Origin: Dyadobacter sp. 50-39
GTDB taxonomy: Bacteria > Bacteroidota > Bacteroidia > Cytophagales > Spirosomataceae
Assembly: GCA_001898145.1 (NCBI GenBank)
Contig: MKSR01000029.1
Location: 434,001 to 498,000, forward strand
Length of the DNA stretch: 64,000 nt
Reading direction: 5' to 3'
Shown: positions 1 to 64,000 of the stretch, one piece after another
Layout of the letters: each line of letters opens with the position of its first letter
Position numbering within the stretch: position 1 is the stretch's first letter
Notes under the pieces: generated by a model
Database searches by the model: none
What the model was told of the DNA's origin: nothing
Seen by the model: the letters and a program-made list of their open reading frames with translations, nothing else
Made by a program: the position numbers and the translations under genes

Positions 1-1118
1 TCAATTACGTAATCCATTCCCGCGACGTCTTTCCCGAGCGCACATTCCTGCCGGGTGCCCTGTATGCCCTTTTCCTGAACATTTCTTTTGACATGGGCAC
101 ATTATCCCCCATGCTGCTTGCCAATACCTTTCTGCTTTTTGCATTCGGGTCCATTGTCAAAATGCTGGTCAGGAGAGAGGTAACGACCCAGGTGTTTGAG
201 CTGGGGCTATACATTGGCATTGCCACATTGTTCTACCTGCCTGCCTCGCTGTTTATGATATGGGCGTTCCTGGCATTGCTGTTTTATACCGGTTCCACTT
301 TCCGTCACCACCTGCTCGGCCTGTTCGGTTCTATATTCCCGCTGCTGATGGTCGTCCTGTTTTTCTATCTCAATAATGGCATAGAAAGCCTCAACCGGAA
401 CCTGCTTACCTCGGTTTTTCAGGTAAAACAATACAACCTCAACGACTTTTCCTCCTTGCTGGCGTCGCTGGTGCTGCCGCTGGGCTTCGGGATCATGGGT
501 TTCATGCGGATCTTCACCACGCTGCGGTTTGTGAACTATCAGACGCGCATTCAGCAGGTAATGGCGCTGTGGTTTATCGCGGCGGTGTTCACGATCCCGC
601 TTATGCAGTTTCTGGCGCCGATGCAGTTTGTGATCTTCGTTCCGCCGGCCGCATTCTTTGCTACACATTACTTCCAGAGCTTCAAAAAGAACAGCTGGGC
701 CGATGAACTGCAATTCACGCTCATGGGCGCGATGATCGTTTTAATACAATATCAGGGATTGAGAGGCATATTGCCCGGGGTTGCGATGGGCAAGCTTGAA
801 AACCTGCGGGCAAAGCCGGCCAGCCTGCCGGAACAGATCCGGAACAAGCGCATTCTGGTGCTGGGGCAGAATTCAGGGGAGTATATCAATAATTTCACCG
901 CGACGCCGTACCTCAACTGGGAGCTGGCGAGCTACGATTTACAGAACCTCGACAATTTCGACAGCGTGATCCACGTCTACGATAATTTCCGAAAAGATCC
1001 GCCTGAATTCGTGATCGACAAGGTGAATATCATGCCGAAACTCCTGAACCGGGTTCCGGCATTGAAAAAGCAGTATATCCAGAGCCCCTGGAAAGGTATT
1101 TACCAAAGGGCTTACTAG
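1..1118 (+). CDS. DUF6427 family integral membrane protein (5' end outside window)
   Basis: The reading frame is open from the first bases of the window, so the start lies upstream and the internal ATG at 93 is not the true start. The visible part has many hydrophobic stretches (roughly eight or nine membrane segments up to codon ~240), followed by a soluble tail of about 120 residues ending in SPWKGIYQRAY. Sequence style (ANTFLLFAFGSIVKML, LFYLPASLF) matches the Bacteroidota DUF6427 family, which has no established function. The stop overlaps the convergent rpiB stop by four bases. Family assignment is from recognition of sequence style; the membrane topology is read directly. Confidence 0.75.
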   Translation, partial: NYVIHSRDVFPERTFLPGALYALFLNISFDMGTLSPMLLANTFLLFAFGSIVKMLVRREVTTQVFELGLYIGIATLFYLPASLFMIWAFLALLFYTGSTFRHHLLGLFGSIFPLLMVVLFFYLNNGIESLNRNLLTSVFQVKQYNLNDFSSLLASLVLPLGFGIMGFMRIFTTLRFVNYQTRIQQVMALWFIAAVFTIPLMQFLAPMQFVIFVPPAAFFATHYFQSFKKNSWADELQFTLMGAMIVLIQYQGLRGILPGVAMGKLENLRAKPASLPEQIRNKRILVLGQNSGEYINNFTATPYLNWELASYDLQNLDNFDSVIHVYDNFRKDPPEFVIDKVNIMPKLLNRVPALKKQYIQSPWKGIYQRAY

Positions 1119-1546
1119 CAGGAAATCTTATCGACGCGCGTCTGGTGACGGCCTCCTTCGAATTCAGTACTTAAAAATGCTTCCAGACCAGCCAATGCGG
1201 TTTCCAGCTCGATGAAGCGTACCGGAAAGCAAATCACATTCGCATCGTTATGCTGGCGTGCCAATGGAGCCAGGGGAACATCCCACACGAGCGCCGCCCG
1301 CACGCCCTGATGTTTGTTTGCAGTAATACACACGCCCTGCCCGCTTCCGCAAAGCAAAACGCCTTTTTCGAACTCCCCGCTTTCCACACCGCTCGCCACC
1401 GGGTGGGCAAAGTCGGCGTAATCTGCCGAGTCGGCGCTGTATGTCCCGAAATCCTTCACTTCGAAACCGTTGGTGGTAAGCCAGTCGATCACCGGTTGCT
1501 TGTAGGGGAAACCTGCGTGATCGGAGCCGATAGCAATTTTTCTCAT
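1115..1546 (-). CDS. rpiB: ribose 5-phosphate isomerase B (RpiB/LacAB family)
   Basis: Cytoplasmic sugar-phosphate isomerase interconverting ribose 5-phosphate and ribulose 5-phosphate in the non-oxidative pentose phosphate pathway. The 143-residue length is normal. The N-terminus IGSDHAGF places Asp9 and His10 at the phosphate/substrate site, Cys66 lies in LCGSGQGV (the catalytic base in the RpiB family), NK is at 77-78, and His99 is in RQHNDANV. All these match the family numbering. It is divergent from the LOG-family gene, and a TAACTTTG element about 85 bp upstream could be its -7 box. The C-terminal tail after residue 130 is not conserved. Confidence 0.93.
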   Translation of the reverse strand: MRKIAIGSDHAGFPYKQPVIDWLTTNGFEVKDFGTYSADSADYADFAHPVASGVESGEFEKGVLLCGSGQGVCITANKHQGVRAALVWDVPLAPLARQHNDANVICFPVRFIELETALAGLEAFLSTEFEGGRHQTRVDKISC

Positions 1547-1628
1547 TACTTTTTTGTTAATTACAGCCCACCGCTCGGTACTGACAGCGGACGTGGTGAA
1601 AAGTTTTTTATTATTGGTGTTAATGGTG

Positions 1629-1660
1629 CAAAGTTACCATTATACTTATCAACAACTCAA
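1629..1660 (-). promoter_or_regulatory. putative Bacteroidota promoter of rpiB
   Basis: On the minus strand TAACTTTG (1629-1636) fits the TAnnTTTG -7 consensus. TTGA lies 20 bases upstream and is a weak -33 match. The predicted 5' leader would be about 75 nt. Only the -7 element is convincing. Confidence 0.4.
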
Positions 1661-1673
1661 TGGATTTCTAAAT

Positions 1674-2444
1674 ATGAGTGAAGAAGTAAAACCTACCAAT
1701 GCAGAATTAGTGGACGTTTCTCTCCTCAACCCGGCGGTCCCGGAAGATGAGAAAAGGATCAAGGAGGCGTTTGAAGACCGCAACTGGAACGAAATCAAGA
1801 GTGCCGACTCATGGGTTGTATTCAAGGTAATGGCCGAATTCGTGGAAGGATTTGACAAACTGGCCAAAATAGGCCCGTGCGTGTCCATTTTCGGTTCTGC
1901 CCGTACATTGCCCGACAACCCTCACTATAAAACCGCGGAAGATATTGCGGCGAAACTGGTACGACATGGTTACGGCGTCATCACAGGCGGCGGGCCGGGT
2001 ATTATGGAAGCTGGTAACAAAGGTGCCTTCGAACAAGGCGGAAAATCGGTCGGGCTGAATATCAAGCTGCCTTTCGAACAGCATAGCAACATCTACATCG
2101 ACCACGACAAGAGCATTAATTTCGACTTTTTCTTTGTCCGCAAAGTGATGTTTGTCAAGTACTCGCAGGGCTTCATCGTCATGCCGGGCGGTTTCGGCAC
2201 CCTCGACGAGCTTTTCGAGGCGATGACATTGATCCAGACCAAAAAAATCGGCCGTTTCCCGATCGTGCTGGTGGGTACCGCCTACTGGTCGGGACTGATC
2301 GACTGGATCAAGGGCACCATGCAGAGCGAGCGCAACATCAATCCGGAAGATCTTAAACTGATCAGCCTGGTGGACACGCCCGACGAAGCCGTCAAAGTGA
2401 TCGACACATTCTATTCGAAATACCTGCTGAAACCGAACTTCTAG
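1674..2444 (+). CDS. TIGR00730/LOG family Rossmann-fold protein
   Basis: A soluble 256-residue Rossmann-fold protein of the LOG (lysine decarboxylase-like) family. Some members act as cytokinin-activating or nucleotide 5'-monophosphate phosphoribohydrolases; the bacterial function here is not proven. Diagnostic motifs are GGGPGIMEA at 105-113 and PGGFGTLDE at 171-179, the nucleotide/catalytic signature. The frame is open back to 1554, but those first 40 codons are hydrophobic, AT-rich and lie in the divergent promoter region, so ATG 1674 (MSEEVKP) is preferred. A strong hairpin terminator follows the stop. Confidence 0.88.
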   Translation: MSEEVKPTNAELVDVSLLNPAVPEDEKRIKEAFEDRNWNEIKSADSWVVFKVMAEFVEGFDKLAKIGPCVSIFGSARTLPDNPHYKTAEDIAAKLVRHGYGVITGGGPGIMEAGNKGAFEQGGKSVGLNIKLPFEQHSNIYIDHDKSINFDFFFVRKVMFVKYSQGFIVMPGGFGTLDELFEAMTLIQTKKIGRFPIVLVGTAYWSGLIDWIKGTMQSERNINPEDLKLISLVDTPDEAVKVIDTFYSKYLLKPNF

Positions 2445-2480
2445 CACCGATCTGCTGATTCCAACGGGGTTCTCCAAACC

Positions 2481-2520
2481 GGGCCATACCATCAGAACGA
2501 GAGGTATGGCCCTATTTTTT
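2481..2520 (+). terminator. rho-independent terminator after the LOG-family gene
   Basis: Perfect 10-bp stem GGGCCATACC (2481-2490) / GGTATGGCCC (2503-2512), 12-nt loop, then TATTTTTT. It overlaps the last codons of the convergent helix-hairpin-helix gene. Confidence 0.85.
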
Positions 2521-3454
2521 GTATCGTCGCATCATCCAGCACTTTCACATTCCGCAATTCATCCAGCGAACGGAAAGGGCCGTGCTCCGTGCGGTAACGG
2601 ATCAGCACCTGCACCTGTTTTCGATTTCTTAAATAAGGATGGCGGCCCAGTTCCTCGATCGCAGCAACATTGATACTGATCTTTCTGACGCCGCTCAAAA
2701 CTTTTGCGTAGCGTTTCAGCTCCGACAATGCCAACGAATCCAGCCCGTACACTTCCTGGAACTGGTCGGGCGAGTGAAAACCACCTAGCCCGTCGCGGAA
2801 TTTCAGGATGCGCGTAGCCAGTTTGCTGCCGATTCCTTTCAGCCGGATGAGCGCCGTGGTGTCGCATTGGTTAATGTCAAATGCCTGAATGCCTTGCCTG
2901 ACTTCCCGCCGGGCGGCGGCATTCGGGTAAGTGCGGGAAGAATTGTTTTGTCCGGCTGCAAAAGCCTGTTTCTGATCCGGAATTACAATATACTTTTCCA
3001 AACGCACATACAAATCTGGTGGAAAATCATAGATCTTCTTCAAATCTTCTTTCTGCCGGAACCTTCCGCCCTTGCCCCTGAATTTTTCAATGCGCCGCGC
3101 AATGAAAGCCGGAATGCCCACCTCCGTCAGTTCACGGACGGAAGCCGCATTCGGGTCGAAATTGACGCGTTTAATCTGATCGGGATTGAATGCCGCCGGC
3201 TCTTTGGGAGCATACTGTCTGCGAGACCACCCTTTGTTTGCCTGCTGTTTTTCCAAAAGCAATGCAATGCTGTCCAGCACTTTCCGCTCGGGCGGGGGGG
3301 TATCGACGGGAATTTGCGGTAAAATCCAGCGCCGGAAAAGGAATGGCGTCCAGACGATCACGACACAGCACACCATCATCGCCAACGCGCCACGGGCCTC
3401 TTTCCGGGATATTCCAAAGAAATCCTGCAAGGCATTTAACACTCTCTGATACAT
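2492..3454 (-). CDS. ComEA-like helix-hairpin-helix protein with N-terminal membrane anchor
   Basis: A 320-residue protein with one membrane segment at about 23-41 (GALAMMVCCVVIVWTPFLF), a basic low-complexity linker, and three helix-hairpin-helix units at roughly 104-145, 195-240 and 262-320. The second has the clearest core (LIRLKGIGSKLATRI). Such repeats bind DNA non-specifically; in ComEA they sit on the outer face of the inner membrane and take part in DNA uptake. Bacteroidota often carry such three-unit versions, and their role is uncertain. The gene stands alone, convergent with the LOG gene, with no competence genes nearby. Confidence 0.85.
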   Translation of the reverse strand: MYQRVLNALQDFFGISRKEARGALAMMVCCVVIVWTPFLFRRWILPQIPVDTPPPERKVLDSIALLLEKQQANKGWSRRQYAPKEPAAFNPDQIKRVNFDPNAASVRELTEVGIPAFIARRIEKFRGKGGRFRQKEDLKKIYDFPPDLYVRLEKYIVIPDQKQAFAAGQNNSSRTYPNAAARREVRQGIQAFDINQCDTTALIRLKGIGSKLATRILKFRDGLGGFHSPDQFQEVYGLDSLALSELKRYAKVLSGVRKISINVAAIEELGRHPYLRNRKQVQVLIRYRTEHGPFRSLDELRNVKVLDDATIQKIGPYLSF

Positions 3455-3507
3455 ACGTCCGGGATTTGTTTTCCTTTTTACGTGGTATCACGCTTTTGGT
3501 AACAGGT

Positions 3508-3550
3508 TTAAAAACACAAATGAGCAGACGGTAAACCGCCTGCCCATTTG
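3508..3550 (-). terminator. terminator after the DUF4097 gene
   Basis: On the minus strand the 15-bp stem CAAATGGGCAGGCGG / CCGTCTGCTCATTTG (two G:U pairs), loop TTTA, is followed by TGTTTTTAAA. It lies 20 bp beyond the stop at 3571. Confidence 0.78.
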
Positions 3551-3570
3551 AGCCTTACTGAAATATAGAT

Positions 3571-4614
3571 CTACTGGTTTACGTAAACACCGCCTGCGCT
3601 GGCCGATAGTGTTACCGGAACGCCCCCGCCATTCATTTTCCCCTGAACGCGGTCTTTTTCCGCCGAGCCATCGAAGTTTTTGAGCGGTATCGCCACCCTG
3701 TTGCCTTTCAGGTTCAGGTCGACACCTTTATCGAGCGGCATGGTCACGCGCACGCTGCCTGCGGATGTAGACAGGTCGACATATTTGCCCAGCGATTTCA
3801 ATTCCAGCTCGATGCTGCCTGCACTTGTATTGGCGCGCACGCTGCCCGATACATCGGCCAACCTTACCGAACCGCCCGAAGTACCGGCATCGAGCGAACC
3901 GTCTACGCCTTCGCCGCGAATGCTTCCTCCGCTGGTATGCGCCATGATATCGCCGTTCAGCCTGTTCAGTTCAATGCTTCCACCGGATGTTCTGAGCTCG
4001 ATTTTCCCCTTCAATTCATGGGCCTTGATACTGCCTCCGCTGGTATGCAGGTTAATTTCCTTGCTGCAACGGGCGACATCGATGCTACCGCCCGAAGTAC
4101 GTCCCTGAATTACGCCGTCGAGGTCATCGATTTTGAGGCTGCCTCCGCTGGTGGAGAAGTTTTGCGAACCTGTCAGCGAAGCGATTTTAATGCTGCCGCC
4201 GCTCGTTTTGAGATTGGTCGCCACATTACGCGGCGCCATTACTTTGAATGCGATGGAAATGTTTCTTTTCTCGTTCCATTGCAGGTTGCTCTTCCTCTTG
4301 GCCGTAGCAATCACCTTGCTTCCTTCGGCACCGATCAGGATGTCGTAATCTTCCAGGCGGTCTTCAATTTCTTCCTTGGTGAGATCTTTGTTCCCGTTCC
4401 AGCCGTTGCTCCGCACGTACATTTCTACTTTAAAACCATCGGATTGCCCACCCGTTACCGAGATCGAACCGCCCGAAGTTTCTACCTGCAATTCTTTAAG
4501 GGATGAGCTGTTGAAGCTTTTTGTTACGTAAGGTTTGTCGTCATCGCCTTGTGCACACGCGCTTACGAAGCAAAGCGCGGACAGGACGAAAGTTAGTAAT
4601 TGTTTAATTTTCAT
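3571..4614 (-). CDS. DUF4097 adhesin-like beta-repeat lipoprotein
   Basis: 347 residues from ATG 4614, chosen because it gives a clean export signal MKIKQLLTFVLSALCFVSAC with a lipobox-like cysteine at 20; the frame is open 21 codons further but without a signal. From about residue 45 on, the protein is built from about ten copies of a ~20-residue beta-strand repeat carrying TSGGSI/TSGGSV, the last ones drifting to TSAGS. This is the DUF4097 pattern, predicted to form an elongated right-handed beta-helix at the cell surface or in the periplasm. The function is unknown. It is divergent from the small gene at 4736 and ends in a hairpin terminator. Confidence 0.85.
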   Translation of the reverse strand: MKIKQLLTFVLSALCFVSACAQGDDDKPYVTKSFNSSSLKELQVETSGGSISVTGGQSDGFKVEMYVRSNGWNGNKDLTKEEIEDRLEDYDILIGAEGSKVIATAKRKSNLQWNEKRNISIAFKVMAPRNVATNLKTSGGSIKIASLTGSQNFSTSGGSLKIDDLDGVIQGRTSGGSIDVARCSKEINLHTSGGSIKAHELKGKIELRTSGGSIELNRLNGDIMAHTSGGSIRGEGVDGSLDAGTSGGSVRLADVSGSVRANTSAGSIELELKSLGKYVDLSTSAGSVRVTMPLDKGVDLNLKGNRVAIPLKNFDGSAEKDRVQGKMNGGGVPVTLSASAGGVYVNQ

Positions 4615-4735
4615 GGGATTCTGTGATTTGTTTGGTGAATGATGTAAAATCTCGGCCCCAGGTTGCACCACGTGCATTTAAAACTTGGACTCAGGTACAG
4701 TTTTTGCTCACTACGATTCAAAATCAGCCAATATC

Positions 4736-4981
4736 ATGAAAACATATCGCGTAAAGGCCGTCCGGGAATCCGAACAACAACTAGTGCTGGAAATCCTGCA
4801 AAACCTGCAAAGGAAAGGAACGATCGTATTTGAAGAAGAGCGACCCGTCGAAATGCACGAAAGCGCAGGCTCTAAAGCAGCTGCACCTGCCACGGACGAG
4901 CAGGTGCAGGAGATTATTGATGAAGCGGAGTTGATTCCTTATTATTCCGAACAGGAGGCCAAAAATATCCTCCATTTATAG
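4736..4981 (+). CDS. small hypothetical protein, 81 aa
   Basis: Not recognised. The ATG at 4736 (MKTYRVKAVRESEQQL) is preferred to the upstream ATG at 4685. The protein is acidic and probably alpha-helical (EILQNLQRKGTIVFEEE, then EQVQEIIDEAEL), with no membrane segment. Its size and amphipathic character resemble small antitoxin-like or regulatory proteins, but no toxin gene is adjacent. The downstream gene is convergent, with only 4 bp between stops. Confidence 0.6.
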   Translation: MKTYRVKAVRESEQQLVLEILQNLQRKGTIVFEEERPVEMHESAGSKAAAPATDEQVQEIIDEAELIPYYSEQEAKNILHL

Positions 4982-4985
4982 CGGA

Positions 4986-5342
4986 TTACTTTTTGTGAAT
5001 TTCTACAACTTTGATTTCGTCGTACGTCGCCGTACGGCCCCAGCCGCATTGTACTGTACTCTTGGCGCCGGTGAGCGTATATTTTAGGCGCACCGGGGTG
5101 AAGCTGTAATAGTCTTCAATCTTGCCCAGTTCCTTGTCGATTTTCGGGCGGGACTCCTCGCTGGGAAGCAGCGAAGTAGTCGAATCCTTTGAAGTAATAC
5201 TGAAATGCCATGAGCAACCGTCGGTAGCTAGCATGTTGGTCCAGGTAGCATCTACCTCGTAAACCTGTGCATTCACATCGTCACTGTCCTCGTGGCAGCC
5301 TATCCAGGCCAGCAAACCGAACAAAACAATCAGGACTTTCAT
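4986..5342 (-). CDS. hypothetical lipoprotein, 118 aa
   Basis: The N-terminus MKVLIVLFGLLAWIGC is a short lipoprotein signal with the lipidated cysteine at 16. The mature part starts with an acidic stretch HEDSDD, typical of surface-exposed Bacteroidota lipoproteins, and is then beta-rich (VEVDATWTNM type strands). There are no recognised domains. It lies downstream of the GH1 gene on the same strand with a 62-bp gap, so it could be cotranscribed with it. Confidence 0.65.
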   Translation of the reverse strand: MKVLIVLFGLLAWIGCHEDSDDVNAQVYEVDATWTNMLATDGCSWHFSITSKDSTTSLLPSEESRPKIDKELGKIEDYYSFTPVRLKYTLTGAKSTVQCGWGRTATYDEIKVVEIHKK

Positions 5343-5404
5343 CGTTAAGGGATTTTAGATATGCTGGGGAGACACAGCCTTTTCCAAATTAGTTGGAAAC
5401 GACG

Positions 5405-6808
5405 CTATACTTCCTGCTTTTTAAGAAATCCGGCAAACCACTTCCCCGATTCCTTCACCGTACGTTCCTGGGTCTGAAAATCCACAAATACCAGGCCAAA
5501 GCGGGCCGAGTACCCGTGCGCCCATTCAAAATTATCGAGCAACGTCCAGGCGAAATAGCCGGTAACATTCACTCCTTCATTTTTGGCATGGAGGACAGCT
5601 TGGAGATACGCCTGGTAATAGGCCCTACGGGCTTGGTCATCTACTTTTCCATCCACTAACCTGTCCTTGAATGCCGCACCATTTTCAGTGATGACCAGTT
5701 CGCGGACACCCGGGTAGCGTTGGAATTGCTTTAATATTTCATACATGCCCGAGGGGCTGATCTCCCACCCCAGGCCGGTGGTAGCGACGTTTCTCAGCGT
5801 AGCGGGGACTTCCTTCAGCCACATCACCAGTGCCAGGTAAGAGTGCTGCACCACCACACTGAAGTAGTTCTGCAAGCCCCAGAAATCAAAATCGAATTTC
5901 AGCTTCTCCCGGTCGCCTTCGCGCATGAACCTTTTAATATTGGACAAAAAAGGAAATGCGTCTTTGGGGTATCCCATGCCCAGCGCCGGCTCTATAAAAA
6001 GCCGGTTCATAAGCGCATCCGCCCTCCTCGCCGCACGCACATCTGCCGCACTCCGGCTATTGGGCACCACATAGGAGCACGAAATGGCGTTGCCGATGCG
6101 CGCACCGGGCAACAGCCGCCGCAGCACCCGTCCGCCTTCCGCCTGGCTCAGTGCCAGATGGTGCACTACCGGCAGAAAATTATGGATGCCTTTGTTTCCG
6201 GGCGCATGCTCACCGGTCGTGTAGCCCAGGCCGGCCACAGCCATAGGTTCATTCAGCACAATCCAATGCTGCACCCTGTCCCCGAAGGCGTTGGCGCATA
6301 CGGCGGTATACTCAGCAAACCAGTCCACGATGCGCCGGTTTTTCCAGCCTCCCGATTTTTCCAACGCTTGCGGCAAATCCCAGTGGTACAATGTAATCCA
6401 GGGCTCGATGCCTAGTGTAATGCATTGGTCGATCAGGCGATTATAGTAGTCGATCCCCGCCTGGTTCACACGCCCGTGGCCTTCGGGCAGTATGCGTGAC
6501 CATGAAATCGAAAAGCGGAACTGCTCAAAACCCAGCTCTTTGACCAGCCCCAGGTCTTGCTCATAAAGATTGTAGAAGTCACAGGCATACCGTGCGTGGT
6601 CGCCATTGCGGATCTTGCCTTTTTTTCGGGCAAAAACATCCCAGACACAATCGCTCCGGCCATCGTCATGTACAGCGCCTTCGATCTGGTAGGCCGCCGT
6701 GGCCACGCCCCATTTGAAATCACTTCCAAAGTCCTCACGCGACAATGGGGCCTCCGTGGCTGGCTTACCCGTTCCTTCCTTTATATGTTGGTCAATCACT
6801 GTTGTCAA
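5405..6808 (-). CDS. glycoside hydrolase family 1 beta-glucosidase
   Basis: A 467-residue (beta/alpha)8 retaining beta-glycosidase. FKWGVATAAYQIEGA at 31-45 is the family N-terminal signature, TLYHWDLPQALE at 139-150 forms part of the substrate pocket, LNEPMA holds the acid/base Glu187, and LVITENGAAF holds the nucleophile Glu375. There is no signal peptide, so the enzyme is cytoplasmic and probably cleaves beta-linked disaccharides after uptake. No ATG fits: the frame opens with TTG at 6808 (or GTG at 6799) and an in-frame stop lies just upstream at 6821-6823. It follows the carbohydrate-binding T9SS gene but is separated from it by a strong terminator. Confidence 0.95.
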   Translation of the reverse strand: MTTVIDQHIKEGTGKPATEAPLSREDFGSDFKWGVATAAYQIEGAVHDDGRSDCVWDVFARKKGKIRNGDHARYACDFYNLYEQDLGLVKELGFEQFRFSISWSRILPEGHGRVNQAGIDYYNRLIDQCITLGIEPWITLYHWDLPQALEKSGGWKNRRIVDWFAEYTAVCANAFGDRVQHWIVLNEPMAVAGLGYTTGEHAPGNKGIHNFLPVVHHLALSQAEGGRVLRRLLPGARIGNAISCSYVVPNSRSAADVRAARRADALMNRLFIEPALGMGYPKDAFPFLSNIKRFMREGDREKLKFDFDFWGLQNYFSVVVQHSYLALVMWLKEVPATLRNVATTGLGWEISPSGMYEILKQFQRYPGVRELVITENGAAFKDRLVDGKVDDQARRAYYQAYLQAVLHAKNEGVNVTGYFAWTLLDNFEWAHGYSARFGLVFVDFQTQERTVKESGKWFAGFLKKQEV

Positions 6809-6837
6809 GCCAGTACCGGTTACTTTTTACGAAAGTT

Positions 6838-6880
6838 AAAACAAAAACCCTTCGTCCCGGAATAGAGGACGAAGGGTTTT
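6838..6880 (-). terminator. terminator after the T9SS carbohydrate-binding protein gene
   Basis: Perfect 14-bp stem AAAACCCTTCGTCC (6844-6857) / GGACGAAGGGTTTT (6867-6880) with a 9-nt loop. Read on the minus strand it is followed by TGTTTTAAC. Confidence 0.82.
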
Positions 6881-6908
6881 CAAGATTACCGAAACGGTTG
6901 GCCCAGGC

Positions 6909-8864
6909 CTATCTTACGATCAGGAGCTTGCGCATCAGCGGACCATTGTTGATTTTCACATAGTAAGTTCCCTGCGACAACTTCGTCAGGTCTACTTCGC
7001 TCGCCGAATCCGGTGCCGTGTTCAGTACCAATGCACCGGTTTGCGCATAAACCTTCACATTGGTGATTTGCTGGTTGCTGCTCACCCTGATACGGTCGAC
7101 GGTCGGGTTAGGAAAGACATTCAACTGCTCCTGGCCGTCAAAAGTGAGGCTCTTGATCGCGCTGTAAGCGAATGTCTGGTCCAGATCCACCATTTTTAAC
7201 CGGTAGAGGTTCACAGCCATTGGATTAGTGTGGGTATAGCTATATGTTTCGAGTTCCTTGCTCTCGCCTTTCGCTTCGATTTGTGTAAGCACTGCCCAGT
7301 TCTTGCCATCCTGGCTGTGCTGCACTTCGAAATAGGCCGAATTACTTTCCAGGGTTGTGGCCCATGCCAACTGCGCTACTCCTCCTTCTTTTCTGGCAGA
7401 GAATGCCGACAGCGTTACCGGCAATGGCGGTCCGGAGAAAGTGAGGCATGCGTTATCGACCAGGAGACTGTTTCCGTTGGACGAGAGCAGCACCCGCACA
7501 TATCGGGTACCGGCAGGAACAGTCCCCGTAAGGGTATATTTTTCAAGCCCCCATGTTCCGCTATTCAGCGCTTTGGTTACGTCTTTGGTGATCTGGCCCA
7601 GCTCCGCCTGTGCCTCGCTCAGGAACACGAGCTGAATTTTCTGGCTGTTGGCCGAGCTGTATGCGGCATAGATCGTGAGGCTAACCTGGTTTCCGGTAGT
7701 GGTCTGCAACTCCACGTCCTGCCAGAATTTGCCTGCCCCGCTGAGTTTCGCACCATTCACACCGCACACGGCATAAGTAGGCTCCACGGTCAATGTACCT
7801 GTCACATTCCAGTTGTTGGTACCGTTTTCAAAGCTTGGGTTTTGCAGGGTGTTGCCATTACAGTCCTGGCAGATAGCCGGCTCGGTGATTTTCGTGCAAA
7901 TAGCGTCCACTTTGAAATAATCGCCCGACGAATAGAGCGAAAAGCGCACTTTAACAGCACCCGCGGGAGCAGTTGCTGAAATAGAGAACTGTTTAAGCTT
8001 GCTGTCCACTACTTTGTAGTTCATATCCACAACCGCGTCGCCGGAATTGATCTTATTTCCGGCACCGTCGTAGAAGGTAAGCTTAAACTGGTGGGTCTCG
8101 CCTGTGTTGTGGGTTCCCCCATATGCGGTTACTTCCACTTTTGCTCCGGCCACAAGGTTAATATCCTGCCATACCGATCCCGAACCGGTGATCAGGCCGT
8201 TTTTGCTGCCGCACATTTCGTATGCGTCGTCGGTGCCGAAATTGGTCCCGTTCGACTTCGACCAGAAATTGATCCCGTCTTCGAAGCTCGCATTTTTGAT
8301 ATATTGATTCGAATTCACGCAGTCGCAGTCAACCGGATTTGCGGGAGGCGTCACTTTCATGCACGCCGCATCGACTTTGAAATAGTTGCCGCTTGAATAA
8401 AGCAGGAAGCGGACTTTGGCAGTATTAGCCGGCGCTGTCGCCGACATCGTGTAGAGTTGCAGCTGGTGGCCGCTGCCTACTTCGAAATTCATCGACTTCA
8501 CGATCGCATCGCCGATCTGATTGCCGGAAGCATTGTAAAAGATCAGCTTGAACTGGTGCGTCTCATCGTTATTGTGCGTCCCACCATATACGCTGAGGTT
8601 GATCTGACTTCCGGCTTCCACGCTCACATCCTGCCAAACGGAGCCAGAGCCGGTGATCAAACCATTGTTGCTGCCGCACATTTCGTATGCGTCGTCGGTA
8701 CCGAATTTGGTCCCAGAGGAAGTTGACCAGCCGGTAGTACCATTTTCGAAGCTGGCGTTGGTCAGGACGTTGTTATCGCAACCGCAGTTGTTTGTGGCAT
8801 CCGCTCGCAAAGCGACGCCCACATTTAGTAGTAAAAGAAAGAACAGGAACGTAAAGTTTCTCAT
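6909..8864 (-). CDS. secreted protein with three carbohydrate-binding-like modules and T9SS sorting domain
   Basis: A 651-residue protein with an N-terminal signal peptide (1 to about 24). Three tandem jelly-roll-like modules follow, at about 27-175, 180-328 and 333-476, each opening with a Cys pair and NASFENGT/NPSFENGT, then a WQD strand and a closing VDAAC/VDNAC strand. Modules 1 and 2 are near copies (both contain FGTDDAYEMCGS and LITGSGSVWQD), so this is a recent duplication; module 3 has diverged. The pattern resembles CBM4/9-type galactose-binding folds. Residues 481-575 (LPVTLSAFSARKEGG) are the linker domain common in T9SS cargo, and 580-651 (VFPNPTVDRI to RKLLIVR) is the type A sorting domain. 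It is probably exported through the type IX system and anchored or released. There is no catalytic domain. Confidence 0.88.
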   Translation of the reverse strand: MRNFTFLFFLLLLNVGVALRADATNNCGCDNNVLTNASFENGTTGWSTSSGTKFGTDDAYEMCGSNNGLITGSGSVWQDVSVEAGSQINLSVYGGTHNNDETHQFKLIFYNASGNQIGDAIVKSMNFEVGSGHQLQLYTMSATAPANTAKVRFLLYSSGNYFKVDAACMKVTPPANPVDCDCVNSNQYIKNASFEDGINFWSKSNGTNFGTDDAYEMCGSKNGLITGSGSVWQDINLVAGAKVEVTAYGGTHNTGETHQFKLTFYDGAGNKINSGDAVVDMNYKVVDSKLKQFSISATAPAGAVKVRFSLYSSGDYFKVDAICTKITEPAICQDCNGNTLQNPSFENGTNNWNVTGTLTVEPTYAVCGVNGAKLSGAGKFWQDVELQTTTGNQVSLTIYAAYSSANSQKIQLVFLSEAQAELGQITKDVTKALNSGTWGLEKYTLTGTVPAGTRYVRVLLSSNGNSLLVDNACLTFSGPPLPVTLSAFSARKEGGVAQLAWATTLESNSAYFEVQHSQDGKNWAVLTQIEAKGESKELETYSYTHTNPMAVNLYRLKMVDLDQTFAYSAIKSLTFDGQEQLNVFPNPTVDRIRVSSNQQITNVKVYAQTGALVLNTAPDSASEVDLTKLSQGTYYVKINNGPLMRKLLIVR

Positions 8865-9633
8865 AACGTAGTTGATTTGGAATTGGTTAGCCTCATCGGC
8901 TTGTCAATAAAATGTACGTTACAAAGTTAAAAACTAGATCATCCAAAAATAGTACTTTTTTTATATGACAGTGGTGTAATAATTATATATACATTCCATT
9001 TTAAAGTAGGTTTACACGTTTTCAAAAAATTATTTCTACAATTAAAATAGAATTATTTGACTAAAAATCTTGCATTTTACGCCAATTCCTTCTGCATAGC
9101 TTTCCAACTGGTTATATTTCTTTCTAAAACTACTAATAGTATTTTTCCAATAGTCCGCAACTCCGCACAAGTCACGTGAGCGTACGCACGGTTACATGCA
9201 AACGAAATATAATTCGGTTCAGGCGGCGGTCGTGAGATCATATCCTCCGGCTAATATGGCTTCATGAACGGTTGTTCCAAAATGATCTTATAGTCAGGAT
9301 AATGACGGCGGGTACGTAAAACTTCGACGCAAAATTTTTCAAATCTCGCTTTTTACAGGACAAGAAATCCGGTTTCATCAGCTACCCACAGTCATTTGAA
9401 ACACCGGCTTATGTGGATAACACTTACTTTGCACTGAAGAATTTCGACAAAACTTTTTTTACGGGAACCGTGAGTTCTACAAGAATTCTACCCATTGCGA
9501 ACACAAAACACCCATCTCACAACTGTTTTACAGGTGTTTAGCTGCATGCTATCAGGAATTGAAATACCGATAATACCCGACTAGTCCGCGTGGATAAGCA
9601 ACGGCACTGAAGAAGCCACCAGTTGGGATGGTG
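8865..9633. other. long intergenic region (769 bp), no gene called
   Basis: The left third (about 8930-9160) is very AT-rich and probably holds the promoter of the minus-strand T9SS gene. The rest has average composition. A stop-free stretch on the plus strand (9320-9541, 73 codons) reads like protein in parts (SYPQSFETPAYVDNTYF) but has no start codon giving a reasonable length. No tRNA, clear repeat or hairpin terminator was seen. Confidence 0.5.
8922..8929 (-). promoter_or_regulatory. possible -7 box of the T9SS protein gene
   Basis: TAACTTTG on the minus strand matches TAnnTTTG and lies 58 bp before the start codon. A TTTG further upstream is spaced only 14 bp away, which is too short for the usual 19-21, so only the -7 box is supported. 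Confidence 0.35.
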
Positions 9634-10200
9634 CTAGGCTGCACTCCCTTGTATGGTGAAGGCTAGGCGGAGCTTTTGGAGGCCCTTGCGGATACGCGAT
9701 TTAACGGTACCAAGCGGAATGGCAAGCCTGTCGGCAGCTTCCTCATGGGTGTAGCCCTGGAAATACACCAGTTCTATCGGAATGCGGTGGTCGGGCGACA
9801 GCCGCATAACCCACTCTTTCACATCCATTGTGTAAATAAAATGGCTCCATCCGTCGGCCTGGTCCTGCTCTGAATCCGCCACTACATCCAGGCGTATCAC
9901 CTTTTTCTCCGTCCTTGCATCAGTCCGGAGCATATCGATCGCCCTGTTTCTGGCAATATTGAGCATCCAGGTAAACAGTGTACCTTTTTCCGGGACATAG
10001 GAACCGATATTACGCCAGATTTTGAGAAAACTTTCCTGCAACACGTCCGATGCCCCTTCCTCGTCCTTCACAATTTTGAGTATTACACCGTACAAGGCGG
10101 CCGAGTAATGATCATACAAATACTCGAAAGCAACCTGGCTGTTGGCCTTAAGCCTTGTCACGAGTTCTGCTTCCTGATACCGGACATCGTTCCTGCTCAT
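9634..10200 (-). CDS. ECF-type RNA polymerase sigma factor
   Basis: 188 residues with the two ECF regions. Region 2 (about 25-95) contains DVLQESFLKIWRNI and the promoter-melting segment WMLNIARNRAIDMLR; region 4 (about 130-180) carries the helix-turn-helix GYTHEEAADRLAIPLGTVKSRIRKGLQKLR. The order and length resemble SigK-like ECF factors that sense via an adjacent anti-sigma factor, but none is encoded next to it: the 3' side is a long intergenic gap and the 5' neighbour is divergent. Its targets cannot be told from the window. Confidence 0.92.
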   Translation of the reverse strand: MSRNDVRYQEAELVTRLKANSQVAFEYLYDHYSAALYGVILKIVKDEEGASDVLQESFLKIWRNIGSYVPEKGTLFTWMLNIARNRAIDMLRTDARTEKKVIRLDVVADSEQDQADGWSHFIYTMDVKEWVMRLSPDHRIPIELVYFQGYTHEEAADRLAIPLGTVKSRIRKGLQKLRLAFTIQGSAA

Positions 10201-10395
10201 TGTTTTCTTTTTGCAAATCTACCCGCCAGATATTTGGCGATACCATTCGCCTAATATTTCCATTCCAGTATGCGTTTCAGGATAACCTGTGTATTTTAAG
10301 CTCGAATTGGGGAGCACCGCCAACTCGGAACGGCTGCGGGGTGCCGCATTCTACATTTATTAAAAAGGGTCCACCCATCTGACCATCTTGACGTT

Positions 10396-11712
10396 ATGCT
10401 TCAAAAATACCTGGCCATTCTGACACTCACCCTCATTGCCGCATCCTGCCGGACAAATGAAAAAACAGCCACCTCCCACGAGCGCCTGGACAGCATTGCC
10501 CGGGAATATGTCAGGCTTGGACTGTCGATAGGCCGGTATGACACCGATTTTGTAGACGCCTACTATGGACCCGACTCGCTCCGCCCTGCTGAAACCGATA
10601 CTGCGCAGTTTCCGAAAGAGGCATTTCTTCAAAAGAGCGGTGCTTTAAAAAAGGCTCTCGCCGCGTGGGCGACCGCCAACGGGCAGGATACCCTGGCCCG
10701 CCGCGCAGCCTGGCTGTCGGCACAACTCACCGCATTTGAGCGGCGGATACACATTTTCTCGGGCTCGTTCGTGCCGTTCGATACGGAATCCAGGGAGCTG
10801 TTCGACGCCGTGGCGCCCGTTCATGACGAGCAGCACTTCCAGGGCCTCATTGCCCGGCTCGACCACCTGTTACCGGGACAAGGGCCCATTCCCGGGCGTT
10901 ACCAGAAGCTCGCCGACCGTTTTTTGATCCCACAGGAAAAGATCGATACCGTTTTCCGGGTTGCCATCGCGGAAGCACGTAAACGGACCCTCGCGCATTA
11001 CGCGCTGCCCGCAGGCGAGGATTTCAAACTCGAATACGTACACGACAAACCGTGGTCGGGGTACAACTGGTACAAGGGAAATTACAAAAGCATTATCCAG
11101 ATCAATGTCAGCCAGCCGATTTACATTGAACGCGCCATTGATCTCGCTTGCCATGAGGGCTACCCGGGGCACCACGTGTATAATGCATTGCTGGAAAAGA
11201 ACCTGTTCCGGGACAAGGGCTGGACTGAAATTTCGCTCTACCCGTTGTTCAGCCCCCAGTCGCTCATCGCCGAGGGGAGCGCCAACTACGGCATATCCAT
11301 TGCTTTTCCCGGACAGGAGCAGCGCGAATTCTGCAAAAATGTATTGATGCCCGTCGCTGGATTGGATACCACTATGGCCGATGCCTATTTTGAAGCGCTC
11401 AAAATCCGCTCGGCATTGAACTACGCCCGCAACGAGGTAGCCCGCGGCCTGCTCGACAAAGGCATGAGCGAACAGGAAGCCCGGCGCTGGCTGACCGATT
11501 ACTGCCTGCTCCCCGAAAAGGGCGCATCCGATTACATAAGGTTTATCCGGAAATACCGCAGCTATGTGATCAACTACAACTACGGACAGGACATTGTCCA
11601 ACAATACATCGAATCGCAAGGCGGAACAGCGGCAGGTCCCGACAAAAGATGGAAGCTGTTCGAGACATTGCTTAGCAACGAAAACAAGGCCGGAGACCTG
11701 CTGAGGAAGTAA
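10396..11712 (+). CDS. DUF885 family lipoprotein, putative metallohydrolase
   Basis: 438 residues. MLQKYLAILTLTLIAASC is a lipoprotein signal (Cys18). The family hallmark HEGYPGHH is at 253-260, followed by LIAEGSANYG with a conserved Glu near 293. In DUF885 these residues are thought to bind a metal, giving a gluzincin-like peptidase fold, but activity is unproven. The N-terminal half is helical, with the segment DFVDAYYGPD near 51-60. It is divergent from the ECF sigma gene (195 bp shared promoter region) and only 11 bp upstream of the CBM9-like gene, so both may be cotranscribed. Confidence 0.85.
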   Translation: MLQKYLAILTLTLIAASCRTNEKTATSHERLDSIAREYVRLGLSIGRYDTDFVDAYYGPDSLRPAETDTAQFPKEAFLQKSGALKKALAAWATANGQDTLARRAAWLSAQLTAFERRIHIFSGSFVPFDTESRELFDAVAPVHDEQHFQGLIARLDHLLPGQGPIPGRYQKLADRFLIPQEKIDTVFRVAIAEARKRTLAHYALPAGEDFKLEYVHDKPWSGYNWYKGNYKSIIQINVSQPIYIERAIDLACHEGYPGHHVYNALLEKNLFRDKGWTEISLYPLFSPQSLIAEGSANYGISIAFPGQEQREFCKNVLMPVAGLDTTMADAYFEALKIRSALNYARNEVARGLLDKGMSEQEARRWLTDYCLLPEKGASDYIRFIRKYRSYVINYNYGQDIVQQYIESQGGTAAGPDKRWKLFETLLSNENKAGDLLRK

Positions 11713-11723
11713 AATGCGTTATC

Positions 11724-12620
11724 TTGAACGCATTTCACCTATTCCCGTTGCCGATCTTGAAAAATTTTAATTTAGTCAGTAAAAAAAACAGATTTAACCT
11801 CCTCCGATCCTCTGCGCTACTTGCCCTGGCCGGCTTGATGAGCACCGGCGCCAATGCGCAAGCGCCTTCGTCCCCGAAAAGCTACACTTGCTATCGTGCC
11901 GGAAAAAACATAGCCATCGACGGCCGCCTCAATGAAAAAGCGTGGAAGCAAGCCGCCTGGACAGATGCCTTTGTGGACATTGAAGGAGACAAAAAGCCCC
12001 TTCCCTTGCAAGAAACCCGCGTGAAAATGCTCTGGGACAACCAATACCTCTACATTGCCGCGCAGATCGAAGAAGAGCATATCTGGGCTTACCAGGATCA
12101 GAAGGACCAGATCGTGTACCTCGAAAATGATTTTGAGGTGTTTATCGACCCCGACGGCGATACGGAAAACTATTATGAGCTGGAAATCAATGCGATCAAC
12201 AATACCTTCGATCTCTTTTTACCTAAAACTTACCGCAAGGGCGGCCGCGCGCAGCTCAAATGGGATATCAAAGGCCTGAAATCGGCGGTGTCGGTGGATG
12301 GTACGGTGAACGATGCGAAGGATAAGGATAAACGCTGGATTGTAGAGATCGCCATTCCGTTTGCGTCACTGGCTACCGAAGATGTCCAACCCGTAATGCC
12401 GGCCGACGGGTCGGAATGGCGGATCAACTTTTCCCGCGTCAACTGGCAGCACGAGGTAGGCCAGGACGGCCGTTACAGCCGGAAACGCAATACCAAAACC
12501 GGCAAAATAATTCCTGAGTACAACTGGGTGTGGTCGCCGCAGGGCATTATCAATATGCATTACCCCGAGTATTGGGGCAAGCTGCTTTTCAGGGATGAGT
12601 CAGCTGGTAAAGCCAGGTAA
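11724..12620 (+). CDS. secreted carbohydrate-binding family 9-like protein
   Basis: The mature part is a CBM9-like beta-sandwich: IDGRLNEKAWKQAAW, then VKMLWDNQYLYIAAQ, then EVFIDPDGDTENYYELEINA, and an ending of HYPEYWGKLLF. In this family the module binds sugar ends or serves as a stand-alone domain; no enzyme domain is attached. A signal peptide (LLRSSALLALAGLMSTGANAQA) precedes it. No ATG fits this: the frame has TTG codons at 11724 and 11757, and starting at 11757 (MKNFNLVSKKNRFN) gives the more typical signal. It follows the DUF885 gene after 11 bp. A short overlapping ATG frame at 11714-11770 could couple translation. Confidence 0.82.
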   Translation: MNAFHLFPLPILKNFNLVSKKNRFNLLRSSALLALAGLMSTGANAQAPSSPKSYTCYRAGKNIAIDGRLNEKAWKQAAWTDAFVDIEGDKKPLPLQETRVKMLWDNQYLYIAAQIEEEHIWAYQDQKDQIVYLENDFEVFIDPDGDTENYYELEINAINNTFDLFLPKTYRKGGRAQLKWDIKGLKSAVSVDGTVNDAKDKDKRWIVEIAIPFASLATEDVQPVMPADGSEWRINFSRVNWQHEVGQDGRYSRKRNTKTGKIIPEYNWVWSPQGIINMHYPEYWGKLLFRDESAGKAR

Positions 12621-12624
12621 TGTC

Positions 12625-12654
12625 AACCCGGCAAGCCGCCAGGCCTGCCGGGTT
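12625..12654. terminator. hairpin between convergent genes
   Basis: 9-bp stem AACCCGGCA (12625-12633) / TGCCGGGTT (12646-12654), extendable inside the loop by GCC/GGC. No T-tract on either side, so it is a weak or bidirectional terminator. Confidence 0.5.
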
Positions 12655-12660
12655 GTATGA

Positions 12661-13869
12661 TCAATGTCCCTCATTTGACTCGAATCCGAGGATCGCGAGG
12701 CGGTAAGGCGTCGCCGAAACTTTTACCTTGGCGATTTTAGAGAGATTAGCGGTATTCACGACCAGCAGTTCTCCGGTCTTCGGTTGGGTAATGTAAACAT
12801 AGCGCGAGGTCGCTTCCAGTTGCGGCTTCTGGGTTTCATCCTTCGCAGTGGCGCCCGTCACCGCACCGTTGATTTTCAAAGTATTGGTTTTCAAATCGTA
12901 GATCCGGAGCTCGCCGCTGTGCAGCAAGATCACGATATGATTGCCTGCATAGTCCACTTTGGCCTGCATGATGTCGGTGCTTGCCAGCACCGGCGTTACC
13001 GATTTTGCCGATACGTCGATGATGTAAACACCCTTGGCAGCGGTGTACCCCAGGAATTTACCCGCACCTTTCGCTTCGAGGATAGATCCGAACCAGGCTT
13101 CGCCAAAATCGGCGGGATGCGGGATCAGCTGCTGTGTGCCGGACGGCTCTACGGCCAGAATGCCGCTGGAAGAGCCGAACAGGGAAACACTTCCATTGGT
13201 AGCATTGCCGTGAATGCCTTTTGTCTGAATGGTTGAGGCAAAAAGTGTTTTGCCCGAGCCATCGATAATTTTCACCCGCTCGGGCAGCGTGCCTGCCGCA
13301 GATCCATCTTTCTCGGTGATGGCGTAGGTGCCGTTGTCGAACTTCGTCATCGCGCCGTGGTGCGCCACATTACCGGCCTGGATAAGCGTCATTTTCTTGC
13401 CGGCAGTATGAAAATCAGCTTCTTTGGCGATGCTCAATGTACCGTCTCCGTCGTTAAAAGTGATGATCTCGTCGCCCTTGCTTTTGAAATGGGTAGGCTT
13501 GTTGCCATCGCCGGTCAATGCCCCGAATTTCGGCGTCCCTTTCACATCCACATGGTCGCCATGGCCTTCAAAGCCGGTGTCGAAGAGCTGTACAAAGTTG
13601 TTCGCCCCGTTCACAATCGCCCCGAACCGGCCGCCCTGTGTGCCATAGAGCGCCGATTTGGCATATTGTGCCTCAAATTTCTCCGCCGTAAGTTTCACCG
13701 GATCTACCAGCGACAATTCCTTCGAGGTTTCGTCATTCACCACCACGCGGATGAATTTGTATTCGGTCTCTTCAACAGGTTTAACGTCGTCCTTTTCCTT
13801 GTCATCGCAAGCCACGAGCAATGCGCCGAAAACCATCGAGAGTAATACTTTGGATAAATGCTTTTTCAT
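12661..13869 (-). CDS. AztD-like zinc-binding beta-propeller lipoprotein
   Basis: 402 residues from ATG 13869, with lipoprotein signal MKKHLSKVLLSMVFGALLVAC. The mature protein reads as a seven-blade-type propeller with histidine-rich loops: GFEGHGDHVDV, NKPTHFKS, NVAHHGAM and TKGIHGNA occur in the order and spacing seen in the zinc metallochaperone AztD, which hands zinc to an ABC-type importer's binding protein. The larger frame (to 13941) would run through two operator-like palindromes, which supports the internal start. No aztABC transporter genes lie next to it. The likely role is periplasmic or surface zinc scavenging under zinc limitation; the family match is from memory of the motif pattern. 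Confidence 0.68.
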   Translation of the reverse strand: MKKHLSKVLLSMVFGALLVACDDKEKDDVKPVEETEYKFIRVVVNDETSKELSLVDPVKLTAEKFEAQYAKSALYGTQGGRFGAIVNGANNFVQLFDTGFEGHGDHVDVKGTPKFGALTGDGNKPTHFKSKGDEIITFNDGDGTLSIAKEADFHTAGKKMTLIQAGNVAHHGAMTKFDNGTYAITEKDGSAAGTLPERVKIIDGSGKTLFASTIQTKGIHGNATNGSVSLFGSSSGILAVEPSGTQQLIPHPADFGEAWFGSILEAKGAGKFLGYTAAKGVYIIDVSAKSVTPVLASTDIMQAKVDYAGNHIVILLHSGELRIYDLKTNTLKINGAVTGATAKDETQKPQLEATSRYVYITQPKTGELLVVNTANLSKIAKVKVSATPYRLAILGFESNEGH

Positions 13870-13884
13870 AAAAAAAATCTTTAC

Positions 13885-13941
13885 ATGCAACAATGATGCA
13901 AATGTAGTTTTAAGGAAACCACAAATGCAACAACGTTGCAT
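13885..13941 (-). promoter_or_regulatory. two Zur-like operator palindromes upstream of the AztD-like gene
   Basis: ATGCAACAACGTTGCAT (13925-13941) has two perfect 7-bp arms with a 3-bp centre. ATGCAACAATGATGCAA (13885-13901) is an imperfect second copy, 40 bp centre to centre. Both lie within 75 bp upstream of the start codon. The form (TGCAAC-N3-GTTGCA) suits a Fur-family dimer; assignment to Zur follows from the zinc-related gene and is an inference. Confidence 0.6.
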
Positions 13942-13984
13942 ATAAAGATTAAAAAAGAATTAAAACAGTCCCTGGGACGCCTTA

Positions 13985-14272
13985 TCAGGCTATTGCTTCC
14001 CGCAAAAGACTTCTGCTTTCTTTTTTCACGAATGTAATGGGTACGAATTCATCGTTAGGCGCACCGATATAGTACACGGTCCATTCCGGGTCATGGTGCG
14101 CCAGCATTTCGCTGATACAGTCGGCACGGTGAGCAACCGGGTTCGTACAATCTTCCCAATAAAACAGTTCGACCCGATAAAACAGGTTCTGTTTGATTCC
14201 GTTGATCGTTACCTCGACTTTGATCTCCTGCTTGCCTTGAAGCGGCGGGATAGGTATAGCAATGTGGCTCAT
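13985..14272 (-). CDS. hypothetical protein, 95 aa
   Basis: Not recognised. No signal peptide or membrane segment. It is rich in aromatic and acidic residues (VELFYWEDCTNP, HHDPEWTVYYIGAPNDEF) with three cysteines/histidines around 46-65. It seems a compact alpha/beta protein. It lies 32 bp downstream of the first permease gene (14305) on the same strand and could be the last gene of that unit. Confidence 0.6.
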   Translation of the reverse strand: MSHIAIPIPPLQGKQEIKVEVTINGIKQNLFYRVELFYWEDCTNPVAHRADCISEMLAHHDPEWTVYYIGAPNDEFVPITFVKKESRSLLREAIA

Positions 14273-14304
14273 GGGATTATGTGGTTAAAATTCAGAAAGC
14301 TCCT

Positions 14305-16704
14305 TTACTCCGCACGAAGGCTTTTAATAGGGTTGGTCAATGCGGCCTTTATGCTTTGGAAACTGATGGTGAACAATGCCACCAGCACCGCCAGTGCGCC
14401 GGCAAAGAGGAACATCCACCATTCGATATCAATGCGGTAGGCGAAGTCGTTCAGCCAGCTCCTTACCGCCCACCAGGCCACCGGCGTGGCAATGAGGATA
14501 GCCGTAAGCACGAGTTTCAGGAAATCGCGCGACAGCAAGGCGACAATCCCCGCCACCGACGCACCCATTACCTTTCTTACGCCTATTTCCTTAATGCGCC
14601 TTTCCGCCGAATAGGACGCCAGGCCGAACAATCCCAGGCAGGAAATGAAAATCGCGAGCCCTGCGAGGATACCCACAATTTCGCTCACCTGGCTGTCGGC
14701 ACGATACATTTCACTGAAATGCTCGTCGAGAAACGAGTAGGTAAACGGCTCGCCCGGAACCAGCTTGTTCCACGCCGACTGGATCGCCGCGAGCGACTGC
14801 TGGGCATTTTTGCCTTTAATGCGCACCGACATTTCCGAGTACGACCAGTCTTTCTGGTTGAACATGCACAGCGTTTCGATTTTGTGGTGCAGCGAATTGA
14901 AATTGAAGTCCTCCGACACCCCTACGATCGTCGAAAGCGAATCCATTCCCGAGAAGCCGAAGCGCTTGCCGATCAATGTCTCCATTGTGAGTGTGGGCTC
15001 GTCTTTCAAAAGCTCCTTCGCCAGCGATTCGTTGATAATGTACGTTTTAGCATTATCCGCAGCACTATGGGTGAAATTACGCCCTGCAATGAGTTTGATT
15101 TTATACAACGACAAGTAATCGGGATCGACCACGACCTGTGAAGAAGTAAGTTCCCGCCTCGCACCGGTCCCCTGGAACGCGACGCCCGTCTGGTGCAGGT
15201 TATTCCCGAGGCGCTGCTGCGAACCGGTAACCGCTTCAATGAACGGGCTCGTCAGCAATTCCTGTTTCAACGCCTCATACTTCGTATCCGTCTTCGAATT
15301 CATAGGCACGATCACCACCTGCTCCCTGTCGAAACCCGGATCCCTGTTCACCATGTACCGCAGCTGCCTCACCGCAAAACCTGTGGCGATGATCAGAAAC
15401 ACCGCACTCGTAAACTGGGCAATCACCAGCGCATTCCGGAAATTACTTTTTCCGGCGCGGAAGGTTCCTTTCAATACTTTCACAGGTTCGAAGGCCGATA
15501 GGAATGCGGCCGGGTACAAACCTGAAAACAACCCTACGAGTATTGTCCCCAGCAATACGACCAGCAACAAAACCGGGTTTTGCAATATGGAAAATTCAAG
15601 CTTACGCTGGCTGAAATCCGCCACGGAAGGCATTACCAGCTTTACGATACCAACTGCGAATAGCAATGCCAGCAGCGCCAGCAGTACCGATTCTCCGATA
15701 AACTGGCCCGCCAGCTGGAACCGTTGCGCGCCGATCGACTTCCGGATGCCCACTTCCTTCGCCCGGCCAGTCGATCGCGCGGTGGACAGATTCATAAAAT
15801 TTACGCAGGCGATAATGAGCACAATGGCAGCGATGACCGAGAAAACGTAGGTGTATCGTTTATCAAATTTCTGATAGTTCACGTAGTCGTGCGTTATGTC
15901 CACCGACTGCGCATGAACATCCGCGAGTGGCTGCAAAAACAGTTCATAAAACTTCCAGCCGCCTTCTTTCATGTGCTTTTTGAGGAAAGCAGGGAATTTC
16001 TTTTCTGTTTTGGCAATGTCGGTGCCGGGCGCGAGTTCCAGGTATGTTACCAGCCAGTTTCCGCCCCAGTTCTTCATAAAGTCGGGCTTGGCAATGGTAT
16101 TGAAGGAGATCAGCCCCTCAAATTGCAAATGCGAATTGGCGGGCACATCCTCCATAATCCCGGTCACTTTCAAGGTGAGGGTGTCGTTACCGAAATGGCT
16201 GACGACTTTGCCCAAAGGATCAGCGTTTCCGAAAATATTCCTGGCACTTTTGCGTGTCAGCACAATGCTGTTCGGCTCTTTCAGAACCAGGTCTTTATCC
16301 CCTTCCAGCAGCGGATAATCGAAAAGCTGAAAAAAATTGGAGTCGGTCAGGAAAACCTGCGCAAGCTCGACCCTTTGTTCCTGGTAATGCATCGGCAGTT
16401 TTCCGGTGGTATTAATCCTGACAAACTGCCGGATTTCCGGAAACTCTTCTTCCAATGTGGGCCCCATGGGGAACATCGAGAGCGCCACTTTTTGCGGTGC
16501 TACCATTCCCTCGAACTTCTGCACCTCGTCGAGCCGGTAGATATTTTTTGAATGCATGCCGTCGAAGCTGCGCTCATAAAACACGAACAGCATGATCACA
16601 ATGCAGGCCGCCATACTCACGGCCAAACCCACAATATTGATAGCGGAAAAAATCTTGTTCTTCCAGATATTCCGGAGGGCGATCTTGAAATAGTTTTTGA
16701 GCAT
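14305..16704 (-). CDS. double FtsX/MacB-type ABC transporter permease (paralogue 1)
   Basis: 799 residues, no ATPase domain. The fold shared by all sixteen paralogues is clear here: TM1 at 21-43, a first periplasmic MacB_PCD-like domain at 45-280, TM2-4 at 284-306, 336-358 and 378-400, TM5 at 424-445, a second periplasmic domain to about 665, and three C-terminal TMs. It is thus a fusion of two four-TM FtsX halves, each with a cytoplasmic EVGIRK-type coupling motif (RAKEVGIRKSIGA, RIKEIGVRKVMGAS). Relatives (MacB, LolCE) couple ATP hydrolysis to extrusion or lipoprotein transfer. The tail is NPIKSLRAE. ATG 16704 is chosen because the larger frame would begin upstream of the predicted transcription start. 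It is a single-gene unit with promoter A. Confidence 0.92.
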   Translation of the reverse strand: MLKNYFKIALRNIWKNKIFSAINIVGLAVSMAACIVIMLFVFYERSFDGMHSKNIYRLDEVQKFEGMVAPQKVALSMFPMGPTLEEEFPEIRQFVRINTTGKLPMHYQEQRVELAQVFLTDSNFFQLFDYPLLEGDKDLVLKEPNSIVLTRKSARNIFGNADPLGKVVSHFGNDTLTLKVTGIMEDVPANSHLQFEGLISFNTIAKPDFMKNWGGNWLVTYLELAPGTDIAKTEKKFPAFLKKHMKEGGWKFYELFLQPLADVHAQSVDITHDYVNYQKFDKRYTYVFSVIAAIVLIIACVNFMNLSTARSTGRAKEVGIRKSIGAQRFQLAGQFIGESVLLALLALLFAVGIVKLVMPSVADFSQRKLEFSILQNPVLLLVVLLGTILVGLFSGLYPAAFLSAFEPVKVLKGTFRAGKSNFRNALVIAQFTSAVFLIIATGFAVRQLRYMVNRDPGFDREQVVIVPMNSKTDTKYEALKQELLTSPFIEAVTGSQQRLGNNLHQTGVAFQGTGARRELTSSQVVVDPDYLSLYKIKLIAGRNFTHSAADNAKTYIINESLAKELLKDEPTLTMETLIGKRFGFSGMDSLSTIVGVSEDFNFNSLHHKIETLCMFNQKDWSYSEMSVRIKGKNAQQSLAAIQSAWNKLVPGEPFTYSFLDEHFSEMYRADSQVSEIVGILAGLAIFISCLGLFGLASYSAERRIKEIGVRKVMGASVAGIVALLSRDFLKLVLTAILIATPVAWWAVRSWLNDFAYRIDIEWWMFLFAGALAVLVALFTISFQSIKAALTNPIKSLRAE

Positions 16705-16737
16705 GGCGCTGCGCTGGATAGGGTTAAAAACACCCGG

Positions 16738-16753
16738 CAACAAATTTATGCCA
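16738..16753 (-). promoter_or_regulatory. sigma-54-like promoter A (permease 1)
   Basis: Minus strand TGGCATAAATTTGTTG, preceded by C (CTGGCAT). The GG falls where a -24 element would sit, 47 bp upstream of the start codon. The -12 part TGTTG is a poor match to TTGCA. Confidence 0.5.
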
Positions 16754-16807
16754 GCCCAACCAACCCATTAACAATCAACACACTACACCCGCAAAACAGA
16801 CGACTAC

Positions 16808-16843
16808 TGTCCGAATTCGGACAACCCTGTTCACCGATGGACA
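16808..16843 (-). promoter_or_regulatory. tandem upstream palindromes A (TGTYC-N6-GRACA)
   Basis: TGTCCGAATTCGGACA (16808-16823) is a perfect palindrome; TGTTCACCGATGGACA (16828-16843) is a second copy exactly 20 bp away. The proximal centre is 64 bp from the -24 GG. The form and spacing suit paired dimers of an enhancer-binding activator. Confidence 0.72.
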
Positions 16844-16870
16844 ACGCAGAAAAAAGGAGATTGGCGGGCC

Positions 16871-18358
16871 TTACCAGCCCGTCCGGATACCAATATACCC
16901 GCCGGTTCTCCGGGTGAAAATATCACCGCGGTCGGTTGCCACGCGGGCGATAATGCTGGAATTTTTCCAGCCCGGCACTGCATATTGCGCGCTCAAAGCG
17001 GAAGAAAACTGTCCTCTCGACGGATCGAAGTCTGCACCCGGTGTGCCAAAGTTGCGGCTATAAGAAAGTCTCAGCGTGAGCGCCAGCGAACGGCCGATTT
17101 TACCCTGCGCGCCCAGGTAATATACATTCACACGGTTGTTTGGGAAAAACCGGTAATTACCCAGGTTGGACTGGTCCATATCCTTGCCGGGTATGATAAA
17201 CGGCGTACCCACCGTGCGGCCCTGGTACGACCACCCTTCCGAGTACTGGGTGTGGTTGAAATAGTTATCGGCGCCCTGGTATTTGCTTCCGGGAATGTAG
17301 AATTCAGAACCGGATTGATCTTTGGTCGTAAGAAATTCCAATGTCAGGTGTGTAAGCGCAACGCTGCTTCCCGCGCTGCCGTGCAGCAGTTTCAGGTTGA
17401 CCCCGTAAAGCCCGTCGGGAATATTCTTGAAAAGCATGCTTGAAACATCTTCAAAGGGATGCTGGTGGTACACAAAAAGCCGGTAATCGTCGAGCTTAGT
17501 TTCGAAGGCAATGTCATAGCTTCCCAAATGGTTGCCTACGCGGTAGCTGTCGAATGCACCATAACCATTCTTTTCAAACCAGTTTTTGGAAGTAAATGCG
17601 AAAACGACATTCGGGTAAATGGCCCACGACGACGGCAGCTCCCCGTTCACCGCCAGTTCCGGATGGAGTTTGAGGTAATCCGAATGCCCTGCCCACATAA
17701 CATTGTGGTTGAGGCCGGCGTAGAACTTGCTATGATGCTTGCCGAATCGCAGGTAAAGAAACTTCTGATGCAGCCTTACGCCCTGGATGTAGTCGGTATT
17801 GAACCACCCGTGGGCGAAGCCTGCGTGCACGGCCACGAAGTTCCCCGTGAATTTCAGCGGGGTAAATCCCACCGTCCCGATCTGCACCTTGGGTACCGGC
17901 AGCGCATTGCCCGACCCGCTGTAAAAGCCCGATGAAAGGGTGGTATCTCCCAGCCCCATCACTTCCCGCCTGCGCCCGGCCCACAGCTCCACGCGCTTGT
18001 ACCGCACACCCGCATGCGCCTCGGGTAACACAAAATCGAACTTGTTTTCCTTGTTATACACGCCCACCGGACTTACCCCGACACGCCAATCGAAATTTCG
18101 CGGGCGGTTGGTAAGGCTATCGTAAAATAGATAGTTCCTGCGCGCTGTCGCCTGTATCACGCCTGCGGTGGCGCGGTCGGGCACGGCACCGAACTGGTTG
18201 GTCCGTAGCCAGAAAGGAGTTTCGCCATTGGACGACAAATAAGCACCCGCCTCTACACTTGCTTCAAGATTAGACACGAGCGCATTTTTCTGGGCGAAAA
18301 GCGGCCCGGAAACCATTGTCACAACTGCAAAGACTTTGAAAATAAACGTTCTACACAA
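16871..18358 (-). CDS. Wzi family outer-membrane capsule assembly protein
   Basis: 495 residues with signal peptide MCRTFIFKVFAVVTMVSGPLFAQ. The mature start (VEAGAYLSSNGETPFWLRTNQFG) and the alternating aromatic strands to a C-terminal ...GGYIGIRTGW tryptophan are typical of an outer-membrane beta-barrel of the Caps_assemb_Wzi family. Wzi binds capsular polysaccharide at the surface in enterobacteria; the Bacteroidota versions are less studied. No ATG is available before the signal sequence, so TTG at 18358 is the likely start. It sits between permease 2 (91 bp) and the promoter of permease 1. No other capsule genes are in the window, so its link to the permeases is positional only. Confidence 0.82.
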   Translation of the reverse strand: MCRTFIFKVFAVVTMVSGPLFAQKNALVSNLEASVEAGAYLSSNGETPFWLRTNQFGAVPDRATAGVIQATARRNYLFYDSLTNRPRNFDWRVGVSPVGVYNKENKFDFVLPEAHAGVRYKRVELWAGRRREVMGLGDTTLSSGFYSGSGNALPVPKVQIGTVGFTPLKFTGNFVAVHAGFAHGWFNTDYIQGVRLHQKFLYLRFGKHHSKFYAGLNHNVMWAGHSDYLKLHPELAVNGELPSSWAIYPNVVFAFTSKNWFEKNGYGAFDSYRVGNHLGSYDIAFETKLDDYRLFVYHQHPFEDVSSMLFKNIPDGLYGVNLKLLHGSAGSSVALTHLTLEFLTTKDQSGSEFYIPGSKYQGADNYFNHTQYSEGWSYQGRTVGTPFIIPGKDMDQSNLGNYRFFPNNRVNVYYLGAQGKIGRSLALTLRLSYSRNFGTPGADFDPSRGQFSSALSAQYAVPGWKNSSIIARVATDRGDIFTRRTGGYIGIRTGW

Positions 18359-18449
18359 ATGATTCGGCTCGGTAAAGGTTTTCTCCGCAAGATAAATACC
18401 AGCGGGGGATTATTTGTTACCAGCGAATGAATTGTGCAGGAGAAGGCAG

Positions 18450-20867
18450 TTATTCGGTCCTAAGGGATTTACCCGGATCCATTAAGGCTGCTTTTACACT
18501 TTGGAACCCAACTGTGAACAGTGCCACTAGTAATGCCAGCAAGCCCGTGAGCGGGAAAATCCACCATTGAATACCTACCTGATAGGCAAAGCCCTGCAAC
18601 CATTGTCGCATGCCTAACCAAGCAACAGGCGTCGCGATCACGAGCGCAATGCATACCAGCGAGAGAAATTCTCCCGAGAGCATACCTACAATGCTGCCTA
18701 TGGAAGCACCGAGCACTTTTCTGACACCGATCTCCTTCGTACGCCACTCGGCGGAGAATGCTGCGAGCCCGAAAAGGCCAAGACAGGCAATCACGACGGC
18801 AATGCAGGTAAAATAGAGCACGATAGTGCCTGTGCGACGCTCCTTTTCGTAATTCTTCTGAAAATCCTGGTCGAGGAAAGAATAGGAGAACGGGATATCA
18901 GGGTTCAGTTTCTTCCAGGTCGCTTCCACAGAGGCCAGCACTGCCGCGTAGTCGCCGGTTTTGATGTTGGCGATAAAATACTGGTACTTGTCGGTAATGT
19001 TGGTCGTAAGCGCGTAGGGTTTAATGCCCTCGTGCAGGCTTCGGAAGTTGAAATCCTTCACTACTCCCACCACCTGCAAGCTCCTGCGCTGGCCGCCCAG
19101 TTCGAAAAACACATTTTTACCAATCGCGGAAGCTGCGTTATAGCCCAGTTCACGTACAGCCGTTTCGTTCAGGATAATGCTGCTGGAATCGCCGCTGAAT
19201 GCTTTGGTAAAAGAGCGGCCCGACGCCATTTGAAGGCCTAATGTCTCAATGTAATCATCACTGACGGTAGCGAAATGAATGTCGACTGCCTCTTGCACCG
19301 TCTTGTTTTCCGCGTAAAAAAGCAGGTCTTCAATATTTTCAATCCCCGGATAAACCGAACCGCTGGTTGCTTTTTCCACGCCCGGAATGCGCAGAACCTC
19401 TTCCCTGAATGTAGCGTAATTGGCAGATGCTTTCGCACTTCGGAACGGCACGACCAGCTTTTGCACCTTATCAAAACCAAGGTGCTGGTTTTGAAGGAAG
19501 GACAATTGCTGCCCGATCACGATCGCGCCCAGAATGAGGATAGTGGACACTGTAAACTGAAATACGACCAGCCCTTTCCGCAACAATACGGCCGATGCCA
19601 CATTCGCCAGCCTGCCTTTGAGGACACTTACCGGCTTGAAAGACGACAGGTAAAATGCCGGGTAAAGCCCCGCCACAACTCCCGTAACAAGGGTAATGCC
19701 TGTCATCCAGTACAGGAACGCCGGCTGATCCAACATTTCCAGCGATTTACCGGTCAGACTATTGAAATACGGCAATAGCAGCTGCACCAGCAGCACGGCC
19801 ACGGCCAGCGCCATGGTTGCCAGCATCATCGACTCGCCCAGAAACTGATACACCAGCGACTGCCTCACCGCGCCCATCACTTTGCGTACCCCTACCTCCT
19901 TCGCCCGCTTTTCGGACCGTGCGGTGCTGAGGTTCATAAAGTTGATACAGGCAATGAGCAGCAGGAATATCGCAATGGAGCCGAAAATGTAGAGGTAGGT
20001 CATGCTGCCATTCGGGGCAATCTCATGGCCGATATTGGATTTCAGATAAATGTCGGTTACCGGCTGGATAAACAGCTCTTTTGAAACGCCCAGCGCTTTC
20101 AGGTCGGCAGCGCCGTGGCGGTTCAGGAAAGGTGTCAGTTTGGATTCGAACCGGGCCGGATCGGCGCCCTCCCTGAGCTTTACATAAGTATGAAAAATAT
20201 TGATCATAGCCCAGTTATTCTGGCTCGCAACCCAGCCGCCCATATCCCCGTTCTGCATGGATAGGAAGAGACGGGCGTCAATATGCGATTTCATTTTGTT
20301 CCGGTAAACCCCGGTAACCGTATAGTCGAAATCGCCGAAAGTCAGTCCTACGCGGATTACCTTACCCACCGGATCTGCGTTTCCAAAGAGCTTTTCGGCA
20401 ACCGGTTCGGAAAGCACCATGGTGTTAGGGCGTTTCAGCGCGGTGCGGGCATTTCCGTATTTGAAATCGTAGGTAAACACATCGAAAAGCGTCGAGTCGG
20501 CATAGTAAGCATTCGTTTCATAAAAGGGTGCGATTTGCTTCCCATTCCGGTTTTCGAGCAGCATACGGTCAATGCCGGAAAATTTCAGCACACGCGTTAC
20601 CGATTCCACTTCCGGGAAATCGGTCCTGATCCCCTCCGCCATCGGCCCGGGCATTCCGGCCCATTGCTCATTCCGCGACTCCATCGCAATCCGGTACAGC
20701 CTGTCGGCCGCCCGGTGGTGTTTGTCGAAGCTAAGCTCGTCGGAAATATACAGCACGATCAGCAGGCAAGTCGCCAGGCCCAATGCCAGCCCCAATACAT
20801 TGATTGCCGTGTAGCCTTTGTGGCTCAACAAATTGCGCAGAGCGATTTTCAGATAGTTTTTCAGCAT
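18450..20867 (-). CDS. double FtsX/MacB-type permease (paralogue 2)
   Basis: 805 residues, starting MLKNYLKIALRNLLSHKGY. It groups with paralogue 12: both have a first periplasmic domain with SHIDA and a long HTYVKLREGAD/HYIRLRPGTD strand, then RKDLKIAGY or AADLKALGV before TM2. Coupling motifs are RAKEVGVRKVMGA and RTKEIGVRKVLGAS; the tail DPGKSLRTE differs from the usual NPVKSL. Last gene of the five-permease unit; its ATG follows the stop of paralogue 3 after only 4 bp, so translation is probably coupled. A 91-bp gap separates its stop from wzi, without a clear terminator. Confidence 0.92.
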   Translation of the reverse strand: MLKNYLKIALRNLLSHKGYTAINVLGLALGLATCLLIVLYISDELSFDKHHRAADRLYRIAMESRNEQWAGMPGPMAEGIRTDFPEVESVTRVLKFSGIDRMLLENRNGKQIAPFYETNAYYADSTLFDVFTYDFKYGNARTALKRPNTMVLSEPVAEKLFGNADPVGKVIRVGLTFGDFDYTVTGVYRNKMKSHIDARLFLSMQNGDMGGWVASQNNWAMINIFHTYVKLREGADPARFESKLTPFLNRHGAADLKALGVSKELFIQPVTDIYLKSNIGHEIAPNGSMTYLYIFGSIAIFLLLIACINFMNLSTARSEKRAKEVGVRKVMGAVRQSLVYQFLGESMMLATMALAVAVLLVQLLLPYFNSLTGKSLEMLDQPAFLYWMTGITLVTGVVAGLYPAFYLSSFKPVSVLKGRLANVASAVLLRKGLVVFQFTVSTILILGAIVIGQQLSFLQNQHLGFDKVQKLVVPFRSAKASANYATFREEVLRIPGVEKATSGSVYPGIENIEDLLFYAENKTVQEAVDIHFATVSDDYIETLGLQMASGRSFTKAFSGDSSSIILNETAVRELGYNAASAIGKNVFFELGGQRRSLQVVGVVKDFNFRSLHEGIKPYALTTNITDKYQYFIANIKTGDYAAVLASVEATWKKLNPDIPFSYSFLDQDFQKNYEKERRTGTIVLYFTCIAVVIACLGLFGLAAFSAEWRTKEIGVRKVLGASIGSIVGMLSGEFLSLVCIALVIATPVAWLGMRQWLQGFAYQVGIQWWIFPLTGLLALLVALFTVGFQSVKAALMDPGKSLRTE

Positions 20868-20871
20868 GATT

Positions 20872-23271
20872 TTATTCTGATCTTAACGATTTCACCGGGT
20901 CCAGCAGCGCCGCCCTGACAGCCTGATAACTGACCGTTGCCAATGTGACGAGCAATGCACCGCCTCCCGCTGCCGCAAAAATCCACCACGGAATGTCGGT
21001 GCGATAATCGTATTTTTTGAGCCAGTCGTTCAGGAAATACCAGGCGGTAGGTGCTGAGATCAGGAAAGAGATAATAACCAGGGCCACAAATTCGCGGGAT
21101 AGCAATGCCCAGAGGTTCGCCACCGATGCGCCCAGCACTTTACGCACACCGATTTCCTTTGTCCGTTGCTCTGCCGTGAAAGATGCCAGCCCGAACAAGC
21201 CGAGGCAACTGATAAAGATCGCCAGTGCGGCAAACACAGTAGCCAATGTGGCGATGCGCTCCTCGGCTGCGAATTTCAAGGCATACTCCTGGTCAGTAAA
21301 CTTGTAATCGAACGGACTGCCCGGATTGATTTCACGAAAAACAGCTTCTACTTTTTTGAGCGACTCGCGCAGCGGTAAACCCGGTTTCAGCTTCACGCTG
21401 ATCACATTCGCCCAGCCGTAATTGACCATAAACAAGGTAGGCTGTACCGGACTGAATGGCGAGCTCATCACCATGTCGCGGATCACGCCCACCACTTTAT
21501 AAGGATTTTCTCCCCATTTGACCGTCTGCCCGATGATCTCCGACGGCTTCTTGAATCCCATGTATTTCAATGCCGACTCATTGAGCACCATACCGCTCGA
21601 ATCGGTTGAAAACTGACGGGAGAAATCGCGGCCCTCGATGAACTGCCAGCCGACCGTCTTACCGAAATCGTGTGTGACGGCAATCGTACCAAAGTTGTCG
21701 TGCATGGCAGGATCTTTACCCGGCCATGTAAAACCGCCATTGTTGGAAGCGACTTGTGTTGACGGGGAAGACGAAGTAGCCATATCCACAACGGCGCCCG
21801 TCTCCAGTAGCGCCCCTCTGAGGCGATTGTATTGGTTGAACAGCTCCGGCGTATTGATCTCCACCGTGATCAGTCCGTTGCGGTCATACCCCACAGGCCG
21901 GTTTTTGGCATATTGAATTTGTTTGTAAACAATGGCAGTCCCGATGATAAGCGTCACGGAAACGGTGAATTGCAATACCACAAGCGCTTTGCGCGGCATG
22001 GCGGCGAAACGGCCCGCGCTGAATGTGCCTTTGAGCACTTTTACCGGCCTGAACGACGACAGATACAATGCCGGGTAACTGCCCGACAGCAATCCGGTGA
22101 TCAGGCAAAACAAGAGGCCCGCACCCCAGAAATACACATTGGAGAAGGGGAACTCCATGCGCTTGTCGGCCATCTCGTTAAATGCCGGCAATGCCAAGAC
22201 CACCAATACAATAGCCAGCAAAAAAGCGATAAAAACCACCAGGAAAGATTCACTGAAAAACTGGCTGATCAGTTGTCCGCGCTGTGAGCCTATCGCCTTG
22301 CGGATGCCTACTTCCTTGGCCCGTTTCTCCGATCGTGCGGTGCTGAGGTTCATGAAGTTGATCGACGCCAGCAACAACACAAATATGCCGATGATGCCGA
22401 ACAGCCATACATAACGGATCCGCGAGTCGGGCTGCCCTTTGTCATCCCAGGTCCCGTACAAATGCCATTTCGACATTGGGAGCAGGTATAGTTGCGGACC
22501 GAGGAACCTTGCTTCGGGCGTATGGTCCTTCTTAATACCCCTGATTTTCGCCGAAACCGCCTCGAAAGTGGTGTTCTTGCGGATCTGCGCCAGCAATTGC
22601 CATGAATTATTATTCCATTGTTCCTGGTCCCGCGCATTTTTCACCCAGTCCTGCGTGCTTACATACAGGCTCCAGGGGGCGATAAAGGTGAGATCGCGAA
22701 ACTCGGTATTGTAGGGCAGGTCTTCATAAACGCCTGTTACCCTCACATCCAGTCGGTTGTCCAGCTTCACAATTTTATCCATCGGGTTTTCCTGGCCAAA
22801 CAATGCGTCAGCCACTGATTTCGATAGCATGATCGAATTGCGGTCTTTCAGTCCGTCACGCGTGCCGCGCAACATGTGCAGGGCAAACATATGCGGAGCC
22901 TGCTCGGTCAGGTAGTTTCCTTTTTTGGTATACCTGTTATTTTGATAGGCCAGTACGTGCTCGTCCGTCCACGACGACTGGATCACGTACTCAAAATCGT
23001 CCATATGGTGCTCTTGCAAATACTGCCCCAGTGGATAAGAGGTATATTGTCCGTGATAGGTTTTCCCTTCATAAACTCCCTGCTCCATCACTTTCGCAAT
23101 GCGGTCGTAGTTTTCGTGGTAGCGATCGAACGCAAATTCATCATAAACCCAAAGGCCTATCAGTATCGCCACCGCCATCCCGACAGCGAGCCCACCGATA
23201 TTAATGGCCGAGTAACCCTTGCTTTTGACAAGGTTACGGAATGCGATTTTTAGGTAATTTCTGATCATCAT
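20872..23271 (-). CDS. double FtsX/MacB-type permease (paralogue 3)
   Basis: 799 residues (MMIRNYLKIAFRN; the second Met is an equally possible start). It belongs to a distinct subgroup with paralogues 5 and 9: GLWVYDEFAFDRYHENYDR after TM1, SMLWHLY-like block before TM2 (here LLPMSKWHLYGTWDDKG), and IVYKQIQYAKNRPVGYDRNG after TM5. Coupling motifs are RAKEVGIRKAIGS and RTKEIGVRKVLGAS, tail DPVKSLRSE. The subgroup-specific first periplasmic domain suggests a different cargo or partner from the other subgroups. 12 bp downstream of paralogue 4. Confidence 0.92.
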   Translation of the reverse strand: MMIRNYLKIAFRNLVKSKGYSAINIGGLAVGMAVAILIGLWVYDEFAFDRYHENYDRIAKVMEQGVYEGKTYHGQYTSYPLGQYLQEHHMDDFEYVIQSSWTDEHVLAYQNNRYTKKGNYLTEQAPHMFALHMLRGTRDGLKDRNSIMLSKSVADALFGQENPMDKIVKLDNRLDVRVTGVYEDLPYNTEFRDLTFIAPWSLYVSTQDWVKNARDQEQWNNNSWQLLAQIRKNTTFEAVSAKIRGIKKDHTPEARFLGPQLYLLPMSKWHLYGTWDDKGQPDSRIRYVWLFGIIGIFVLLLASINFMNLSTARSEKRAKEVGIRKAIGSQRGQLISQFFSESFLVVFIAFLLAIVLVVLALPAFNEMADKRMEFPFSNVYFWGAGLLFCLITGLLSGSYPALYLSSFRPVKVLKGTFSAGRFAAMPRKALVVLQFTVSVTLIIGTAIVYKQIQYAKNRPVGYDRNGLITVEINTPELFNQYNRLRGALLETGAVVDMATSSSPSTQVASNNGGFTWPGKDPAMHDNFGTIAVTHDFGKTVGWQFIEGRDFSRQFSTDSSGMVLNESALKYMGFKKPSEIIGQTVKWGENPYKVVGVIRDMVMSSPFSPVQPTLFMVNYGWANVISVKLKPGLPLRESLKKVEAVFREINPGSPFDYKFTDQEYALKFAAEERIATLATVFAALAIFISCLGLFGLASFTAEQRTKEIGVRKVLGASVANLWALLSREFVALVIISFLISAPTAWYFLNDWLKKYDYRTDIPWWIFAAAGGGALLVTLATVSYQAVRAALLDPVKSLRSE

Positions 23272-23283
23272 ATTGGCTTATGG

Positions 23284-25665
23284 TTATTCTCTTTTCAAAC
23301 TTTTAACCGGATCCGTCAGCGCTGCTTTGATACTCTGAAAACCGACCGTCAGCAATGCGATACCGGCTGCGAGGAAGCCCGCCCAGGCGAAGATCCCCCA
23401 ATGGATCTCGATCCGGTAGGCAAAATCCTGCAACCAGCGGTGCATGAAATACCATGCTGCCGGGCTGGCGATGACGATCGCAACGAGCACCAGTTTCAGA
23501 AAATCCATCGACAGCATAGCCGTAATGCCTGCCACCGAAGCACCGAGAACTTTACGCACGCCGATTTCCTTGGTTCGCTGCTCGATGGCAAAAATGGCCA
23601 ACCCGAACAGTCCGAGGCAGGACAGGCACACCGAAAGCAATGCGAAGGTGGTCGTCAGGCGTGTTGCGAGCTCTTCGCGCTGATAGAACTTCGCGATCTC
23701 CTCATCGTAGAAACTGTATTCAAATACATTCTCCGGAAACTGCTTCTGCCATACCGCGGCGATCCGGCTGATCGTCGATGCATTGACCTGGCTGAGCTTT
23801 ATCCCTGCCCAGCGGTACCGAGTCCGGTCCGCAAATACGATCGTCGGCTCGATGCCGGTGTATAGGTCGCCATTGTTGAAATCTGACAGCACGCCTACGA
23901 TGGTGCCGGTTTTGCCCGCGTCGCCTACGTGCAGCCGACGGTTCAATGCAGCTTCCGGGGATTTGAGGCCTAATGCCCGCACCAGTTTCCGGTTGATCAG
24001 CAGCTCATTCAATGTATCGGAATGGACGGGAATGCGGCCGGCAACCAGTTTCAGTCCATAGGTCTTTACAAAGTGCTCGTCCGCCGCCCTTGAACGCGCC
24101 ACGAATTTCTCCCAGTCCCGGTTCTCGAACCTGATCGTCCCGCCTCCACTGACCTGTACCGACGGGGCACTTCTGAAAAATGACAGGTCCGTCACATCCG
24201 GTAATGCCGAAAGTTCATTGCGCAATGCGGTAAGCTTGCTGGTTTCTGTTTCGGGCAAATTCAAATGCAGGATCAGGTTTTTGTCCATTCCCAAATCCTT
24301 GTTTTTCAGGAAGCGGGCTTGCAGGATGATCAGCGTAGACAATGCGATCAGGACGAATGAAATGCTGAATTGTGTCACGACCAGCCCTTTTCTAACCGAA
24401 AAGAAGCTTCTGTTGTGCTCTTTCAATAACCCCTTGATGGCTTTTACCGGATTGAACCTCGATATCACCCATGCGGGGTAAACGCCGGCCAACATCACGA
24501 CGAATAGCAGCAACGCGGCATAGAAAGCCAGTAAAAGCGGGTCCGTGAGCATATCAATACGCACATTCAAGCCCAGCCATTGACTGAGCATCGGTGCGAA
24601 AATCCAGGCGAATACCAGCGAAATGGCGCCCGCAGTGAGGGTCAGTAATGCCGCTTCCTGAATGAAAAGCCAGAAAACTTGCCCCTGCGAAACACCCAGC
24701 ACTTTTCTTACGCCTACTTCCTTACTGCGCTTGAATGCCTGGGCGGTGGAGAGGTTAATGAAATTGAAGCAGGCAATGAGGATAAGCAGTATACCCACTG
24801 TCGCCAAAACCAAAATCGTATTGTAATTGATTTTGCCGCCGTAAGCGATGTTGAAATGCACATCCGATAAATCCTGCAAATGGTAATGGAACACCTTACC
24901 GTCCGCGCCGTAGTACTTGCCGGCAAATGCAGGCATTTGCGCTTCGAATGCGGCCTTGTCTTCCGGCGAGCGGAGCGTTATGAAAGTCTCGCGACCGCTG
25001 TCGATCCAGCCCCAGTCTTCGTAACCGTATTCAGGGACGATTTTTTTCAATGTAGGAAGGGACACGAAAATATCCTGTTTAAAATCAGTTTCCTCGGGAT
25101 AATCGGCCACAACGCCGGCGATCACGAGGTTTTCCAGGTTGTTGGCCCGGATCACTTTGCCCATCGCGTTGTCGCTCCCGAAATACTTTTTCGCATAGCG
25201 CTCGGTCACCACCGCCTGCCCCGGTGCAGCCATCACGGAAGGGGCACCGCTGATCCATCGGTATTCGAATATTTTGAAGAAATCAGTATTCGTGAAAACG
25301 AGGTGGTCTTTTTCAAGGAACTTGCGTGAGGTCCCGTTCCGGTCCACGCGGATTGTCAATTCCTTGTGCGCTACATAAGCGGCGTTGCTGACGTAGCTGA
25401 ACTCTTTTTTCAATGTTTCGTGCAAAACATAAGCCGAGCCCCGCTCCTGCTCCACCGAACCGTCTTCGAGATGCAGGTCCACCACCACGCGGTAGGTCCT
25501 GTCGGCATTGCCGTGGTACCTGTCCACGCTGAGATGGTACTTCGCCAGCTGGAATATCACAATCGCGCCGGCCATCCCGACGGCCAGGCCAATGAGGTTG
25601 ATACCGGCATAAACCTTATGTTTCGCCAGGCTTCGGAAGGTAAATTTCAGATAGTTACGGATCAT
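23284..25665 (-). CDS. double FtsX/MacB-type permease (paralogue 4)
   Basis: 793 residues. It forms a subgroup with paralogue 10: the first periplasmic domain has FEYRWISGAPS/FDYKWLKGSPA and a YHLQDLSDVHFNIA block, and the first coupling motif begins with Ser (RSKEVGVRKVLGV) instead of Ala. TM1 is unusual in containing a Lys after the helix (IFQLAKYHLSVDRYH). Second coupling motif RTKEIGVRKVLGAS, tail DPVKSLKRE. It lies 22 bp after the frameshifted paralogue 5 and 12 bp before paralogue 3 in the same unit. Confidence 0.92.
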   Translation of the reverse strand: MIRNYLKFTFRSLAKHKVYAGINLIGLAVGMAGAIVIFQLAKYHLSVDRYHGNADRTYRVVVDLHLEDGSVEQERGSAYVLHETLKKEFSYVSNAAYVAHKELTIRVDRNGTSRKFLEKDHLVFTNTDFFKIFEYRWISGAPSVMAAPGQAVVTERYAKKYFGSDNAMGKVIRANNLENLVIAGVVADYPEETDFKQDIFVSLPTLKKIVPEYGYEDWGWIDSGRETFITLRSPEDKAAFEAQMPAFAGKYYGADGKVFHYHLQDLSDVHFNIAYGGKINYNTILVLATVGILLILIACFNFINLSTAQAFKRSKEVGVRKVLGVSQGQVFWLFIQEAALLTLTAGAISLVFAWIFAPMLSQWLGLNVRIDMLTDPLLLAFYAALLLFVVMLAGVYPAWVISRFNPVKAIKGLLKEHNRSFFSVRKGLVVTQFSISFVLIALSTLIILQARFLKNKDLGMDKNLILHLNLPETETSKLTALRNELSALPDVTDLSFFRSAPSVQVSGGGTIRFENRDWEKFVARSRAADEHFVKTYGLKLVAGRIPVHSDTLNELLINRKLVRALGLKSPEAALNRRLHVGDAGKTGTIVGVLSDFNNGDLYTGIEPTIVFADRTRYRWAGIKLSQVNASTISRIAAVWQKQFPENVFEYSFYDEEIAKFYQREELATRLTTTFALLSVCLSCLGLFGLAIFAIEQRTKEIGVRKVLGASVAGITAMLSMDFLKLVLVAIVIASPAAWYFMHRWLQDFAYRIEIHWGIFAWAGFLAAGIALLTVGFQSIKAALTDPVKSLKRE

Positions 25666-25687
25666 ATATATAGGTGTGTTTTAATAT

Positions 25688-28116
25688 TTATTCACTTCTC
25701 AAACTTTTTACCGGATCCATCCATGCCGCTTTCATGGCCTGATAGCTCACCGTCGCAAGTGTGAGCACGAGCGCTCCTGCGGCTGCGAGAACGAATATCC
25801 ACCAGCTGATTTCGGTGCGGTACTGGTAGTTTTGGAGCCATTCACTCATCGAATACCAGGCCAGCGGTGAGGCGATGAGGCTGGCAATGGCTACCAGTAA
25901 AACGAAATCTTTGGAAAGCAGCCCCCACAATGCGGCTAATGAAGCGCCCAGGACTTTACGGATGCCTATTTCCCTCGTGCGTTGTTCCGCGGTAAAGGAA
26001 GCCAGCCCGAATAAGCCGAGGCAACTGATGAGCACAGCCAATAGGGCGAAAAAACCTGCCAGTTTCCCGATCCGCTCCTCAGTCCTGAACTTGGCGTCAT
26101 ACTCCACGTCGGCGAACTTATACTCGAAGGGCGCGGCGGGAACCAGCTTCCTGAAAACCTGCTCGATCACCGGCAGGGCCACGGCGGAACTTACCTGGGG
26201 ATTCAGTCTGATATTGATCCAGTTGGGCGAACCGAACAGAAAGAAAACAGTCGGCTTAACGGGCGCAAACGGCGACTCCATCACCATGTCCTTCACCACG
26301 CCCAGTACCGTGAACGATTTGCGAATGTTATCCGTCATCCATTGACTTTTCCAGGAAACCACCATTCCTACCGGATTGGCAACGCCCAGCAAACGCGCTG
26401 CCGATTCGTTGATGACGAAGCCAGAGGAATCGGAAGCGAGGTTTTTCGAAAAGTTGCGGCCACCAACAAATTGCCAGCCGGCCGTTTGGGCATATTCCGG
26501 CGAAACCGTCAGCGTGGCGAAGGTTTCAACAAAACCTTCGGGCATTCCCTCCCAGCTGAAACCTTCGTTGGAAGACCATACACCGGTTACCGGGCTTTGC
26601 GACTCGGCCACCTCTTCTACCATGCCGGTATTCCTCAATTCGCTGCGGAACAGGTCGGTTTTTCCGTAGAAATCATCGGTTTTCATGGGTACCATCAGCA
26701 AACCATCACGCGAGTAGCCCACGGGTCTTTCCTTCGCAAACCGGATTTGCCTGTAAACAATCTGGTACAGATGATAAGCGTGACGGAAATAGTGAATTGC
26801 AGCACCACCAGCACTTGCCGTGGCGTGTAAGCAAATGGACCGAAATGCGTCCTTAGCGAACTGCCGGAGCCTTTCAGCACCTTTACAGGTTGAAAAGAAG
26901 TAAGGTAAATGGCCGGGTAGCCGCCCGCGAGCACGGACGTGGCGATGATGAAAACTGCGCTGCAAATCCAGAAATAGAAGTTATCCCAGGGAATAACCAT
27001 TTGCTTGGCCGCCAGCTCATTGAACCAGGGCAGGGACAATACCGCCCCCACCAAAGCGACGAAAAATGATAACAGCACCACCAGGAAAGATTCACTGAAA
27101 AATTGCCCGACGAGCTGCATCCGCAAGGAACCGATGGCCTTGCGTACGCCCACCTCACGCGCCCGCTTCTCCGACCGTGCGGTGCTCAGGTTTACAAAGT
27201 TGATGCAGGCCAGCAACAGTACAAAAAAGCCGATCAGACCAACCATCCAGATGTATTTGACGGGCCCGTCCCCCACCGCTCCATTCCGGAAATCGGAATA
27301 CAGGTGCCAGTCTTTCATCGGATGCACCCACATTTCGGGGCGGGTAGCCGTTTCTTCCCGCATATCGTCCATTTTCCGGATCGCGCTGAGTTCGGAAAGG
27401 CGGATGGCTTCGCTGGCCGTTTTAAAGTCTGTACGGTCCGCAAGTTCCACGTAGACGCAAATGGCGTGATTATCCCATTTCTTGTCCCGCATATACTGGT
27501 TCTTTTCTAAAAAGTAGTCCCACGAACCCATGAACTGCACGTTGCTAAACTTCGTGTTTTGCGGAAAATCCTCGTAAATGCCTGTTACTTTCAGGTTGAA
27601 ATCGGTGTCGAGCTTCACCAGTTTGTTCATCGGGTCCGAATCCCCGAACAGCGCTCGGGCGGTAGACTGCGAGAGGATAATGCCTTGCCGGTCTTCCAAC
27701 GCCGACAGCGAGCCCCGCACCATTCTGAGCGAAAACAGCTCCGGTGCACCGGCATCGACGAACTGACCGTTGCGTGACAGTTTCGTATCCCCGGCCGTCA
27801 GTACCCGTTCCCCTGTTTGGGTGGAAGCGATTATGTGCTTAAAATGACTGGCATAATGCGTTTTCAGCTCCGCGATAAAAGGTACCGGCAGCGAGAACCA
27901 GGTTTTCTTTTCCCCATTCTCCACCCTGTCTTGAAGGATCTGACCGACTCTATCATACTTTTTGAAATACCTGTTAAAAGAAAGCTCATCGTAAATCCAC
28001 AGGCCAATCAATATCGCCACACCCATCCCTATTGCCAATCCACCCATATTGATCGCCGAATAACCCTTATTTTTCCAAAGATTACGGAAGATGATTTTGC
28101 TATAGCTCTTTAACAT
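25688..28116 (-). pseudogene. double FtsX/MacB-type permease (paralogue 5), single-base frameshift
   Basis: Two overlapping frames together cover one permease. The 5' part (28116 down to 26695) gives the start MLKSYSKIIFRNLWKNKGY, TM1-5 and the motif RAREVGVRKAIGS, then derails after FTISVTLIICT. The 3' part resumes at IVYRQIRFAKERPVGYSRDG and runs through the second periplasmic domain, RTREIGIRKVLGAS and the tail DPVKSLRSE at 25688. Total length 2429 bp is one base short of 810 codons, so a one-base deletion in about 26758-26770 explains everything. It belongs with paralogues 3 and 9. The reading is otherwise intact, so the loss is recent, or a sequencing error, or (less likely) a recoding site. 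Confidence 0.85.
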
Positions 28117-28161
28117 GATGTAGTTTATTTAAGAAAGGCAAGGGATTTATACTTTCTCGCT

Positions 28162-30579
28162 TTATTCCGCTTTAAGTGACTTCACAGGATTAACCAGCGC
28201 GGCTTTAATGCTCTGAAAACTCACCGTGAGCAATGCGACACTGATCGATAGGATACCAGCAAGCACAAATACCCACCATTCAATATCGGTCTTATAGGCG
28301 AAATCCGAAAGCCATTTGCTCATGCCATACCAGGCCAGCGGCGAGGCAATGACGATGGCGATAATGACAAGCTTTACGAAATCTTTCGACAGAAGCGACA
28401 CAATGCTGAACACCGAGGCACCCAGCACCTTGCGGACGCCTATTTCCTTGGTACGCTGGAGGGTCGTAAAGGCAGCCAGCCCGAACAAACCGAGACATGC
28501 GATCATAACCGCGAGCCCGGCGAAAATGGCGAACAGCTTACCTATCCGCTGCTCCGATTCGTACATTTTGTCGAAACGCTCATCCAGGAAGGAATAGGCG
28601 AATGGATTGTCTGATGTGGCCTTCCAGGTCTTTTCCACTATTTTGAGCAAGCTGGGAATGTCCTTTGTTTTAATGCGGATAGCCATCTGGTACTGGTCGC
28701 CGCCATAGAAAATCACCAGTGGGGCAATCCGTTCGTGCATGGAGCGGAAATGGAAATCTTTGATAACCCCTACTACCGTGTATAGCCGCTTGCTTTCCGG
28801 AGTGCCATTACCGATGGTCCGGATACGTTTTCCGATCGGGCTTTTCCAGCCAAACTGAATGGCTGCCGATTCATTAATCAGCACCGATGCGCTATCGCCC
28901 CCGGAAGTCCGGGAAAAATTACGGCCTGAAACCAAGCCGATGCCCAGTGTTTTCAGATAGTCCTCGTCGGCCTGGTAGGTAGTTGTGCGGTACGGCGTGA
29001 TGTTGTTATCGGCATTTTCGGGCAGGAACCCGTCCGTGCTGTTGTTGGAGGAACCCGCAGGCATATAACCAGCGAAGGTCACGCTGCTCACGCCCGCAAG
29101 GCTGCCGAGCTGCTGCTTGAAAGCCCTGGCCTTGTCGCCCAGCAGATAGGTATCATGCAGGATCAGCACCTGGTCTTTGTCAAAACCCACATTCTTATTC
29201 TGGATAAAACGAAGCTGCTGGTACACCACCATTGTGCCGATAATCATCGCGATGGAAACCACAAATTGAATGGTGACGAGCGTATTCCGGAGCCAGCCGC
29301 TCTTTACTCCCGACTGAATGCTCCCTTTCAGCACCGCCACCGGCCTGAATGCCGAAAGGAAGAATGCCGGATAGCTTCCCGCAAGCAGCCCCACGACCAC
29401 GCAGCCAGCCAATGCAGAAGCGATCACCCGGCCATTCAGAATCGATTGCAGATCGAACTGCTTGCCGGCCAGATTATTGAAGCCGGGAAGTATCAGCACC
29501 ACCAGCGCGAATGCCGCCAGGAGCGCGAAGAGTGTCACCAAAACCGATTCGGTAAGGAATTGCGCCATCAGTTGCTGGCGCACCGAGCCCATTACCTTCC
29601 GAACCCCCACTTCCTTCGCCCGGCCCGCCGAACCCGCGGTGGAGAGGTTCATGAAGTTGATACACGCAATGAGCAGGATGAATGCCGCGATGGCCGTGAA
29701 TATGTAAATGTATTTGATGTTGCTATTCCCTTCCAGCTCATTTTCGAGGTTGGAAGTGAGGTGAATGTCCGTTAAAGGCTGTAATCCGATACCGAACCTG
29801 TCGCCCTTACGGATATACTCGTCATAGCTCATACCGAGAAATTCCTGGATTTCGGGACCGATGTATTTCCGCACCAGCTGCGGCATCTGGGCCGTCAGTT
29901 TCCCGACGGGATATCCTTTGCGCAAAAGCACATAGGTATGCGCACCGCTCGACAGCCATTTTTCTCCCAGCGTGACGGATTTCATCGAGCCGAAGAAATC
30001 GTAGTGAAAATGCGAATTGGAAGGTACATCCTCGCACACACCCGTTACCCGTACCGGGCCAAGCGTTCCCATTTCGAGGCTCTTGCCTATCGGGTCCTCG
30101 CTTCCAAAGTATTTCAATGCGGTGGATTTCGTCAGAACGACGGTCTTTGGCTCTTTGAGCACGCTGTTCGCGTCGCCTTTCAAAAGCGCCACGGAAAAGA
30201 AATTAAAAAAGTTGGAGTCGGTAAAAATGACGCGTTCTTCCAGGAAACGCTTCTCACCATTCCGGACCAGAAACGTGCCGCCGGTGCTGAACCTCGTGTA
30301 CGCCTCTACGCCCGGGTAATCGTGCATGAGCGCCGGCCCTGCGGGCGCGGAAGCCCCCGCGAGGTTGATATCGTTACCACCAATGCGGCCATGTAATGTC
30401 ACCCTGAAAATGCGATCGGCATTCCGATTGAAGCGGTCGTAGCTCAGCTCGTGCTGCACGAAGAGGAGGATCAGCATACAAGTCGCCAATCCGATAGCCA
30501 GCCCGAAAATGTTGATGGAAGCGAATGCCTTCTTGTTCCAGAGGCTCCGGAGCGCGATTTTCAGATAACTGGATAGCAT
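28162..30579 (-). CDS. double FtsX/MacB-type permease (paralogue 6)
   Basis: 805 residues, first gene of the five-permease unit driven by promoter B. N-terminus MLSSYLKIALRSLWNKKAF. First coupling motif RAKEVGVRKVMGS preceded by an unusual AGSAGRAKE (most paralogues have ARSxKRAKE); second is RTKEIGVRKVLGAS. The second periplasmic domain contains GYMPAGSSNNSTDGF, a Ser/Asn-rich insert. Tail NPVKSLKAE. Closest in style to paralogues 7 and 16 (FNFFSVALLKGD, KYFGSEDPIGKSL). The gap to paralogue 5 is 45 bp. Confidence 0.92.
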   Translation of the reverse strand: MLSSYLKIALRSLWNKKAFASINIFGLAIGLATCMLILLFVQHELSYDRFNRNADRIFRVTLHGRIGGNDINLAGASAPAGPALMHDYPGVEAYTRFSTGGTFLVRNGEKRFLEERVIFTDSNFFNFFSVALLKGDANSVLKEPKTVVLTKSTALKYFGSEDPIGKSLEMGTLGPVRVTGVCEDVPSNSHFHYDFFGSMKSVTLGEKWLSSGAHTYVLLRKGYPVGKLTAQMPQLVRKYIGPEIQEFLGMSYDEYIRKGDRFGIGLQPLTDIHLTSNLENELEGNSNIKYIYIFTAIAAFILLIACINFMNLSTAGSAGRAKEVGVRKVMGSVRQQLMAQFLTESVLVTLFALLAAFALVVLILPGFNNLAGKQFDLQSILNGRVIASALAGCVVVGLLAGSYPAFFLSAFRPVAVLKGSIQSGVKSGWLRNTLVTIQFVVSIAMIIGTMVVYQQLRFIQNKNVGFDKDQVLILHDTYLLGDKARAFKQQLGSLAGVSSVTFAGYMPAGSSNNSTDGFLPENADNNITPYRTTTYQADEDYLKTLGIGLVSGRNFSRTSGGDSASVLINESAAIQFGWKSPIGKRIRTIGNGTPESKRLYTVVGVIKDFHFRSMHERIAPLVIFYGGDQYQMAIRIKTKDIPSLLKIVEKTWKATSDNPFAYSFLDERFDKMYESEQRIGKLFAIFAGLAVMIACLGLFGLAAFTTLQRTKEIGVRKVLGASVFSIVSLLSKDFVKLVIIAIVIASPLAWYGMSKWLSDFAYKTDIEWWVFVLAGILSISVALLTVSFQSIKAALVNPVKSLKAE

Positions 30580-30626
30580 AACAGGGCCGGTTACAGGGAT
30601 GGATGGATGTATTACCCCATTCCACA

Positions 30627-30642
30627 GTCAAATTATGCACCA
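30627..30642 (-). promoter_or_regulatory. sigma-54-like promoter B (permeases 6 to 2)
   Basis: Minus strand TGGTGCATAATTTGAC, preceded by C. This is the best match of the five to TGGCACG-N4-TTGCA: TGG, N4 spacing and TTG are all in place. It lies 61 bp from the start codon. Confidence 0.6.
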
Positions 30643-30707
30643 GCCAGAACTATCTAATCAATTAACTGAAAATCAATTTATTACATTTAAATAAAACAAA
30701 TCGATGG

Positions 30708-30744
30708 TGTTCAGTATCGGACACGTCCCGTTCGATATGGAACG
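30708..30744 (-). promoter_or_regulatory. upstream palindromes B (TGTYC-N6-GRACA)
   Basis: TGTTCAGTATCGGACA (30708-30723), centre 75 bp from the -24 GG. A degenerate copy CGTTCGATATGGAACG (30729-30744) lies 21 bp further upstream and is embedded in a longer hairpin. Confidence 0.7.
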
Positions 30745-30749
30745 GGACG
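30724..30749. terminator. hairpin between permeases 7 and 6, possible terminator
   Basis: Perfect 10-bp stem CGTCCCGTTC (30724-30733) / GAACGGGACG (30740-30749), 6-nt loop, 12 bp beyond the stop of permease 7. No T-tract follows, so it may serve as an operator as much as a terminator. Confidence 0.45.
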
Positions 30750-30761
30750 CGCCGCGCCGGA

Positions 30762-33143
30762 CTATTCGCTCCGCAAACTCTTGACGGGGTTCATCACCGC
30801 GGCCCTGATACTCTGAAAACTGACCGTTATGAAAGCAATGGCTACGGACAACACCGCCGCTGCCACAAAAACCCACCAGTAAATATCGGTGCGGTAGGCG
30901 AAATTTTCCAGCCAGCGGTCCATTCCAAAATAGGCAATGGGCGATGCCACCACGAATGCGATGATTACCAGTTTGAGAAAATCTATGGAAAGCAGGCCTA
31001 CGATGCTGGCAATAGACGCCCCCATTACCTTCCGCACGCCGATTTCCTTGGTACGCTGCATGGTGCTGTACGATGCCAGCCCGAGTAAACCAAGACAGGA
31101 AATGAATATTGCCAGGATCGCGAAATTGAGGAACAGCTTCTCGAAGCGCTCCTCGCTGCGGTACTGCCTGTCGAAGAATTCATCCATAAAATAGTAGCTG
31201 AACGGCCGGCCGGGAATCAACGTTTTCCATTTCTCTTCCACCGTCGCGACGGCCTCCTTCAAACGGTTACCTTCGATCTTGACCGACACGAGATCGGTAC
31301 CGCCCGGTTCTATACGCATGGTGAGCGGCTTGATAGTTTCCTGTAACGAACGGAAATGGAAGTCTTTGATTACCCCGACAATTTTGCCCTCACGCCCCCA
31401 TTGCCTGAAACGGCGGCCAATGGCATCTTCGGGTTTGGCATAGCCAAAAAGCTTTGTCGCCGCTTCGTTGACCACCATCGCCTGGGTTGTATCGGTGCCG
31501 AATTCTTTAGAAAACGGTCGGCCGGCTGCCATTTTCAGGCCAAACTGCGGAATATAGTCGAAGTCGACAAAGTAGAGGTCCAGGTTGGCGACCTGCAATT
31601 CGCCGCTTCTGTTCTCGATTTCTGAGTATGCCCCGCGATTGGGGCCTCCGGGAACACTCGATGATGCAGCCGTGGATTTAATACCTGAAATCCCTCGCAG
31701 CGATTCCTTGAATGCCTCGCGTTTCGGATCGCCTTCGGTATTGATCACCAGCATTTGGTCTTTGCTGAAACCAAGGTCACGGTTGCGCATATAGTTCATC
31801 TGGATGTAGACGATCATTGTAGCGATGATGAGCGCGATGGAAATCGCAAACTGAAACGTTACCAGCCCTTTTCTCAACAAAACACCTTTAAAGCTGGTCG
31901 TAAACCGGCCTTTCAGCACTGTTACCGGCTCGAAAGACGACAATACCAGCGCAGGATAAATGCCCGCCAGAACGCCGATCACTACGGCTGCCAACAGCAT
32001 GTACACCAGAAACGACGGCTCGGCAAAAATGCTCGTAACGATCACTTTTCCGGCCAGGTTGTTGAACATCGGAACCAGCGCCGAGGAAAGGGCAATTGAA
32101 AATACGAGGGCAATGAGGCATAGCAGCACCGACTCGCTTACAAACTGCCTCGCGACCAGTCCTTTGGCGGCGCCCACCACTTTTCGGATGCCTACTTCCT
32201 TGGCGCGCTCCGCAGAGCGTGCGGTGGTGAGGTTCACAAAATTGATGCAGGCGATGAGCAGGATGAACACCGCCACCACCGAGAAAACATAAACGTTGCT
32301 CAGGCTGCCCTTCTCAGGCACGTCCCGCTCGGAATGTAAATGCACATCGGCCAGCGGTTCGAGGAAAAGCTTATAGGACATTTTTTCTTCCCGCATAAAC
32401 TTACCCACATGGCGTTCCAGGTAGTTGGGAAACTTTTGTTCCAAAGTTTTAAAGTCTGTTCCGGGTTTCAGGAGCAGGTAGGTCGTCGCGCCGAAATTGC
32501 CCCATGCCTCGTCGATCCCCCGATTGAAACGCGTCGTCATGGTGGTCATGGACACGAACATATCCCCTTTGATCAGCGAATTTTCCGGAATGTCTTTCAT
32601 TATGCCCGTAACCCTGGCAGGCAAGCCCTCTCCCGAAAGCAGTACGGTCTGCCCGACCGGGTCGCTGTCACCGAAGTACTTACGCGCGGCTTTTTCCGTA
32701 AAAACGAGGCTCAGCGGCTCTTTGAGAGCCGTGTTGGGATCACCCTGGATCAGTTTGAAATCGAATACACGAAAAAACGACGAATCGGCAAAAACCGTCG
32801 CTTCTTCCTGAAACTTGATATCCCCTTTCCGCACCAGGAAACTACCGCCATTAATGCGTGTATAGGCCTCTACCTCGGGAAAATCCTGTTTGATAGTCGG
32901 GCCGTAGGCCCAGGAGGTAATGCCTGCGTGAATGGTTTCCGAAGGCGTGATTACATCCGTAACCAGCCGGTAAATGCGGTCCGATTTGGTGTGAAACGCG
33001 TCATAGGTAAGCTCGAAATTGACGTAGATGGAAATCAGCAAACAGGCCGACATACCTACGGTGAGGCCCATGATGTTGATCAGTGAAAAAATCTTGTGCT
33101 TCCACAGGTTCCGGAAGGCAATTTTGAAATAGTTTCTTAACAT
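30762..33143 (-). CDS. double FtsX/MacB-type permease (paralogue 7)
   Basis: 793 residues starting MLRNYFKIAFRNLWKHK. The first periplasmic domain contains FRVFDFKLIQGDPNTALKEP and ends with VHLHSERDVPEKG before TM2. Coupling motifs RAKEVGIRKVVGA and RTKEIGVRKVMGAS. In place of the common FTAEQRTKE the stretch before the second motif is YSTMQRTKE. Tail NPVKSLRSE. Second gene of the two-permease unit under promoter C, 27 bp after paralogue 8. Confidence 0.92.
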   Translation of the reverse strand: MLRNYFKIAFRNLWKHKIFSLINIMGLTVGMSACLLISIYVNFELTYDAFHTKSDRIYRLVTDVITPSETIHAGITSWAYGPTIKQDFPEVEAYTRINGGSFLVRKGDIKFQEEATVFADSSFFRVFDFKLIQGDPNTALKEPLSLVFTEKAARKYFGDSDPVGQTVLLSGEGLPARVTGIMKDIPENSLIKGDMFVSMTTMTTRFNRGIDEAWGNFGATTYLLLKPGTDFKTLEQKFPNYLERHVGKFMREEKMSYKLFLEPLADVHLHSERDVPEKGSLSNVYVFSVVAVFILLIACINFVNLTTARSAERAKEVGIRKVVGAAKGLVARQFVSESVLLCLIALVFSIALSSALVPMFNNLAGKVIVTSIFAEPSFLVYMLLAAVVIGVLAGIYPALVLSSFEPVTVLKGRFTTSFKGVLLRKGLVTFQFAISIALIIATMIVYIQMNYMRNRDLGFSKDQMLVINTEGDPKREAFKESLRGISGIKSTAASSSVPGGPNRGAYSEIENRSGELQVANLDLYFVDFDYIPQFGLKMAAGRPFSKEFGTDTTQAMVVNEAATKLFGYAKPEDAIGRRFRQWGREGKIVGVIKDFHFRSLQETIKPLTMRIEPGGTDLVSVKIEGNRLKEAVATVEEKWKTLIPGRPFSYYFMDEFFDRQYRSEERFEKLFLNFAILAIFISCLGLLGLASYSTMQRTKEIGVRKVMGASIASIVGLLSIDFLKLVIIAFVVASPIAYFGMDRWLENFAYRTDIYWWVFVAAAVLSVAIAFITVSFQSIRAAVMNPVKSLRSE

Positions 33144-33170
33144 GGCTGTCAGGTAAATTGGTTGAATTAG

Positions 33171-35546
33171 CTAGTCGTTCTTTAATGATGCCGCGGGGTT
33201 AATCATGGCTGCCTGAATGGCTTTGAAACCCACAGTGAGCAAGGTGAGGAGCAGCATCGCGCCGATCGTGAGGAAAGGCGCCCATACCGGGACGCTGATC
33301 CGATAGGCAAAGTCCTGCAACCAGTGCGACATGAAATAACAAGCGGCCGGCATGGCGATCACCCCTGAAATAAGTACCAGCACGACAAACTCCCTGGAAA
33401 GCATTCCGACGATGCCTGCGGCCGATGCACCCAAAACTTTCCGAATACCGATTTCCTTGGTGCGGGTTTCGGTGGTAAAAGTAATAAGGCCGAAAAGCCC
33501 CATGCAAGCGATGAAAATGGCAAGTGCGGTAAACGCAGAAAACATACCCGAGAGCCGCATTTCATTTTGGAAAGTGTCATTGAATGCGTCGTCCAGGAAG
33601 TAATATTCGAAGGGTGTTTCCAGATCGTATTTTTTGAAAAGGCGGCCTATTGCCTTCACATTGGCTGCCATGTCGGCACGCGCGTCCATCCTCACATACA
33701 TCACGCCCCGGGAAGCGCCGGGCATACGGAGCATATTGGTGGTATCTCCGGCCACCGACAGCATCATGGCTTTGGTACCGTGCTGCACGTCCGAAAAATC
33801 GAAATTCTTCACGATCCCGTCCACCGCCACTCCGCTTATAATGGGCTGACCGAGCGGATCGCCTTTGATACCCAGCTCGGTTACGGCGAGCTCGTTCAGC
33901 AAGGCCTGGTTGCGCCGGCCGCCTTCGGCTGTCGGCGGCGTTTTCCATTGGAGCCCCAGGGTATTTACAAACTGCTCATCCACCACCATTTGTGCGAGGG
34001 CAATGTCCTTTTTGGTGATTTTGTTGGGGACAAAAAACATGTTGTACCCTTTGAAAAGGCCCACATTGGCGAAAGCGGCATTTGTAACGCCGGCTTGCTG
34101 CCTCAGCGCATTCCGGAATGGCTTGTAGTTTGCAGCCATCGACGGTCCGACCGGGATACTCAGCACCTGTTCTTTGTTGAGGCCGAGTTCTTTCCGCTGC
34201 ATGAAAGTGAGCTGCTCGCGCACGATAAGGCTACCGACGACCAGTGCCATGGAAACGGCAAATTGGACAACGGTAAACGCGCGCCGCACGCCTACGCCAC
34301 CGATGTTGCCGGTAAACCGGCCTTTGATCACTTCCAGGGGTGCAAAACCGGACAGTACGAAGGCCGGGTAACTTCCGGCTGCCAATGCGGTAAGGGCCAG
34401 CAGGCCCGCCAGGAAGGATAGAAAGAACGGTGATACCACGAAAGCGGTGTCAATTTTCAAGCCCAGCAATGCGTAAAATGGTGTGCTCAGGTAAACCACC
34501 ATCAGCAATCCCAAACCGAAAGCCAGCGCACACACCAGTGCGGATTCCATATAAAACTGGCCTCCCAGGCCGGCCCGCGTGGCCCCGACCACCTTCCTCA
34601 CGCCTACCTCACGTGCCCGCTGGGTCGCACGCGCGGTGGTGAGGCTCATGTAATTGAACAACGCGAGCAGCAGGATTGCCATGGCGGCGGCTGCGAAAAT
34701 GGGGATAAGTTTGCTATTTCCGGAGTCGGTAAATGCGCCGCCGAGGTGCATGTCGTCCAGGCTTTCGAGCACGTATTGCGGTTTAAGATTCTGGCCTTCT
34801 TTCAGCGGGTTGAGGCCATTGATACTCCTTTCCACCAGCGCTTTGGACGTTCCGGGATTGAGCAGTAAATACACATTAAAATTGCCGGCGCCGGCTTCCC
34901 AATTGTTCCGGTTGGCCTCGCTCAGCCTGGGATATGTAGCATTTGAAATCACAAAATCGAAATCCAGGGAAGAATTGGACGGCGGGTCCTGCGCCACACC
35001 CGTAATCTGAAGAAGGTGTTTTCCTTCATACCGCAGCGTCTTTCCGATAACATCGGTATTGCCAAAGTATTTCAGGGCCGCCCGCTCCGACACCACCATT
35101 TTAAAAGGCTCCCGCAATGCGTCCGCATTGCCTTCTGCAAGCGGGAAAGTGAACACGCTGAAAAACGACGGGTCCGCAAACATGACATTCTTTTCGAGCA
35201 CCGCTTCCTCCTGACGCGCCGGGTTCTCCATCGCGACGCTCCGGTAGGAAGGCAAAATCCTGACGAAATCCGCTACCTGTGGTGTGCCTTCTGCCACCGC
35301 CGGCCCGAAACTGGCAGCAAAGGAGTTCATTTGAAACTCATTGTCGCCCATTTTCACCTTGCCAAGCACCCGGTGAATGTCGCAGTGACGGGCATGAAAC
35401 CGGTCGAAACTATGCTCATGCACCACAAACATCAGGATCAGCGTAGACACGCATATCCCCGCAGCGAGCCCAAAGACGTTGATGAGCGAATACATTTTGT
35501 GCCGGAAAAGGCTTCGAATGGCAATTTTCAGGTAGTTTTTGAGCAT
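33171..35546 (-). CDS. double FtsX/MacB-type permease (paralogue 8), divergent tail
   Basis: 791 residues from ATG 35546 (MLKNYLKIAIRSLFRHK). The frame is open to 35582, but the predicted transcription start of promoter C is near 35580, so the internal ATG is right. It is the most divergent by its tail, NPAASLKND instead of NPVKSLRSE, and by SLTTARATQRAREVGVRK, where most have NLSTARSxKRAKE. The second coupling motif is RTKEIGIRKVLGAS. The second periplasmic domain is short and lacks the usual VxGRNFS block, having LQWKTPPTAEGG. Lead gene of a two-permease unit, divergent from the DUF4143 ATPase gene. Confidence 0.92.
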   Translation of the reverse strand: MLKNYLKIAIRSLFRHKMYSLINVFGLAAGICVSTLILMFVVHEHSFDRFHARHCDIHRVLGKVKMGDNEFQMNSFAASFGPAVAEGTPQVADFVRILPSYRSVAMENPARQEEAVLEKNVMFADPSFFSVFTFPLAEGNADALREPFKMVVSERAALKYFGNTDVIGKTLRYEGKHLLQITGVAQDPPSNSSLDFDFVISNATYPRLSEANRNNWEAGAGNFNVYLLLNPGTSKALVERSINGLNPLKEGQNLKPQYVLESLDDMHLGGAFTDSGNSKLIPIFAAAAMAILLLALFNYMSLTTARATQRAREVGVRKVVGATRAGLGGQFYMESALVCALAFGLGLLMVVYLSTPFYALLGLKIDTAFVVSPFFLSFLAGLLALTALAAGSYPAFVLSGFAPLEVIKGRFTGNIGGVGVRRAFTVVQFAVSMALVVGSLIVREQLTFMQRKELGLNKEQVLSIPVGPSMAANYKPFRNALRQQAGVTNAAFANVGLFKGYNMFFVPNKITKKDIALAQMVVDEQFVNTLGLQWKTPPTAEGGRRNQALLNELAVTELGIKGDPLGQPIISGVAVDGIVKNFDFSDVQHGTKAMMLSVAGDTTNMLRMPGASRGVMYVRMDARADMAANVKAIGRLFKKYDLETPFEYYFLDDAFNDTFQNEMRLSGMFSAFTALAIFIACMGLFGLITFTTETRTKEIGIRKVLGASAAGIVGMLSREFVVLVLISGVIAMPAACYFMSHWLQDFAYRISVPVWAPFLTIGAMLLLTLLTVGFKAIQAAMINPAASLKND

Positions 35547-35590
35547 AATCCTGGGTCGCAAGGTTTGGGCTGTTGTCTGCATCGACCGGT

Positions 35591-35606
35591 CAACAAATTC
35601 GTACCA
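35591..35606 (-). promoter_or_regulatory. sigma-54-like promoter C (permeases 8 and 7)
   Basis: Minus strand TGGTACGAATTTGTTG, preceded by T. Almost the same as promoter A over 16 bases (AATTTGTTG shared). 58 bp from the start codon. Confidence 0.52.
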
Positions 35607-35649
35607 ATATTCAAAATATCTGAATAGCAGTCATTTACAAAAGAATAAG

Positions 35650-35665
35650 TGTTCAAAAGCGGACA
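35650..35665 (-). promoter_or_regulatory. upstream palindrome C (TGTYC-N6-GRACA)
   Basis: TGTTCAAAAGCGGACA, centre 53 bp from the -24 GG, the shortest distance of the five. No good second copy at 20 bp; a lone TGTTC half-site is at 35676-35680. Confidence 0.68.
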
Positions 35666-35723
35666 ATAACTATGTTGTTCATTTATAAAATATAAAAGTG
35701 TACATTAGTAATAGACGCTTTTG

Positions 35724-35754
35724 TTTGATAGCAAAAAACAAATTTATACATTTG
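35724..35754 (+). promoter_or_regulatory. Bacteroidota housekeeping-type promoter of the DUF4143 ATPase gene
   Basis: TTTG (35724-35727), 19-bp spacer, TACATTTG (35747-35754): a full match to TTTG-N19-21-TAnnTTTG. Transcription would start about 35761, ten bases before the ATG. Confidence 0.72.
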
Positions 35755-35771
35755 AATCATTAACCTGAGCC

Positions 35772-36980
35772 ATGATCTTAAAGAGCACCATAGCGAGCGT
35801 TGCAGAGGCACAGAAAGCCAACGTATCCGTACTGGAACTGGGACTGGCCAGAACTGCACTGGACAAGCTGCCCGACATCACCTCCCATGCACTGATCGTC
35901 TCCGGGGTGCGTCGGTGCGGTAAAAGCACGCTGCTGCATCAGCTATCGCATGAAAAACATCCGGATGCATTCTATCTCAACTTTGAGGACACCCGCTTGT
36001 ATGACTTTGAACCTGCCGATTTTGTCAGGCTGGACAGCCTGGTGACCGAAATGGGCAAGACGGTGCTGTTCTTTGACGAAATCCAGATCGTCGACAGGTG
36101 GGAAACTTACGTGCGCCAGAAACTCGACGAGGGCTGTAAAATTGTGATCACAGGTTCCAATGCCTCGCTGCTGAGCCGCGAGCTCGGCACCAAACTCACC
36201 GGTCGGCAGATCACCAAAGAACTCTTTCCGTTTTCATACAGCGAGTTCTGCGCCTTCCAGAACACCGCGCCCTCTTCGGATGCGACCCGCGACTACATGG
36301 CGATGGGTGGTTTTCCCGAATACGTGAAATCGGGGCTGGAAGAGGTCATGCACCACCTGTTCGAGGACATCCTGATACGCGATATCGCCGTTCGTTACGG
36401 GGTGCGCGACGTGCGTACTTTGCAACGGCTCGCATTGTACCTGATTTCGAATGTGGGCAGGCTGATAACCGGCAACAGGCTCAAAACGCTATTTGAGGCC
36501 GGGTCCACCAGCACGATCATGGACTATCTTTCGTTTTTTGAATACACCTACCTCTTCCATTTCGTACCAAAGTTCAGCTACTCGCTTCGCAAGCAACTCA
36601 TTAATCCGCGCAAAGTGTACGCGATCGATACAGGTTTGGTGAATGCCAATTCAGGCTCTTTTACGGATGATTTCGGAAGTGTATTCGAAAACCTCATTTT
36701 CCTGCATTTACGCAGGAATTATAAGGAAATCTATTACTTCTCGGAAAAGAGCGAGTGCGATTTTGTGGTATCGGAGAAGGGAACCGTACGGCAGGTAGTG
36801 CAGGTTTGCTATGACCTCAACCACGACAATATGGATCGTGAATTGAAGGGGCTTTTTGAAGCCATCGCCCATTTTGGGTTGAAGGAAGGAACGCTTGTCA
36901 CGTTCAATCAGAGCGACGAACTCGAACGGGACGGCCTGAAAGCCCGCATCGTGCCGGCCCACCAATATCTCGCAGATTGA
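35772..36980 (+). CDS. AAA_14/DUF4143 ATP-binding protein
   Basis: 402 residues. Walker A GVRRCGKST at about 46-54, Walker B VLFFDEIQ near 99-106, and a sensor-like ITGSNASLLSRELGTKL follow the AAA_14 order. The C-terminal half (about 200-390) is DUF4143, with AIDTGLVNANS and the nuclease-like strand pattern EIYYFSEKSECDFVVSEKG. Such proteins are common orphans in Bacteroidota and archaea and their role is unknown; the C-terminal fold resembles restriction-type nucleases without clear catalytic proof. It is a single gene with its own promoter and shares a hairpin terminator with the convergent TonB receptor gene. Confidence 0.9.
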   Translation: MILKSTIASVAEAQKANVSVLELGLARTALDKLPDITSHALIVSGVRRCGKSTLLHQLSHEKHPDAFYLNFEDTRLYDFEPADFVRLDSLVTEMGKTVLFFDEIQIVDRWETYVRQKLDEGCKIVITGSNASLLSRELGTKLTGRQITKELFPFSYSEFCAFQNTAPSSDATRDYMAMGGFPEYVKSGLEEVMHHLFEDILIRDIAVRYGVRDVRTLQRLALYLISNVGRLITGNRLKTLFEAGSTSTIMDYLSFFEYTYLFHFVPKFSYSLRKQLINPRKVYAIDTGLVNANSGSFTDDFGSVFENLIFLHLRRNYKEIYYFSEKSECDFVVSEKGTVRQVVQVCYDLNHDNMDRELKGLFEAIAHFGLKEGTLVTFNQSDELERDGLKARIVPAHQYLAD

Positions 36981-37007
36981 AAAACGCCGGGCTTTCGGGC
37001 CCGGCGT
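36981..37007 (-). terminator. terminator between DUF4143 gene and TonB receptor gene
   Basis: Perfect 9-bp stem ACGCCGGGC (36984-36992) / GCCCGGCGT (36999-37007), loop TTTCGG. On the minus strand it is followed by TTT, giving a T-tract for the TonB receptor gene; on the plus strand it starts right after the ATPase stop. Confidence 0.75.
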
Positions 37008-37013
37008 CGCTCA

Positions 37014-39503
37014 TTAGTTACCGCCATTCTGGACATCATCGTTGCGAATGCCCCTTTTGTTCTTTTTAATACCGTCTTTCAGTTTGCCGAACTTGTAGTT
37101 CACGCTGAAATTGAACGACCGGAAGTATTGCCAGCGATCCGTGAACTGGTCGAAGTCCGGGCCGAAAGTTTCGTTATGGAAGCGTCTGAATTTGGTAAAA
37201 GGATTGCTCACAGCTGCCGAAAGCGACAATTTATCTTTTACCACATCCTTATTCACGCTGAAAGAAGTGCTCTGAATCGAATTGCTGGTGCCTTGCAGGT
37301 TCACGCTCGGGCCATTCGCATTCAGGTTCGCATTCACGCGCCAGTCTTTCGGGAGGCGGTAACCCGTCGACACTGATAACTGGTACATCACACCGCTATT
37401 CGTAACCTCCACGCCATTCACCAGACCTGTCACCTTGCCATGCGCAACGCGGAGATTGGTACTGAAATTCCATTTCTTCGTGAATGGGTAATTGACGTTC
37501 AGGTTACCGCTGATGAGCCGCGCACGACCGGTGTTGCCGTAAGAAGTGCGCGTGATCTGCGTTTCGGGGTTCAGCACGGCAATCTGGAAAATCAGGTCTT
37601 TGAAATGCGTGTAACCGATCCCGAAATTGATATTGCCTTTTTTGGCCTTATTGAAACTCAATTGCAGGTCATTCACATACGCCGGGCGCAAATCGGGATT
37701 ACCCGTACGCTCGAAGCTCGGGTTGGACCGGTCTACGAACGGGTTCAGTTGCCAGATACCGGGACGCTGAATGCGTTGCGTGAATCCGAAGTTGATGCCC
37801 GCATTGTTTTTGAGTTTCCGGTTTACCGACACAGAAGGAATGAAATTGAAATAGTTTTGCTTCACTTTCGAATCCGTCGAGATGAAATCGGCATCTATAA
37901 TCGTCTGCTCCACACGCGCACCTGCCTTCACGCCCCAGTTTTTGAAATTGTACTGATAGGTATTGTAGGCACCGAATACCTTTTGCGTGTTGTTGTATTT
38001 ATTGCTCATAGCCGCGTCCAGGTCATATGAGTTGGTTTCCGGGTCGAAAACCAGATATTGGAAGTCACTTTTATTGTCGCGCACAATGCCCTTCAAGCCG
38101 GCTTCGATATTCAGCTTTTTGACCGGGTATACCAGATCTACCTGGAATGTCTGCTCCGAAAAGCTCTGGTCGTTCGTCTGACGGTAGTCGGGGCGGTCAT
38201 AATTGATGCGGTCCGAAATCCGGATATTGCCATTTTGTTTGTTATCATAGCCGTAATAGCGATAAGAAAAGGTCAGGAGCCGGTTTTTATCGGCTTTGAA
38301 ACCCTTCTGGTAGTTGATCGCCGCATCCCGGCCATTGCCGCGGTCGGAGCTGTTGCTGCCGGCGTTGTAGCGTTCCAGGATCTCCTTATCTGAGTTGAGC
38401 AGTGAGGCCTGGTAGCCATTCTGACGGTTCCGGCCGCCGTTGATATTCAGCTGGGCGCTCAGCAAGTTGAGCGTATCCGCTTCGTAGGTAATTTCGTAAC
38501 CGATGTAGCCATTCTTGTTGTTGATCTCCGTCCAGCCCCGCTGATCGAGCTCCGTAGGGTTCTCTCCTGTGGTAGTGCGGTTGGTGATCGACTGGGTGGC
38601 GGGGTTTTTATATTGGTTCACACCGGCATTCAGCGACATACCGATCTTCCCGAGCTGGGCCGAGAGCGAGCCACCAACTCCCGGTCCGCCCGTTGGGAAG
38701 CGTTCACTGACGTTGAGCGTACCATTGTATCCATTGTCGATTTTTTTGTTGGTAATGATGTTGATAATACCGGCCAGGCCTTCCGCATCATATTTCGCAG
38801 GGGGTGTGGTAATCACCTCTATGCGCACGATCGACGATGCCGGCATGCTGCGCAATACATCTTTGTAGCTTCGCTCGACCATACTCGACGGTTTTCCATT
38901 GATCAGGATTTTGAAATCGGCATTGCCTTTAAGAAAAATGTTATCCTCCGCATCCAGTGACAAATACGGTATCTTCCGCATCATTTCGAGCACGCTGTAC
39001 ACTTTGCTTTCGGGATCGGCTTCGAGATCGTAACTGATTCGGTCGACCTCCTGCTTAACGATCGGTTTCAATGCCGTAACCGTCACTTCTTTAAGCCCCA
39101 CCACCTGCGGGCTGATGGTAATGCTGCCCAAATCCACATGCCGGCGCGTGGAATCAGTCAGGTCGATGTCGACGGTCTTGTTCTTATACCCTACTCCGAC
39201 CAGCACCAGGATGTATTTCATCGGTTTCAGGTTTTGAAAAACAAATGATCCGTCGGTTTTGGAAAAATCGGCTTTGAGGGCCGTGTTTTTGTCTTTCATA
39301 AGGTTGAGCGTAATGAAATCCAGCGCCTTACCGGTTGCAGAGTCGGCGACAATGCCTTTGATACTTCCTCCGGCGGGAGTAGATTTTACAGGGGTCCCTG
39401 CCGCAGGAACATTCTGGGCGTGTAGGTCCTGGCAGCAAGTCAGCGCCGGGATCAAAATGGATAACAATAGTTGGAGTAGTGTTTTCATGGAAAAAATTTT
39501 CAT
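37014..39503 (-). CDS. outer-membrane beta-barrel TonB-dependent receptor family protein
   Basis: 829 residues. Signal peptide (MKTLLQLLLSILIPALTCC; ATG 39488 is an alternative start). Residues about 46-135 form a CarboxypepD_reg-like beta-sandwich (GSIKGIVADSATGKALDF), about 150-255 the plug domain (ILINGKPSSMVERSYKDV, IEVITTPPAKYDAEGLAGIINII), and the rest the OMP_b-brl_3 barrel with NPFVDRSNPSFERTGNPDLRP. There is no SusD partner, so this is not a glycan utilisation pair; relatives take up peptides, siderophores or other ligands. The C-terminus is an Asn/Lys-rich tail (KKNKRGIRNDDVQNGGN) rather than a barrel-ending Phe, as is common in this family. Confidence 0.88.
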   Translation of the reverse strand: MKIFSMKTLLQLLLSILIPALTCCQDLHAQNVPAAGTPVKSTPAGGSIKGIVADSATGKALDFITLNLMKDKNTALKADFSKTDGSFVFQNLKPMKYILVLVGVGYKNKTVDIDLTDSTRRHVDLGSITISPQVVGLKEVTVTALKPIVKQEVDRISYDLEADPESKVYSVLEMMRKIPYLSLDAEDNIFLKGNADFKILINGKPSSMVERSYKDVLRSMPASSIVRIEVITTPPAKYDAEGLAGIINIITNKKIDNGYNGTLNVSERFPTGGPGVGGSLSAQLGKIGMSLNAGVNQYKNPATQSITNRTTTGENPTELDQRGWTEINNKNGYIGYEITYEADTLNLLSAQLNINGGRNRQNGYQASLLNSDKEILERYNAGSNSSDRGNGRDAAINYQKGFKADKNRLLTFSYRYYGYDNKQNGNIRISDRINYDRPDYRQTNDQSFSEQTFQVDLVYPVKKLNIEAGLKGIVRDNKSDFQYLVFDPETNSYDLDAAMSNKYNNTQKVFGAYNTYQYNFKNWGVKAGARVEQTIIDADFISTDSKVKQNYFNFIPSVSVNRKLKNNAGINFGFTQRIQRPGIWQLNPFVDRSNPSFERTGNPDLRPAYVNDLQLSFNKAKKGNINFGIGYTHFKDLIFQIAVLNPETQITRTSYGNTGRARLISGNLNVNYPFTKKWNFSTNLRVAHGKVTGLVNGVEVTNSGVMYQLSVSTGYRLPKDWRVNANLNANGPSVNLQGTSNSIQSTSFSVNKDVVKDKLSLSAAVSNPFTKFRRFHNETFGPDFDQFTDRWQYFRSFNFSVNYKFGKLKDGIKKNKRGIRNDDVQNGGN

Positions 39504-39744
39504 GGCTAATAGATTTTTTGAATGGGCGTAGGAATCCCGATAAGAGATTTTGGCTCTTTCAGACAGCGATTAATATATCAATTAATTAAATATAAAGTTA
39601 AATTAATATACTAATACAGACTAACCTAATATTGATGTTACAAATGTATTGGAAGGTACTTTGTGATGCAAGGTACTATGCCTAATTTTTACCGTTAAGT
39701 GATGAACGGCGTAAAGAAGGAGGTGACCGGCGTGCTTTGCGAGG

Positions 39745-40086
39745 CTAGTCCGACGTATGGGGTCTATTGAGATTCCTTTCAATGAGAAAATTCAGGATAA
39801 GGCTGATACCTCCAAAGAGAAATACCATGGCCAGATAAGCGACCCCTTTGCTGAAATCGTAGGTTTTATCCAACCAGTTACCTGTAAGTATACCGAGCGC
39901 AATACCCACGAACAGCATTCCGAATTTCAATGTGGGATAATACGATTGATTCCGATCGGTAAAAATAGATGCGTCGGCTCCCTTCTCGATCAGGGCTATA
40001 CGTTCGCGGTGGCGCGTCATCAGGAAGACGTAAACAATCCCGAAAATGCCCAGAAAAGCGGCAACAGAAACAAGTACACCATTCAT
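39745..40086 (-). CDS. DUF6249 family small membrane protein
   Basis: 113 residues: TM at 3-23, a cytoplasmic basic stretch RHRERIALIEKGADASIF, then two TMs at about 55-72 and 82-102. The HRERxALIEKG segment is the mark of the DUF6249 family in Bacteroidota. Members often sit beside an ECF sigma factor gene, as here, where the sigma gene is divergent. Function unknown; perhaps a membrane regulator. Confidence 0.78.
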   Translation of the reverse strand: MNGVLVSVAAFLGIFGIVYVFLMTRHRERIALIEKGADASIFTDRNQSYYPTLKFGMLFVGIALGILTGNWLDKTYDFSKGVAYLAMVFLFGGISLILNFLIERNLNRPHTSD

Positions 40087-40244
40087 GGCTAAAAGATGGT
40101 TAAATTTCGAATGTACCCATTGGACAGCCTCGGCGCCCTCCTGGTTACAGTTTTTGATAAAAAATTTTCAGCAAAAATATCGCTTCCTGATTGTAACCAG
40201 TCTTTCCACAATGCAGTCTAACAGGCAGGCGAGCCACCGAATGC

Positions 40245-40796
40245 ATGAAAAACCAGGATGACCGGATATACATCGAGAAAGTGAAGCAGGGAAACCTGGC
40301 TTCTTACACCTATCTGGTCGATAAGTATAAAACCATGGCTTTCACCATCGCGATGAAGATCCTATCGAACGCACAGGACGCAGAGGACGCCGCACAGGAG
40401 AGTTTCGTCAAAGCCTATATGCAGATCGGCAGCTTCGAGGGGAAATCGAAGTTCTCGACCTGGCTTTACACCATCGTGTACCGGACGGCGGTTTCCAAGT
40501 TGAAGGAGCCGCGTCTTGCATTGCAAAGTATCGACGATGAATTCGAAGAGGATTACCATTACCAACACAGCCCGCCCCCGCTGGAAACTCTGCAAGCCCG
40601 CGAGCGGGAGCAGTTTGTGCGGGAGGCGATCGGACGCTTACCGAAATTGGAAGCCCTGGTCGTCACCTTGTATTATATGAACGACAGTACCATCGAAGAA
40701 ATCGAACAGATAACCGGACTTTCGAACAGCAATGTCAAAGTGAAGCTGTTTAGGGCGAGGAAAGTACTGGGCAAAGAATTACAATTTTTGTTATAA
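40245..40796 (+). CDS. ECF-type RNA polymerase sigma factor
   Basis: 183 residues. Region 2 (about 15-85) has DAEDAAQESFVKAYMQI and STWLYTIVYRTAVSKLK; region 4 (about 125-180) has STIEEIEQITGLSNSNVKVKLFRARKVL. The middle segment contains an acidic stretch (DDEFEEDYHYQ). Cotranscribed with the putative anti-sigma gene 10 bp downstream; divergent from the DUF6249 gene. This three-gene set is a frequent Bacteroidota arrangement thought to respond to envelope or oxidative stress. Confidence 0.93.
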   Translation: MKNQDDRIYIEKVKQGNLASYTYLVDKYKTMAFTIAMKILSNAQDAEDAAQESFVKAYMQIGSFEGKSKFSTWLYTIVYRTAVSKLKEPRLALQSIDDEFEEDYHYQHSPPPLETLQAREREQFVREAIGRLPKLEALVVTLYYMNDSTIEEIEQITGLSNSNVKVKLFRARKVLGKELQFLL

Positions 40797-40806
40797 TGCG
40801 GGAATT

Positions 40807-41304
40807 ATGAAGCCGATAGACGACAAGCAGGAAGCGCATTTCAAAAAACTGATCCGGGAGGCGGCAGCCGATGCACCTTCCGACGCCTTCACGCGCGCTG
40901 TCATGCAGCGGGTGCACGAAGAGACGGCCTTCCATGCATTAATGCAGCGCAATGCCGCCGAAACACCCCCTGCTACATTCAGCAGCGAAGTGATGGCACA
41001 AATCCGGGCCAGCCATCCCGTCGCCACACCCAAGCCTGTCATTTCGCGCCGGATCTGGTATGGAATCGCCGCTGGTTGGCTTGCATTACTCGTCGCTTGC
41101 TTTTTCTTGCCCGGCAATGAACCCCAGCCTGCATTTTTCTCCCAACTGAATGCACAAATGATGTCGAATCAGGTTTTCAGCCAGCAGCTCCACGCCATTC
41201 CGCAGCCTGTTATGCTGACCGTCATCGGGCTTGCGTGCCTGGTATTAATCGATTACTTTCTTCGCGACAGGTGGGCTTTCCTACAAAAAATGGCCAGATC
41301 CTGA
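40807..41304 (+). CDS. putative membrane anti-sigma factor
   Basis: 165 residues. The cytoplasmic N-terminal ~70 residues hold two repeated helices (DAFTRAVMQRVHEE and ATFSSEVMAQIRAS), then a TM at about 82-100 (IWYGIAAGWLALLVACFF) and another at about 135-152 (PVMLTVIGLACLVLI). There is no HxxxCxxC zinc motif, so it is not a ZAS-type anti-sigma factor; its role is inferred from position right after the sigma gene and from topology. Its stop overlaps the terminator hairpin of the convergent gene. Confidence 0.7.
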   Translation: MKPIDDKQEAHFKKLIREAAADAPSDAFTRAVMQRVHEETAFHALMQRNAAETPPATFSSEVMAQIRASHPVATPKPVISRRIWYGIAAGWLALLVACFFLPGNEPQPAFFSQLNAQMMSNQVFSQQLHAIPQPVMLTVIGLACLVLIDYFLRDRWAFLQKMARS

Positions 41305-41313
41305 GACCTGGCC
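41284..41313 (-). terminator. terminator after the CpxP-like gene
   Basis: Stem GGCCAGATC (41292-41300) / GACCTGGCC (41305-41313) with one G:U pair on the minus strand, loop of four, followed there by ATTTTTT. Confidence 0.75.
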
Positions 41314-41338
41314 GTCGTTCATGGCTATTTTGGATTGG

Positions 41339-41710
41339 TTAACCTCTGCGGTTGTAGCGGTTATCAAAACGGTGCTGATAAGCGAACAGGCGCTGGCGTT
41401 GTACGGGTGTCAGCACAGACAGGATTTCCCGTTGTTTCTCCTCTTCCAGTCTCTTCATGCCCTGATAGGTATGGTGTCTCTGGTTTCTGCCTGTCAAACG
41501 ATCGTACTTGTTTTCGATCTTTTTGATCTGGTTTTCCTGCTTGCGGCTCAGCTTCACGATCTCGTCCAGCTTATTGATCTTAAACTCTTCCGCAGCATTG
41601 TCGGCGCGGGCGTTGATGATGACCTTGGCAGGCTGGCTGTGGCGCTGAGCGAAAGTATTTCCAGCACTGAAAGTAACTATTGCCGCGATGGCGAAAATGA
41701 TCTTTTTCAT
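41339..41710 (-). CDS. Spy/CpxP-like periplasmic protein
   Basis: 123 residues. Signal peptide MKKIIFAIAAIVTFSAGNTFA, then a highly charged all-helical mature part with KLSRKQENQIKKIENKYD and a late LTPVQRQR motif, the LTxxQ signature of Spy/CpxP-type periplasmic chaperones or stress sensors. It is shorter than Spy and has only one clear LTxxQ. Convergent with the sigma/anti-sigma pair, which fits an envelope-stress theme but does not prove shared control. Confidence 0.65.
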   Translation of the reverse strand: MKKIIFAIAAIVTFSAGNTFAQRHSQPAKVIINARADNAAEEFKINKLDEIVKLSRKQENQIKKIENKYDRLTGRNQRHHTYQGMKRLEEEKQREILSVLTPVQRQRLFAYQHRFDNRYNRRG

Positions 41711-41861
41711 GGTTTCCAGTATTTAAATTGTTTGTTTATGTCTTTTAGAGGCCATTTTCACCCCCAAGTTTAACGCACTGGAAACGCAATCTGCGAAATG
41801 TCACTACGAGTAGACGACCACGGGTTTTTAATCGACGAATGGTCACCGCAGGCTGGATAGA

Positions 41862-41893
41862 ATTGCTAACCCGGCCATTAATTTTTAGATTTG
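41862..41893 (+). promoter_or_regulatory. promoter of the VapBC-like pair
   Basis: ATTG (41862-41865), 20-bp spacer, TAGATTTG (41886-41893), a good TAnnTTTG -7 box with a partial -33. The predicted start is about 16 bp before the antitoxin ATG. Confidence 0.58.
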
Positions 41894-41916
41894 GATAAAG
41901 TCAAATTTGCAAAAAG

Positions 41917-42126
41917 ATGGCAACTACAGTTAAAGGAATATATGAACACGTCAAGGTTACGCTCGTCGGAAAGCCGCCCATCCAATCACGCACGGAGGTG
42001 ACCGTAACATTTCAGACGGAAGAATCCCAAAAGCTTAAAAAGCGCGTTGCGGGCGTTTTGACAGGCAAGGTTTATATGTCCGACGACTTTGACGAACCAT
42101 TGGACGATCTCAAAGACTGCATTTAA
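41917..42126 (+). CDS. putative antitoxin (VapB-like)
   Basis: 69 residues. The N-terminal half is beta-rich (VTLVGKPPIQSRTEVTVTF), like a short AbrB/DUF2281-type DNA-binding or swapped-hairpin domain. The acidic C-terminus SDDFDEPLDDLKDCI is the typical toxin-wrapping tail of antitoxins paired with PIN toxins. Called antitoxin mainly because its TAA stop is directly followed by the toxin's ATG with no gap. No family could be assigned with certainty. Confidence 0.75.
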   Translation: MATTVKGIYEHVKVTLVGKPPIQSRTEVTVTFQTEESQKLKKRVAGVLTGKVYMSDDFDEPLDDLKDCI

Positions 42127-42519
42127 ATGAGAATACTGCTGGACACACACTCTTTGATTTGGTTTCTTGAAAATAATCCGAAGCTTTCACGCAAAGCCAA
42201 ATCCCTTATTGAAGACCTGACGAACGATGTCTTCGTTCACGCCGTCAGTTGGTTTGAAATAGCTATTAAAATGAAAATCGGGAAACTCACGCTTCCCGAT
42301 CCTATTGAAGTGGTATTTGCAAAGGCCTGCGCCAATCAGATCGAAACGATTGAGATCGAACCGGCGCAACTCGCTACCTATCAAAATCTCCCTTTATTCG
42401 ACACGCATCGCGATCCTTTCGACCGTTTGATCATCGCTACGGCATTGAACGGAAAGCTGGATATAGTCTCCAATGATCCGAAATTCTCGCAGTATCCGGC
42501 GGCAAGCGTTTTGTGGTAA
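42127..42519 (+). CDS. PIN-domain toxin of a type II toxin-antitoxin pair (VapC-like)
   Basis: 130 residues. PIN-domain acidic residues are in place: Asp6 in LLDTHSLIW, Glu in VSWFEIAIK (near 44), Asp in THRDPFDRLIIATA (near 98), and Asp117/119 in IVSNDPKFSQY. VapC toxins are Mg-dependent RNases acting on tRNA or rRNA. The HRDPFDR variant is typical of the VapC group paired with short DUF2281-like antitoxins. Its stop is 7 bp from the convergent stop of permease 9. Confidence 0.92.
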   Translation: MRILLDTHSLIWFLENNPKLSRKAKSLIEDLTNDVFVHAVSWFEIAIKMKIGKLTLPDPIEVVFAKACANQIETIEIEPAQLATYQNLPLFDTHRDPFDRLIIATALNGKLDIVSNDPKFSQYPAASVLW

Positions 42520-42526
42520 TTGAGCA

Positions 42527-44902
42527 TTATTCACTCCGCAACGACTTAACCGGGTTCATCAGCGCGGCTTTGATGGCCTGGAAACTTACGGTGAGGAGGG
42601 TGATGGCGACTGCCAGCACGGCGGCGACGGCGAATACGACCCAGTTGAGCTGGATATGGTACTCGTATTTATCCAGCCAATCGTGCAGAAAATAGAGCGC
42701 TATCGGCGAAGCGATGACGCAGGATACGACCACCAGGTATACAAATTCTTTGGAAAGCATTGCCCACATCTGCGCTACGCTCGCTCCCAATGCTTTGCGG
42801 ATTCCGATTTCCTTTGTGCGCTGCTCGGCAGTGTAGGCAGCAAGCCCGAACAGTCCAAGGCATGAAATAAACACCGCCAGTACCGCAAACACCCGCGCCA
42901 GCTTCCCTATTCGCTCCTCGGCCCGGAACTTGGTATCATATTCCTCGTCGGCAAACTTGAATTCGAAAGGCGAATCAGGGTCATGCTTGCGAAAAACGGC
43001 TTCCACCTTTTTGAGGGCCTTGTCAACCGGCGCTCCGGGCATTAGTTTGACGTTGATCAGGTTGGCCCATTCGTAATTCACCATGAAAATAGTAGGTACC
43101 GCCGGCTCATACGGCGATTGCATGACCATATCCTTGATTACACCCACCACCTGCCAGGGTTTGCCATTGTACCGGATGTTTTTGCCGATGATATTTTTCA
43201 GGCCCGTCAGCTTGACCGCCGATTCGTTGAGAATGAATGCGGAGGTGTCGGTAGAGAAATCGCGGGAAAAGTCCCGGCCTTCAATGACTTTCCAGCCAAT
43301 TGTTTTGCCAAAATCATGGGTACAGGCAATGGTCCCGAACAGCGGTACCGAACCCGGCGCGAGGCCGTCCCATTCGAAACCGATCTGATTGGAGTAAATG
43401 CCGGTCGTTGGACTGGACGATTCGCTCATTTCGTAAACGCTGCCGGTTTTCAGGAGGTCATCCCGCAATGGATTGTATTTACCCCATAAGTTGGGAGAAA
43501 TATTGATCTGCAAAAGCCCCTGCCTGTCGTAACCCACGGGTCGGTCTTTGGCATGCTGGATTTGCTGAAAAACGATGATCGTGCCGATAATGAGCGTAAT
43601 CGAAACCGTGAATTGCAGCACCACCATGACCTTGCGCGGCACCGCCGAATACCTGCCCACCTTGAATGTCCCTTTCAGCACCGAAAGCGGATTGAACGAC
43701 GACAGGTAAAAGGCCGGATAGCTGCCTGCCACCAGGCCTGTAAGCAATGCAAAGGCGATGAGCGTCAGCCAGAACTGCCAGTAAAAGAACGGGAACCTTA
43801 CATGCTTGCCAGCGAGATCGTTGAATGCCGGCAGCGAAATGAGTACAATGAGGATGGCGATTACCAGCGCAAACATGACCACCAGAAACGACTCGCTCAG
43901 AAACTGGAACACCAGCTGGCTTTTTAGCGAACCGATCGATTTGCGGATGCCCACTTCCTTGGCCCGTTTCTCCGACCGCGCCGTGCTCAGGTTCATGAAG
44001 TTGATACAAGCCAAAAGCAATACAAAAGCACCGATAATGCCGAAAAGCCACACAAACTGGATGCGTCCGCCAACGTTGCGGCCGTCCTTGAAATCGGAGT
44101 AGAGGTGCCAGCGGCTCATGGGATGAAGCATGTACTGCGGCTTGTCGGTTTTGGAGAATGCATGCGGCATTTCCACGTCGCGGATCTTTCGGGAAACTGT
44201 CCCAATGTCGGCGTGGTCGGCTACTTGTGCGAACCATTGAAAAGAGTGGTTGCCCCATTGCGTTTGCGCGCCCTTTACCCAGCCTTCGGCTTGCAGGTAG
44301 TCGTTCCAGGGCAGGATGAGATAGAGCTCGTTGAAACTGGAATTGAACGGGATATCCTCATACACGCCCGTCACTTTCACATCCTTCTTAATGTCGAGTT
44401 TGAGCGTCTTATTCAATGGGTCGGCATTTCCGAAAAGCGCTTTTGCAAGCGATTCGCAAATCACCACCGAGCCCGGGTTCTTTAATGCGGAGTAATCGCC
44501 CCGGATCATTTTCAAACCGAGCATTTCAGGAAGCGACGGCTGCGCCCACATGCCTGTTTTGTTAATTTTCTTATCTCCGTTAGCCAGCAGATGGCCGAAG
44601 TTCCAGGACGCCAGTGCGGTATGCTTGAAATCCGCCGAATATTTGGTAGCCATTTCGGTGACCGATGGGATGGACACCGCGGTACCGGTGCCCGTTTCAC
44701 CGTTGAAAGTCTGGCTGATCCACGCCTGCACCACGCGATCATAGCTTTTGTGGTATTTATTAAAGGACAGTTCATCCCACACCCACAGCCCAATCAGCAT
44801 CGTCACCGCGATGCCCACCGCCAGGCCGACGATGTTGATCAGAGAATAAACTTTGTTTTTAAGCAGGTTACGGAGCGCGATTAACAGATAGTTCTTGATC
44901 AT
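42527..44902 (-). CDS. double FtsX/MacB-type permease (paralogue 9)
   Basis: 791 residues. Third member of the subgroup with paralogues 3 and 5: GLWVWDELSFNKYHKSYDR, the MSRWHLYSDFKDG block and VFQQIQHAKDRPVGYDRQG are nearly superposable, so it could cover the function of the frameshifted paralogue 5. Coupling motifs RAKEVGIRKSIGS and RTKEIGIRKALGAS, tail NPVKSLRSE. Second gene of the unit under promoter D; the 86-bp gap after paralogue 10 holds no palindrome. Confidence 0.92.
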   Translation of the reverse strand: MIKNYLLIALRNLLKNKVYSLINIVGLAVGIAVTMLIGLWVWDELSFNKYHKSYDRVVQAWISQTFNGETGTGTAVSIPSVTEMATKYSADFKHTALASWNFGHLLANGDKKINKTGMWAQPSLPEMLGLKMIRGDYSALKNPGSVVICESLAKALFGNADPLNKTLKLDIKKDVKVTGVYEDIPFNSSFNELYLILPWNDYLQAEGWVKGAQTQWGNHSFQWFAQVADHADIGTVSRKIRDVEMPHAFSKTDKPQYMLHPMSRWHLYSDFKDGRNVGGRIQFVWLFGIIGAFVLLLACINFMNLSTARSEKRAKEVGIRKSIGSLKSQLVFQFLSESFLVVMFALVIAILIVLISLPAFNDLAGKHVRFPFFYWQFWLTLIAFALLTGLVAGSYPAFYLSSFNPLSVLKGTFKVGRYSAVPRKVMVVLQFTVSITLIIGTIIVFQQIQHAKDRPVGYDRQGLLQINISPNLWGKYNPLRDDLLKTGSVYEMSESSSPTTGIYSNQIGFEWDGLAPGSVPLFGTIACTHDFGKTIGWKVIEGRDFSRDFSTDTSAFILNESAVKLTGLKNIIGKNIRYNGKPWQVVGVIKDMVMQSPYEPAVPTIFMVNYEWANLINVKLMPGAPVDKALKKVEAVFRKHDPDSPFEFKFADEEYDTKFRAEERIGKLARVFAVLAVFISCLGLFGLAAYTAEQRTKEIGIRKALGASVAQMWAMLSKEFVYLVVVSCVIASPIALYFLHDWLDKYEYHIQLNWVVFAVAAVLAVAITLLTVSFQAIKAALMNPVKSLRSE

Positions 44903-44988
44903 GGCCGGGTCGGAAAGGGTGAGCGTTTAGAATGCATTTCGCGAAAGATGTAAAAACCTGCGCGCTGGTTGCATGGGTAAGCATCTCA

Positions 44989-47403
44989 TTATTCACTCCT
45001 TAATGCCTTCACCGGATTGGTCATCGCCGCCTTGATGCTCTGGAAGCTGATCGTCACCAGCGCGATCAGTACCGCCGCCACGCCCGCTGCCGCAAAAAGC
45101 CACCAGCTCACATTTACTTTATAGCTGAAATCCTGCAACCACTCATTCATGAAATACCATGCGATAGGCGACGCGATGACCAGTGCAATCACCACCAGTT
45201 TGATAAAATCAATGGAGAACAACCCGAAAATATTCATGGCAGATGCGCCTATGGCCTTCCGGATGCCCATTTCCTTTGTACGCGACTCGGCCATGAATGC
45301 GACTACGCCATACAAGCCAAGGCAACCGATAAAGATTGCAATGCCGCTCAGTATCCGGAACAATGAAAAGAGCTTTGCTTCCTTTTCATAGAAACTTTCG
45401 AGCGTCTGGTCATAGAAATTGTATTTGAACAAAAAGTCCGGATACGCTTCCGCCCAGGCCTTTTCAATCCGGCCGATCTGTTCGAGACCGGCACTTTTAT
45501 CCAGTTTCACGCTCAATGTCCGGTAGTTGTCGCGCATGGTGGTCATCACGCACGGGATAATCTCCTGGTGGAGCGTGTAGGTATTAAAGTTTCTCACCAC
45601 GCCCACCACCGGCAGCTTCAGGTCGCTCCCACCGATGGCGAGCCTTTTACCAATCATATCCTGGGGATTCTTGAAACCCATTTTCCGGGCGAATGCCTCA
45701 TTTACAATGTACTCGCGAATCGTATCCGATGGCAGGTAAAGCCTTCCTGCGGCCAATTTCAAACCATATGTATTGAAATAGGCGGTATCTGCGGGGCGCA
45801 TTACCACGTCGAAATCCAGAAATTCGGCATCGTTTTCATATTTGAAGCCCGTCTGCCAGTTGCTTCTCGACATGGGAGTAAATGCGCTGTAAGCAATGGA
45901 TTTGACACCTGGGATCTGAGCCACCTTCTGCCGCAATGTTTCCAGCTTCCCTTCTCCCTGGTCGGGAACACCGATCGTCACGATTTCATCCTTTTGAAAA
46001 CCCAGATCCAGCGAGTTGAAATATTTCATTTGGCTATATGCGATCAGAGTGCCTATCAGGATCACCTGCGAAATAGAGAATTGCAGCACGATCAGGCCTT
46101 TGCGCAGGTTGGACTGCCCGCTTCCCGCCGTGCGCATTTTACCTTTCAGCGCCAATATGGGCTGGTAGCCAGACACGACCAATGCAGGATAGAAGCCGGC
46201 AAGAAAGGTAGTCACGACCGTGAGAACAACGCAACATAGCAGGATATAGGGGTCCTGAAAGAACACTACATTCTCCGACTGAATATTGAGAATGCCGGCG
46301 ATGTACGGCAGCAACAGCTGCGCCGACACCAGCCCAAGCAATACTGAAAGCAGGGTAATAATCCCTGTTTCGGAGAAATATTGCCGCAGCAGTTGTCCGC
46401 GTGTGCTGCCCAGCACTTTGCGTACGCCCACCTCGCGCGAGCGGCGCAGCGCCTGAGCGGTAGCCAGGTTTACAAAATTCACGCAGGCGGTGATCAGAAT
46501 AAAAACGCCCACCAGCGACATCGCCCAGATCATCCCCTTGCTGATCGAGCGGTTGGCATAGTTGCCTATTTTTGTAGCAAAATGAATGTCTTTAACCGGC
46601 TGTAAGACGAATTTGAGCTTCGCGGCATCTTTGGGATCCCGGTATTTTTTATTGAATGCCAAAAGTTGCTGTTCAAATTGCGCTTCGCTGACATTTTCCG
46701 GCAGCATCAGGTACATTTGCCCGCCTCCGTAGCTGGAAACCCAGTCGTCCCAGTTGGTAAATGCGCCAAACTCTTTCAAAGAAGCAAACGACAGCATTGT
46801 TGTGAATGGCAGGCTGGTGGTTGCGGGAGGGTCGGCTACGACGCCGGTTACTACAAAATCCATTTGATTACGCACCCGGATGCTTTTCCCCATGGGATCT
46901 GCATTGCCGAAAAACTTGCGGGCTTGCCCCTCCGTCAGCACCACAGAGCCCGGATTTTTGAGGGCCTGCGCGGGCGAACCTTTGAGCCATTTGTAATCGA
47001 ACATCCGGAAATACTCGGGGCCTGTAAATGCGATACTATACCCCGGATCAGAAAACTTCTTTTTCTCCGAACCCTGTGTGATTGTGATGAGCGTTTCGCG
47101 AAGGCCATAAGTACAGGTCACCTGGTTCCTGATTTCCGGAAAATCGTTGCGCAATGCCGCCAACGCCGGCAGGGGGATACCCGCACTAAATCCTTTCTCT
47201 CCGTCCTCTATATTATGGTTGAGCAGCCGGTAAATCCGGTCAGCATGCCGGTGATGGCTGTCGAAGCTTAGCTCATACCTGACCGTAAAAAAGATCAGCA
47301 AACAACAGGCAAGGCTCATCGTCAGCCCGGTAATGTTGATTAAAGTAAAGTTCCAGTTGCGGCGAAGGTTTCTGAGTGAGGTTGTGAGATAGTTTTTGAT
47401 CAT
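44989..47403 (-). CDS. double FtsX/MacB-type permease (paralogue 10)
   Basis: 804 residues. The N-terminus MIKNYLTTSLRNLRRNWNF departs from the usual YLKIALRNL. Pairs with paralogue 4 in the first periplasmic domain. Coupling motifs RSREVGVRKVLGS and RTKEMGIRKAIGAS (Met in place of Ile/Val), preceded by YGVVAFMAESRTKE where most have FGLAAFTAEQRTKE. Tail NPVKALRSE. Lead gene of a two-permease unit under promoter D. Confidence 0.92.
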   Translation of the reverse strand: MIKNYLTTSLRNLRRNWNFTLINITGLTMSLACCLLIFFTVRYELSFDSHHRHADRIYRLLNHNIEDGEKGFSAGIPLPALAALRNDFPEIRNQVTCTYGLRETLITITQGSEKKKFSDPGYSIAFTGPEYFRMFDYKWLKGSPAQALKNPGSVVLTEGQARKFFGNADPMGKSIRVRNQMDFVVTGVVADPPATTSLPFTTMLSFASLKEFGAFTNWDDWVSSYGGGQMYLMLPENVSEAQFEQQLLAFNKKYRDPKDAAKLKFVLQPVKDIHFATKIGNYANRSISKGMIWAMSLVGVFILITACVNFVNLATAQALRRSREVGVRKVLGSTRGQLLRQYFSETGIITLLSVLLGLVSAQLLLPYIAGILNIQSENVVFFQDPYILLCCVVLTVVTTFLAGFYPALVVSGYQPILALKGKMRTAGSGQSNLRKGLIVLQFSISQVILIGTLIAYSQMKYFNSLDLGFQKDEIVTIGVPDQGEGKLETLRQKVAQIPGVKSIAYSAFTPMSRSNWQTGFKYENDAEFLDFDVVMRPADTAYFNTYGLKLAAGRLYLPSDTIREYIVNEAFARKMGFKNPQDMIGKRLAIGGSDLKLPVVGVVRNFNTYTLHQEIIPCVMTTMRDNYRTLSVKLDKSAGLEQIGRIEKAWAEAYPDFLFKYNFYDQTLESFYEKEAKLFSLFRILSGIAIFIGCLGLYGVVAFMAESRTKEMGIRKAIGASAMNIFGLFSIDFIKLVVIALVIASPIAWYFMNEWLQDFSYKVNVSWWLFAAAGVAAVLIALVTISFQSIKAAMTNPVKALRSE

Positions 47404-47438
47404 GGCCAGGTTAGTTGGGATTAAAGCATTTGCATTGC

Positions 47439-47454
47439 ATTAAATCCTGTACCA
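47439..47454 (-). promoter_or_regulatory. sigma-54-like promoter D (permeases 10 and 9)
   Basis: Minus strand TGGTACAGGATTTAAT, preceded by T. The -24 half matches promoters C and E; the -12 half TTAAT is weak. 49 bp from the start codon. Confidence 0.45.
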
Positions 47455-47508
47455 AGTCAACAACAATTTGTTTTTCAATCGATTACATCAATAATAAAAA
47501 CTGCCGCA

Positions 47509-47544
47509 CGTCCGCTTTCGAACAGTTTTGTACGTGTTCGAACA
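47509..47544 (-). promoter_or_regulatory. tandem upstream palindromes D (TGTYC-N6-GRACA)
   Basis: CGTCCGCTTTCGAACA (47509-47524) has one end mismatch; TGTACGTGTTCGAACA (47529-47544) is a second copy exactly 20 bp away. The proximal centre is 64 bp from the -24 GG, the same as at promoter A. Confidence 0.65.
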
Positions 47545-47717
47545 TCAGGCGCTTCCAACATCGCCTATTAATTCCTTACATATTGAGTCAATCCATTGTG
47601 CGAAACCCAATTGGGGACATTACCACGCGTAACTTCTTCAACATCTGTGTTTGTTACCGAAATAAAAGATACACTGGCAAAAAGCTTAATGTGCTTTTTA
47701 AACAAAGGAATTGTGTC

Positions 47718-47939
47718 TCAGTACATTGATTGAATCACATGCGGCTCCACAAGGTGTCCGCCACTCTGATGCCTCACTTTCGCGCGCAACAAACACAGTT
47801 CGACATTGTCCGTAAAAAACAGGATCAGATGAACATTCACGTCACTCCGGGAAACGGCCAGGCTTCGTAGGTAATCGTAATGAGAAAGGTAGCCAAGATT
47901 TAATTCCAGCGCGAAATCATGCGCATTGCGGATACTCAT
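47718..47939 (-). CDS. small hypothetical protein, 73 aa (uncertain)
   Basis: Not recognised. ATG start, no signal or membrane segment. Contains LNLGYLSHYDYLRSL and LILFFTDNVELCLLRAKV, with a plausible beta-alpha pattern, but composition differs from the neighbours and the region is otherwise non-coding and AT-rich. It could be a real orphan gene, a remnant of a larger gene, or chance. It lies between the end of permease 11 and the promoter region of permease 10. Confidence 0.35.
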   Translation of the reverse strand: MSIRNAHDFALELNLGYLSHYDYLRSLAVSRSDVNVHLILFFTDNVELCLLRAKVRHQSGGHLVEPHVIQSMY

Positions 47940-48032
47940 CCATATTCATTTTACCCGGACGTTTCTGCATAAGTCCGGTTTTCGTTACCACATCGCTTTC
48001 CATAAAGTTCTGGCCTGGTCTACTGCAAATAT

Positions 48033-48062
48033 AAGGTGTTGAGGAATTAACCCCAACACCTT
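48033..48062 (-). terminator. terminator after permease 11
   Basis: Stem AAGGTGTTG (48033-48041) / CAACACCTT (48054-48062), extended inward by GG/CC. On the minus strand followed by ATATTTGC, only a weak T-run. 21 bp beyond the stop. Confidence 0.55.
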
Positions 48063-48082
48063 GGCAACCTCTTGAAAGCCTA

Positions 48083-50497
48083 CTATTCGCTCCGCAGCGA
48101 CTTCACCGGGTTCATTAGCGCGGCTTTGATGCTTTGGAAGCTGACGGTGGCAATGGCGATAAGCACGGCTGCCAGAGCGACGCCAATGAATACAAGCGGG
48201 CTGATTTCAATGCGATAGGGGTAGTTGTCCAGCCAGAGCTGCATGAAATACCAGGCGGCAGGCGTCGCGATCAGGATCGCGATGAGCACGAGTTTTACAA
48301 AATCTTTGGACAGTACAAATACCAGGCTGCCGATGCTCGCGCCGAGCACCTTGCGAACACCGATTTCCTTCGTGCGCTGTTCCATGACGATCAATGCGAC
48401 GGCGAACAACCCCAGGCAAGACAATATCACCGCAACCGACGACGCCAGACTGAAAACCTGAGAAAGTCTTTCCTCTTCCTTGTACCACGCGTTGGTATTT
48501 TCATCCAGGAACGAGCCGATAAATTCAGATTCCGGCGTAATTTCCTTCCACACGCTTTTCAGCTTTTCCATGGAGGATGCCAGGCCCTGCGGCGTGACAC
48601 GCACAAAAATGTATCCGATCCCATCCGTATGCGAGAGGTACATGGTAATCGGCTTCTTTTCTGCCTTGGAAGAATAAAGATTGAAGTCAGGAACGACACC
48701 GATGATCTGGTGCCTGATGCCGGCAGTGTCGGTCTGAAAGAACTTGCCCACAGGGTTCTTTTCGCCAATCGCTTTGGCCATGCTTTCGGTAATGATCACC
48801 CTTCCCATCGAATCGGTCGGATAAGCTGGGCTGAACTCCCTTCCGTCAATCAGCTTGATATTGAGGGTTTTCAGATAATCGTAACTGATATGCAGCCAAT
48901 CCGTTTCCACTTCTCGCTCTTTGAAAGTAAAACCGACGGAACTTCGCGAACTGCTTCTATCCAGGCCCATTCCCAGGTTCACGGCGGAACCGGTAATGCT
49001 CACGACATTAGGATCATTGGCGAGGCGGTTACGCATTCTGCGCAGCGCGGTTTGCCCATTCACCTTCCTACCCACCGGAATGCTGATCACCTCTTCCTTC
49101 TGGAAACCGAGCGGCTGCTTACGAAGATGGTCTACCTGCTGCACCGCGATGATCGTGCAGCATATCAGCAGGCTCGAAAGGGCAAACTGGGCCACGATCA
49201 GAGAATTTCTTAATATGCCCGGCTTTTTGAGGGATACTTTCCCCTTTAAAACCTCCACCGCATTGAATTTCGACATTTGCGCCGCGGGATAACCGCCCGC
49301 CACCAGCGTAACAAACAAGAACAACCCAACGAGCAACGCCATTTTATCGGGCTCGAAAATGTATTCCAATGTCAGCTTAGATCGGAAAGTTGCATTGAAT
49401 GCAGGAAGCAAAAGAATCGCCAGTACGATGCCCGCCAGAAAACCCAGAAAACATATAACCCCGGCCTCTCCCCAAATCTGAAAGAAAAGCTGCTGTTTCA
49501 AGGCACCGAGCGACTTGCGTACACCCACCTCCCGTGCGCGGATGAAGGATCGTGCGACGTTGAGATTGATAAAGTTGATGCAGGCGATCAGCAGGATGAA
49601 AATGCCGATGCCCATCAGCGCATATACGAGCGAGCCCTCACTGGCGCCCGATATTTCCCGGTTGAAATGCACGTCTTCCAGTTTCTGAAGGCGAAGTGCA
49701 TACAAATCACCCCGTTCGTCGGGCTTGGCGCCTTTCTTTTTAAGCTGAGTGATGGTCTCTGCGAAATATTTGGCGGTGAAAGGTTTCAGTTTCTTTTCGA
49801 ATGCAAGCTTGTCGACACCCGGTTTCAGTTTAAGAAAGATATTATGCGAGAATGCATCCCATTGATCCTTCTGCTGCTGGTAATTGTCCACATTCTCGCT
49901 GCGTATGAATGCATCGAATTGTAGCGAAGAATTTTCCGGGAAATCCGCAAGTACCGCGTTTACCACATATTCTTTTTTGTCCCCATCCAGGCCCAGCTGG
50001 ACGCGCTTACCCATCGGGTCTTCCTCTCCAAACACAGCCTTAGCCATGTGCTCTGTCATCACAATGCTGCTCAGGTCCTGCAAAGCGGTTTGTGCATTGC
50101 CTTGCTTAAATGCGAACGAGAAGATTTTGAAGAAGTCAGGTTCGGTAAACTTGATATTCTTGTCGAGGAACTTGCCTTTGTATTCCACTACATCCGACCC
50201 GTTGACTACCCGTGCTATGGCTTCAATATCGGGATATTCATCCTTCAATGCGGGTGTGATCGGGAATGGCATCGAGGCCGCGCGATTTACACGCTCAGGG
50301 TCATTGGAAAAGAAATAGGGTTCGTATATCCGGTCTTTGTCGGCGTGAAAGTTGTCATACGACAATGCGAAGTAGGCCGTCAGGAACAGAAACACGCTTA
50401 CACAGAAAGCGACCGACAACCCAACGATATTAATGAAGGCATAACCCTTGCTCTTCCAAAGGTTACGCAACGCGATTTTGATATAGTTCTTGAACAT
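48083..50497 (-). CDS. double FtsX/MacB-type permease (paralogue 11)
   Basis: 804 residues from ATG 50497 (MFKNYIKIALRNLWKSKGY). The frame extends 42 codons upstream into the end of permease 12, but those residues are a shadow of that gene. Distinctive: NLNVARSFIRAREVGVRKSLGA instead of NLSTARSxKRAKE, and FAVALIVMEQRTKEIGVRKV in place of FGLAAFTAEQ. The second periplasmic domain has MGLDRSSSRSSVGFTFKERE, a Ser/Arg stretch not seen in others. Tail NPVKSLRSE. Second gene of the unit under promoter E, 8 bp after permease 12. Confidence 0.92.
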   Translation of the reverse strand: MFKNYIKIALRNLWKSKGYAFINIVGLSVAFCVSVFLFLTAYFALSYDNFHADKDRIYEPYFFSNDPERVNRAASMPFPITPALKDEYPDIEAIARVVNGSDVVEYKGKFLDKNIKFTEPDFFKIFSFAFKQGNAQTALQDLSSIVMTEHMAKAVFGEEDPMGKRVQLGLDGDKKEYVVNAVLADFPENSSLQFDAFIRSENVDNYQQQKDQWDAFSHNIFLKLKPGVDKLAFEKKLKPFTAKYFAETITQLKKKGAKPDERGDLYALRLQKLEDVHFNREISGASEGSLVYALMGIGIFILLIACINFINLNVARSFIRAREVGVRKSLGALKQQLFFQIWGEAGVICFLGFLAGIVLAILLLPAFNATFRSKLTLEYIFEPDKMALLVGLFLFVTLVAGGYPAAQMSKFNAVEVLKGKVSLKKPGILRNSLIVAQFALSSLLICCTIIAVQQVDHLRKQPLGFQKEEVISIPVGRKVNGQTALRRMRNRLANDPNVVSITGSAVNLGMGLDRSSSRSSVGFTFKEREVETDWLHISYDYLKTLNIKLIDGREFSPAYPTDSMGRVIITESMAKAIGEKNPVGKFFQTDTAGIRHQIIGVVPDFNLYSSKAEKKPITMYLSHTDGIGYIFVRVTPQGLASSMEKLKSVWKEITPESEFIGSFLDENTNAWYKEEERLSQVFSLASSVAVILSCLGLFAVALIVMEQRTKEIGVRKVLGASIGSLVFVLSKDFVKLVLIAILIATPAAWYFMQLWLDNYPYRIEISPLVFIGVALAAVLIAIATVSFQSIKAALMNPVKSLRSE

Positions 50498-50505
50498 ATT
50501 GTTCC

Positions 50506-52962
50506 CTATTCTGTTTTCAATGATTTCACAGGATTCGTAACGGCCGCCTTGATGGCCTGGGTGCTGACGGTCAGCAATGCGATGACTACCGCGAGTGCGC
50601 CGGCTCCGGCAAACATCCACCATTGCAAGCTGATTTTATAGGCGAAATCGTCGAGCCACCGGTTCATCAGGTACCACGTGAGCGGGGTGGCTATCACAAT
50701 GGAAATGACAACCAATTTTACAAAATCGCCCGACAGGAGGCCCACAATGTTAGTGATGGAAGCCCCAAGCACTTTTCGCACGCCTATTTCCTTGATCCGT
50801 TGCTGGGCGGCAAACGTAGCCAGGCCGAATAGTCCAAGGCAGGAAATCAGGATAGAAATGATGGTAAATGCATTGACCAATCTGGAAGTCCGCGCATCGG
50901 CGGCATAGTTCTTCTGAAAATCCTCATCCAGGAATGTGTAGGAAAATGGTTCGTCGGGGATGAGCGACTTCCATTTGCTTTCTATCAATGGAATGGCCGC
51001 AGCCGCATCTTTGCCGGCGATATGTGCAATCAGGTAATTGTAACTCGGGTCCATATTGAGGAAAAAGGCATAGGGTTCGATCACCTTGTGCAAATCCTGG
51101 AAATGGAAGTCCTTTACCACGCCTACCACCTCCACCGAGCCCGGTGTGTCGCCGCCATTGTTGAACAGAAACTTCTGCCCTACCGCCTTATTGAGCGGCA
51201 CGTTGAATTTCCGTAGCGTAGCTTCATTCACCACGACTTTATAGTTGGTATCAGCCGGAAATTCCTTAGAAAACATCCTTCCCGCGACGGGTTTAAAGCC
51301 CATCGTTTCCATAAAATCCGGGGCTACCCAGTTGGTTTTGATCACATTATCGTCGTCCACAGTCTGTCCGGGCAAATAAACCGACATGTCGCTCGGGTTG
51401 AGAATGCCGGGATAATAGGCCGTACCGGACGCCGAGGTAATGCGACTATCCTGCAAAAGTTCGCTTTTCAATGCGGTGTATGCCTGCCGTGCCTCCTGGC
51501 TGCGGAAAGGGATGACGATCTGCTGGTCTTTTGTAAAACCGAGCGGCTGATCTTTCATAAACCGGATTTGCCCCTGAATGACAATCGTAGCCACCACCAG
51601 GCCGATCGAGATCACAAACTGGAACACCACCAGCCCGCGACGCAGCGTCGTAGCTGATACCGAGTTAACAAACCGTCCTTTGATCACATCCAGCGGATTG
51701 AATACCGACAGATAAAATGCAGGGTAGCTTCCGGCCAGCACGCCGGTTACAAGCGCGAGCAGCACAAATCCCCCCACGATCTTCGGTTGGAGGAGCTCTT
51801 GCACATCCAGCGATTTGTCGGCCAGCTGGTTGAAAAACGGCAACAGCAGCACTACCAGCACCATCGCTACGGCCAGGCCAAGCAGTGTGAGCACCATGGA
51901 TTCGCCCAGGAACTGCCCGACCAAACTGCCCTTGCCGGCTCCCATCACTTTACGCATGCCTACCTCAGCCGCCCGTTTCGCGGAACGCGCCGTGGCGAGG
52001 TTCATAAAATTGATGCAGGCGATCAGCAAAGTGAATACTGCGATGCAAGCGAGAACGTACAGGTAAGTGGAGCTCGTCGTAGCCGATACGATGCGGTCGA
52101 TCTGGTTGAAAAGGTGAATATCGCGGACTGGAAGCAGTGCCAGTATCTTGTCATATCCCGCGATTTTGAGGTCTTTACGCGCATATTTTTCGATGAATGC
52201 AGGCAACTTCGCTTCGAACGCGGCTGCATCCGTACCTGGCCGTAGGCGGATGTAGTGGTAAAACATATTGTTGGCCGTGAAATTGAGATCCGGCTGCCGA
52301 AGGTAGTCGCCTATCCATCCCACTTTGAAAGACACAAAGTAATTGGCATCAATATGCGAACGGGCGCTTTCATCGCGAAAAACGCCGGTCACTTTGAAAT
52401 TCTCGTTATGCCCCGTCTTTCCGCCTACCTTGATAGTGCGGTTCAACGCGGGTTCGTTGCCGAAAAGCTTTTGCGCCAGCACGTCGGAAAGAACGATCGA
52501 ATGCGGGTCATTAAGTGCAGTCCGTTTGTCCCCTTCCAGAAACTGATAGGTAAAAACATCAAAGAATGTGGAATCTACGTGCGTTCCTTTGGGCTCGTAG
52601 AATGAAAGCGGGCTCTTTCCTGATTGCTCCACGGTTAGCAGCGCCTTGTCTTCCAGGAAATTTTGCCACAGCCTCGTCGCCTGCACCACTTCGGGATACT
52701 CGGCTTTCAGCGCCTGCGCGTAAGGTGCCGGCGCGCGGGGATTGTCCATTTTCTCTCCATTGGGCTGCACGTTTTCAGAGCGTACCAGGTAGAGGTCATT
52801 CACATGCTCCTGATGCTTATCGAACGAAACCTCGCTCAGAATGTAAAGCAGCAGGAGCATGCAACACGTCATACCGACCGAGAGGCCGAAGACATTGATA
52901 ACGGAGAACATCTTGTTTTTCAAGACGTTCCTCCAAGCAATTTTCAGATAGTTTTGGATCAT
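50506..52962 (-). CDS. double FtsX/MacB-type permease (paralogue 12)
   Basis: 818 residues, the longest intact copy. Start MIQNYLKIAWRNVLKNK. Subgroup with paralogue 2. After TM1 it has SEVSFDKHQEHVNDLYLV; the first periplasmic domain ends in LLPVRDIHLFNQIDRI. First coupling motif RAAEVGMRKVMGA (Ala-Glu and Met are unusual), second RIKEIGVRKVLGAS. Tail NPVKSLKTE. Lead gene of a two-permease unit; the 205-bp gap upstream holds promoter E, the palindrome and the terminator of permease 13. Confidence 0.92.
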   Translation of the reverse strand: MIQNYLKIAWRNVLKNKMFSVINVFGLSVGMTCCMLLLLYILSEVSFDKHQEHVNDLYLVRSENVQPNGEKMDNPRAPAPYAQALKAEYPEVVQATRLWQNFLEDKALLTVEQSGKSPLSFYEPKGTHVDSTFFDVFTYQFLEGDKRTALNDPHSIVLSDVLAQKLFGNEPALNRTIKVGGKTGHNENFKVTGVFRDESARSHIDANYFVSFKVGWIGDYLRQPDLNFTANNMFYHYIRLRPGTDAAAFEAKLPAFIEKYARKDLKIAGYDKILALLPVRDIHLFNQIDRIVSATTSSTYLYVLACIAVFTLLIACINFMNLATARSAKRAAEVGMRKVMGAGKGSLVGQFLGESMVLTLLGLAVAMVLVVLLLPFFNQLADKSLDVQELLQPKIVGGFVLLALVTGVLAGSYPAFYLSVFNPLDVIKGRFVNSVSATTLRRGLVVFQFVISIGLVVATIVIQGQIRFMKDQPLGFTKDQQIVIPFRSQEARQAYTALKSELLQDSRITSASGTAYYPGILNPSDMSVYLPGQTVDDDNVIKTNWVAPDFMETMGFKPVAGRMFSKEFPADTNYKVVVNEATLRKFNVPLNKAVGQKFLFNNGGDTPGSVEVVGVVKDFHFQDLHKVIEPYAFFLNMDPSYNYLIAHIAGKDAAAAIPLIESKWKSLIPDEPFSYTFLDEDFQKNYAADARTSRLVNAFTIISILISCLGLFGLATFAAQQRIKEIGVRKVLGASITNIVGLLSGDFVKLVVISIVIATPLTWYLMNRWLDDFAYKISLQWWMFAGAGALAVVIALLTVSTQAIKAAVTNPVKSLKTE

Positions 52963-52995
52963 GGCTGGTCATGGATTGCATTCCGGTTATTGGAA

Positions 52996-53011
52996 ATGAA
53001 TAATTGTACCA
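52996..53011 (-). promoter_or_regulatory. sigma-54-like promoter E (permeases 12 and 11)
   Basis: Minus strand TGGTACAATTATTCAT, preceded by T. TGG and the N4 spacing fit; -12 part TTCAT. 47 bp from the start codon. Confidence 0.5.
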
Positions 53012-53060
53012 ATCGTCAAAAGCCAATCTAAAACACTCATAATAAACCTGTTGACTCAAT

Positions 53061-53100
53061 AAAAAGACAACAAGAGTGTCCGAAACTGGACACTCTTGTT
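53061..53100 (-). terminator. terminator after permease 13, containing palindrome E
   Basis: 13-bp perfect stem AACAAGAGTGTCC (53069-53081) / GGACACTCTTGTT (53088-53100), loop GAAACT. On the minus strand it is followed by GTCTTTTT. The inner part of the stem is the regulatory palindrome itself. Confidence 0.75.
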
Positions 53101-53112
53101 CGATATTGCAAT
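53077..53112 (-). promoter_or_regulatory. upstream palindrome E (TGTYC-N6-GRACA) with a half-site
   Basis: TGTCCGAAACTGGACA (53077-53092), centre 75 bp from the -24 GG, as at promoter B. Exactly 20 bp further a TGTTC half-site (53097-53101) is followed by a degenerate right arm. Confidence 0.7.
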
Positions 53113-53167
53113 AAGGGGTTAGTCAAAGCAATAGCTTAATTTTTGATTTGCGGATGAGTGGATTTCC

Positions 53168-55549
53168 CTACTCGCTCCGCAAACTCTTCACCGGGTCGGC
53201 CAGTGCGGCTTTAATGCCCTGAAACCCGACGGTCAGCACGGTGAGCAGTAATGCGCCGAATGCGACCAGCACGAAAATGTACCAGGGCAGGTTGACGTGG
53301 TATTCAAAACTTGCAAGGTATTTGACCACAAAAGTGTAGGCCAGCGGCAATCCCACGAGCATGGAAATGCCTAACAGCACGATAAAATCACGCGATAGCA
53401 GTACGGCAATTCCCTGCACACTGGAACCAAGCACTTTCCGGATGCCGATTTCCTTCGTACGCTTACTGGCGGCAAGTGATATCAGTCCAAAAATGCCTGC
53501 GAATGCGATAATGATCGCCAGGAACGTTACAAAATTCACCATTTTCCAGATACCGTCGAGGTCGTTGTACTGCCGGCTGAGCTCCTCCTGCATATAGAAA
53601 AACTTAAACGGCCGTTTGGAAGGAATTTTCTTCATATCCCTTTCGAGCGTCGCCAGAACGCTTTTTGCTTGTGAAACATCGGCGAATTTCAACGACAGGT
53701 AGCTGTTCAGGCTCGGCGGGCCATCGTACCAATGCAGCAATGGCTCGATACGGTCTTTCAGAGGGCCATAATGGAAGTCTTTCATCACGCCTACCACCGT
53801 ATATACCTCGGTATTGTTGCCCTGGCGAAGCCGTTTCCCTACGGCAGTCGTCCATCCGAACGCCTTGCGGGCAGCCTCATTGATCACCACAGGATGCTGC
53901 TCCCCGTTTCGGTCCAGCTCTTCGGAAAAATCCCTTCCTTCCACCATGCGGATATCGTAGGTGGCGGTATAGTTGGTGCTGGTACCCACGTGTCGCAGGC
54001 GAATGCTTTTAGGGTCCTTGCCCTCCGGTGTGTACACATTGTAATTATTCCAGTACCGCGTCGGAACTACACCCGATACGGCTATGCTCCGGATCTTCGA
54101 GTTTTGTTTTAAACCATCGAGAATGGGGACAAATTGCTGAACGGCCACATTCTCGTCCTTGTACTGCAAATCCGAGGACACTACCACTACATTCTCCGCC
54201 TTGAAACCGGTATTGGCCTCGCGCATGAAGCTGATTTGCCAGCGCACCGCGATCGCACCGACTACCAGGACGATGGCGATTACCAGCTGGACGACGATTA
54301 ATGTTCCCTGTGTCCAGTTCCCGTATCCCGGCCTGCCCGATAGTTTTCCCTTCAGTGTATCCCGCAGGTCTAGCCTGTTCAGATACGCCGCAGGAATGGT
54401 TCCGGCTACGAAAGCGATAATGCCAACAATCCCCATCAAGGTGAGGAATGTAGCGGAATCCTGCTGCCAGTTGACCACCAGCTGCATTCTGCCCTGCCTG
54501 AACTCGTTGAATTGGGGGACCAGGTACAGGATTCCGAACGCAACGGCGATCAGCAGTGACCCGACCAGTACCAGCGCCGATTCGGTCCAGAACTGCGCGA
54601 GTACCTGCCCGAGCGTGGAACCGGTTACCTTTCTCACGGCCACTTCCTTCACCCGCGTGAACGACATGGCCGTATTGAGATTAACCATATTAATACTGAT
54701 AATCAATACAATAAATACGGCAATGGTGATTGCACCGTAGATCATCCAGCGAAAATTGGGGTTTTCATAGTGGATGAATTCTTTCAGCGGAGCAATGCGG
54801 ATCTCCCGCTTTTGTCCGTCCGCGTGGAAATGCGTTTTGGCAAATGCAGGGAATTTCGCTTCCAGCCCGGCGACATCGGCACCCTTTCTCAATTTGAGAT
54901 AAACTGTGGCGAATGTATTGTACCAATCGGCGCCCGAAGCAAAATTCTTATTGTCTTCCAGATTCGACGCCGGAAGCAGTACTTCAAACTGGATAGATGA
55001 GTTCGCCGGGACCGGTTCGAGCACGCCTGTAACCGTAAACGTCATGGAATCCTCCACCGTAACGGTTTCCCCAACCGGGTTCACGTCCCCGAAGAGCGCC
55101 TCGGCAGCCTGATCGCTCAACACGATCGACTGCTTGCGTTTCAATGCAGAAGCTGCATTGCCGTATTTGAGCTTGAAAGAGAAGATATCGAAGAATGTGC
55201 TATCCACATATTTCGTCCGTTGTTGCAGGTCCTTGCCATTGCGGTTGAGCCACACATCATTCCATCCCTGCACGTGCGTACCCGTTTCAATTTCCGGAAA
55301 AGTCTTAACCATCTGTTCCAGGATGGGATACACCGTCTGGTTGTAGCGCGAGGTAGCGTCGGCTGTCTGCACAAAAAAGATCTGATCGTTGTCCTTGTGA
55401 AAGGTATCGAACGTAATGCCCCGCTGAATGAAAAGGATCAGAACACCCGCACTCGCCAGCCCCAGCGAGAGCCCCAGTACATTGATCGCCGTGAACAGCC
55501 GGTTTTTCCACAAAGACCGGAATGCGATTTTTAGATAGTTTTTTAGCAT
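53168..55549 (-). CDS. double FtsX/MacB-type permease (paralogue 13), atypical
   Basis: 793 residues. The most atypical copy in its membrane cores: NLNTAMSFTRVKEVAVRKVTGS replaces NLSTARSxKRAKEVGVRKxxG, and GLISLAASKRTKEIGIRKVLGSS replaces GLFGLAAFTAEQRTKE. After TM1 it has IQRGITFDTFHKDNDQIFFV. TM2 is ITIAVFIVLIISINMVNLN, without the usual Cys. Tail DPVKSLRSE. Last gene of the unit that begins outside the window; 69 bp downstream of permease 14, ending in a strong terminator. Confidence 0.92.
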   Translation of the reverse strand: MLKNYLKIAFRSLWKNRLFTAINVLGLSLGLASAGVLILFIQRGITFDTFHKDNDQIFFVQTADATSRYNQTVYPILEQMVKTFPEIETGTHVQGWNDVWLNRNGKDLQQRTKYVDSTFFDIFSFKLKYGNAASALKRKQSIVLSDQAAEALFGDVNPVGETVTVEDSMTFTVTGVLEPVPANSSIQFEVLLPASNLEDNKNFASGADWYNTFATVYLKLRKGADVAGLEAKFPAFAKTHFHADGQKREIRIAPLKEFIHYENPNFRWMIYGAITIAVFIVLIISINMVNLNTAMSFTRVKEVAVRKVTGSTLGQVLAQFWTESALVLVGSLLIAVAFGILYLVPQFNEFRQGRMQLVVNWQQDSATFLTLMGIVGIIAFVAGTIPAAYLNRLDLRDTLKGKLSGRPGYGNWTQGTLIVVQLVIAIVLVVGAIAVRWQISFMREANTGFKAENVVVVSSDLQYKDENVAVQQFVPILDGLKQNSKIRSIAVSGVVPTRYWNNYNVYTPEGKDPKSIRLRHVGTSTNYTATYDIRMVEGRDFSEELDRNGEQHPVVINEAARKAFGWTTAVGKRLRQGNNTEVYTVVGVMKDFHYGPLKDRIEPLLHWYDGPPSLNSYLSLKFADVSQAKSVLATLERDMKKIPSKRPFKFFYMQEELSRQYNDLDGIWKMVNFVTFLAIIIAFAGIFGLISLAASKRTKEIGIRKVLGSSVQGIAVLLSRDFIVLLGISMLVGLPLAYTFVVKYLASFEYHVNLPWYIFVLVAFGALLLTVLTVGFQGIKAALADPVKSLRSE

Positions 55550-55618
55550 GGCAGGGAGATTAGAAAAAAGGGAGGAAGGAAGAAAGGGAGGATGGAGGCT
55601 CCGTTTCTTCCTGCTAAA

Positions 55619-58003
55619 TCATTCCGTTCTTAAAGACTTGACAGGGTTCAGCATGGCGGCGCGGATGCTTTGATAGCTGACTGTCAGGACCGCGACGGCG
55701 ACGGCCAGTGACGCGGCCCAGGCGAAGTACGTCCAGGATACCGAAATGCGGTAGGGGAAGTCCTGCAACCAGATATTGGCCCCATAATATGAAATCGGCA
55801 ATGCGATGATGATCGCGATGATGACAAGCTTAACAAAGTCCATCGAAAGCAGGGCGGTAATGCTGGCCACCGAGGCCCCGAGTACCTTGCGGATACCGAT
55901 TTCCTTGATACGCGTTTCGGCATTGAAAGTCGCCAAACCGAATAACCCGATGCATGAGACAAAAATGGACAACACCGCCGCAAGCGTGATCATCTGCTTC
56001 CATTTCGCTTCGGACTCATACCTTTTCAGGTTCGCTTCGTCTTCGAATGTGTATTCAAACGGCAGGTTCCTGATATGGTTTCTGAAAATCTTTTCAATAG
56101 CCTTGATCGTCGCGGGGGTATCCTTGCTGTCCAGTTTCGCCCAAATGGTACCTAGCCGGTATTTCGGGTCCTGGGTAAGCACCAGGGGCGCAATAGTGTC
56201 TTTCAGGGACGCATAGTGATAGTCGCGGATGACGCCGATGATCTTCATCTTTTTATTCTTCCATTCAAAATCGACCTCTTTCCCGATCGGGTTTTTCAAC
56301 CCGGCACGTTTCACGAATGCCTGGTTGACGACAATTGCTTCCTCGGGATCTGTGGCAAAGCTTTTGGAAAAATTACGGCCCGCCACCACGGGTATCTGCA
56401 ATGTGCTCAGGAACTCGTCGCTCACGCCGATGTAGCCAAAACCAATTTCACGTCCGTCGACTTTCGCCGCCGTCCCATTATAATTTCCATTAAATGCCGC
56501 TACCGATGCTATTCCGGCAGTATTTTTCAATTCTCTCTGGATCACCCCCAATACATCCCTATCCGGTCCGCCGCGACCCAGACTGAATTTGACCAGGTTC
56601 TGGTCGTTGTAACCCAGGTCTTTGCTGGTCAGGTATTGAAATTGAGAATAAATCACGATTGTCCCGATCACGAGGCACACCGACAATGCAAACTGGAAAA
56701 CGACGAGTCCCTTCGTCAGATAGTTTTTCCGGGCCAGGCGGGTACGGTTGTATAATGTCTGCACCGGACTGAAACCTGAAAGCACCAGCGCCGGGTACAC
56801 GCCGGCGACGAGGCCGGTCATAAAAAACAATGCCACGTAACCCGACACCAGGCCGGTATCGAGCAGATATGACAGTGCCAGTTGTTTATTGGCAAGCTCG
56901 TTGAATACCGGCAGTGCAATTTGCGTAAACAGGATTGCGAGTGCAAATGCCAGAAACGAGAGCAGGAACGACTCTCCCAGAAACTGATAAACCAGCTGTT
57001 TCCGTAAGCCTCCGACCACTTTACGCACACCAATTTCCTTCGCCCGGTTGAGCGAGCGCGCTACCGTGAGGTTCACAAAATTGATGCAGGCGATCAGCAA
57101 AATGAAAATAGCGATGCCCGACAAAATGTAGGAATAAATGGGGCTGCTGCCATGGTCCAGGCCATTGCGCACGTCGCCGCTGCTGCTTTGCAAATGCACA
57201 TCCAGGAAAGGCATAAGGCCAAACGCCACCTGGTTCATAAAATCCCGCTCCTTCCCGGGCTCTGCGGGCACCTTGCTCCGTGAAACCTGGTTCATTTTAC
57301 GGACTACCGCATGATAGTCCGCCTTTTCGTGCAGCAGTAAAAAGGTATTCATGTAAAAGCCCATCCATTCATTATCCGTCCATCCTTTCGCTTCCTGATA
57401 GGCGAACGGCAGCACGGCGTCGAATTGGATGGAAGAGTTCTGCGGGCAGCGCCGGGCCACGCCCGACGCTTTAAACGCCTCAAAATCATCCCCGATTTTG
57501 AGCTGCATCGTTTGACCAACTGCATTCTTCGTACCGAAATATTTGACGGCCAGGTCTTCGCTCAATACGATCGAGTGGATATCCGCCAACACCGTTTCAG
57601 GATCTCCGGAAAGCAGCGGCATGGAAAATACCGAGAAGAACGGCGCGTCCGCGAACAAAACGTCCTCTTTGAGCACCTCATTCCCTTTTTTGATGACAAA
57701 TGAAGTGCTCTGCGCCCGGATAACCTCCCTGATTTCCGGAATGTCCTGCTTGAAAGTAGGCCCGTGTATCGCATTGGTACTGCCGAAGGTCCGCGTTTCG
57801 GTTTCGTCCTTGCTGGTAACCATTACCCGGTATAGCTGATCTTTATGCTTTTGAAAGCGGTCGAAGCTCACCTCGTCCTTGGTATACAGCACAATGAGCA
57901 TGCAGCAGGTAAGCCCTAGCGACAAACCGGCAATGTTGATAACCGAGAAAACCTTATTCCTCGTAAGGTTGCGGACGGCGATTTTGAAATAGTTTCTAAG
58001 CAT
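55619..58003 (-). CDS. double FtsX/MacB-type permease (paralogue 14)
   Basis: 794 residues from ATG 58003 (MLRNYFKIAVRNLTRNK); the 41 in-frame codons upstream overlap permease 15 and are its shadow. After TM1: KDEVSFDRFQKHKDQLYRV. The first periplasmic domain contains an extra Cys in VARRCPQNSSIQFD. Coupling motifs RAKEIGVRKVVGG and RIKEIGIRKVLGAS, preceded by FNAETRIKE. Tail NPVKSLRTE. Five bases after the stop of permease 15, so translational coupling is likely. Confidence 0.92.
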   Translation of the reverse strand: MLRNYFKIAVRNLTRNKVFSVINIAGLSLGLTCCMLIVLYTKDEVSFDRFQKHKDQLYRVMVTSKDETETRTFGSTNAIHGPTFKQDIPEIREVIRAQSTSFVIKKGNEVLKEDVLFADAPFFSVFSMPLLSGDPETVLADIHSIVLSEDLAVKYFGTKNAVGQTMQLKIGDDFEAFKASGVARRCPQNSSIQFDAVLPFAYQEAKGWTDNEWMGFYMNTFLLLHEKADYHAVVRKMNQVSRSKVPAEPGKERDFMNQVAFGLMPFLDVHLQSSSGDVRNGLDHGSSPIYSYILSGIAIFILLIACINFVNLTVARSLNRAKEIGVRKVVGGLRKQLVYQFLGESFLLSFLAFALAILFTQIALPVFNELANKQLALSYLLDTGLVSGYVALFFMTGLVAGVYPALVLSGFSPVQTLYNRTRLARKNYLTKGLVVFQFALSVCLVIGTIVIYSQFQYLTSKDLGYNDQNLVKFSLGRGGPDRDVLGVIQRELKNTAGIASVAAFNGNYNGTAAKVDGREIGFGYIGVSDEFLSTLQIPVVAGRNFSKSFATDPEEAIVVNQAFVKRAGLKNPIGKEVDFEWKNKKMKIIGVIRDYHYASLKDTIAPLVLTQDPKYRLGTIWAKLDSKDTPATIKAIEKIFRNHIRNLPFEYTFEDEANLKRYESEAKWKQMITLAAVLSIFVSCIGLFGLATFNAETRIKEIGIRKVLGASVASITALLSMDFVKLVIIAIIIALPISYYGANIWLQDFPYRISVSWTYFAWAASLAVAVAVLTVSYQSIRAAMLNPVKSLRTE

Positions 58004-58008
58004 GGCTA

Positions 58009-60369
58009 TTATTCGGATTTCAATGATTTTACCGGATTCATCAGCGCGGCTCTGATAGCCTGGAAACTCACCGTAAACAGCGCAATGAGCAGCGCCACCA
58101 CGCCGGCCGCAACGAAATACCACCATTCCATTTCGATGCGAAATGCATATTTTTCCAGCCAGCCATTCAGGAAATACCAGGCGACGGGGAATGCGATGAC
58201 AGCAGCAATGCCAACCAGCTTCACAAAATCCGCTGACAGCATCCCTACCAGATTGGAAACACTGGCGCCAAGTACTTTGCGGACGCCAATTTCCTTCGTA
58301 CGCTGCTCCGCGGTGAATGCGGCCAGGCCGAACAACCCCAGGCAGGAAATGAAAATCGCCAGGAATGCAAAATAATTGGAAAGCTTGCTCACGACCGTTT
58401 CAGCTTTGTAAAGATTCCCGAATTCCTCGTCTGCAAAATGATACTTGAACGGCATGCCGGAATTGTACCGACGGAAGACCTTCTCGAGACTTTCAATCGC
58501 CTGCTTCGTTTTCCCCGCTTCCGCTCGCACCATTCCTACACCCCAGGCTTCTTTCTTAGGCTGAAGGCTAATTATCAGAGGCTCAATGGCCACGTGGAGC
58601 GAGCCGATATGAAAGTCCTTCATCAAACCGACGATCTTCCCTTTTTTACCCCACATGGTGAGTTCCTTGCCTACCGGATCCTTATAACCGATCTTTTTAG
58701 CCGCCGCCTGGTTTACCAGGTAATTGGACGTATCGGTCCCGAACGACGGATTGAAATCCCGGCCATCCAGCAATTTGATTCCCATGGTTTCGACAAAGTT
58801 GAAACCTACCGGATTCACACTGAAAAGCAATTGTTTGGTGGTATCTTTTCCGGGCCAGTTGACACCCATCGTCGAGCTTCCATAATCCAGCGGGCCGGCC
58901 TGTGAGCGGGTCACCGACTTAATGCCCGGCTCCCCTTCGAGTGCCCGCTTAAAGGCATCGAAGTTGTTGCTTATTGTGTTTTCGATATCGGGAATGTATA
59001 ACAGGTTTTCCTGGTTGAAACCCAGGTTTTTGTGCTGGATATAGTCGATCTGCCGGTAAATAACGATCATTGACAGGATCAGCAGGATCGAAAGGCCGAA
59101 CTGGAACACTACCAGCCCCTGCCGGAAATAGGTAGCATTCGGTTTGAACTTCAATGCGCCTTTCAAGATTGTTACCGGGTTGAGCGACGACATGAACAAT
59201 GCAGGATAACTGCCCGCGACCAGACCGGTAATGAGTGTCAATGCGAGGAGCAGTAGCAAGAACGCCGGATCGAGGAAATCGAGCGACAATTGCTTGTCGG
59301 TAAGCGTATTGAACCCGGGTAGCAATATCAGGACGATGCCGATGGCCACTACCAGCGCCAGCATCGTGATCAGGATCGATTCACCCATAAACTGCCCGAT
59401 CAGGCTCGTTTTGTAGGCACCCACCACTTTGCGCAGTCCCACCTCCTTGGCCCGTTTTACCGAGCGGGCCGTTGCCAGGTTCATGAAGTTGATGCAGGCA
59501 ATGATCAGGATGAATACTGCCACGATCGTGAACATACGCACATATTCTATGCGCCCGCCGTTCTGCTTGCCCGCCTCCCAGTTCGAATACAGGTATGACT
59601 TTCCGTAGTTGATCAGGAATAGGTCTACATTACTGTCCTTGTTTTTGGTTTTAATGTAATCCTTGATTTTCGCGTTGACTTTATCGACATCGGCATTCTT
59701 TGCGAGCAGTACCGCGCAGCGCGGCCCGTTGTTCCCCCATTCCTTCGCCCAGGCAGCACCTTTGAGCCACCGGTCATAGCTCATCATAAAGTCGAATCTC
59801 ATCGAAGAATACCGCGGTATCTCTTCCAGAACGCCGGTTACCACTACGTCATCCTTGTTATCGACGCGCATGGCCTTACCGATCGGATCCTGGCCTTTGA
59901 AGTATTTGTCGGCAAGCTTCTGGGAAATCACAATGCCGTCAGGTCGTTTGAGCGCCGTCCGGGCATCACCTTGTTTGAGTTTGAATGTGAACATGGTCAG
60001 GAAATCCCCCTGCACATACCGACCCTTTTCATTGTCGTACACATTACCCACGCGTAAAACCGGCGATTGCTCCCAGAGCACCTGACTGGCCTTTTCGATT
60101 TCCGGAAAGTCCTTCACAATGTGTTCGGCCAGAATCCCGGGCGTAGCGGCAAATGTGTTGATCTCCCCGGAATAATGCTGATTTTCCATGACCGAATAGA
60201 GCCGTGCGTCGTTCTCGTGGAAGCGGTCCATTTTGATCTCGTCCTGCACCCACAGCATAATCAGCAAACTGCAAGCCATCCCCAGCGCAAGACCGAGGAT
60301 ATTAATCGAGCTGAACATCTTGTTTTTCAACAAATTCCGCCAGGCGATTTTCAGATAATTTCTAAGCAT
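58009..60369 (-). CDS. double FtsX/MacB-type permease (paralogue 15)
   Basis: 786 residues, the shortest. Start MLRNYLKIAWRNLLKNK, then LWVQDEIKMDRFHENDARLY. It has features of the paralogue 3/5/9 subgroup in the first domain (KGRYVQGDFLTMFTFKLKQ, LFLINYGKSYLYSNWEAGK before TM2) but the standard NLATARSVKRAKEVGLRKVVGA. The second motif is RTKEIGVRKVLGAS and the tail NPVKSLKSE. 36 bp after permease 16. Confidence 0.92.
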   Translation of the reverse strand: MLRNYLKIAWRNLLKNKMFSSINILGLALGMACSLLIMLWVQDEIKMDRFHENDARLYSVMENQHYSGEINTFAATPGILAEHIVKDFPEIEKASQVLWEQSPVLRVGNVYDNEKGRYVQGDFLTMFTFKLKQGDARTALKRPDGIVISQKLADKYFKGQDPIGKAMRVDNKDDVVVTGVLEEIPRYSSMRFDFMMSYDRWLKGAAWAKEWGNNGPRCAVLLAKNADVDKVNAKIKDYIKTKNKDSNVDLFLINYGKSYLYSNWEAGKQNGGRIEYVRMFTIVAVFILIIACINFMNLATARSVKRAKEVGLRKVVGAYKTSLIGQFMGESILITMLALVVAIGIVLILLPGFNTLTDKQLSLDFLDPAFLLLLLALTLITGLVAGSYPALFMSSLNPVTILKGALKFKPNATYFRQGLVVFQFGLSILLILSMIVIYRQIDYIQHKNLGFNQENLLYIPDIENTISNNFDAFKRALEGEPGIKSVTRSQAGPLDYGSSTMGVNWPGKDTTKQLLFSVNPVGFNFVETMGIKLLDGRDFNPSFGTDTSNYLVNQAAAKKIGYKDPVGKELTMWGKKGKIVGLMKDFHIGSLHVAIEPLIISLQPKKEAWGVGMVRAEAGKTKQAIESLEKVFRRYNSGMPFKYHFADEEFGNLYKAETVVSKLSNYFAFLAIFISCLGLFGLAAFTAEQRTKEIGVRKVLGASVSNLVGMLSADFVKLVGIAAVIAFPVAWYFLNGWLEKYAFRIEMEWWYFVAAGVVALLIALFTVSFQAIRAALMNPVKSLKSE

Positions 60370-60405
60370 ACGGTTTGATAGTTCGGATTTATTCCCTGTC
60401 CTCCT

Positions 60406-62838
60406 TTACTCCGATTTCAATGACTTCACGGGGTTCATCAGCGCGGCTTTGATACTCTGGAAACTTACCGTGAGCAGGGCGATGATAATCGCGAGCAATC
60501 CTGCGGCGGCGAACATCCACCAGGCAAGATCAACGTGGTAGGCAAAATCGTTCAGCCAATGGTTCATGCCAAACCAGGCGATAGGGCTGCCGATCAAGAT
60601 CGCGATGATGATCAGTCTGATGAATTCTTTGGAAAGCAAGGCTACAATGTTGGCCACACTCGCTCCCAGCACTTTCCGGACGCCGATCTCTTTGGTGCGG
60701 CGCTCTGCGGTGAATGCCGACAGGCCGAACAAGCCCAGGCAACCAATAATAATGGAAATCGTTGCGAAAGTGATGAATATCTCGCCTACCCGCTGCTCGC
60801 TGCGGTAGACGTTATCAAAATCCTCATCCATGAACCGGTAGTTGAACGGCTGACCGGGCGCCATCTTTTTCCACAGCGAAGCTACCTGCTCCACCGTGCG
60901 CGGGGCATCGCCGCCTTTCATACGGAACACCACCGAGCCATTGCTTTTGTAAAGGATCAGGCTCAATGCACCGATGTTTTTCCTCAGCGATTCGAAGTGA
61001 AAGTTCTTTACCACCCCGATAATCGTATAATCTACGCGTTTGGTTAAGGCTGCATCTTCATAACCGAAAATCTTCTTTCCTATTGGATCGGCGTAGCCGA
61101 GCACTTTGGCGGCAGCCTCGTTGATCACAATGCCGGTAGAATCCGACGGAAAAGCTTCTTCAAAAGCGCGTCCGCTGGCAATTTGAAGCTGCATTGTTTC
61201 AACAAAATCATAGTCCACGGCCCACTTCTGCATATTAATACCCTTATCCTGCTGCATTTGCCCGACCGGAAAGAAAGTATGGTCGGTGCGCGAAGAGGGC
61301 GTAGGCAGGAAGCTGGTTACGGTAGCGCTTTCCACATTGGGCAGCTGCATCACCTGCTCTTTGAATGCTTTCACCTGATTGTCCAACGCGTAGGCATCGT
61401 TCACAATCAGCATCTGATCTTTGTTGAAGCCCAGTTTCTTGGTTTGAATGTAATTGAGCTGCCGGTAAATGACCCCGGTACCGACGATCAGCATCACCGA
61501 AATCACGAATTGGAATACGACCAGTGCATTGCGCAGGTAACCACTCCCCTTGCCTTCCAGCTCAATGGTGTTTTTGAGAACCTTCAAAGGCTGGAATCCC
61601 GACAGGAAGAATGCAGGATAGCTACCCGCAAGCACCCCTACAATGCTGCCGGTCAGCAGCAGCGCAGACCAAAACCAGACATTTGTGATCGGAAACTGGA
61701 TGTGTTTATTGGCCAGGTTGTTGAACAAAGGCAATGCGAGGTAGGCGATCAGCATGGCTAGTGTGAGCGAAAAGAAGCTCAGCATGATCGACTCGGTCAG
61801 GAACTGGTTGACCAACGACGACCGTTCCGAGCCGAGGGCCTTGCGTACGCCCACTTCCTTCGCCCGGTTGGACGAACGCGCGGTGGCGAGGTTCATAAAG
61901 TTCACACAGGCGATGGCGAGCAGAAAAACCGCTACCACGGCGAAAATGTAGACATACTGAATATTTCCGTTCGCATTGATCTCCGCCGTACGATCGGAAT
62001 GTAAATGAATGTCCGTCAGCGGCATCAGGGTATAGACCAGATAGTTACCCGATTTCCGGATTTCATCCAGTGTCGAACCTACGAACTGCTTGATCCATTT
62101 GGAAGTATATTTCTGCAAGACGGTCTCAAAATTCTTTTCAAACTGCTTTGCATTCACCCCTTCCCGGAAGAGAATATAGGTATTGAAATTATGGCTTCCC
62201 CAGGCATTGCTCCGGCTTTCCTCGGTGGAACTCATGGAAAGCAGCATATTGACATCGCGCATGTGCGACTGGGCAGGCAGGTCCTGCATGACACCGGTAA
62301 CTGTATACGTAGCATTATTATCGACCATCAGCGCCTTGCCCATCGGGTTAGCTTCGCCGAAGTATTTGCGGGCGTCCGTTTCGGAAATCACCACTGTTTG
62401 CGGATTGCGCAATGCAGTATTGGGATCACCTTGAAGCAGGGCTACCGGGAAAACTTTGAAGAATGTGGAATCCACGAAGAACACGTGTTCTTCCTTTAAA
62501 TTATCGGTCGCATCGCTGCGGCGCACCAGCTGGCTGCCGTTTTCGCGCATGCGCACCACCTGTTCGATCTGCGGATAATCTTTTTTGAGTGTAAATGCCA
62601 GGGGATCGGGCGCTACCGCAAGCGACATATCGGCGCCGCCGAAACGAATGTCGGCATTGATCCGGAAAATACGGTCCGCGTTGGCAAATGAGCGGTCGTA
62701 ACTAAGTTCATCCACTACGTAAAGCGTAATGAGCAGGCAACTTGCCAGCCCTAGGGACAAACCGAATATGTTCAGAAACGTGTAAAACTTGTGTTTACGC
62801 AGATTCCGCCAGGCAATTTTCAGGTAATTTTTAAGCAT
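60406..62838 (-). CDS. double FtsX/MacB-type permease (paralogue 16)
   Basis: 810 residues. Start MLKNYLKIAWRNLRKHKFY; after TM1 VDELSYDRSFANADRIFRI. The first domain ends LMPLTDIHLHSDRTAEING-like, close to paralogue 6. Coupling motifs RAKEVGVRKALGS and RTKEIGVRKVLGAS preceded by FTAERRTKE; tail NPVKSLKSE. First permease after the ATPase and the small secreted protein, 12 bp downstream of the latter, so probably part of an operon whose promoter is beyond the window. Confidence 0.92.
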   Translation of the reverse strand: MLKNYLKIAWRNLRKHKFYTFLNIFGLSLGLASCLLITLYVVDELSYDRSFANADRIFRINADIRFGGADMSLAVAPDPLAFTLKKDYPQIEQVVRMRENGSQLVRRSDATDNLKEEHVFFVDSTFFKVFPVALLQGDPNTALRNPQTVVISETDARKYFGEANPMGKALMVDNNATYTVTGVMQDLPAQSHMRDVNMLLSMSSTEESRSNAWGSHNFNTYILFREGVNAKQFEKNFETVLQKYTSKWIKQFVGSTLDEIRKSGNYLVYTLMPLTDIHLHSDRTAEINANGNIQYVYIFAVVAVFLLAIACVNFMNLATARSSNRAKEVGVRKALGSERSSLVNQFLTESIMLSFFSLTLAMLIAYLALPLFNNLANKHIQFPITNVWFWSALLLTGSIVGVLAGSYPAFFLSGFQPLKVLKNTIELEGKGSGYLRNALVVFQFVISVMLIVGTGVIYRQLNYIQTKKLGFNKDQMLIVNDAYALDNQVKAFKEQVMQLPNVESATVTSFLPTPSSRTDHTFFPVGQMQQDKGINMQKWAVDYDFVETMQLQIASGRAFEEAFPSDSTGIVINEAAAKVLGYADPIGKKIFGYEDAALTKRVDYTIIGVVKNFHFESLRKNIGALSLILYKSNGSVVFRMKGGDAPRTVEQVASLWKKMAPGQPFNYRFMDEDFDNVYRSEQRVGEIFITFATISIIIGCLGLFGLSAFTAERRTKEIGVRKVLGASVANIVALLSKEFIRLIIIAILIGSPIAWFGMNHWLNDFAYHVDLAWWMFAAAGLLAIIIALLTVSFQSIKAALMNPVKSLKSE

Positions 62839-62850
62839 TAAGTTAAGCGT

Positions 62851-63525
62851 TTACATTTCCATGCCGTTACCAGGCAAGCCCATTTCGCTCTCGAATTTCT
62901 CGATGATTTTCAGCCGCTCCTTCTCGGATTTGTCGGCGGCGTTGACAGTCTTTTCGTAGATATACTCGTCGCCGCTCTTCATGAATTTGTATTTAACATA
63001 CATTTCACCGGTTTCCGAGTTGTAGCGTACGTGCTTGGTGAAGCCCTTCGGGTCTTTCGAAACAGGTTCTTTGATAAATCCCTTACCCGACGAAATCATC
63101 TCCGCATTCACTTCATTTGAAGAAAATGCCATCGTTTCCGGCGTTTCATCGTTGCCGTCTTCATCCGACCATTCGCCAGCTGCTGGTTTAGGCGGGGCAG
63201 GTGGTGCGGGCGTCTTAAGCTTGCGTTTAGGCGCGGTCGCCACGGACACCGATTCTTTGCAAACACCTTTCGGGGCCGGCAGTTCCAGGTTTCCCTCCGC
63301 GATGGAAGAAAGTACCTTATCCCGCAACGCCTCACGATCTTCCTGGCTCATTCCCTCCACATCGAACGACTTGTCGATGTCGACTTCCTTGCCGTCAAAC
63401 GTCCCGGATACTTTAATCGACAGCTTTTTGCCGTCGTCGTCGATGCTTCTGCTCAGGTAAGCCCTTTTCTGGGCAATGGCCAGCGTACTCACGCCGGCCA
63501 ACAGGATGGTTAAGATTTTCTTCAT
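62851..63525 (-). CDS. secreted hypothetical protein between ABC ATPase and permease genes
   Basis: 224 residues from ATG 63525 (signal peptide MKKILTILLAGVSTLAIAQ; eight codons upstream are also open). The mature part has a beta-rich N-domain (KKLSIKVSGTFDGKEVDIDKSF), a Pro/Ala linker (TPAPPAPPKPAAG) near 113-125, and a C-domain (GKGFIKEPVSKDPKGFTKHV, YVKYKFMKSGDEYIYEKT) ending in a charged helix. No family recognised. It lies 140 bp after the ATPase and 12 bp before permease 16, on the same strand, which suggests a periplasmic accessory or substrate of the transporter. Confidence 0.7.
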   Translation of the reverse strand: MKKILTILLAGVSTLAIAQKRAYLSRSIDDDGKKLSIKVSGTFDGKEVDIDKSFDVEGMSQEDREALRDKVLSSIAEGNLELPAPKGVCKESVSVATAPKRKLKTPAPPAPPKPAAGEWSDEDGNDETPETMAFSSNEVNAEMISSGKGFIKEPVSKDPKGFTKHVRYNSETGEMYVKYKFMKSGDEYIYEKTVNAADKSEKERLKIIEKFESEMGLPGNGMEM

Positions 63526-63665
63526 GGTTAGATTTGGCATATTGTTCAAACTAGCTTTGGCATTTCACCCTGCACGGGCCCCCGCATCGCATTCCAGGGA
63601 GCTGGTGCCCCCGCTTTAAGGTTCCTGCTATAAAGCCGCGCTAGTCGTCAATAGCCGGAGAATTT

Positions 63666-64000
63666 CTAAACATGTATTTTTTCGGTCACGATCTTGCCGT
63701 CGAACAGGTTCACTACGCGGTGTGCGAAACCGGCGTCATAAGGTGAGTGCGTCACCATCAGGATTGTCGTTCCGGCCCCGTTCAGCTGGCTCAGCAGGCT
63801 CATTACCTCTTCTCCGTTTTTAGAATCGAGGTTACCTGTCGGCTCATCGGCCAGGATTGTCTTGGGAGTCGCTACCACAGCGCGGGCGATGGCAGTACGC
63901 TGCTGCTGACCACCCGAAAGCTGCTGCGGGAAGTGGTTGCGGCGGTGCATCATGTTCATGCGGGTGAGGGCGGCCTCCACTTTCTCCTTACGCTCTGCGG
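63666..64000 (-). CDS. ABC transporter ATPase, LolD/MacB type (5' end outside window)
   Basis: Only the C-terminal 111 residues are visible; the frame runs off the right edge, so the GTG at 63980 is not the start. Signature motif LSGGQQQR, Walker [12 protein letters not shown], and the switch His in MVTHS are intact; the tail [11 protein letters not shown] is as in LolD/MacB-like ATPases, which pair with FtsX-type permeases. Walker A lies outside. As the only ATPase in the window, and directly upstream of permease 16 in the same direction, it is the best candidate to energise at least that unit. Confidence 0.93.

Follow-up and report, generated by a model that had tools for sequence, protein, structure and literature searches.

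A 64,000-nucleotide stretch of the genome of Dyadobacter sp. 50-39 (the window), analyzed together with the rest of this genome and with related bacteria, points to a single regulon, dependent on the NtrC-type activator bEBP-A and on sigma-54, that co-ordinates a shared ABC ATPase and adaptor with many orphan FtsX/MacB permeases; taken as a whole, we consider this explanation likely. The sites, their helical phase, their conservation, the gene neighbourhood and the co-occurrence of the parts were established in silico, and they suggest that the regulon extends far beyond the window and that many related bacteria share the same arrangement. A preliminary description had proposed, from five sites, one enhancer-activated permease regulon, probably of the sigma-54/NtrC type; this proposal now gains support beyond those sites from the activator neighbourhood, rpoN, the palindromes at padR and permease genes, and a ladder of helical spacings.

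Palindromes and promoter elements in the window

About 40 permeases are dispersed over the genome, and those of the window form the units listed in Table 1. ADOP (TIGR03434) was the top-scoring NCBIfam model for all five unit heads. The proteins resemble ADOP permeases and PadR-ADOP pairs in their length of about 800 amino acids, in having two MacB_PCD and two FtsX stretches (found in 18450-20867, the sole full-length window permease scanned with Pfam) and in the presence of padR beside some of them, but every match in the genome stayed below the curated cut-off of 622.3 bits, the best reaching 367.7 bits. To our knowledge, no regulation has been described for ADOP permeases or PadR-ADOP pairs.

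A GTYC-N6-GRAC palindrome and a TGGYR (-24-type) element stand before all five permease units whose promoter lies inside the window. The longer form, TGTYC-N6-GRACA, has five exact matches in the window (16808, 16828, 30708, 35650, and 53077; 0.21 expected), a number reached in none of 100 window shuffles. It had initially been assigned to each of the five promoters; this holds at 16808, 30708, 35650, and 53077, but the site at 47509 (CGTCCGCTTTCGAACA) has one mismatch and fits at the level of the core. As described before, the gaps inside units are free of it, containing none of the five exact palindromes. In units A, B, and D, a second palindrome stands 20 to 21 bp farther upstream. A window scan allowing one mismatch was set aside as evidence, being nonsignificant: it gave 9 matches where 6.4 were expected, and 9 was reached in 16 of 100 shuffles.

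The downstream element, given earlier as YTGGYRC, fits that pattern at four promoters and reads CTGGCAT at 16753, with a final T in place of C. Distances from palindrome centre to GG are indeed 64, 75, 53, 64, and 75 bp; if the gap is taken as running from where the 14-base core ends to the T of TGG, the values are 55, 66, 44, 55, and 66 bp. The -12 halves had been called weak and best at promoter B, which agrees with a G at -13 only at 30642 among the five and GC at -13/-12 in none. At unit A, TTTG lies 1 base nearer the GG than in the padR class described below. TGGTGCATAATTTGAC occurs at 9 of the 10 genus loci that share unit B's two palindromes (own locus counted), and the sigma-54-like element is clearer in homologous padR and hub promoters than in the five of the window.

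Table 1. Permease units, regulatory sites, and hub genes (positions in the window, or in locus L017 where so prefixed)
Feature	Position	Strand	Details
Unit A	14305..16704	-	Single ADOP-like permease (MacB/FtsX duplicated); start placed at the ATG at 16704
Unit A tandem enhancer-like palindromes	16808..16843	-	16808-16823 and 16828-16843, 20 bp apart
Unit A sigma-54-like element	16739..16754	-	CTGGCATAAATTTGTT; gaps 55 and 75 to its two palindromes
Wzi-like gene after unit B	16871-18358
Unit B	18450..30579	-	Permease genes 28162-30579, 25688-28116 (split), 23284-25665, 20872-23271, 18450-20867
Unit B tandem palindromes	30708..30744	-	30708-30723 and 30729-30744, the second with core GTTCCATATCGAAC
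Unit B sigma-54-like element	30628..30643	-	CTGGTGCATAATTTGA; G at -13; gaps 66 and 87
Unit C	30762..35582	-	2 permease genes: 33171-35582, 30762-33143
Unit C palindrome	35650..35665	-
Unit C sigma-54-like element	35592..35607	-	TTGGTACGAATTTGTT; gap 44
Unit D	42527..47403	-	2 permease genes: 44989-47403, 42527-44902
Unit D tandem palindromes	47509..47544	-	47509-47524, one mismatch to the 16-mer; 47529-47544, GTAC half-site variant
Unit D sigma-54-like element	47440..47455	-	TTGGTACAGGATTTAA; gaps 55 and 75
Unit E	48083..52962	-	2 permease genes: 50506-52962, 48083-50623
Unit E palindrome	53077..53092	-
Unit E sigma-54-like element	52997..53012	-	TTGGTACAATTATTCA; weak -12; gap 66
Unit F (hub operon, in-window part)	53168..63549	-	4 permease genes and a small gene; extends beyond window end
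Hub ABC ATPase	L017:2666-3343		Past window end
Hub membrane fusion protein (MFP)	L017:3547-4854
Hub promoter	L017:4980 and 5000 (palindromes)	-	Element TTTGGCATAGTGATTGG; faces divergent bEBP-A; 2 kb outside window
bEBP-A (NtrC-type)	L017:5168-6538		Divergent from hub; about 2 kb beyond window's right end

Recurrence and phasing beyond the window

Upstream of padR genes, the palindrome occurs in 92 of 139 distinct clusters, non-redundant by 8-mer overlap, compared with 0, 3, 2, and 4 for the control spacers N4, N5, N7, and N8, 1 for the reversed sequence, and 0 for the inverted order; loci L269, L294, L299, L300, and L304 (no recognised start) and L275 (flank absent) were left out. Palindrome and promoter are paired in 99 of these regions, and the pair is missing in 40. 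The logo of the 99 promoters has GG at -25/-24 and G at -13 (GG-N10-G); the search pattern imposed the GG, and -13, allowed to be G, T, or A, was G in 92%. At free positions, T makes up 92% at -26, A 86% at -22, and T 78% at -12 (C, 4%). The GC of TTGCW at -13/-12 characterizes neither the padR class nor the window promoters, which we therefore term sigma-54-like: they combine sigma-54 geometry with an unusual -12 half, TTTGT or TTGG. The padR operons have an extra conserved element near -12 to +8. TTTG-N4-ACA is found in 59 of the 99 promoters; a PadR operator in the form of an inverted repeat TTTGT-N2..4-ACAAA was rejected, being present in only 23. The AnnTAAT block of the second element is absent from all nine non-padR promoters examined, which were hand-picked from twelve with a measured gap. 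An ACA near -7 is not wholly exclusive to padR promoters: among the nine, C40:220722 has one at a shifted place.

Across the genome, the bare palindrome is scarcely enriched (34 sites, compared with 29 for a reversed control), and its enrichment was discarded as evidence. The preliminary description had allowed that the palindrome might be equally common elsewhere; this caveat carries weight in view of the near-background count, and it is the positions of the sites that are non-random. Of the 34 sites, 14 are found no more than 300 bp upstream of a permease gene, a padR gene, or a hub gene; around the other 20, just two TGG-type elements turned up within 110 bp, at about 93 to 96 bp, outside the range seen elsewhere. 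The core palindrome is present at 10 of the 11 padR genes (not at C40:826538) and, among permease genes, at 14 of the 41 examined, a count in which unit heads and operon followers were not sorted systematically and one listed gene, C29:403601, came without upstream sequence. Some permeases resembling unit heads (C10:88245 and C36:31986) have no palindrome, and the heads C1:26464 and C1:169317 have one with no element matching the search pattern. The strict canonical pattern TGGCAYNNNNNTTGCW has 22 sites (15 for the reversed control), in a search that is conditioned on TTGC and so cannot yield a -12 distribution. Sites L364, L369, and L380 lie outside long ORFs and each precedes one, so that -12 elements of the canonical form probably occur alongside the variant ones.

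The spacing is quantised. On a ladder of 44+11k derived from the window's five sites, with a 2-bp tolerance picked after other gaps had been seen, 85 of 90 padR clusters from other genomes fit (binomial p 1.7e-23), as do 70 of 75 outside the genus; within 1 bp, 56 of 90 fit (p 4.5e-12), both binomial tests being confounded by shared ancestry. Because the automatic padR scan always chooses the smallest gap, a few of its elements are spurious (31, own genome; 157). In the Dyadobacter genome itself, the other measured units fit in 18 of 18 cases within 2 bp and in 12 of 18 within 1 bp, with elements chosen by eye (C15, gap 64 over a nearer, poor 49; C10:97663, 53 over 75); a different choice of one element lowers the 2-bp fit to 17 of 18. 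The Rayleigh R of the nearest gaps is 0.87 (n=70), compared with a maximum of 0.42 in 5000 random sets, and phasing is tighter when gauged against the promoter (R 0.89) than against the start codon (R 0.50; n=89). The steps of 11 bp reported at the outset agree with a fitted period of about 10.6 to 10.95 bp. An inverted repeat held upstream of a promoter on a fixed helical face has the properties of an upstream activating sequence.

The hub operon and bEBP-A

The region between the hub operon and the divergent bEBP-A gene contains two palindromes and a TGGYR-type element, the same parts as the window promoters. Two palindromes are present there in 28 of 29 readable genus loci (L117, unreadable, is excluded), and the hub element keeps a constant distance in 28 of the 29, whereas the start of the bEBP gene lies at distances ranging between 147 and 289. 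bEBP-A has the domains of a bacterial enhancer-binding protein (bEBP): a receiver domain (PF00072), a sigma-54 interaction AAA+ domain (PF00158, E 1.1e-67) with the Walker A sequence GENGTGKT at 184, and a Fis-type HTH (HTH_8). Its loop reads GAFTDA, not GAFTGA, in 30 of 30 genus loci (own included). The same variant occurs in bEBP-B, a second permease-linked activator 46% identical to bEBP-A, and the other eight strong bEBPs of the genome have GAFTGA (seven) or GSFTGA (one). rpoN is present as one gene. The gene after bEBP-A was ruled out as its kinase, since it encodes a GH127 hydrolase.

The hub ATPase is the one of its type at 100% in its own genome, with the next at 53%, and the MFP is the only one at E 1e-60 or better. 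The hub resembles MacAB and the darobactin exporter DarBCD: its ATPase and adaptor score best against DarD and DarC, below the equivalog cut-offs of both, with the adaptor above the RND_mfp subfamily cut-off. Unlike those systems, a single ATPase/adaptor pair here stands against about 40 permeases.

Relatives of bEBP-A are found in 72 of 76 MFP-positive genomes, compared with 26 of 118 MFP-negative ones, and in 36 of 37 padR-positive genomes, a co-occurrence confounded by shared ancestry; 2 of 48 genus genomes have only a 59% relative. RpoN, present in 185 of 194 genomes of the order, is near universal, and its co-occurrence therefore cannot test sigma-54 and was set aside as uninformative. 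Among 18 neighbourhoods, bEBP-A is divergent from the hub in 9 (once at 2.2 kb), followed by a kinase-like match in 6, and was not seen beside it in the other 9; hub palindromes were found in 11.

Proposed regulation and its alternatives

We infer that the palindromes, in the form TGTYCG-N4-CGRACA, are upstream activating sites of one NtrC-family activator, bEBP-A. Bound at one or two sites, usually 20 to 22 bp apart, bEBP-A would form oligomers, bend the short stretch of DNA in between into a loop, and remodel the closed RNA polymerase-sigma-54 complex on a TTGGCA / TTTGT(T) or TTGG element. A canonical GG-to-+1 offset would place the palindrome centres near -77, -87, -98, -108, and -119, on one helix face, presumably because half a turn could not be accommodated in a loop this short. 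A single signal, which we would guess to be envelope or export stress, would then switch on the hub operon (MFP, ABC ATPase, and permeases), the orphan duplicated permease units, and the padR-permease operons. In these last, the extra element overlapping -12 to +8 may be the binding site of a local PadR repressor. Many permeases may assemble with the common ATPase and adaptor as interchangeable MacB-like exporters.

The sigma-54/bEBP regulons of NtrC, ZraR, and PspF likewise have palindromes upstream of a TGGCA-type -24 element, a receiver-AAA+-Fis activator, and rpoN, but here the sites are nearer and quantised in helical turns, the -12 half is TTTGT or TTGG, the loop is GAFTDA, and the targets are dozens of dispersed permease genes. 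Passages of published work give upstream-site distances of 100 to 150 bp (PMC7057263) or mostly 100 to 250 bp, together with the Clostridiales sigma-54 consensus TTGGCATNNNNNTTGCT (PMC6615313). A link of sigma-54 to FtsX-like permeases has been reported before: a 2025 PLoS One survey, concerned with the same gene family, phylum, and sigma factor, reports them (COG0577) as sigma-54 targets in Bacteroidia by promoter PSSM enrichment; its passages matched by term searches mention neither an activator nor an upstream site for these permeases, nor phasing, PadR, or a shared ATPase, and they describe GAFTGA as an invariant, essential feature of sigma-54 activators (PMC12316311). Our literature search found no paper on an enhancer, activator, or phasing of these permease promoters. 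Both the departure of the -12 half from TTGC and the GAFTDA loop speak against action by sigma-54 and bEBP-A.

A different dimeric activator, perhaps bEBP-B, could bind the palindrome at promoters that would still use sigma-54. The genome has ten strong sigma-54-activator matches, bEBP-B likewise adjoins an OEP-ABC-permease operon with a kinase, and bEBP-A is unseen beside half of the hubs; we nevertheless find this unlikely, given the paired palindromes conserved in the bEBP-A/hub region and the way bEBP-A tracks the hub and padR families. As for bEBP-B, the part of its operon DNA that was searched contains no palindrome/promoter pair by the strict pattern, and the core palindrome is also missing from the 260 bp preceding the operon's first permease match, C36:31986.

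More improbable still is that the TGGYR element belongs to a housekeeping sigma-A promoter, in Bacteroidota -33 TTTG / -7 TAnnTTTG, with the palindrome as a class I/II activator site. Many padR promoters do have TACATTTA or TACAAAT at roughly -9, the -12 half is atypical, and helical phasing occurs with sigma-70-type activators too. Against this, the TTG-to-TA spacing is about 15 bp, below the usual 17 to 23 bp; eight of the nine examined non-padR promoters have no ACA there, and a box of this kind is missing at the hub element; GG-N10-G with TGGCA is sigma-54 geometry; and the palindrome distance ranges over four turns.

A palindrome alone cannot separate an activator from a repressor; it might be an operator whose looping to a second operator at the promoter creates the phasing, and padR operons do have a second conserved element near -12 to +8. 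We hold a repressor to be very improbable, as the nine examined non-padR promoters have palindromes with no AnnTAAT block, and it is the TGG element that every class shares as the phased partner. Chance, compatible with the near-background bare count, together with shared ancestry of units that may have been duplicated with their promoters, is hardly credible: it is already contradicted by the padR clusters, with their non-redundancy and nearly absent control spacers, by the Rayleigh and ladder results, and by some five discrete distance values that copying alone does not explain.

If bEBP-A and sigma-54 do act at these promoters, the permease-linked activators may be a lineage with its own code, in which GAFTDA, in the loop that contacts sigma-54, co-evolved with the TTTGT/TTGG -12 half, so that the activator works, perhaps only, at permease promoters; we offer this tentatively and lean against it. 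Both the enhancer and the promoter would then contribute to specificity, with the other bEBPs of the same cell using the same sigma-54 polymerase at TTGC promoters. The analysis names a candidate activator and its site for the regulon, and it offers a natural case, over many promoters and genomes, in which sigma-54-type enhancer sites appear to stay on the same side of the helix through about five turns in a row. One ATPase/adaptor hub would be co-ordinated with tens of interchangeable permeases, which may give a large and unexplained expansion its regulatory logic: one switch for a shared motor and its alternative channels.

Phased palindromes upstream of permease and padR genes

The phased palindromes are almost certainly a real regulatory signal. 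The exact palindrome TGTYC-N6-GRACA occurs five times in the window (bases 434001 to 498000 of contig C29; genome, 7.72 Mb) versus 0.21 expected. The preliminary description had placed it, with a downstream YTGGYRC element, at five permease units, at distances differing by 11-bp steps; four of those palindromes and four of those elements were found exactly (exceptions in the table), and the distances were the same on remeasurement. The steps extend well beyond the window. With the gap counted from the end of the 14-base core (GTYC-N6-GRAC) to the T of TGG, a ladder of 44 + 11k bp, centered on the window sites, agreed within 2 bp, a tolerance set after the gaps were known, in 85 of 90 padR clusters outside this genome (70/75 beyond the genus); 56 of 90 matched to within 1 bp (expected, 27%).

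A PadR alignment scan of named genomes gave at least 80 loci; for one PadR of this genome, the six best named relatives listed were from Dyadobacter (85 to 92% identity), which makes Dyadobacter (Spirosomataceae, Cytophagales) the probable genus. Together with order-mates and this genome, the named genomes yielded 154 usable upstream regions in 139 clusters. The core was present in 92 clusters. The same half-sites separated by N4, N5, N7, and N8 gave 0, 3, 2, and 4 clusters, reversing the motif gave 1, and inverting the order gave 0. When the letters were broadened, 99 of the 139 clusters had both palindrome and promoter, and gaps fell into bands near 44, 54, 65, 75, and 86 bp (nearest, 96/99; all, 152/160), these bands being drawn post hoc and covering 47% of the range. 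The Rayleigh R was 0.87 to 0.89 at a period of 10.6 to 10.95 bp; the top of 5,000 random sets was 0.42. In 19 of 20 cases, paired palindromes were offset by 20 to 22 bp. The unit B head and its best matches gave 30 genus loci (own included), of which 21 had a palindrome, an element, and a measurable gap, always 53 to 55, 66, 75, or 87 bp, and the other nine lacked palindrome, element, or both; TGGTGCATAATTTGAC was found in 9 of 10 loci with both unit B palindromes.

Of the 34 exact palindromes in the whole genome, 14 are found no more than 300 bp upstream of a permease, padR, or hub gene (the hub being the unit F operon of permeases, ABC ATPase, and membrane fusion protein [MFP]). The core GTHC-N6-GDAC was found within 260 bp upstream of 14 of 41 permease genes examined, 10 of 11 padR genes, and the hub; permeases without it include operon followers, genes behind padR, and some apparent unit heads. 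A TGG-type element stands at 44 to 87 bp in 23 of 25 genes with a palindrome, with chosen gaps of 44, 53 to 55, and 64 to 66 bp (second palindrome, 74 to 76 and 86 to 87 bp). The other measured units fit the ladder within 2 bp in 18 of 18 cases and within 1 bp in 12; two gaps were picked by eye (64 over 49 at C15, 53 over 75 at C10:97663), and the other C15 choice gives 17 of 18 within 2 bp. At the same place, padR promoters of Emticicia, Runella zeae, and some Spirosoma carry GTAC-N6-GGAC, a half-site variant that provides a natural test of activator specificity.

Coordinates of features discussed in the text
Feature	Position	Remark
Palindrome of a window unit	window 47509	off by one outer base
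Element of a window unit	window 16753	final base T
Apparent unit heads	C10:88245, C36:31986	no core within 260 bp upstream
Permease gene	C10:30101	core one letter off
GTAC-N6-GGAC variant	L181-L183, L187, L190, L200, L208, L209	replaces GTYC
TTTGGCA-N6-TTGC[AT] sites	L364, L369, L380	before ORFs, without palindrome
ATTTGTTcTACAaat...AAnTAAT block	padR-class promoters, -17 to +8	over -12 to +8; largely absent from examined non-padR promoters
Activator bEBP-A	L017:5168-6538	
Activator bEBP-B	L049:4714-6294	
L049 permease operon	C36:30000-42000	
Split unit B permease	window 25688-28116 (-)	overlapping frames 26695-28116 (N-terminal part), 25688-26965 (C-terminal part)
Wzi-like (capsule assembly) gene	window 16871-18358 (-)	end of unit B, directly upstream of unit A palindromes
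ECF-type sigma factor genes	window 9634-10200 (-), 40245-40796 (+)	near permease cluster

Promoter type and the padR class

Judged by sequence, the permease, padR, and hub promoters have sigma-54 geometry with a non-TTGC -12 part. The padR-class logo (99 sequences), tTGGCAnnnnATTTGTT, has GG at -25/-24, G at -13 (92%), and T at -12 (78%). The genome has a single rpoN, and three canonical TTTGGCA-N6-TTGC[AT] sites before ORFs (table) are likely ordinary sigma-54 promoters. We consider sigma-54 dependence of the phased-palindrome promoters very probable. FtsX-like permeases of Bacteroidia were reported to have sigma-54 promoters in a 2025 PSSM survey, as "first evidence" of this (PMC12316311), so this link is prior art; a term search of that paper found neither an upstream site nor phasing nor an activator described for the permeases, and one of a paper that treats sigma-54 as controlling the bacterial exterior (PMC3162934) returned nothing on this subject. 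Among the open-licence matches listed, no title or abstract opening pointed to such a regulon.

Two features recur in padR-class promoters downstream of -12: ACA near -7 (63/99) and an AnnTAAT-like block (61/99); none of nine non-padR promoters examined matched either pattern, one having ACA at a shifted place. These shared features may reflect a PadR operator, for which the ATTTGTTcTACAaat...AAnTAAT block is a possible candidate.

The hub operon and its candidate activator

The last window unit continues past the window end with an ABC ATPase and then the MFP, for which the top-scoring models are, respectively, DarD and DarC of the darobactin exporter. Neither protein reaches the cut-off of its model; that of the general RND_mfp model is exceeded by the MFP. 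Divergent to the MFP lies the gene for bEBP-A, an NtrC-type activator that combines a receiver, a sigma-54 AAA+, and a Fis-type HTH domain. The intergenic region holds two palindromes offset by 20 bp, and its hub strand carries TTTGGCATAGTGATTGG. Of the 30 loci compared within the genus, this one included, 29 could be read: 28 have two palindromes and one has one. In 28, the hub element lies at an unchanged distance; the stretch examined in the remaining locus was too short, and L135, a second locus of that genome, has the element at this distance. The distance from palindrome to bEBP-A start codon varies (147 to 289), so the constrained spacing is that to the hub promoter. In a number of other genera and families, the hub promoter has the form TGGCAC/T-N5-TTGGCA/T.

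No palindrome was found in 7 of 18 hub neighborhoods examined; bEBP-A was divergent from the hub in 9, one of them L315, where it lies 2.2 kb away. In six, a histidine kinase match (23 to 26% identity) follows bEBP-A, which suggests that bEBP-A is an ordinary two-component system member whose kinase gene lies elsewhere in this genus. In a set of 194 genomes of the order, 72 of the 76 that have the hub MFP also encode a bEBP-A relative (E 1e-125 or better), versus 26 of the 118 without it, and padR-positive genomes have bEBP-A in 36 of 37 and the MFP in 36 of 37, both comparisons being confounded by ancestry.

All 30 genus loci of bEBP-A carry GAFTDA, and all eight readable loops from the 18 neighborhoods have D at its D position. 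The second permease-linked activator, bEBP-B, also has GAFTDA in its sigma-54 contact loop; the remaining eight strong bEBPs in this genome show either GAFTGA or GSFTGA. Since GAFTGA has been called invariant in sigma-54 activators (PMC12316311), GAFTDA either counts as a caution against the model or is its most interesting feature. The L049 permease operon (OEP, ABC ATPase 53% identical to that of the hub, permease parts), where the strict pattern found no palindrome/promoter pair, is followed by bEBP-B and a histidine kinase; about 43 of 48 genus genomes are listed with a relative 45 to 48% identical to bEBP-A. Given sigma-54 dependence, bEBP-A is probably the activator, and an enhancer/sigma-54 regulon with bEBP-A as leading candidate is a reading we likewise hold to be probable.

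Permeases and a possibly shared ATPase

The units are runs of permeases of about 800 aa with MacB_PCD and FtsX domains; one in unit B is split by an apparent frameshift or assembly error. A Wzi-like gene and two ECF-type sigma factor genes also lie in the window. ADOP (TIGR03434) is the top-scoring NCBIfam model for five unit heads (231 to 330 bits), and its best score genome-wide is 367.7 bits; with a cut-off of 622.3, the permeases are ADOP-like, not ADOP by the model test. The genome has 59 TIGR03434 matches, fragments counted; PMC11573002 gives counts of 28 and 33 for genes called "acidobacterial duplicated orphan permease" in two Dyadobacter species. The hub ATPase has a single full match in the genome (next best, 53%), and one MFP was found at E 1e-60 or better. 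From this ratio of one ATPase and one MFP to many permeases, it is plausible that many permeases share one ATPase and one adaptor.
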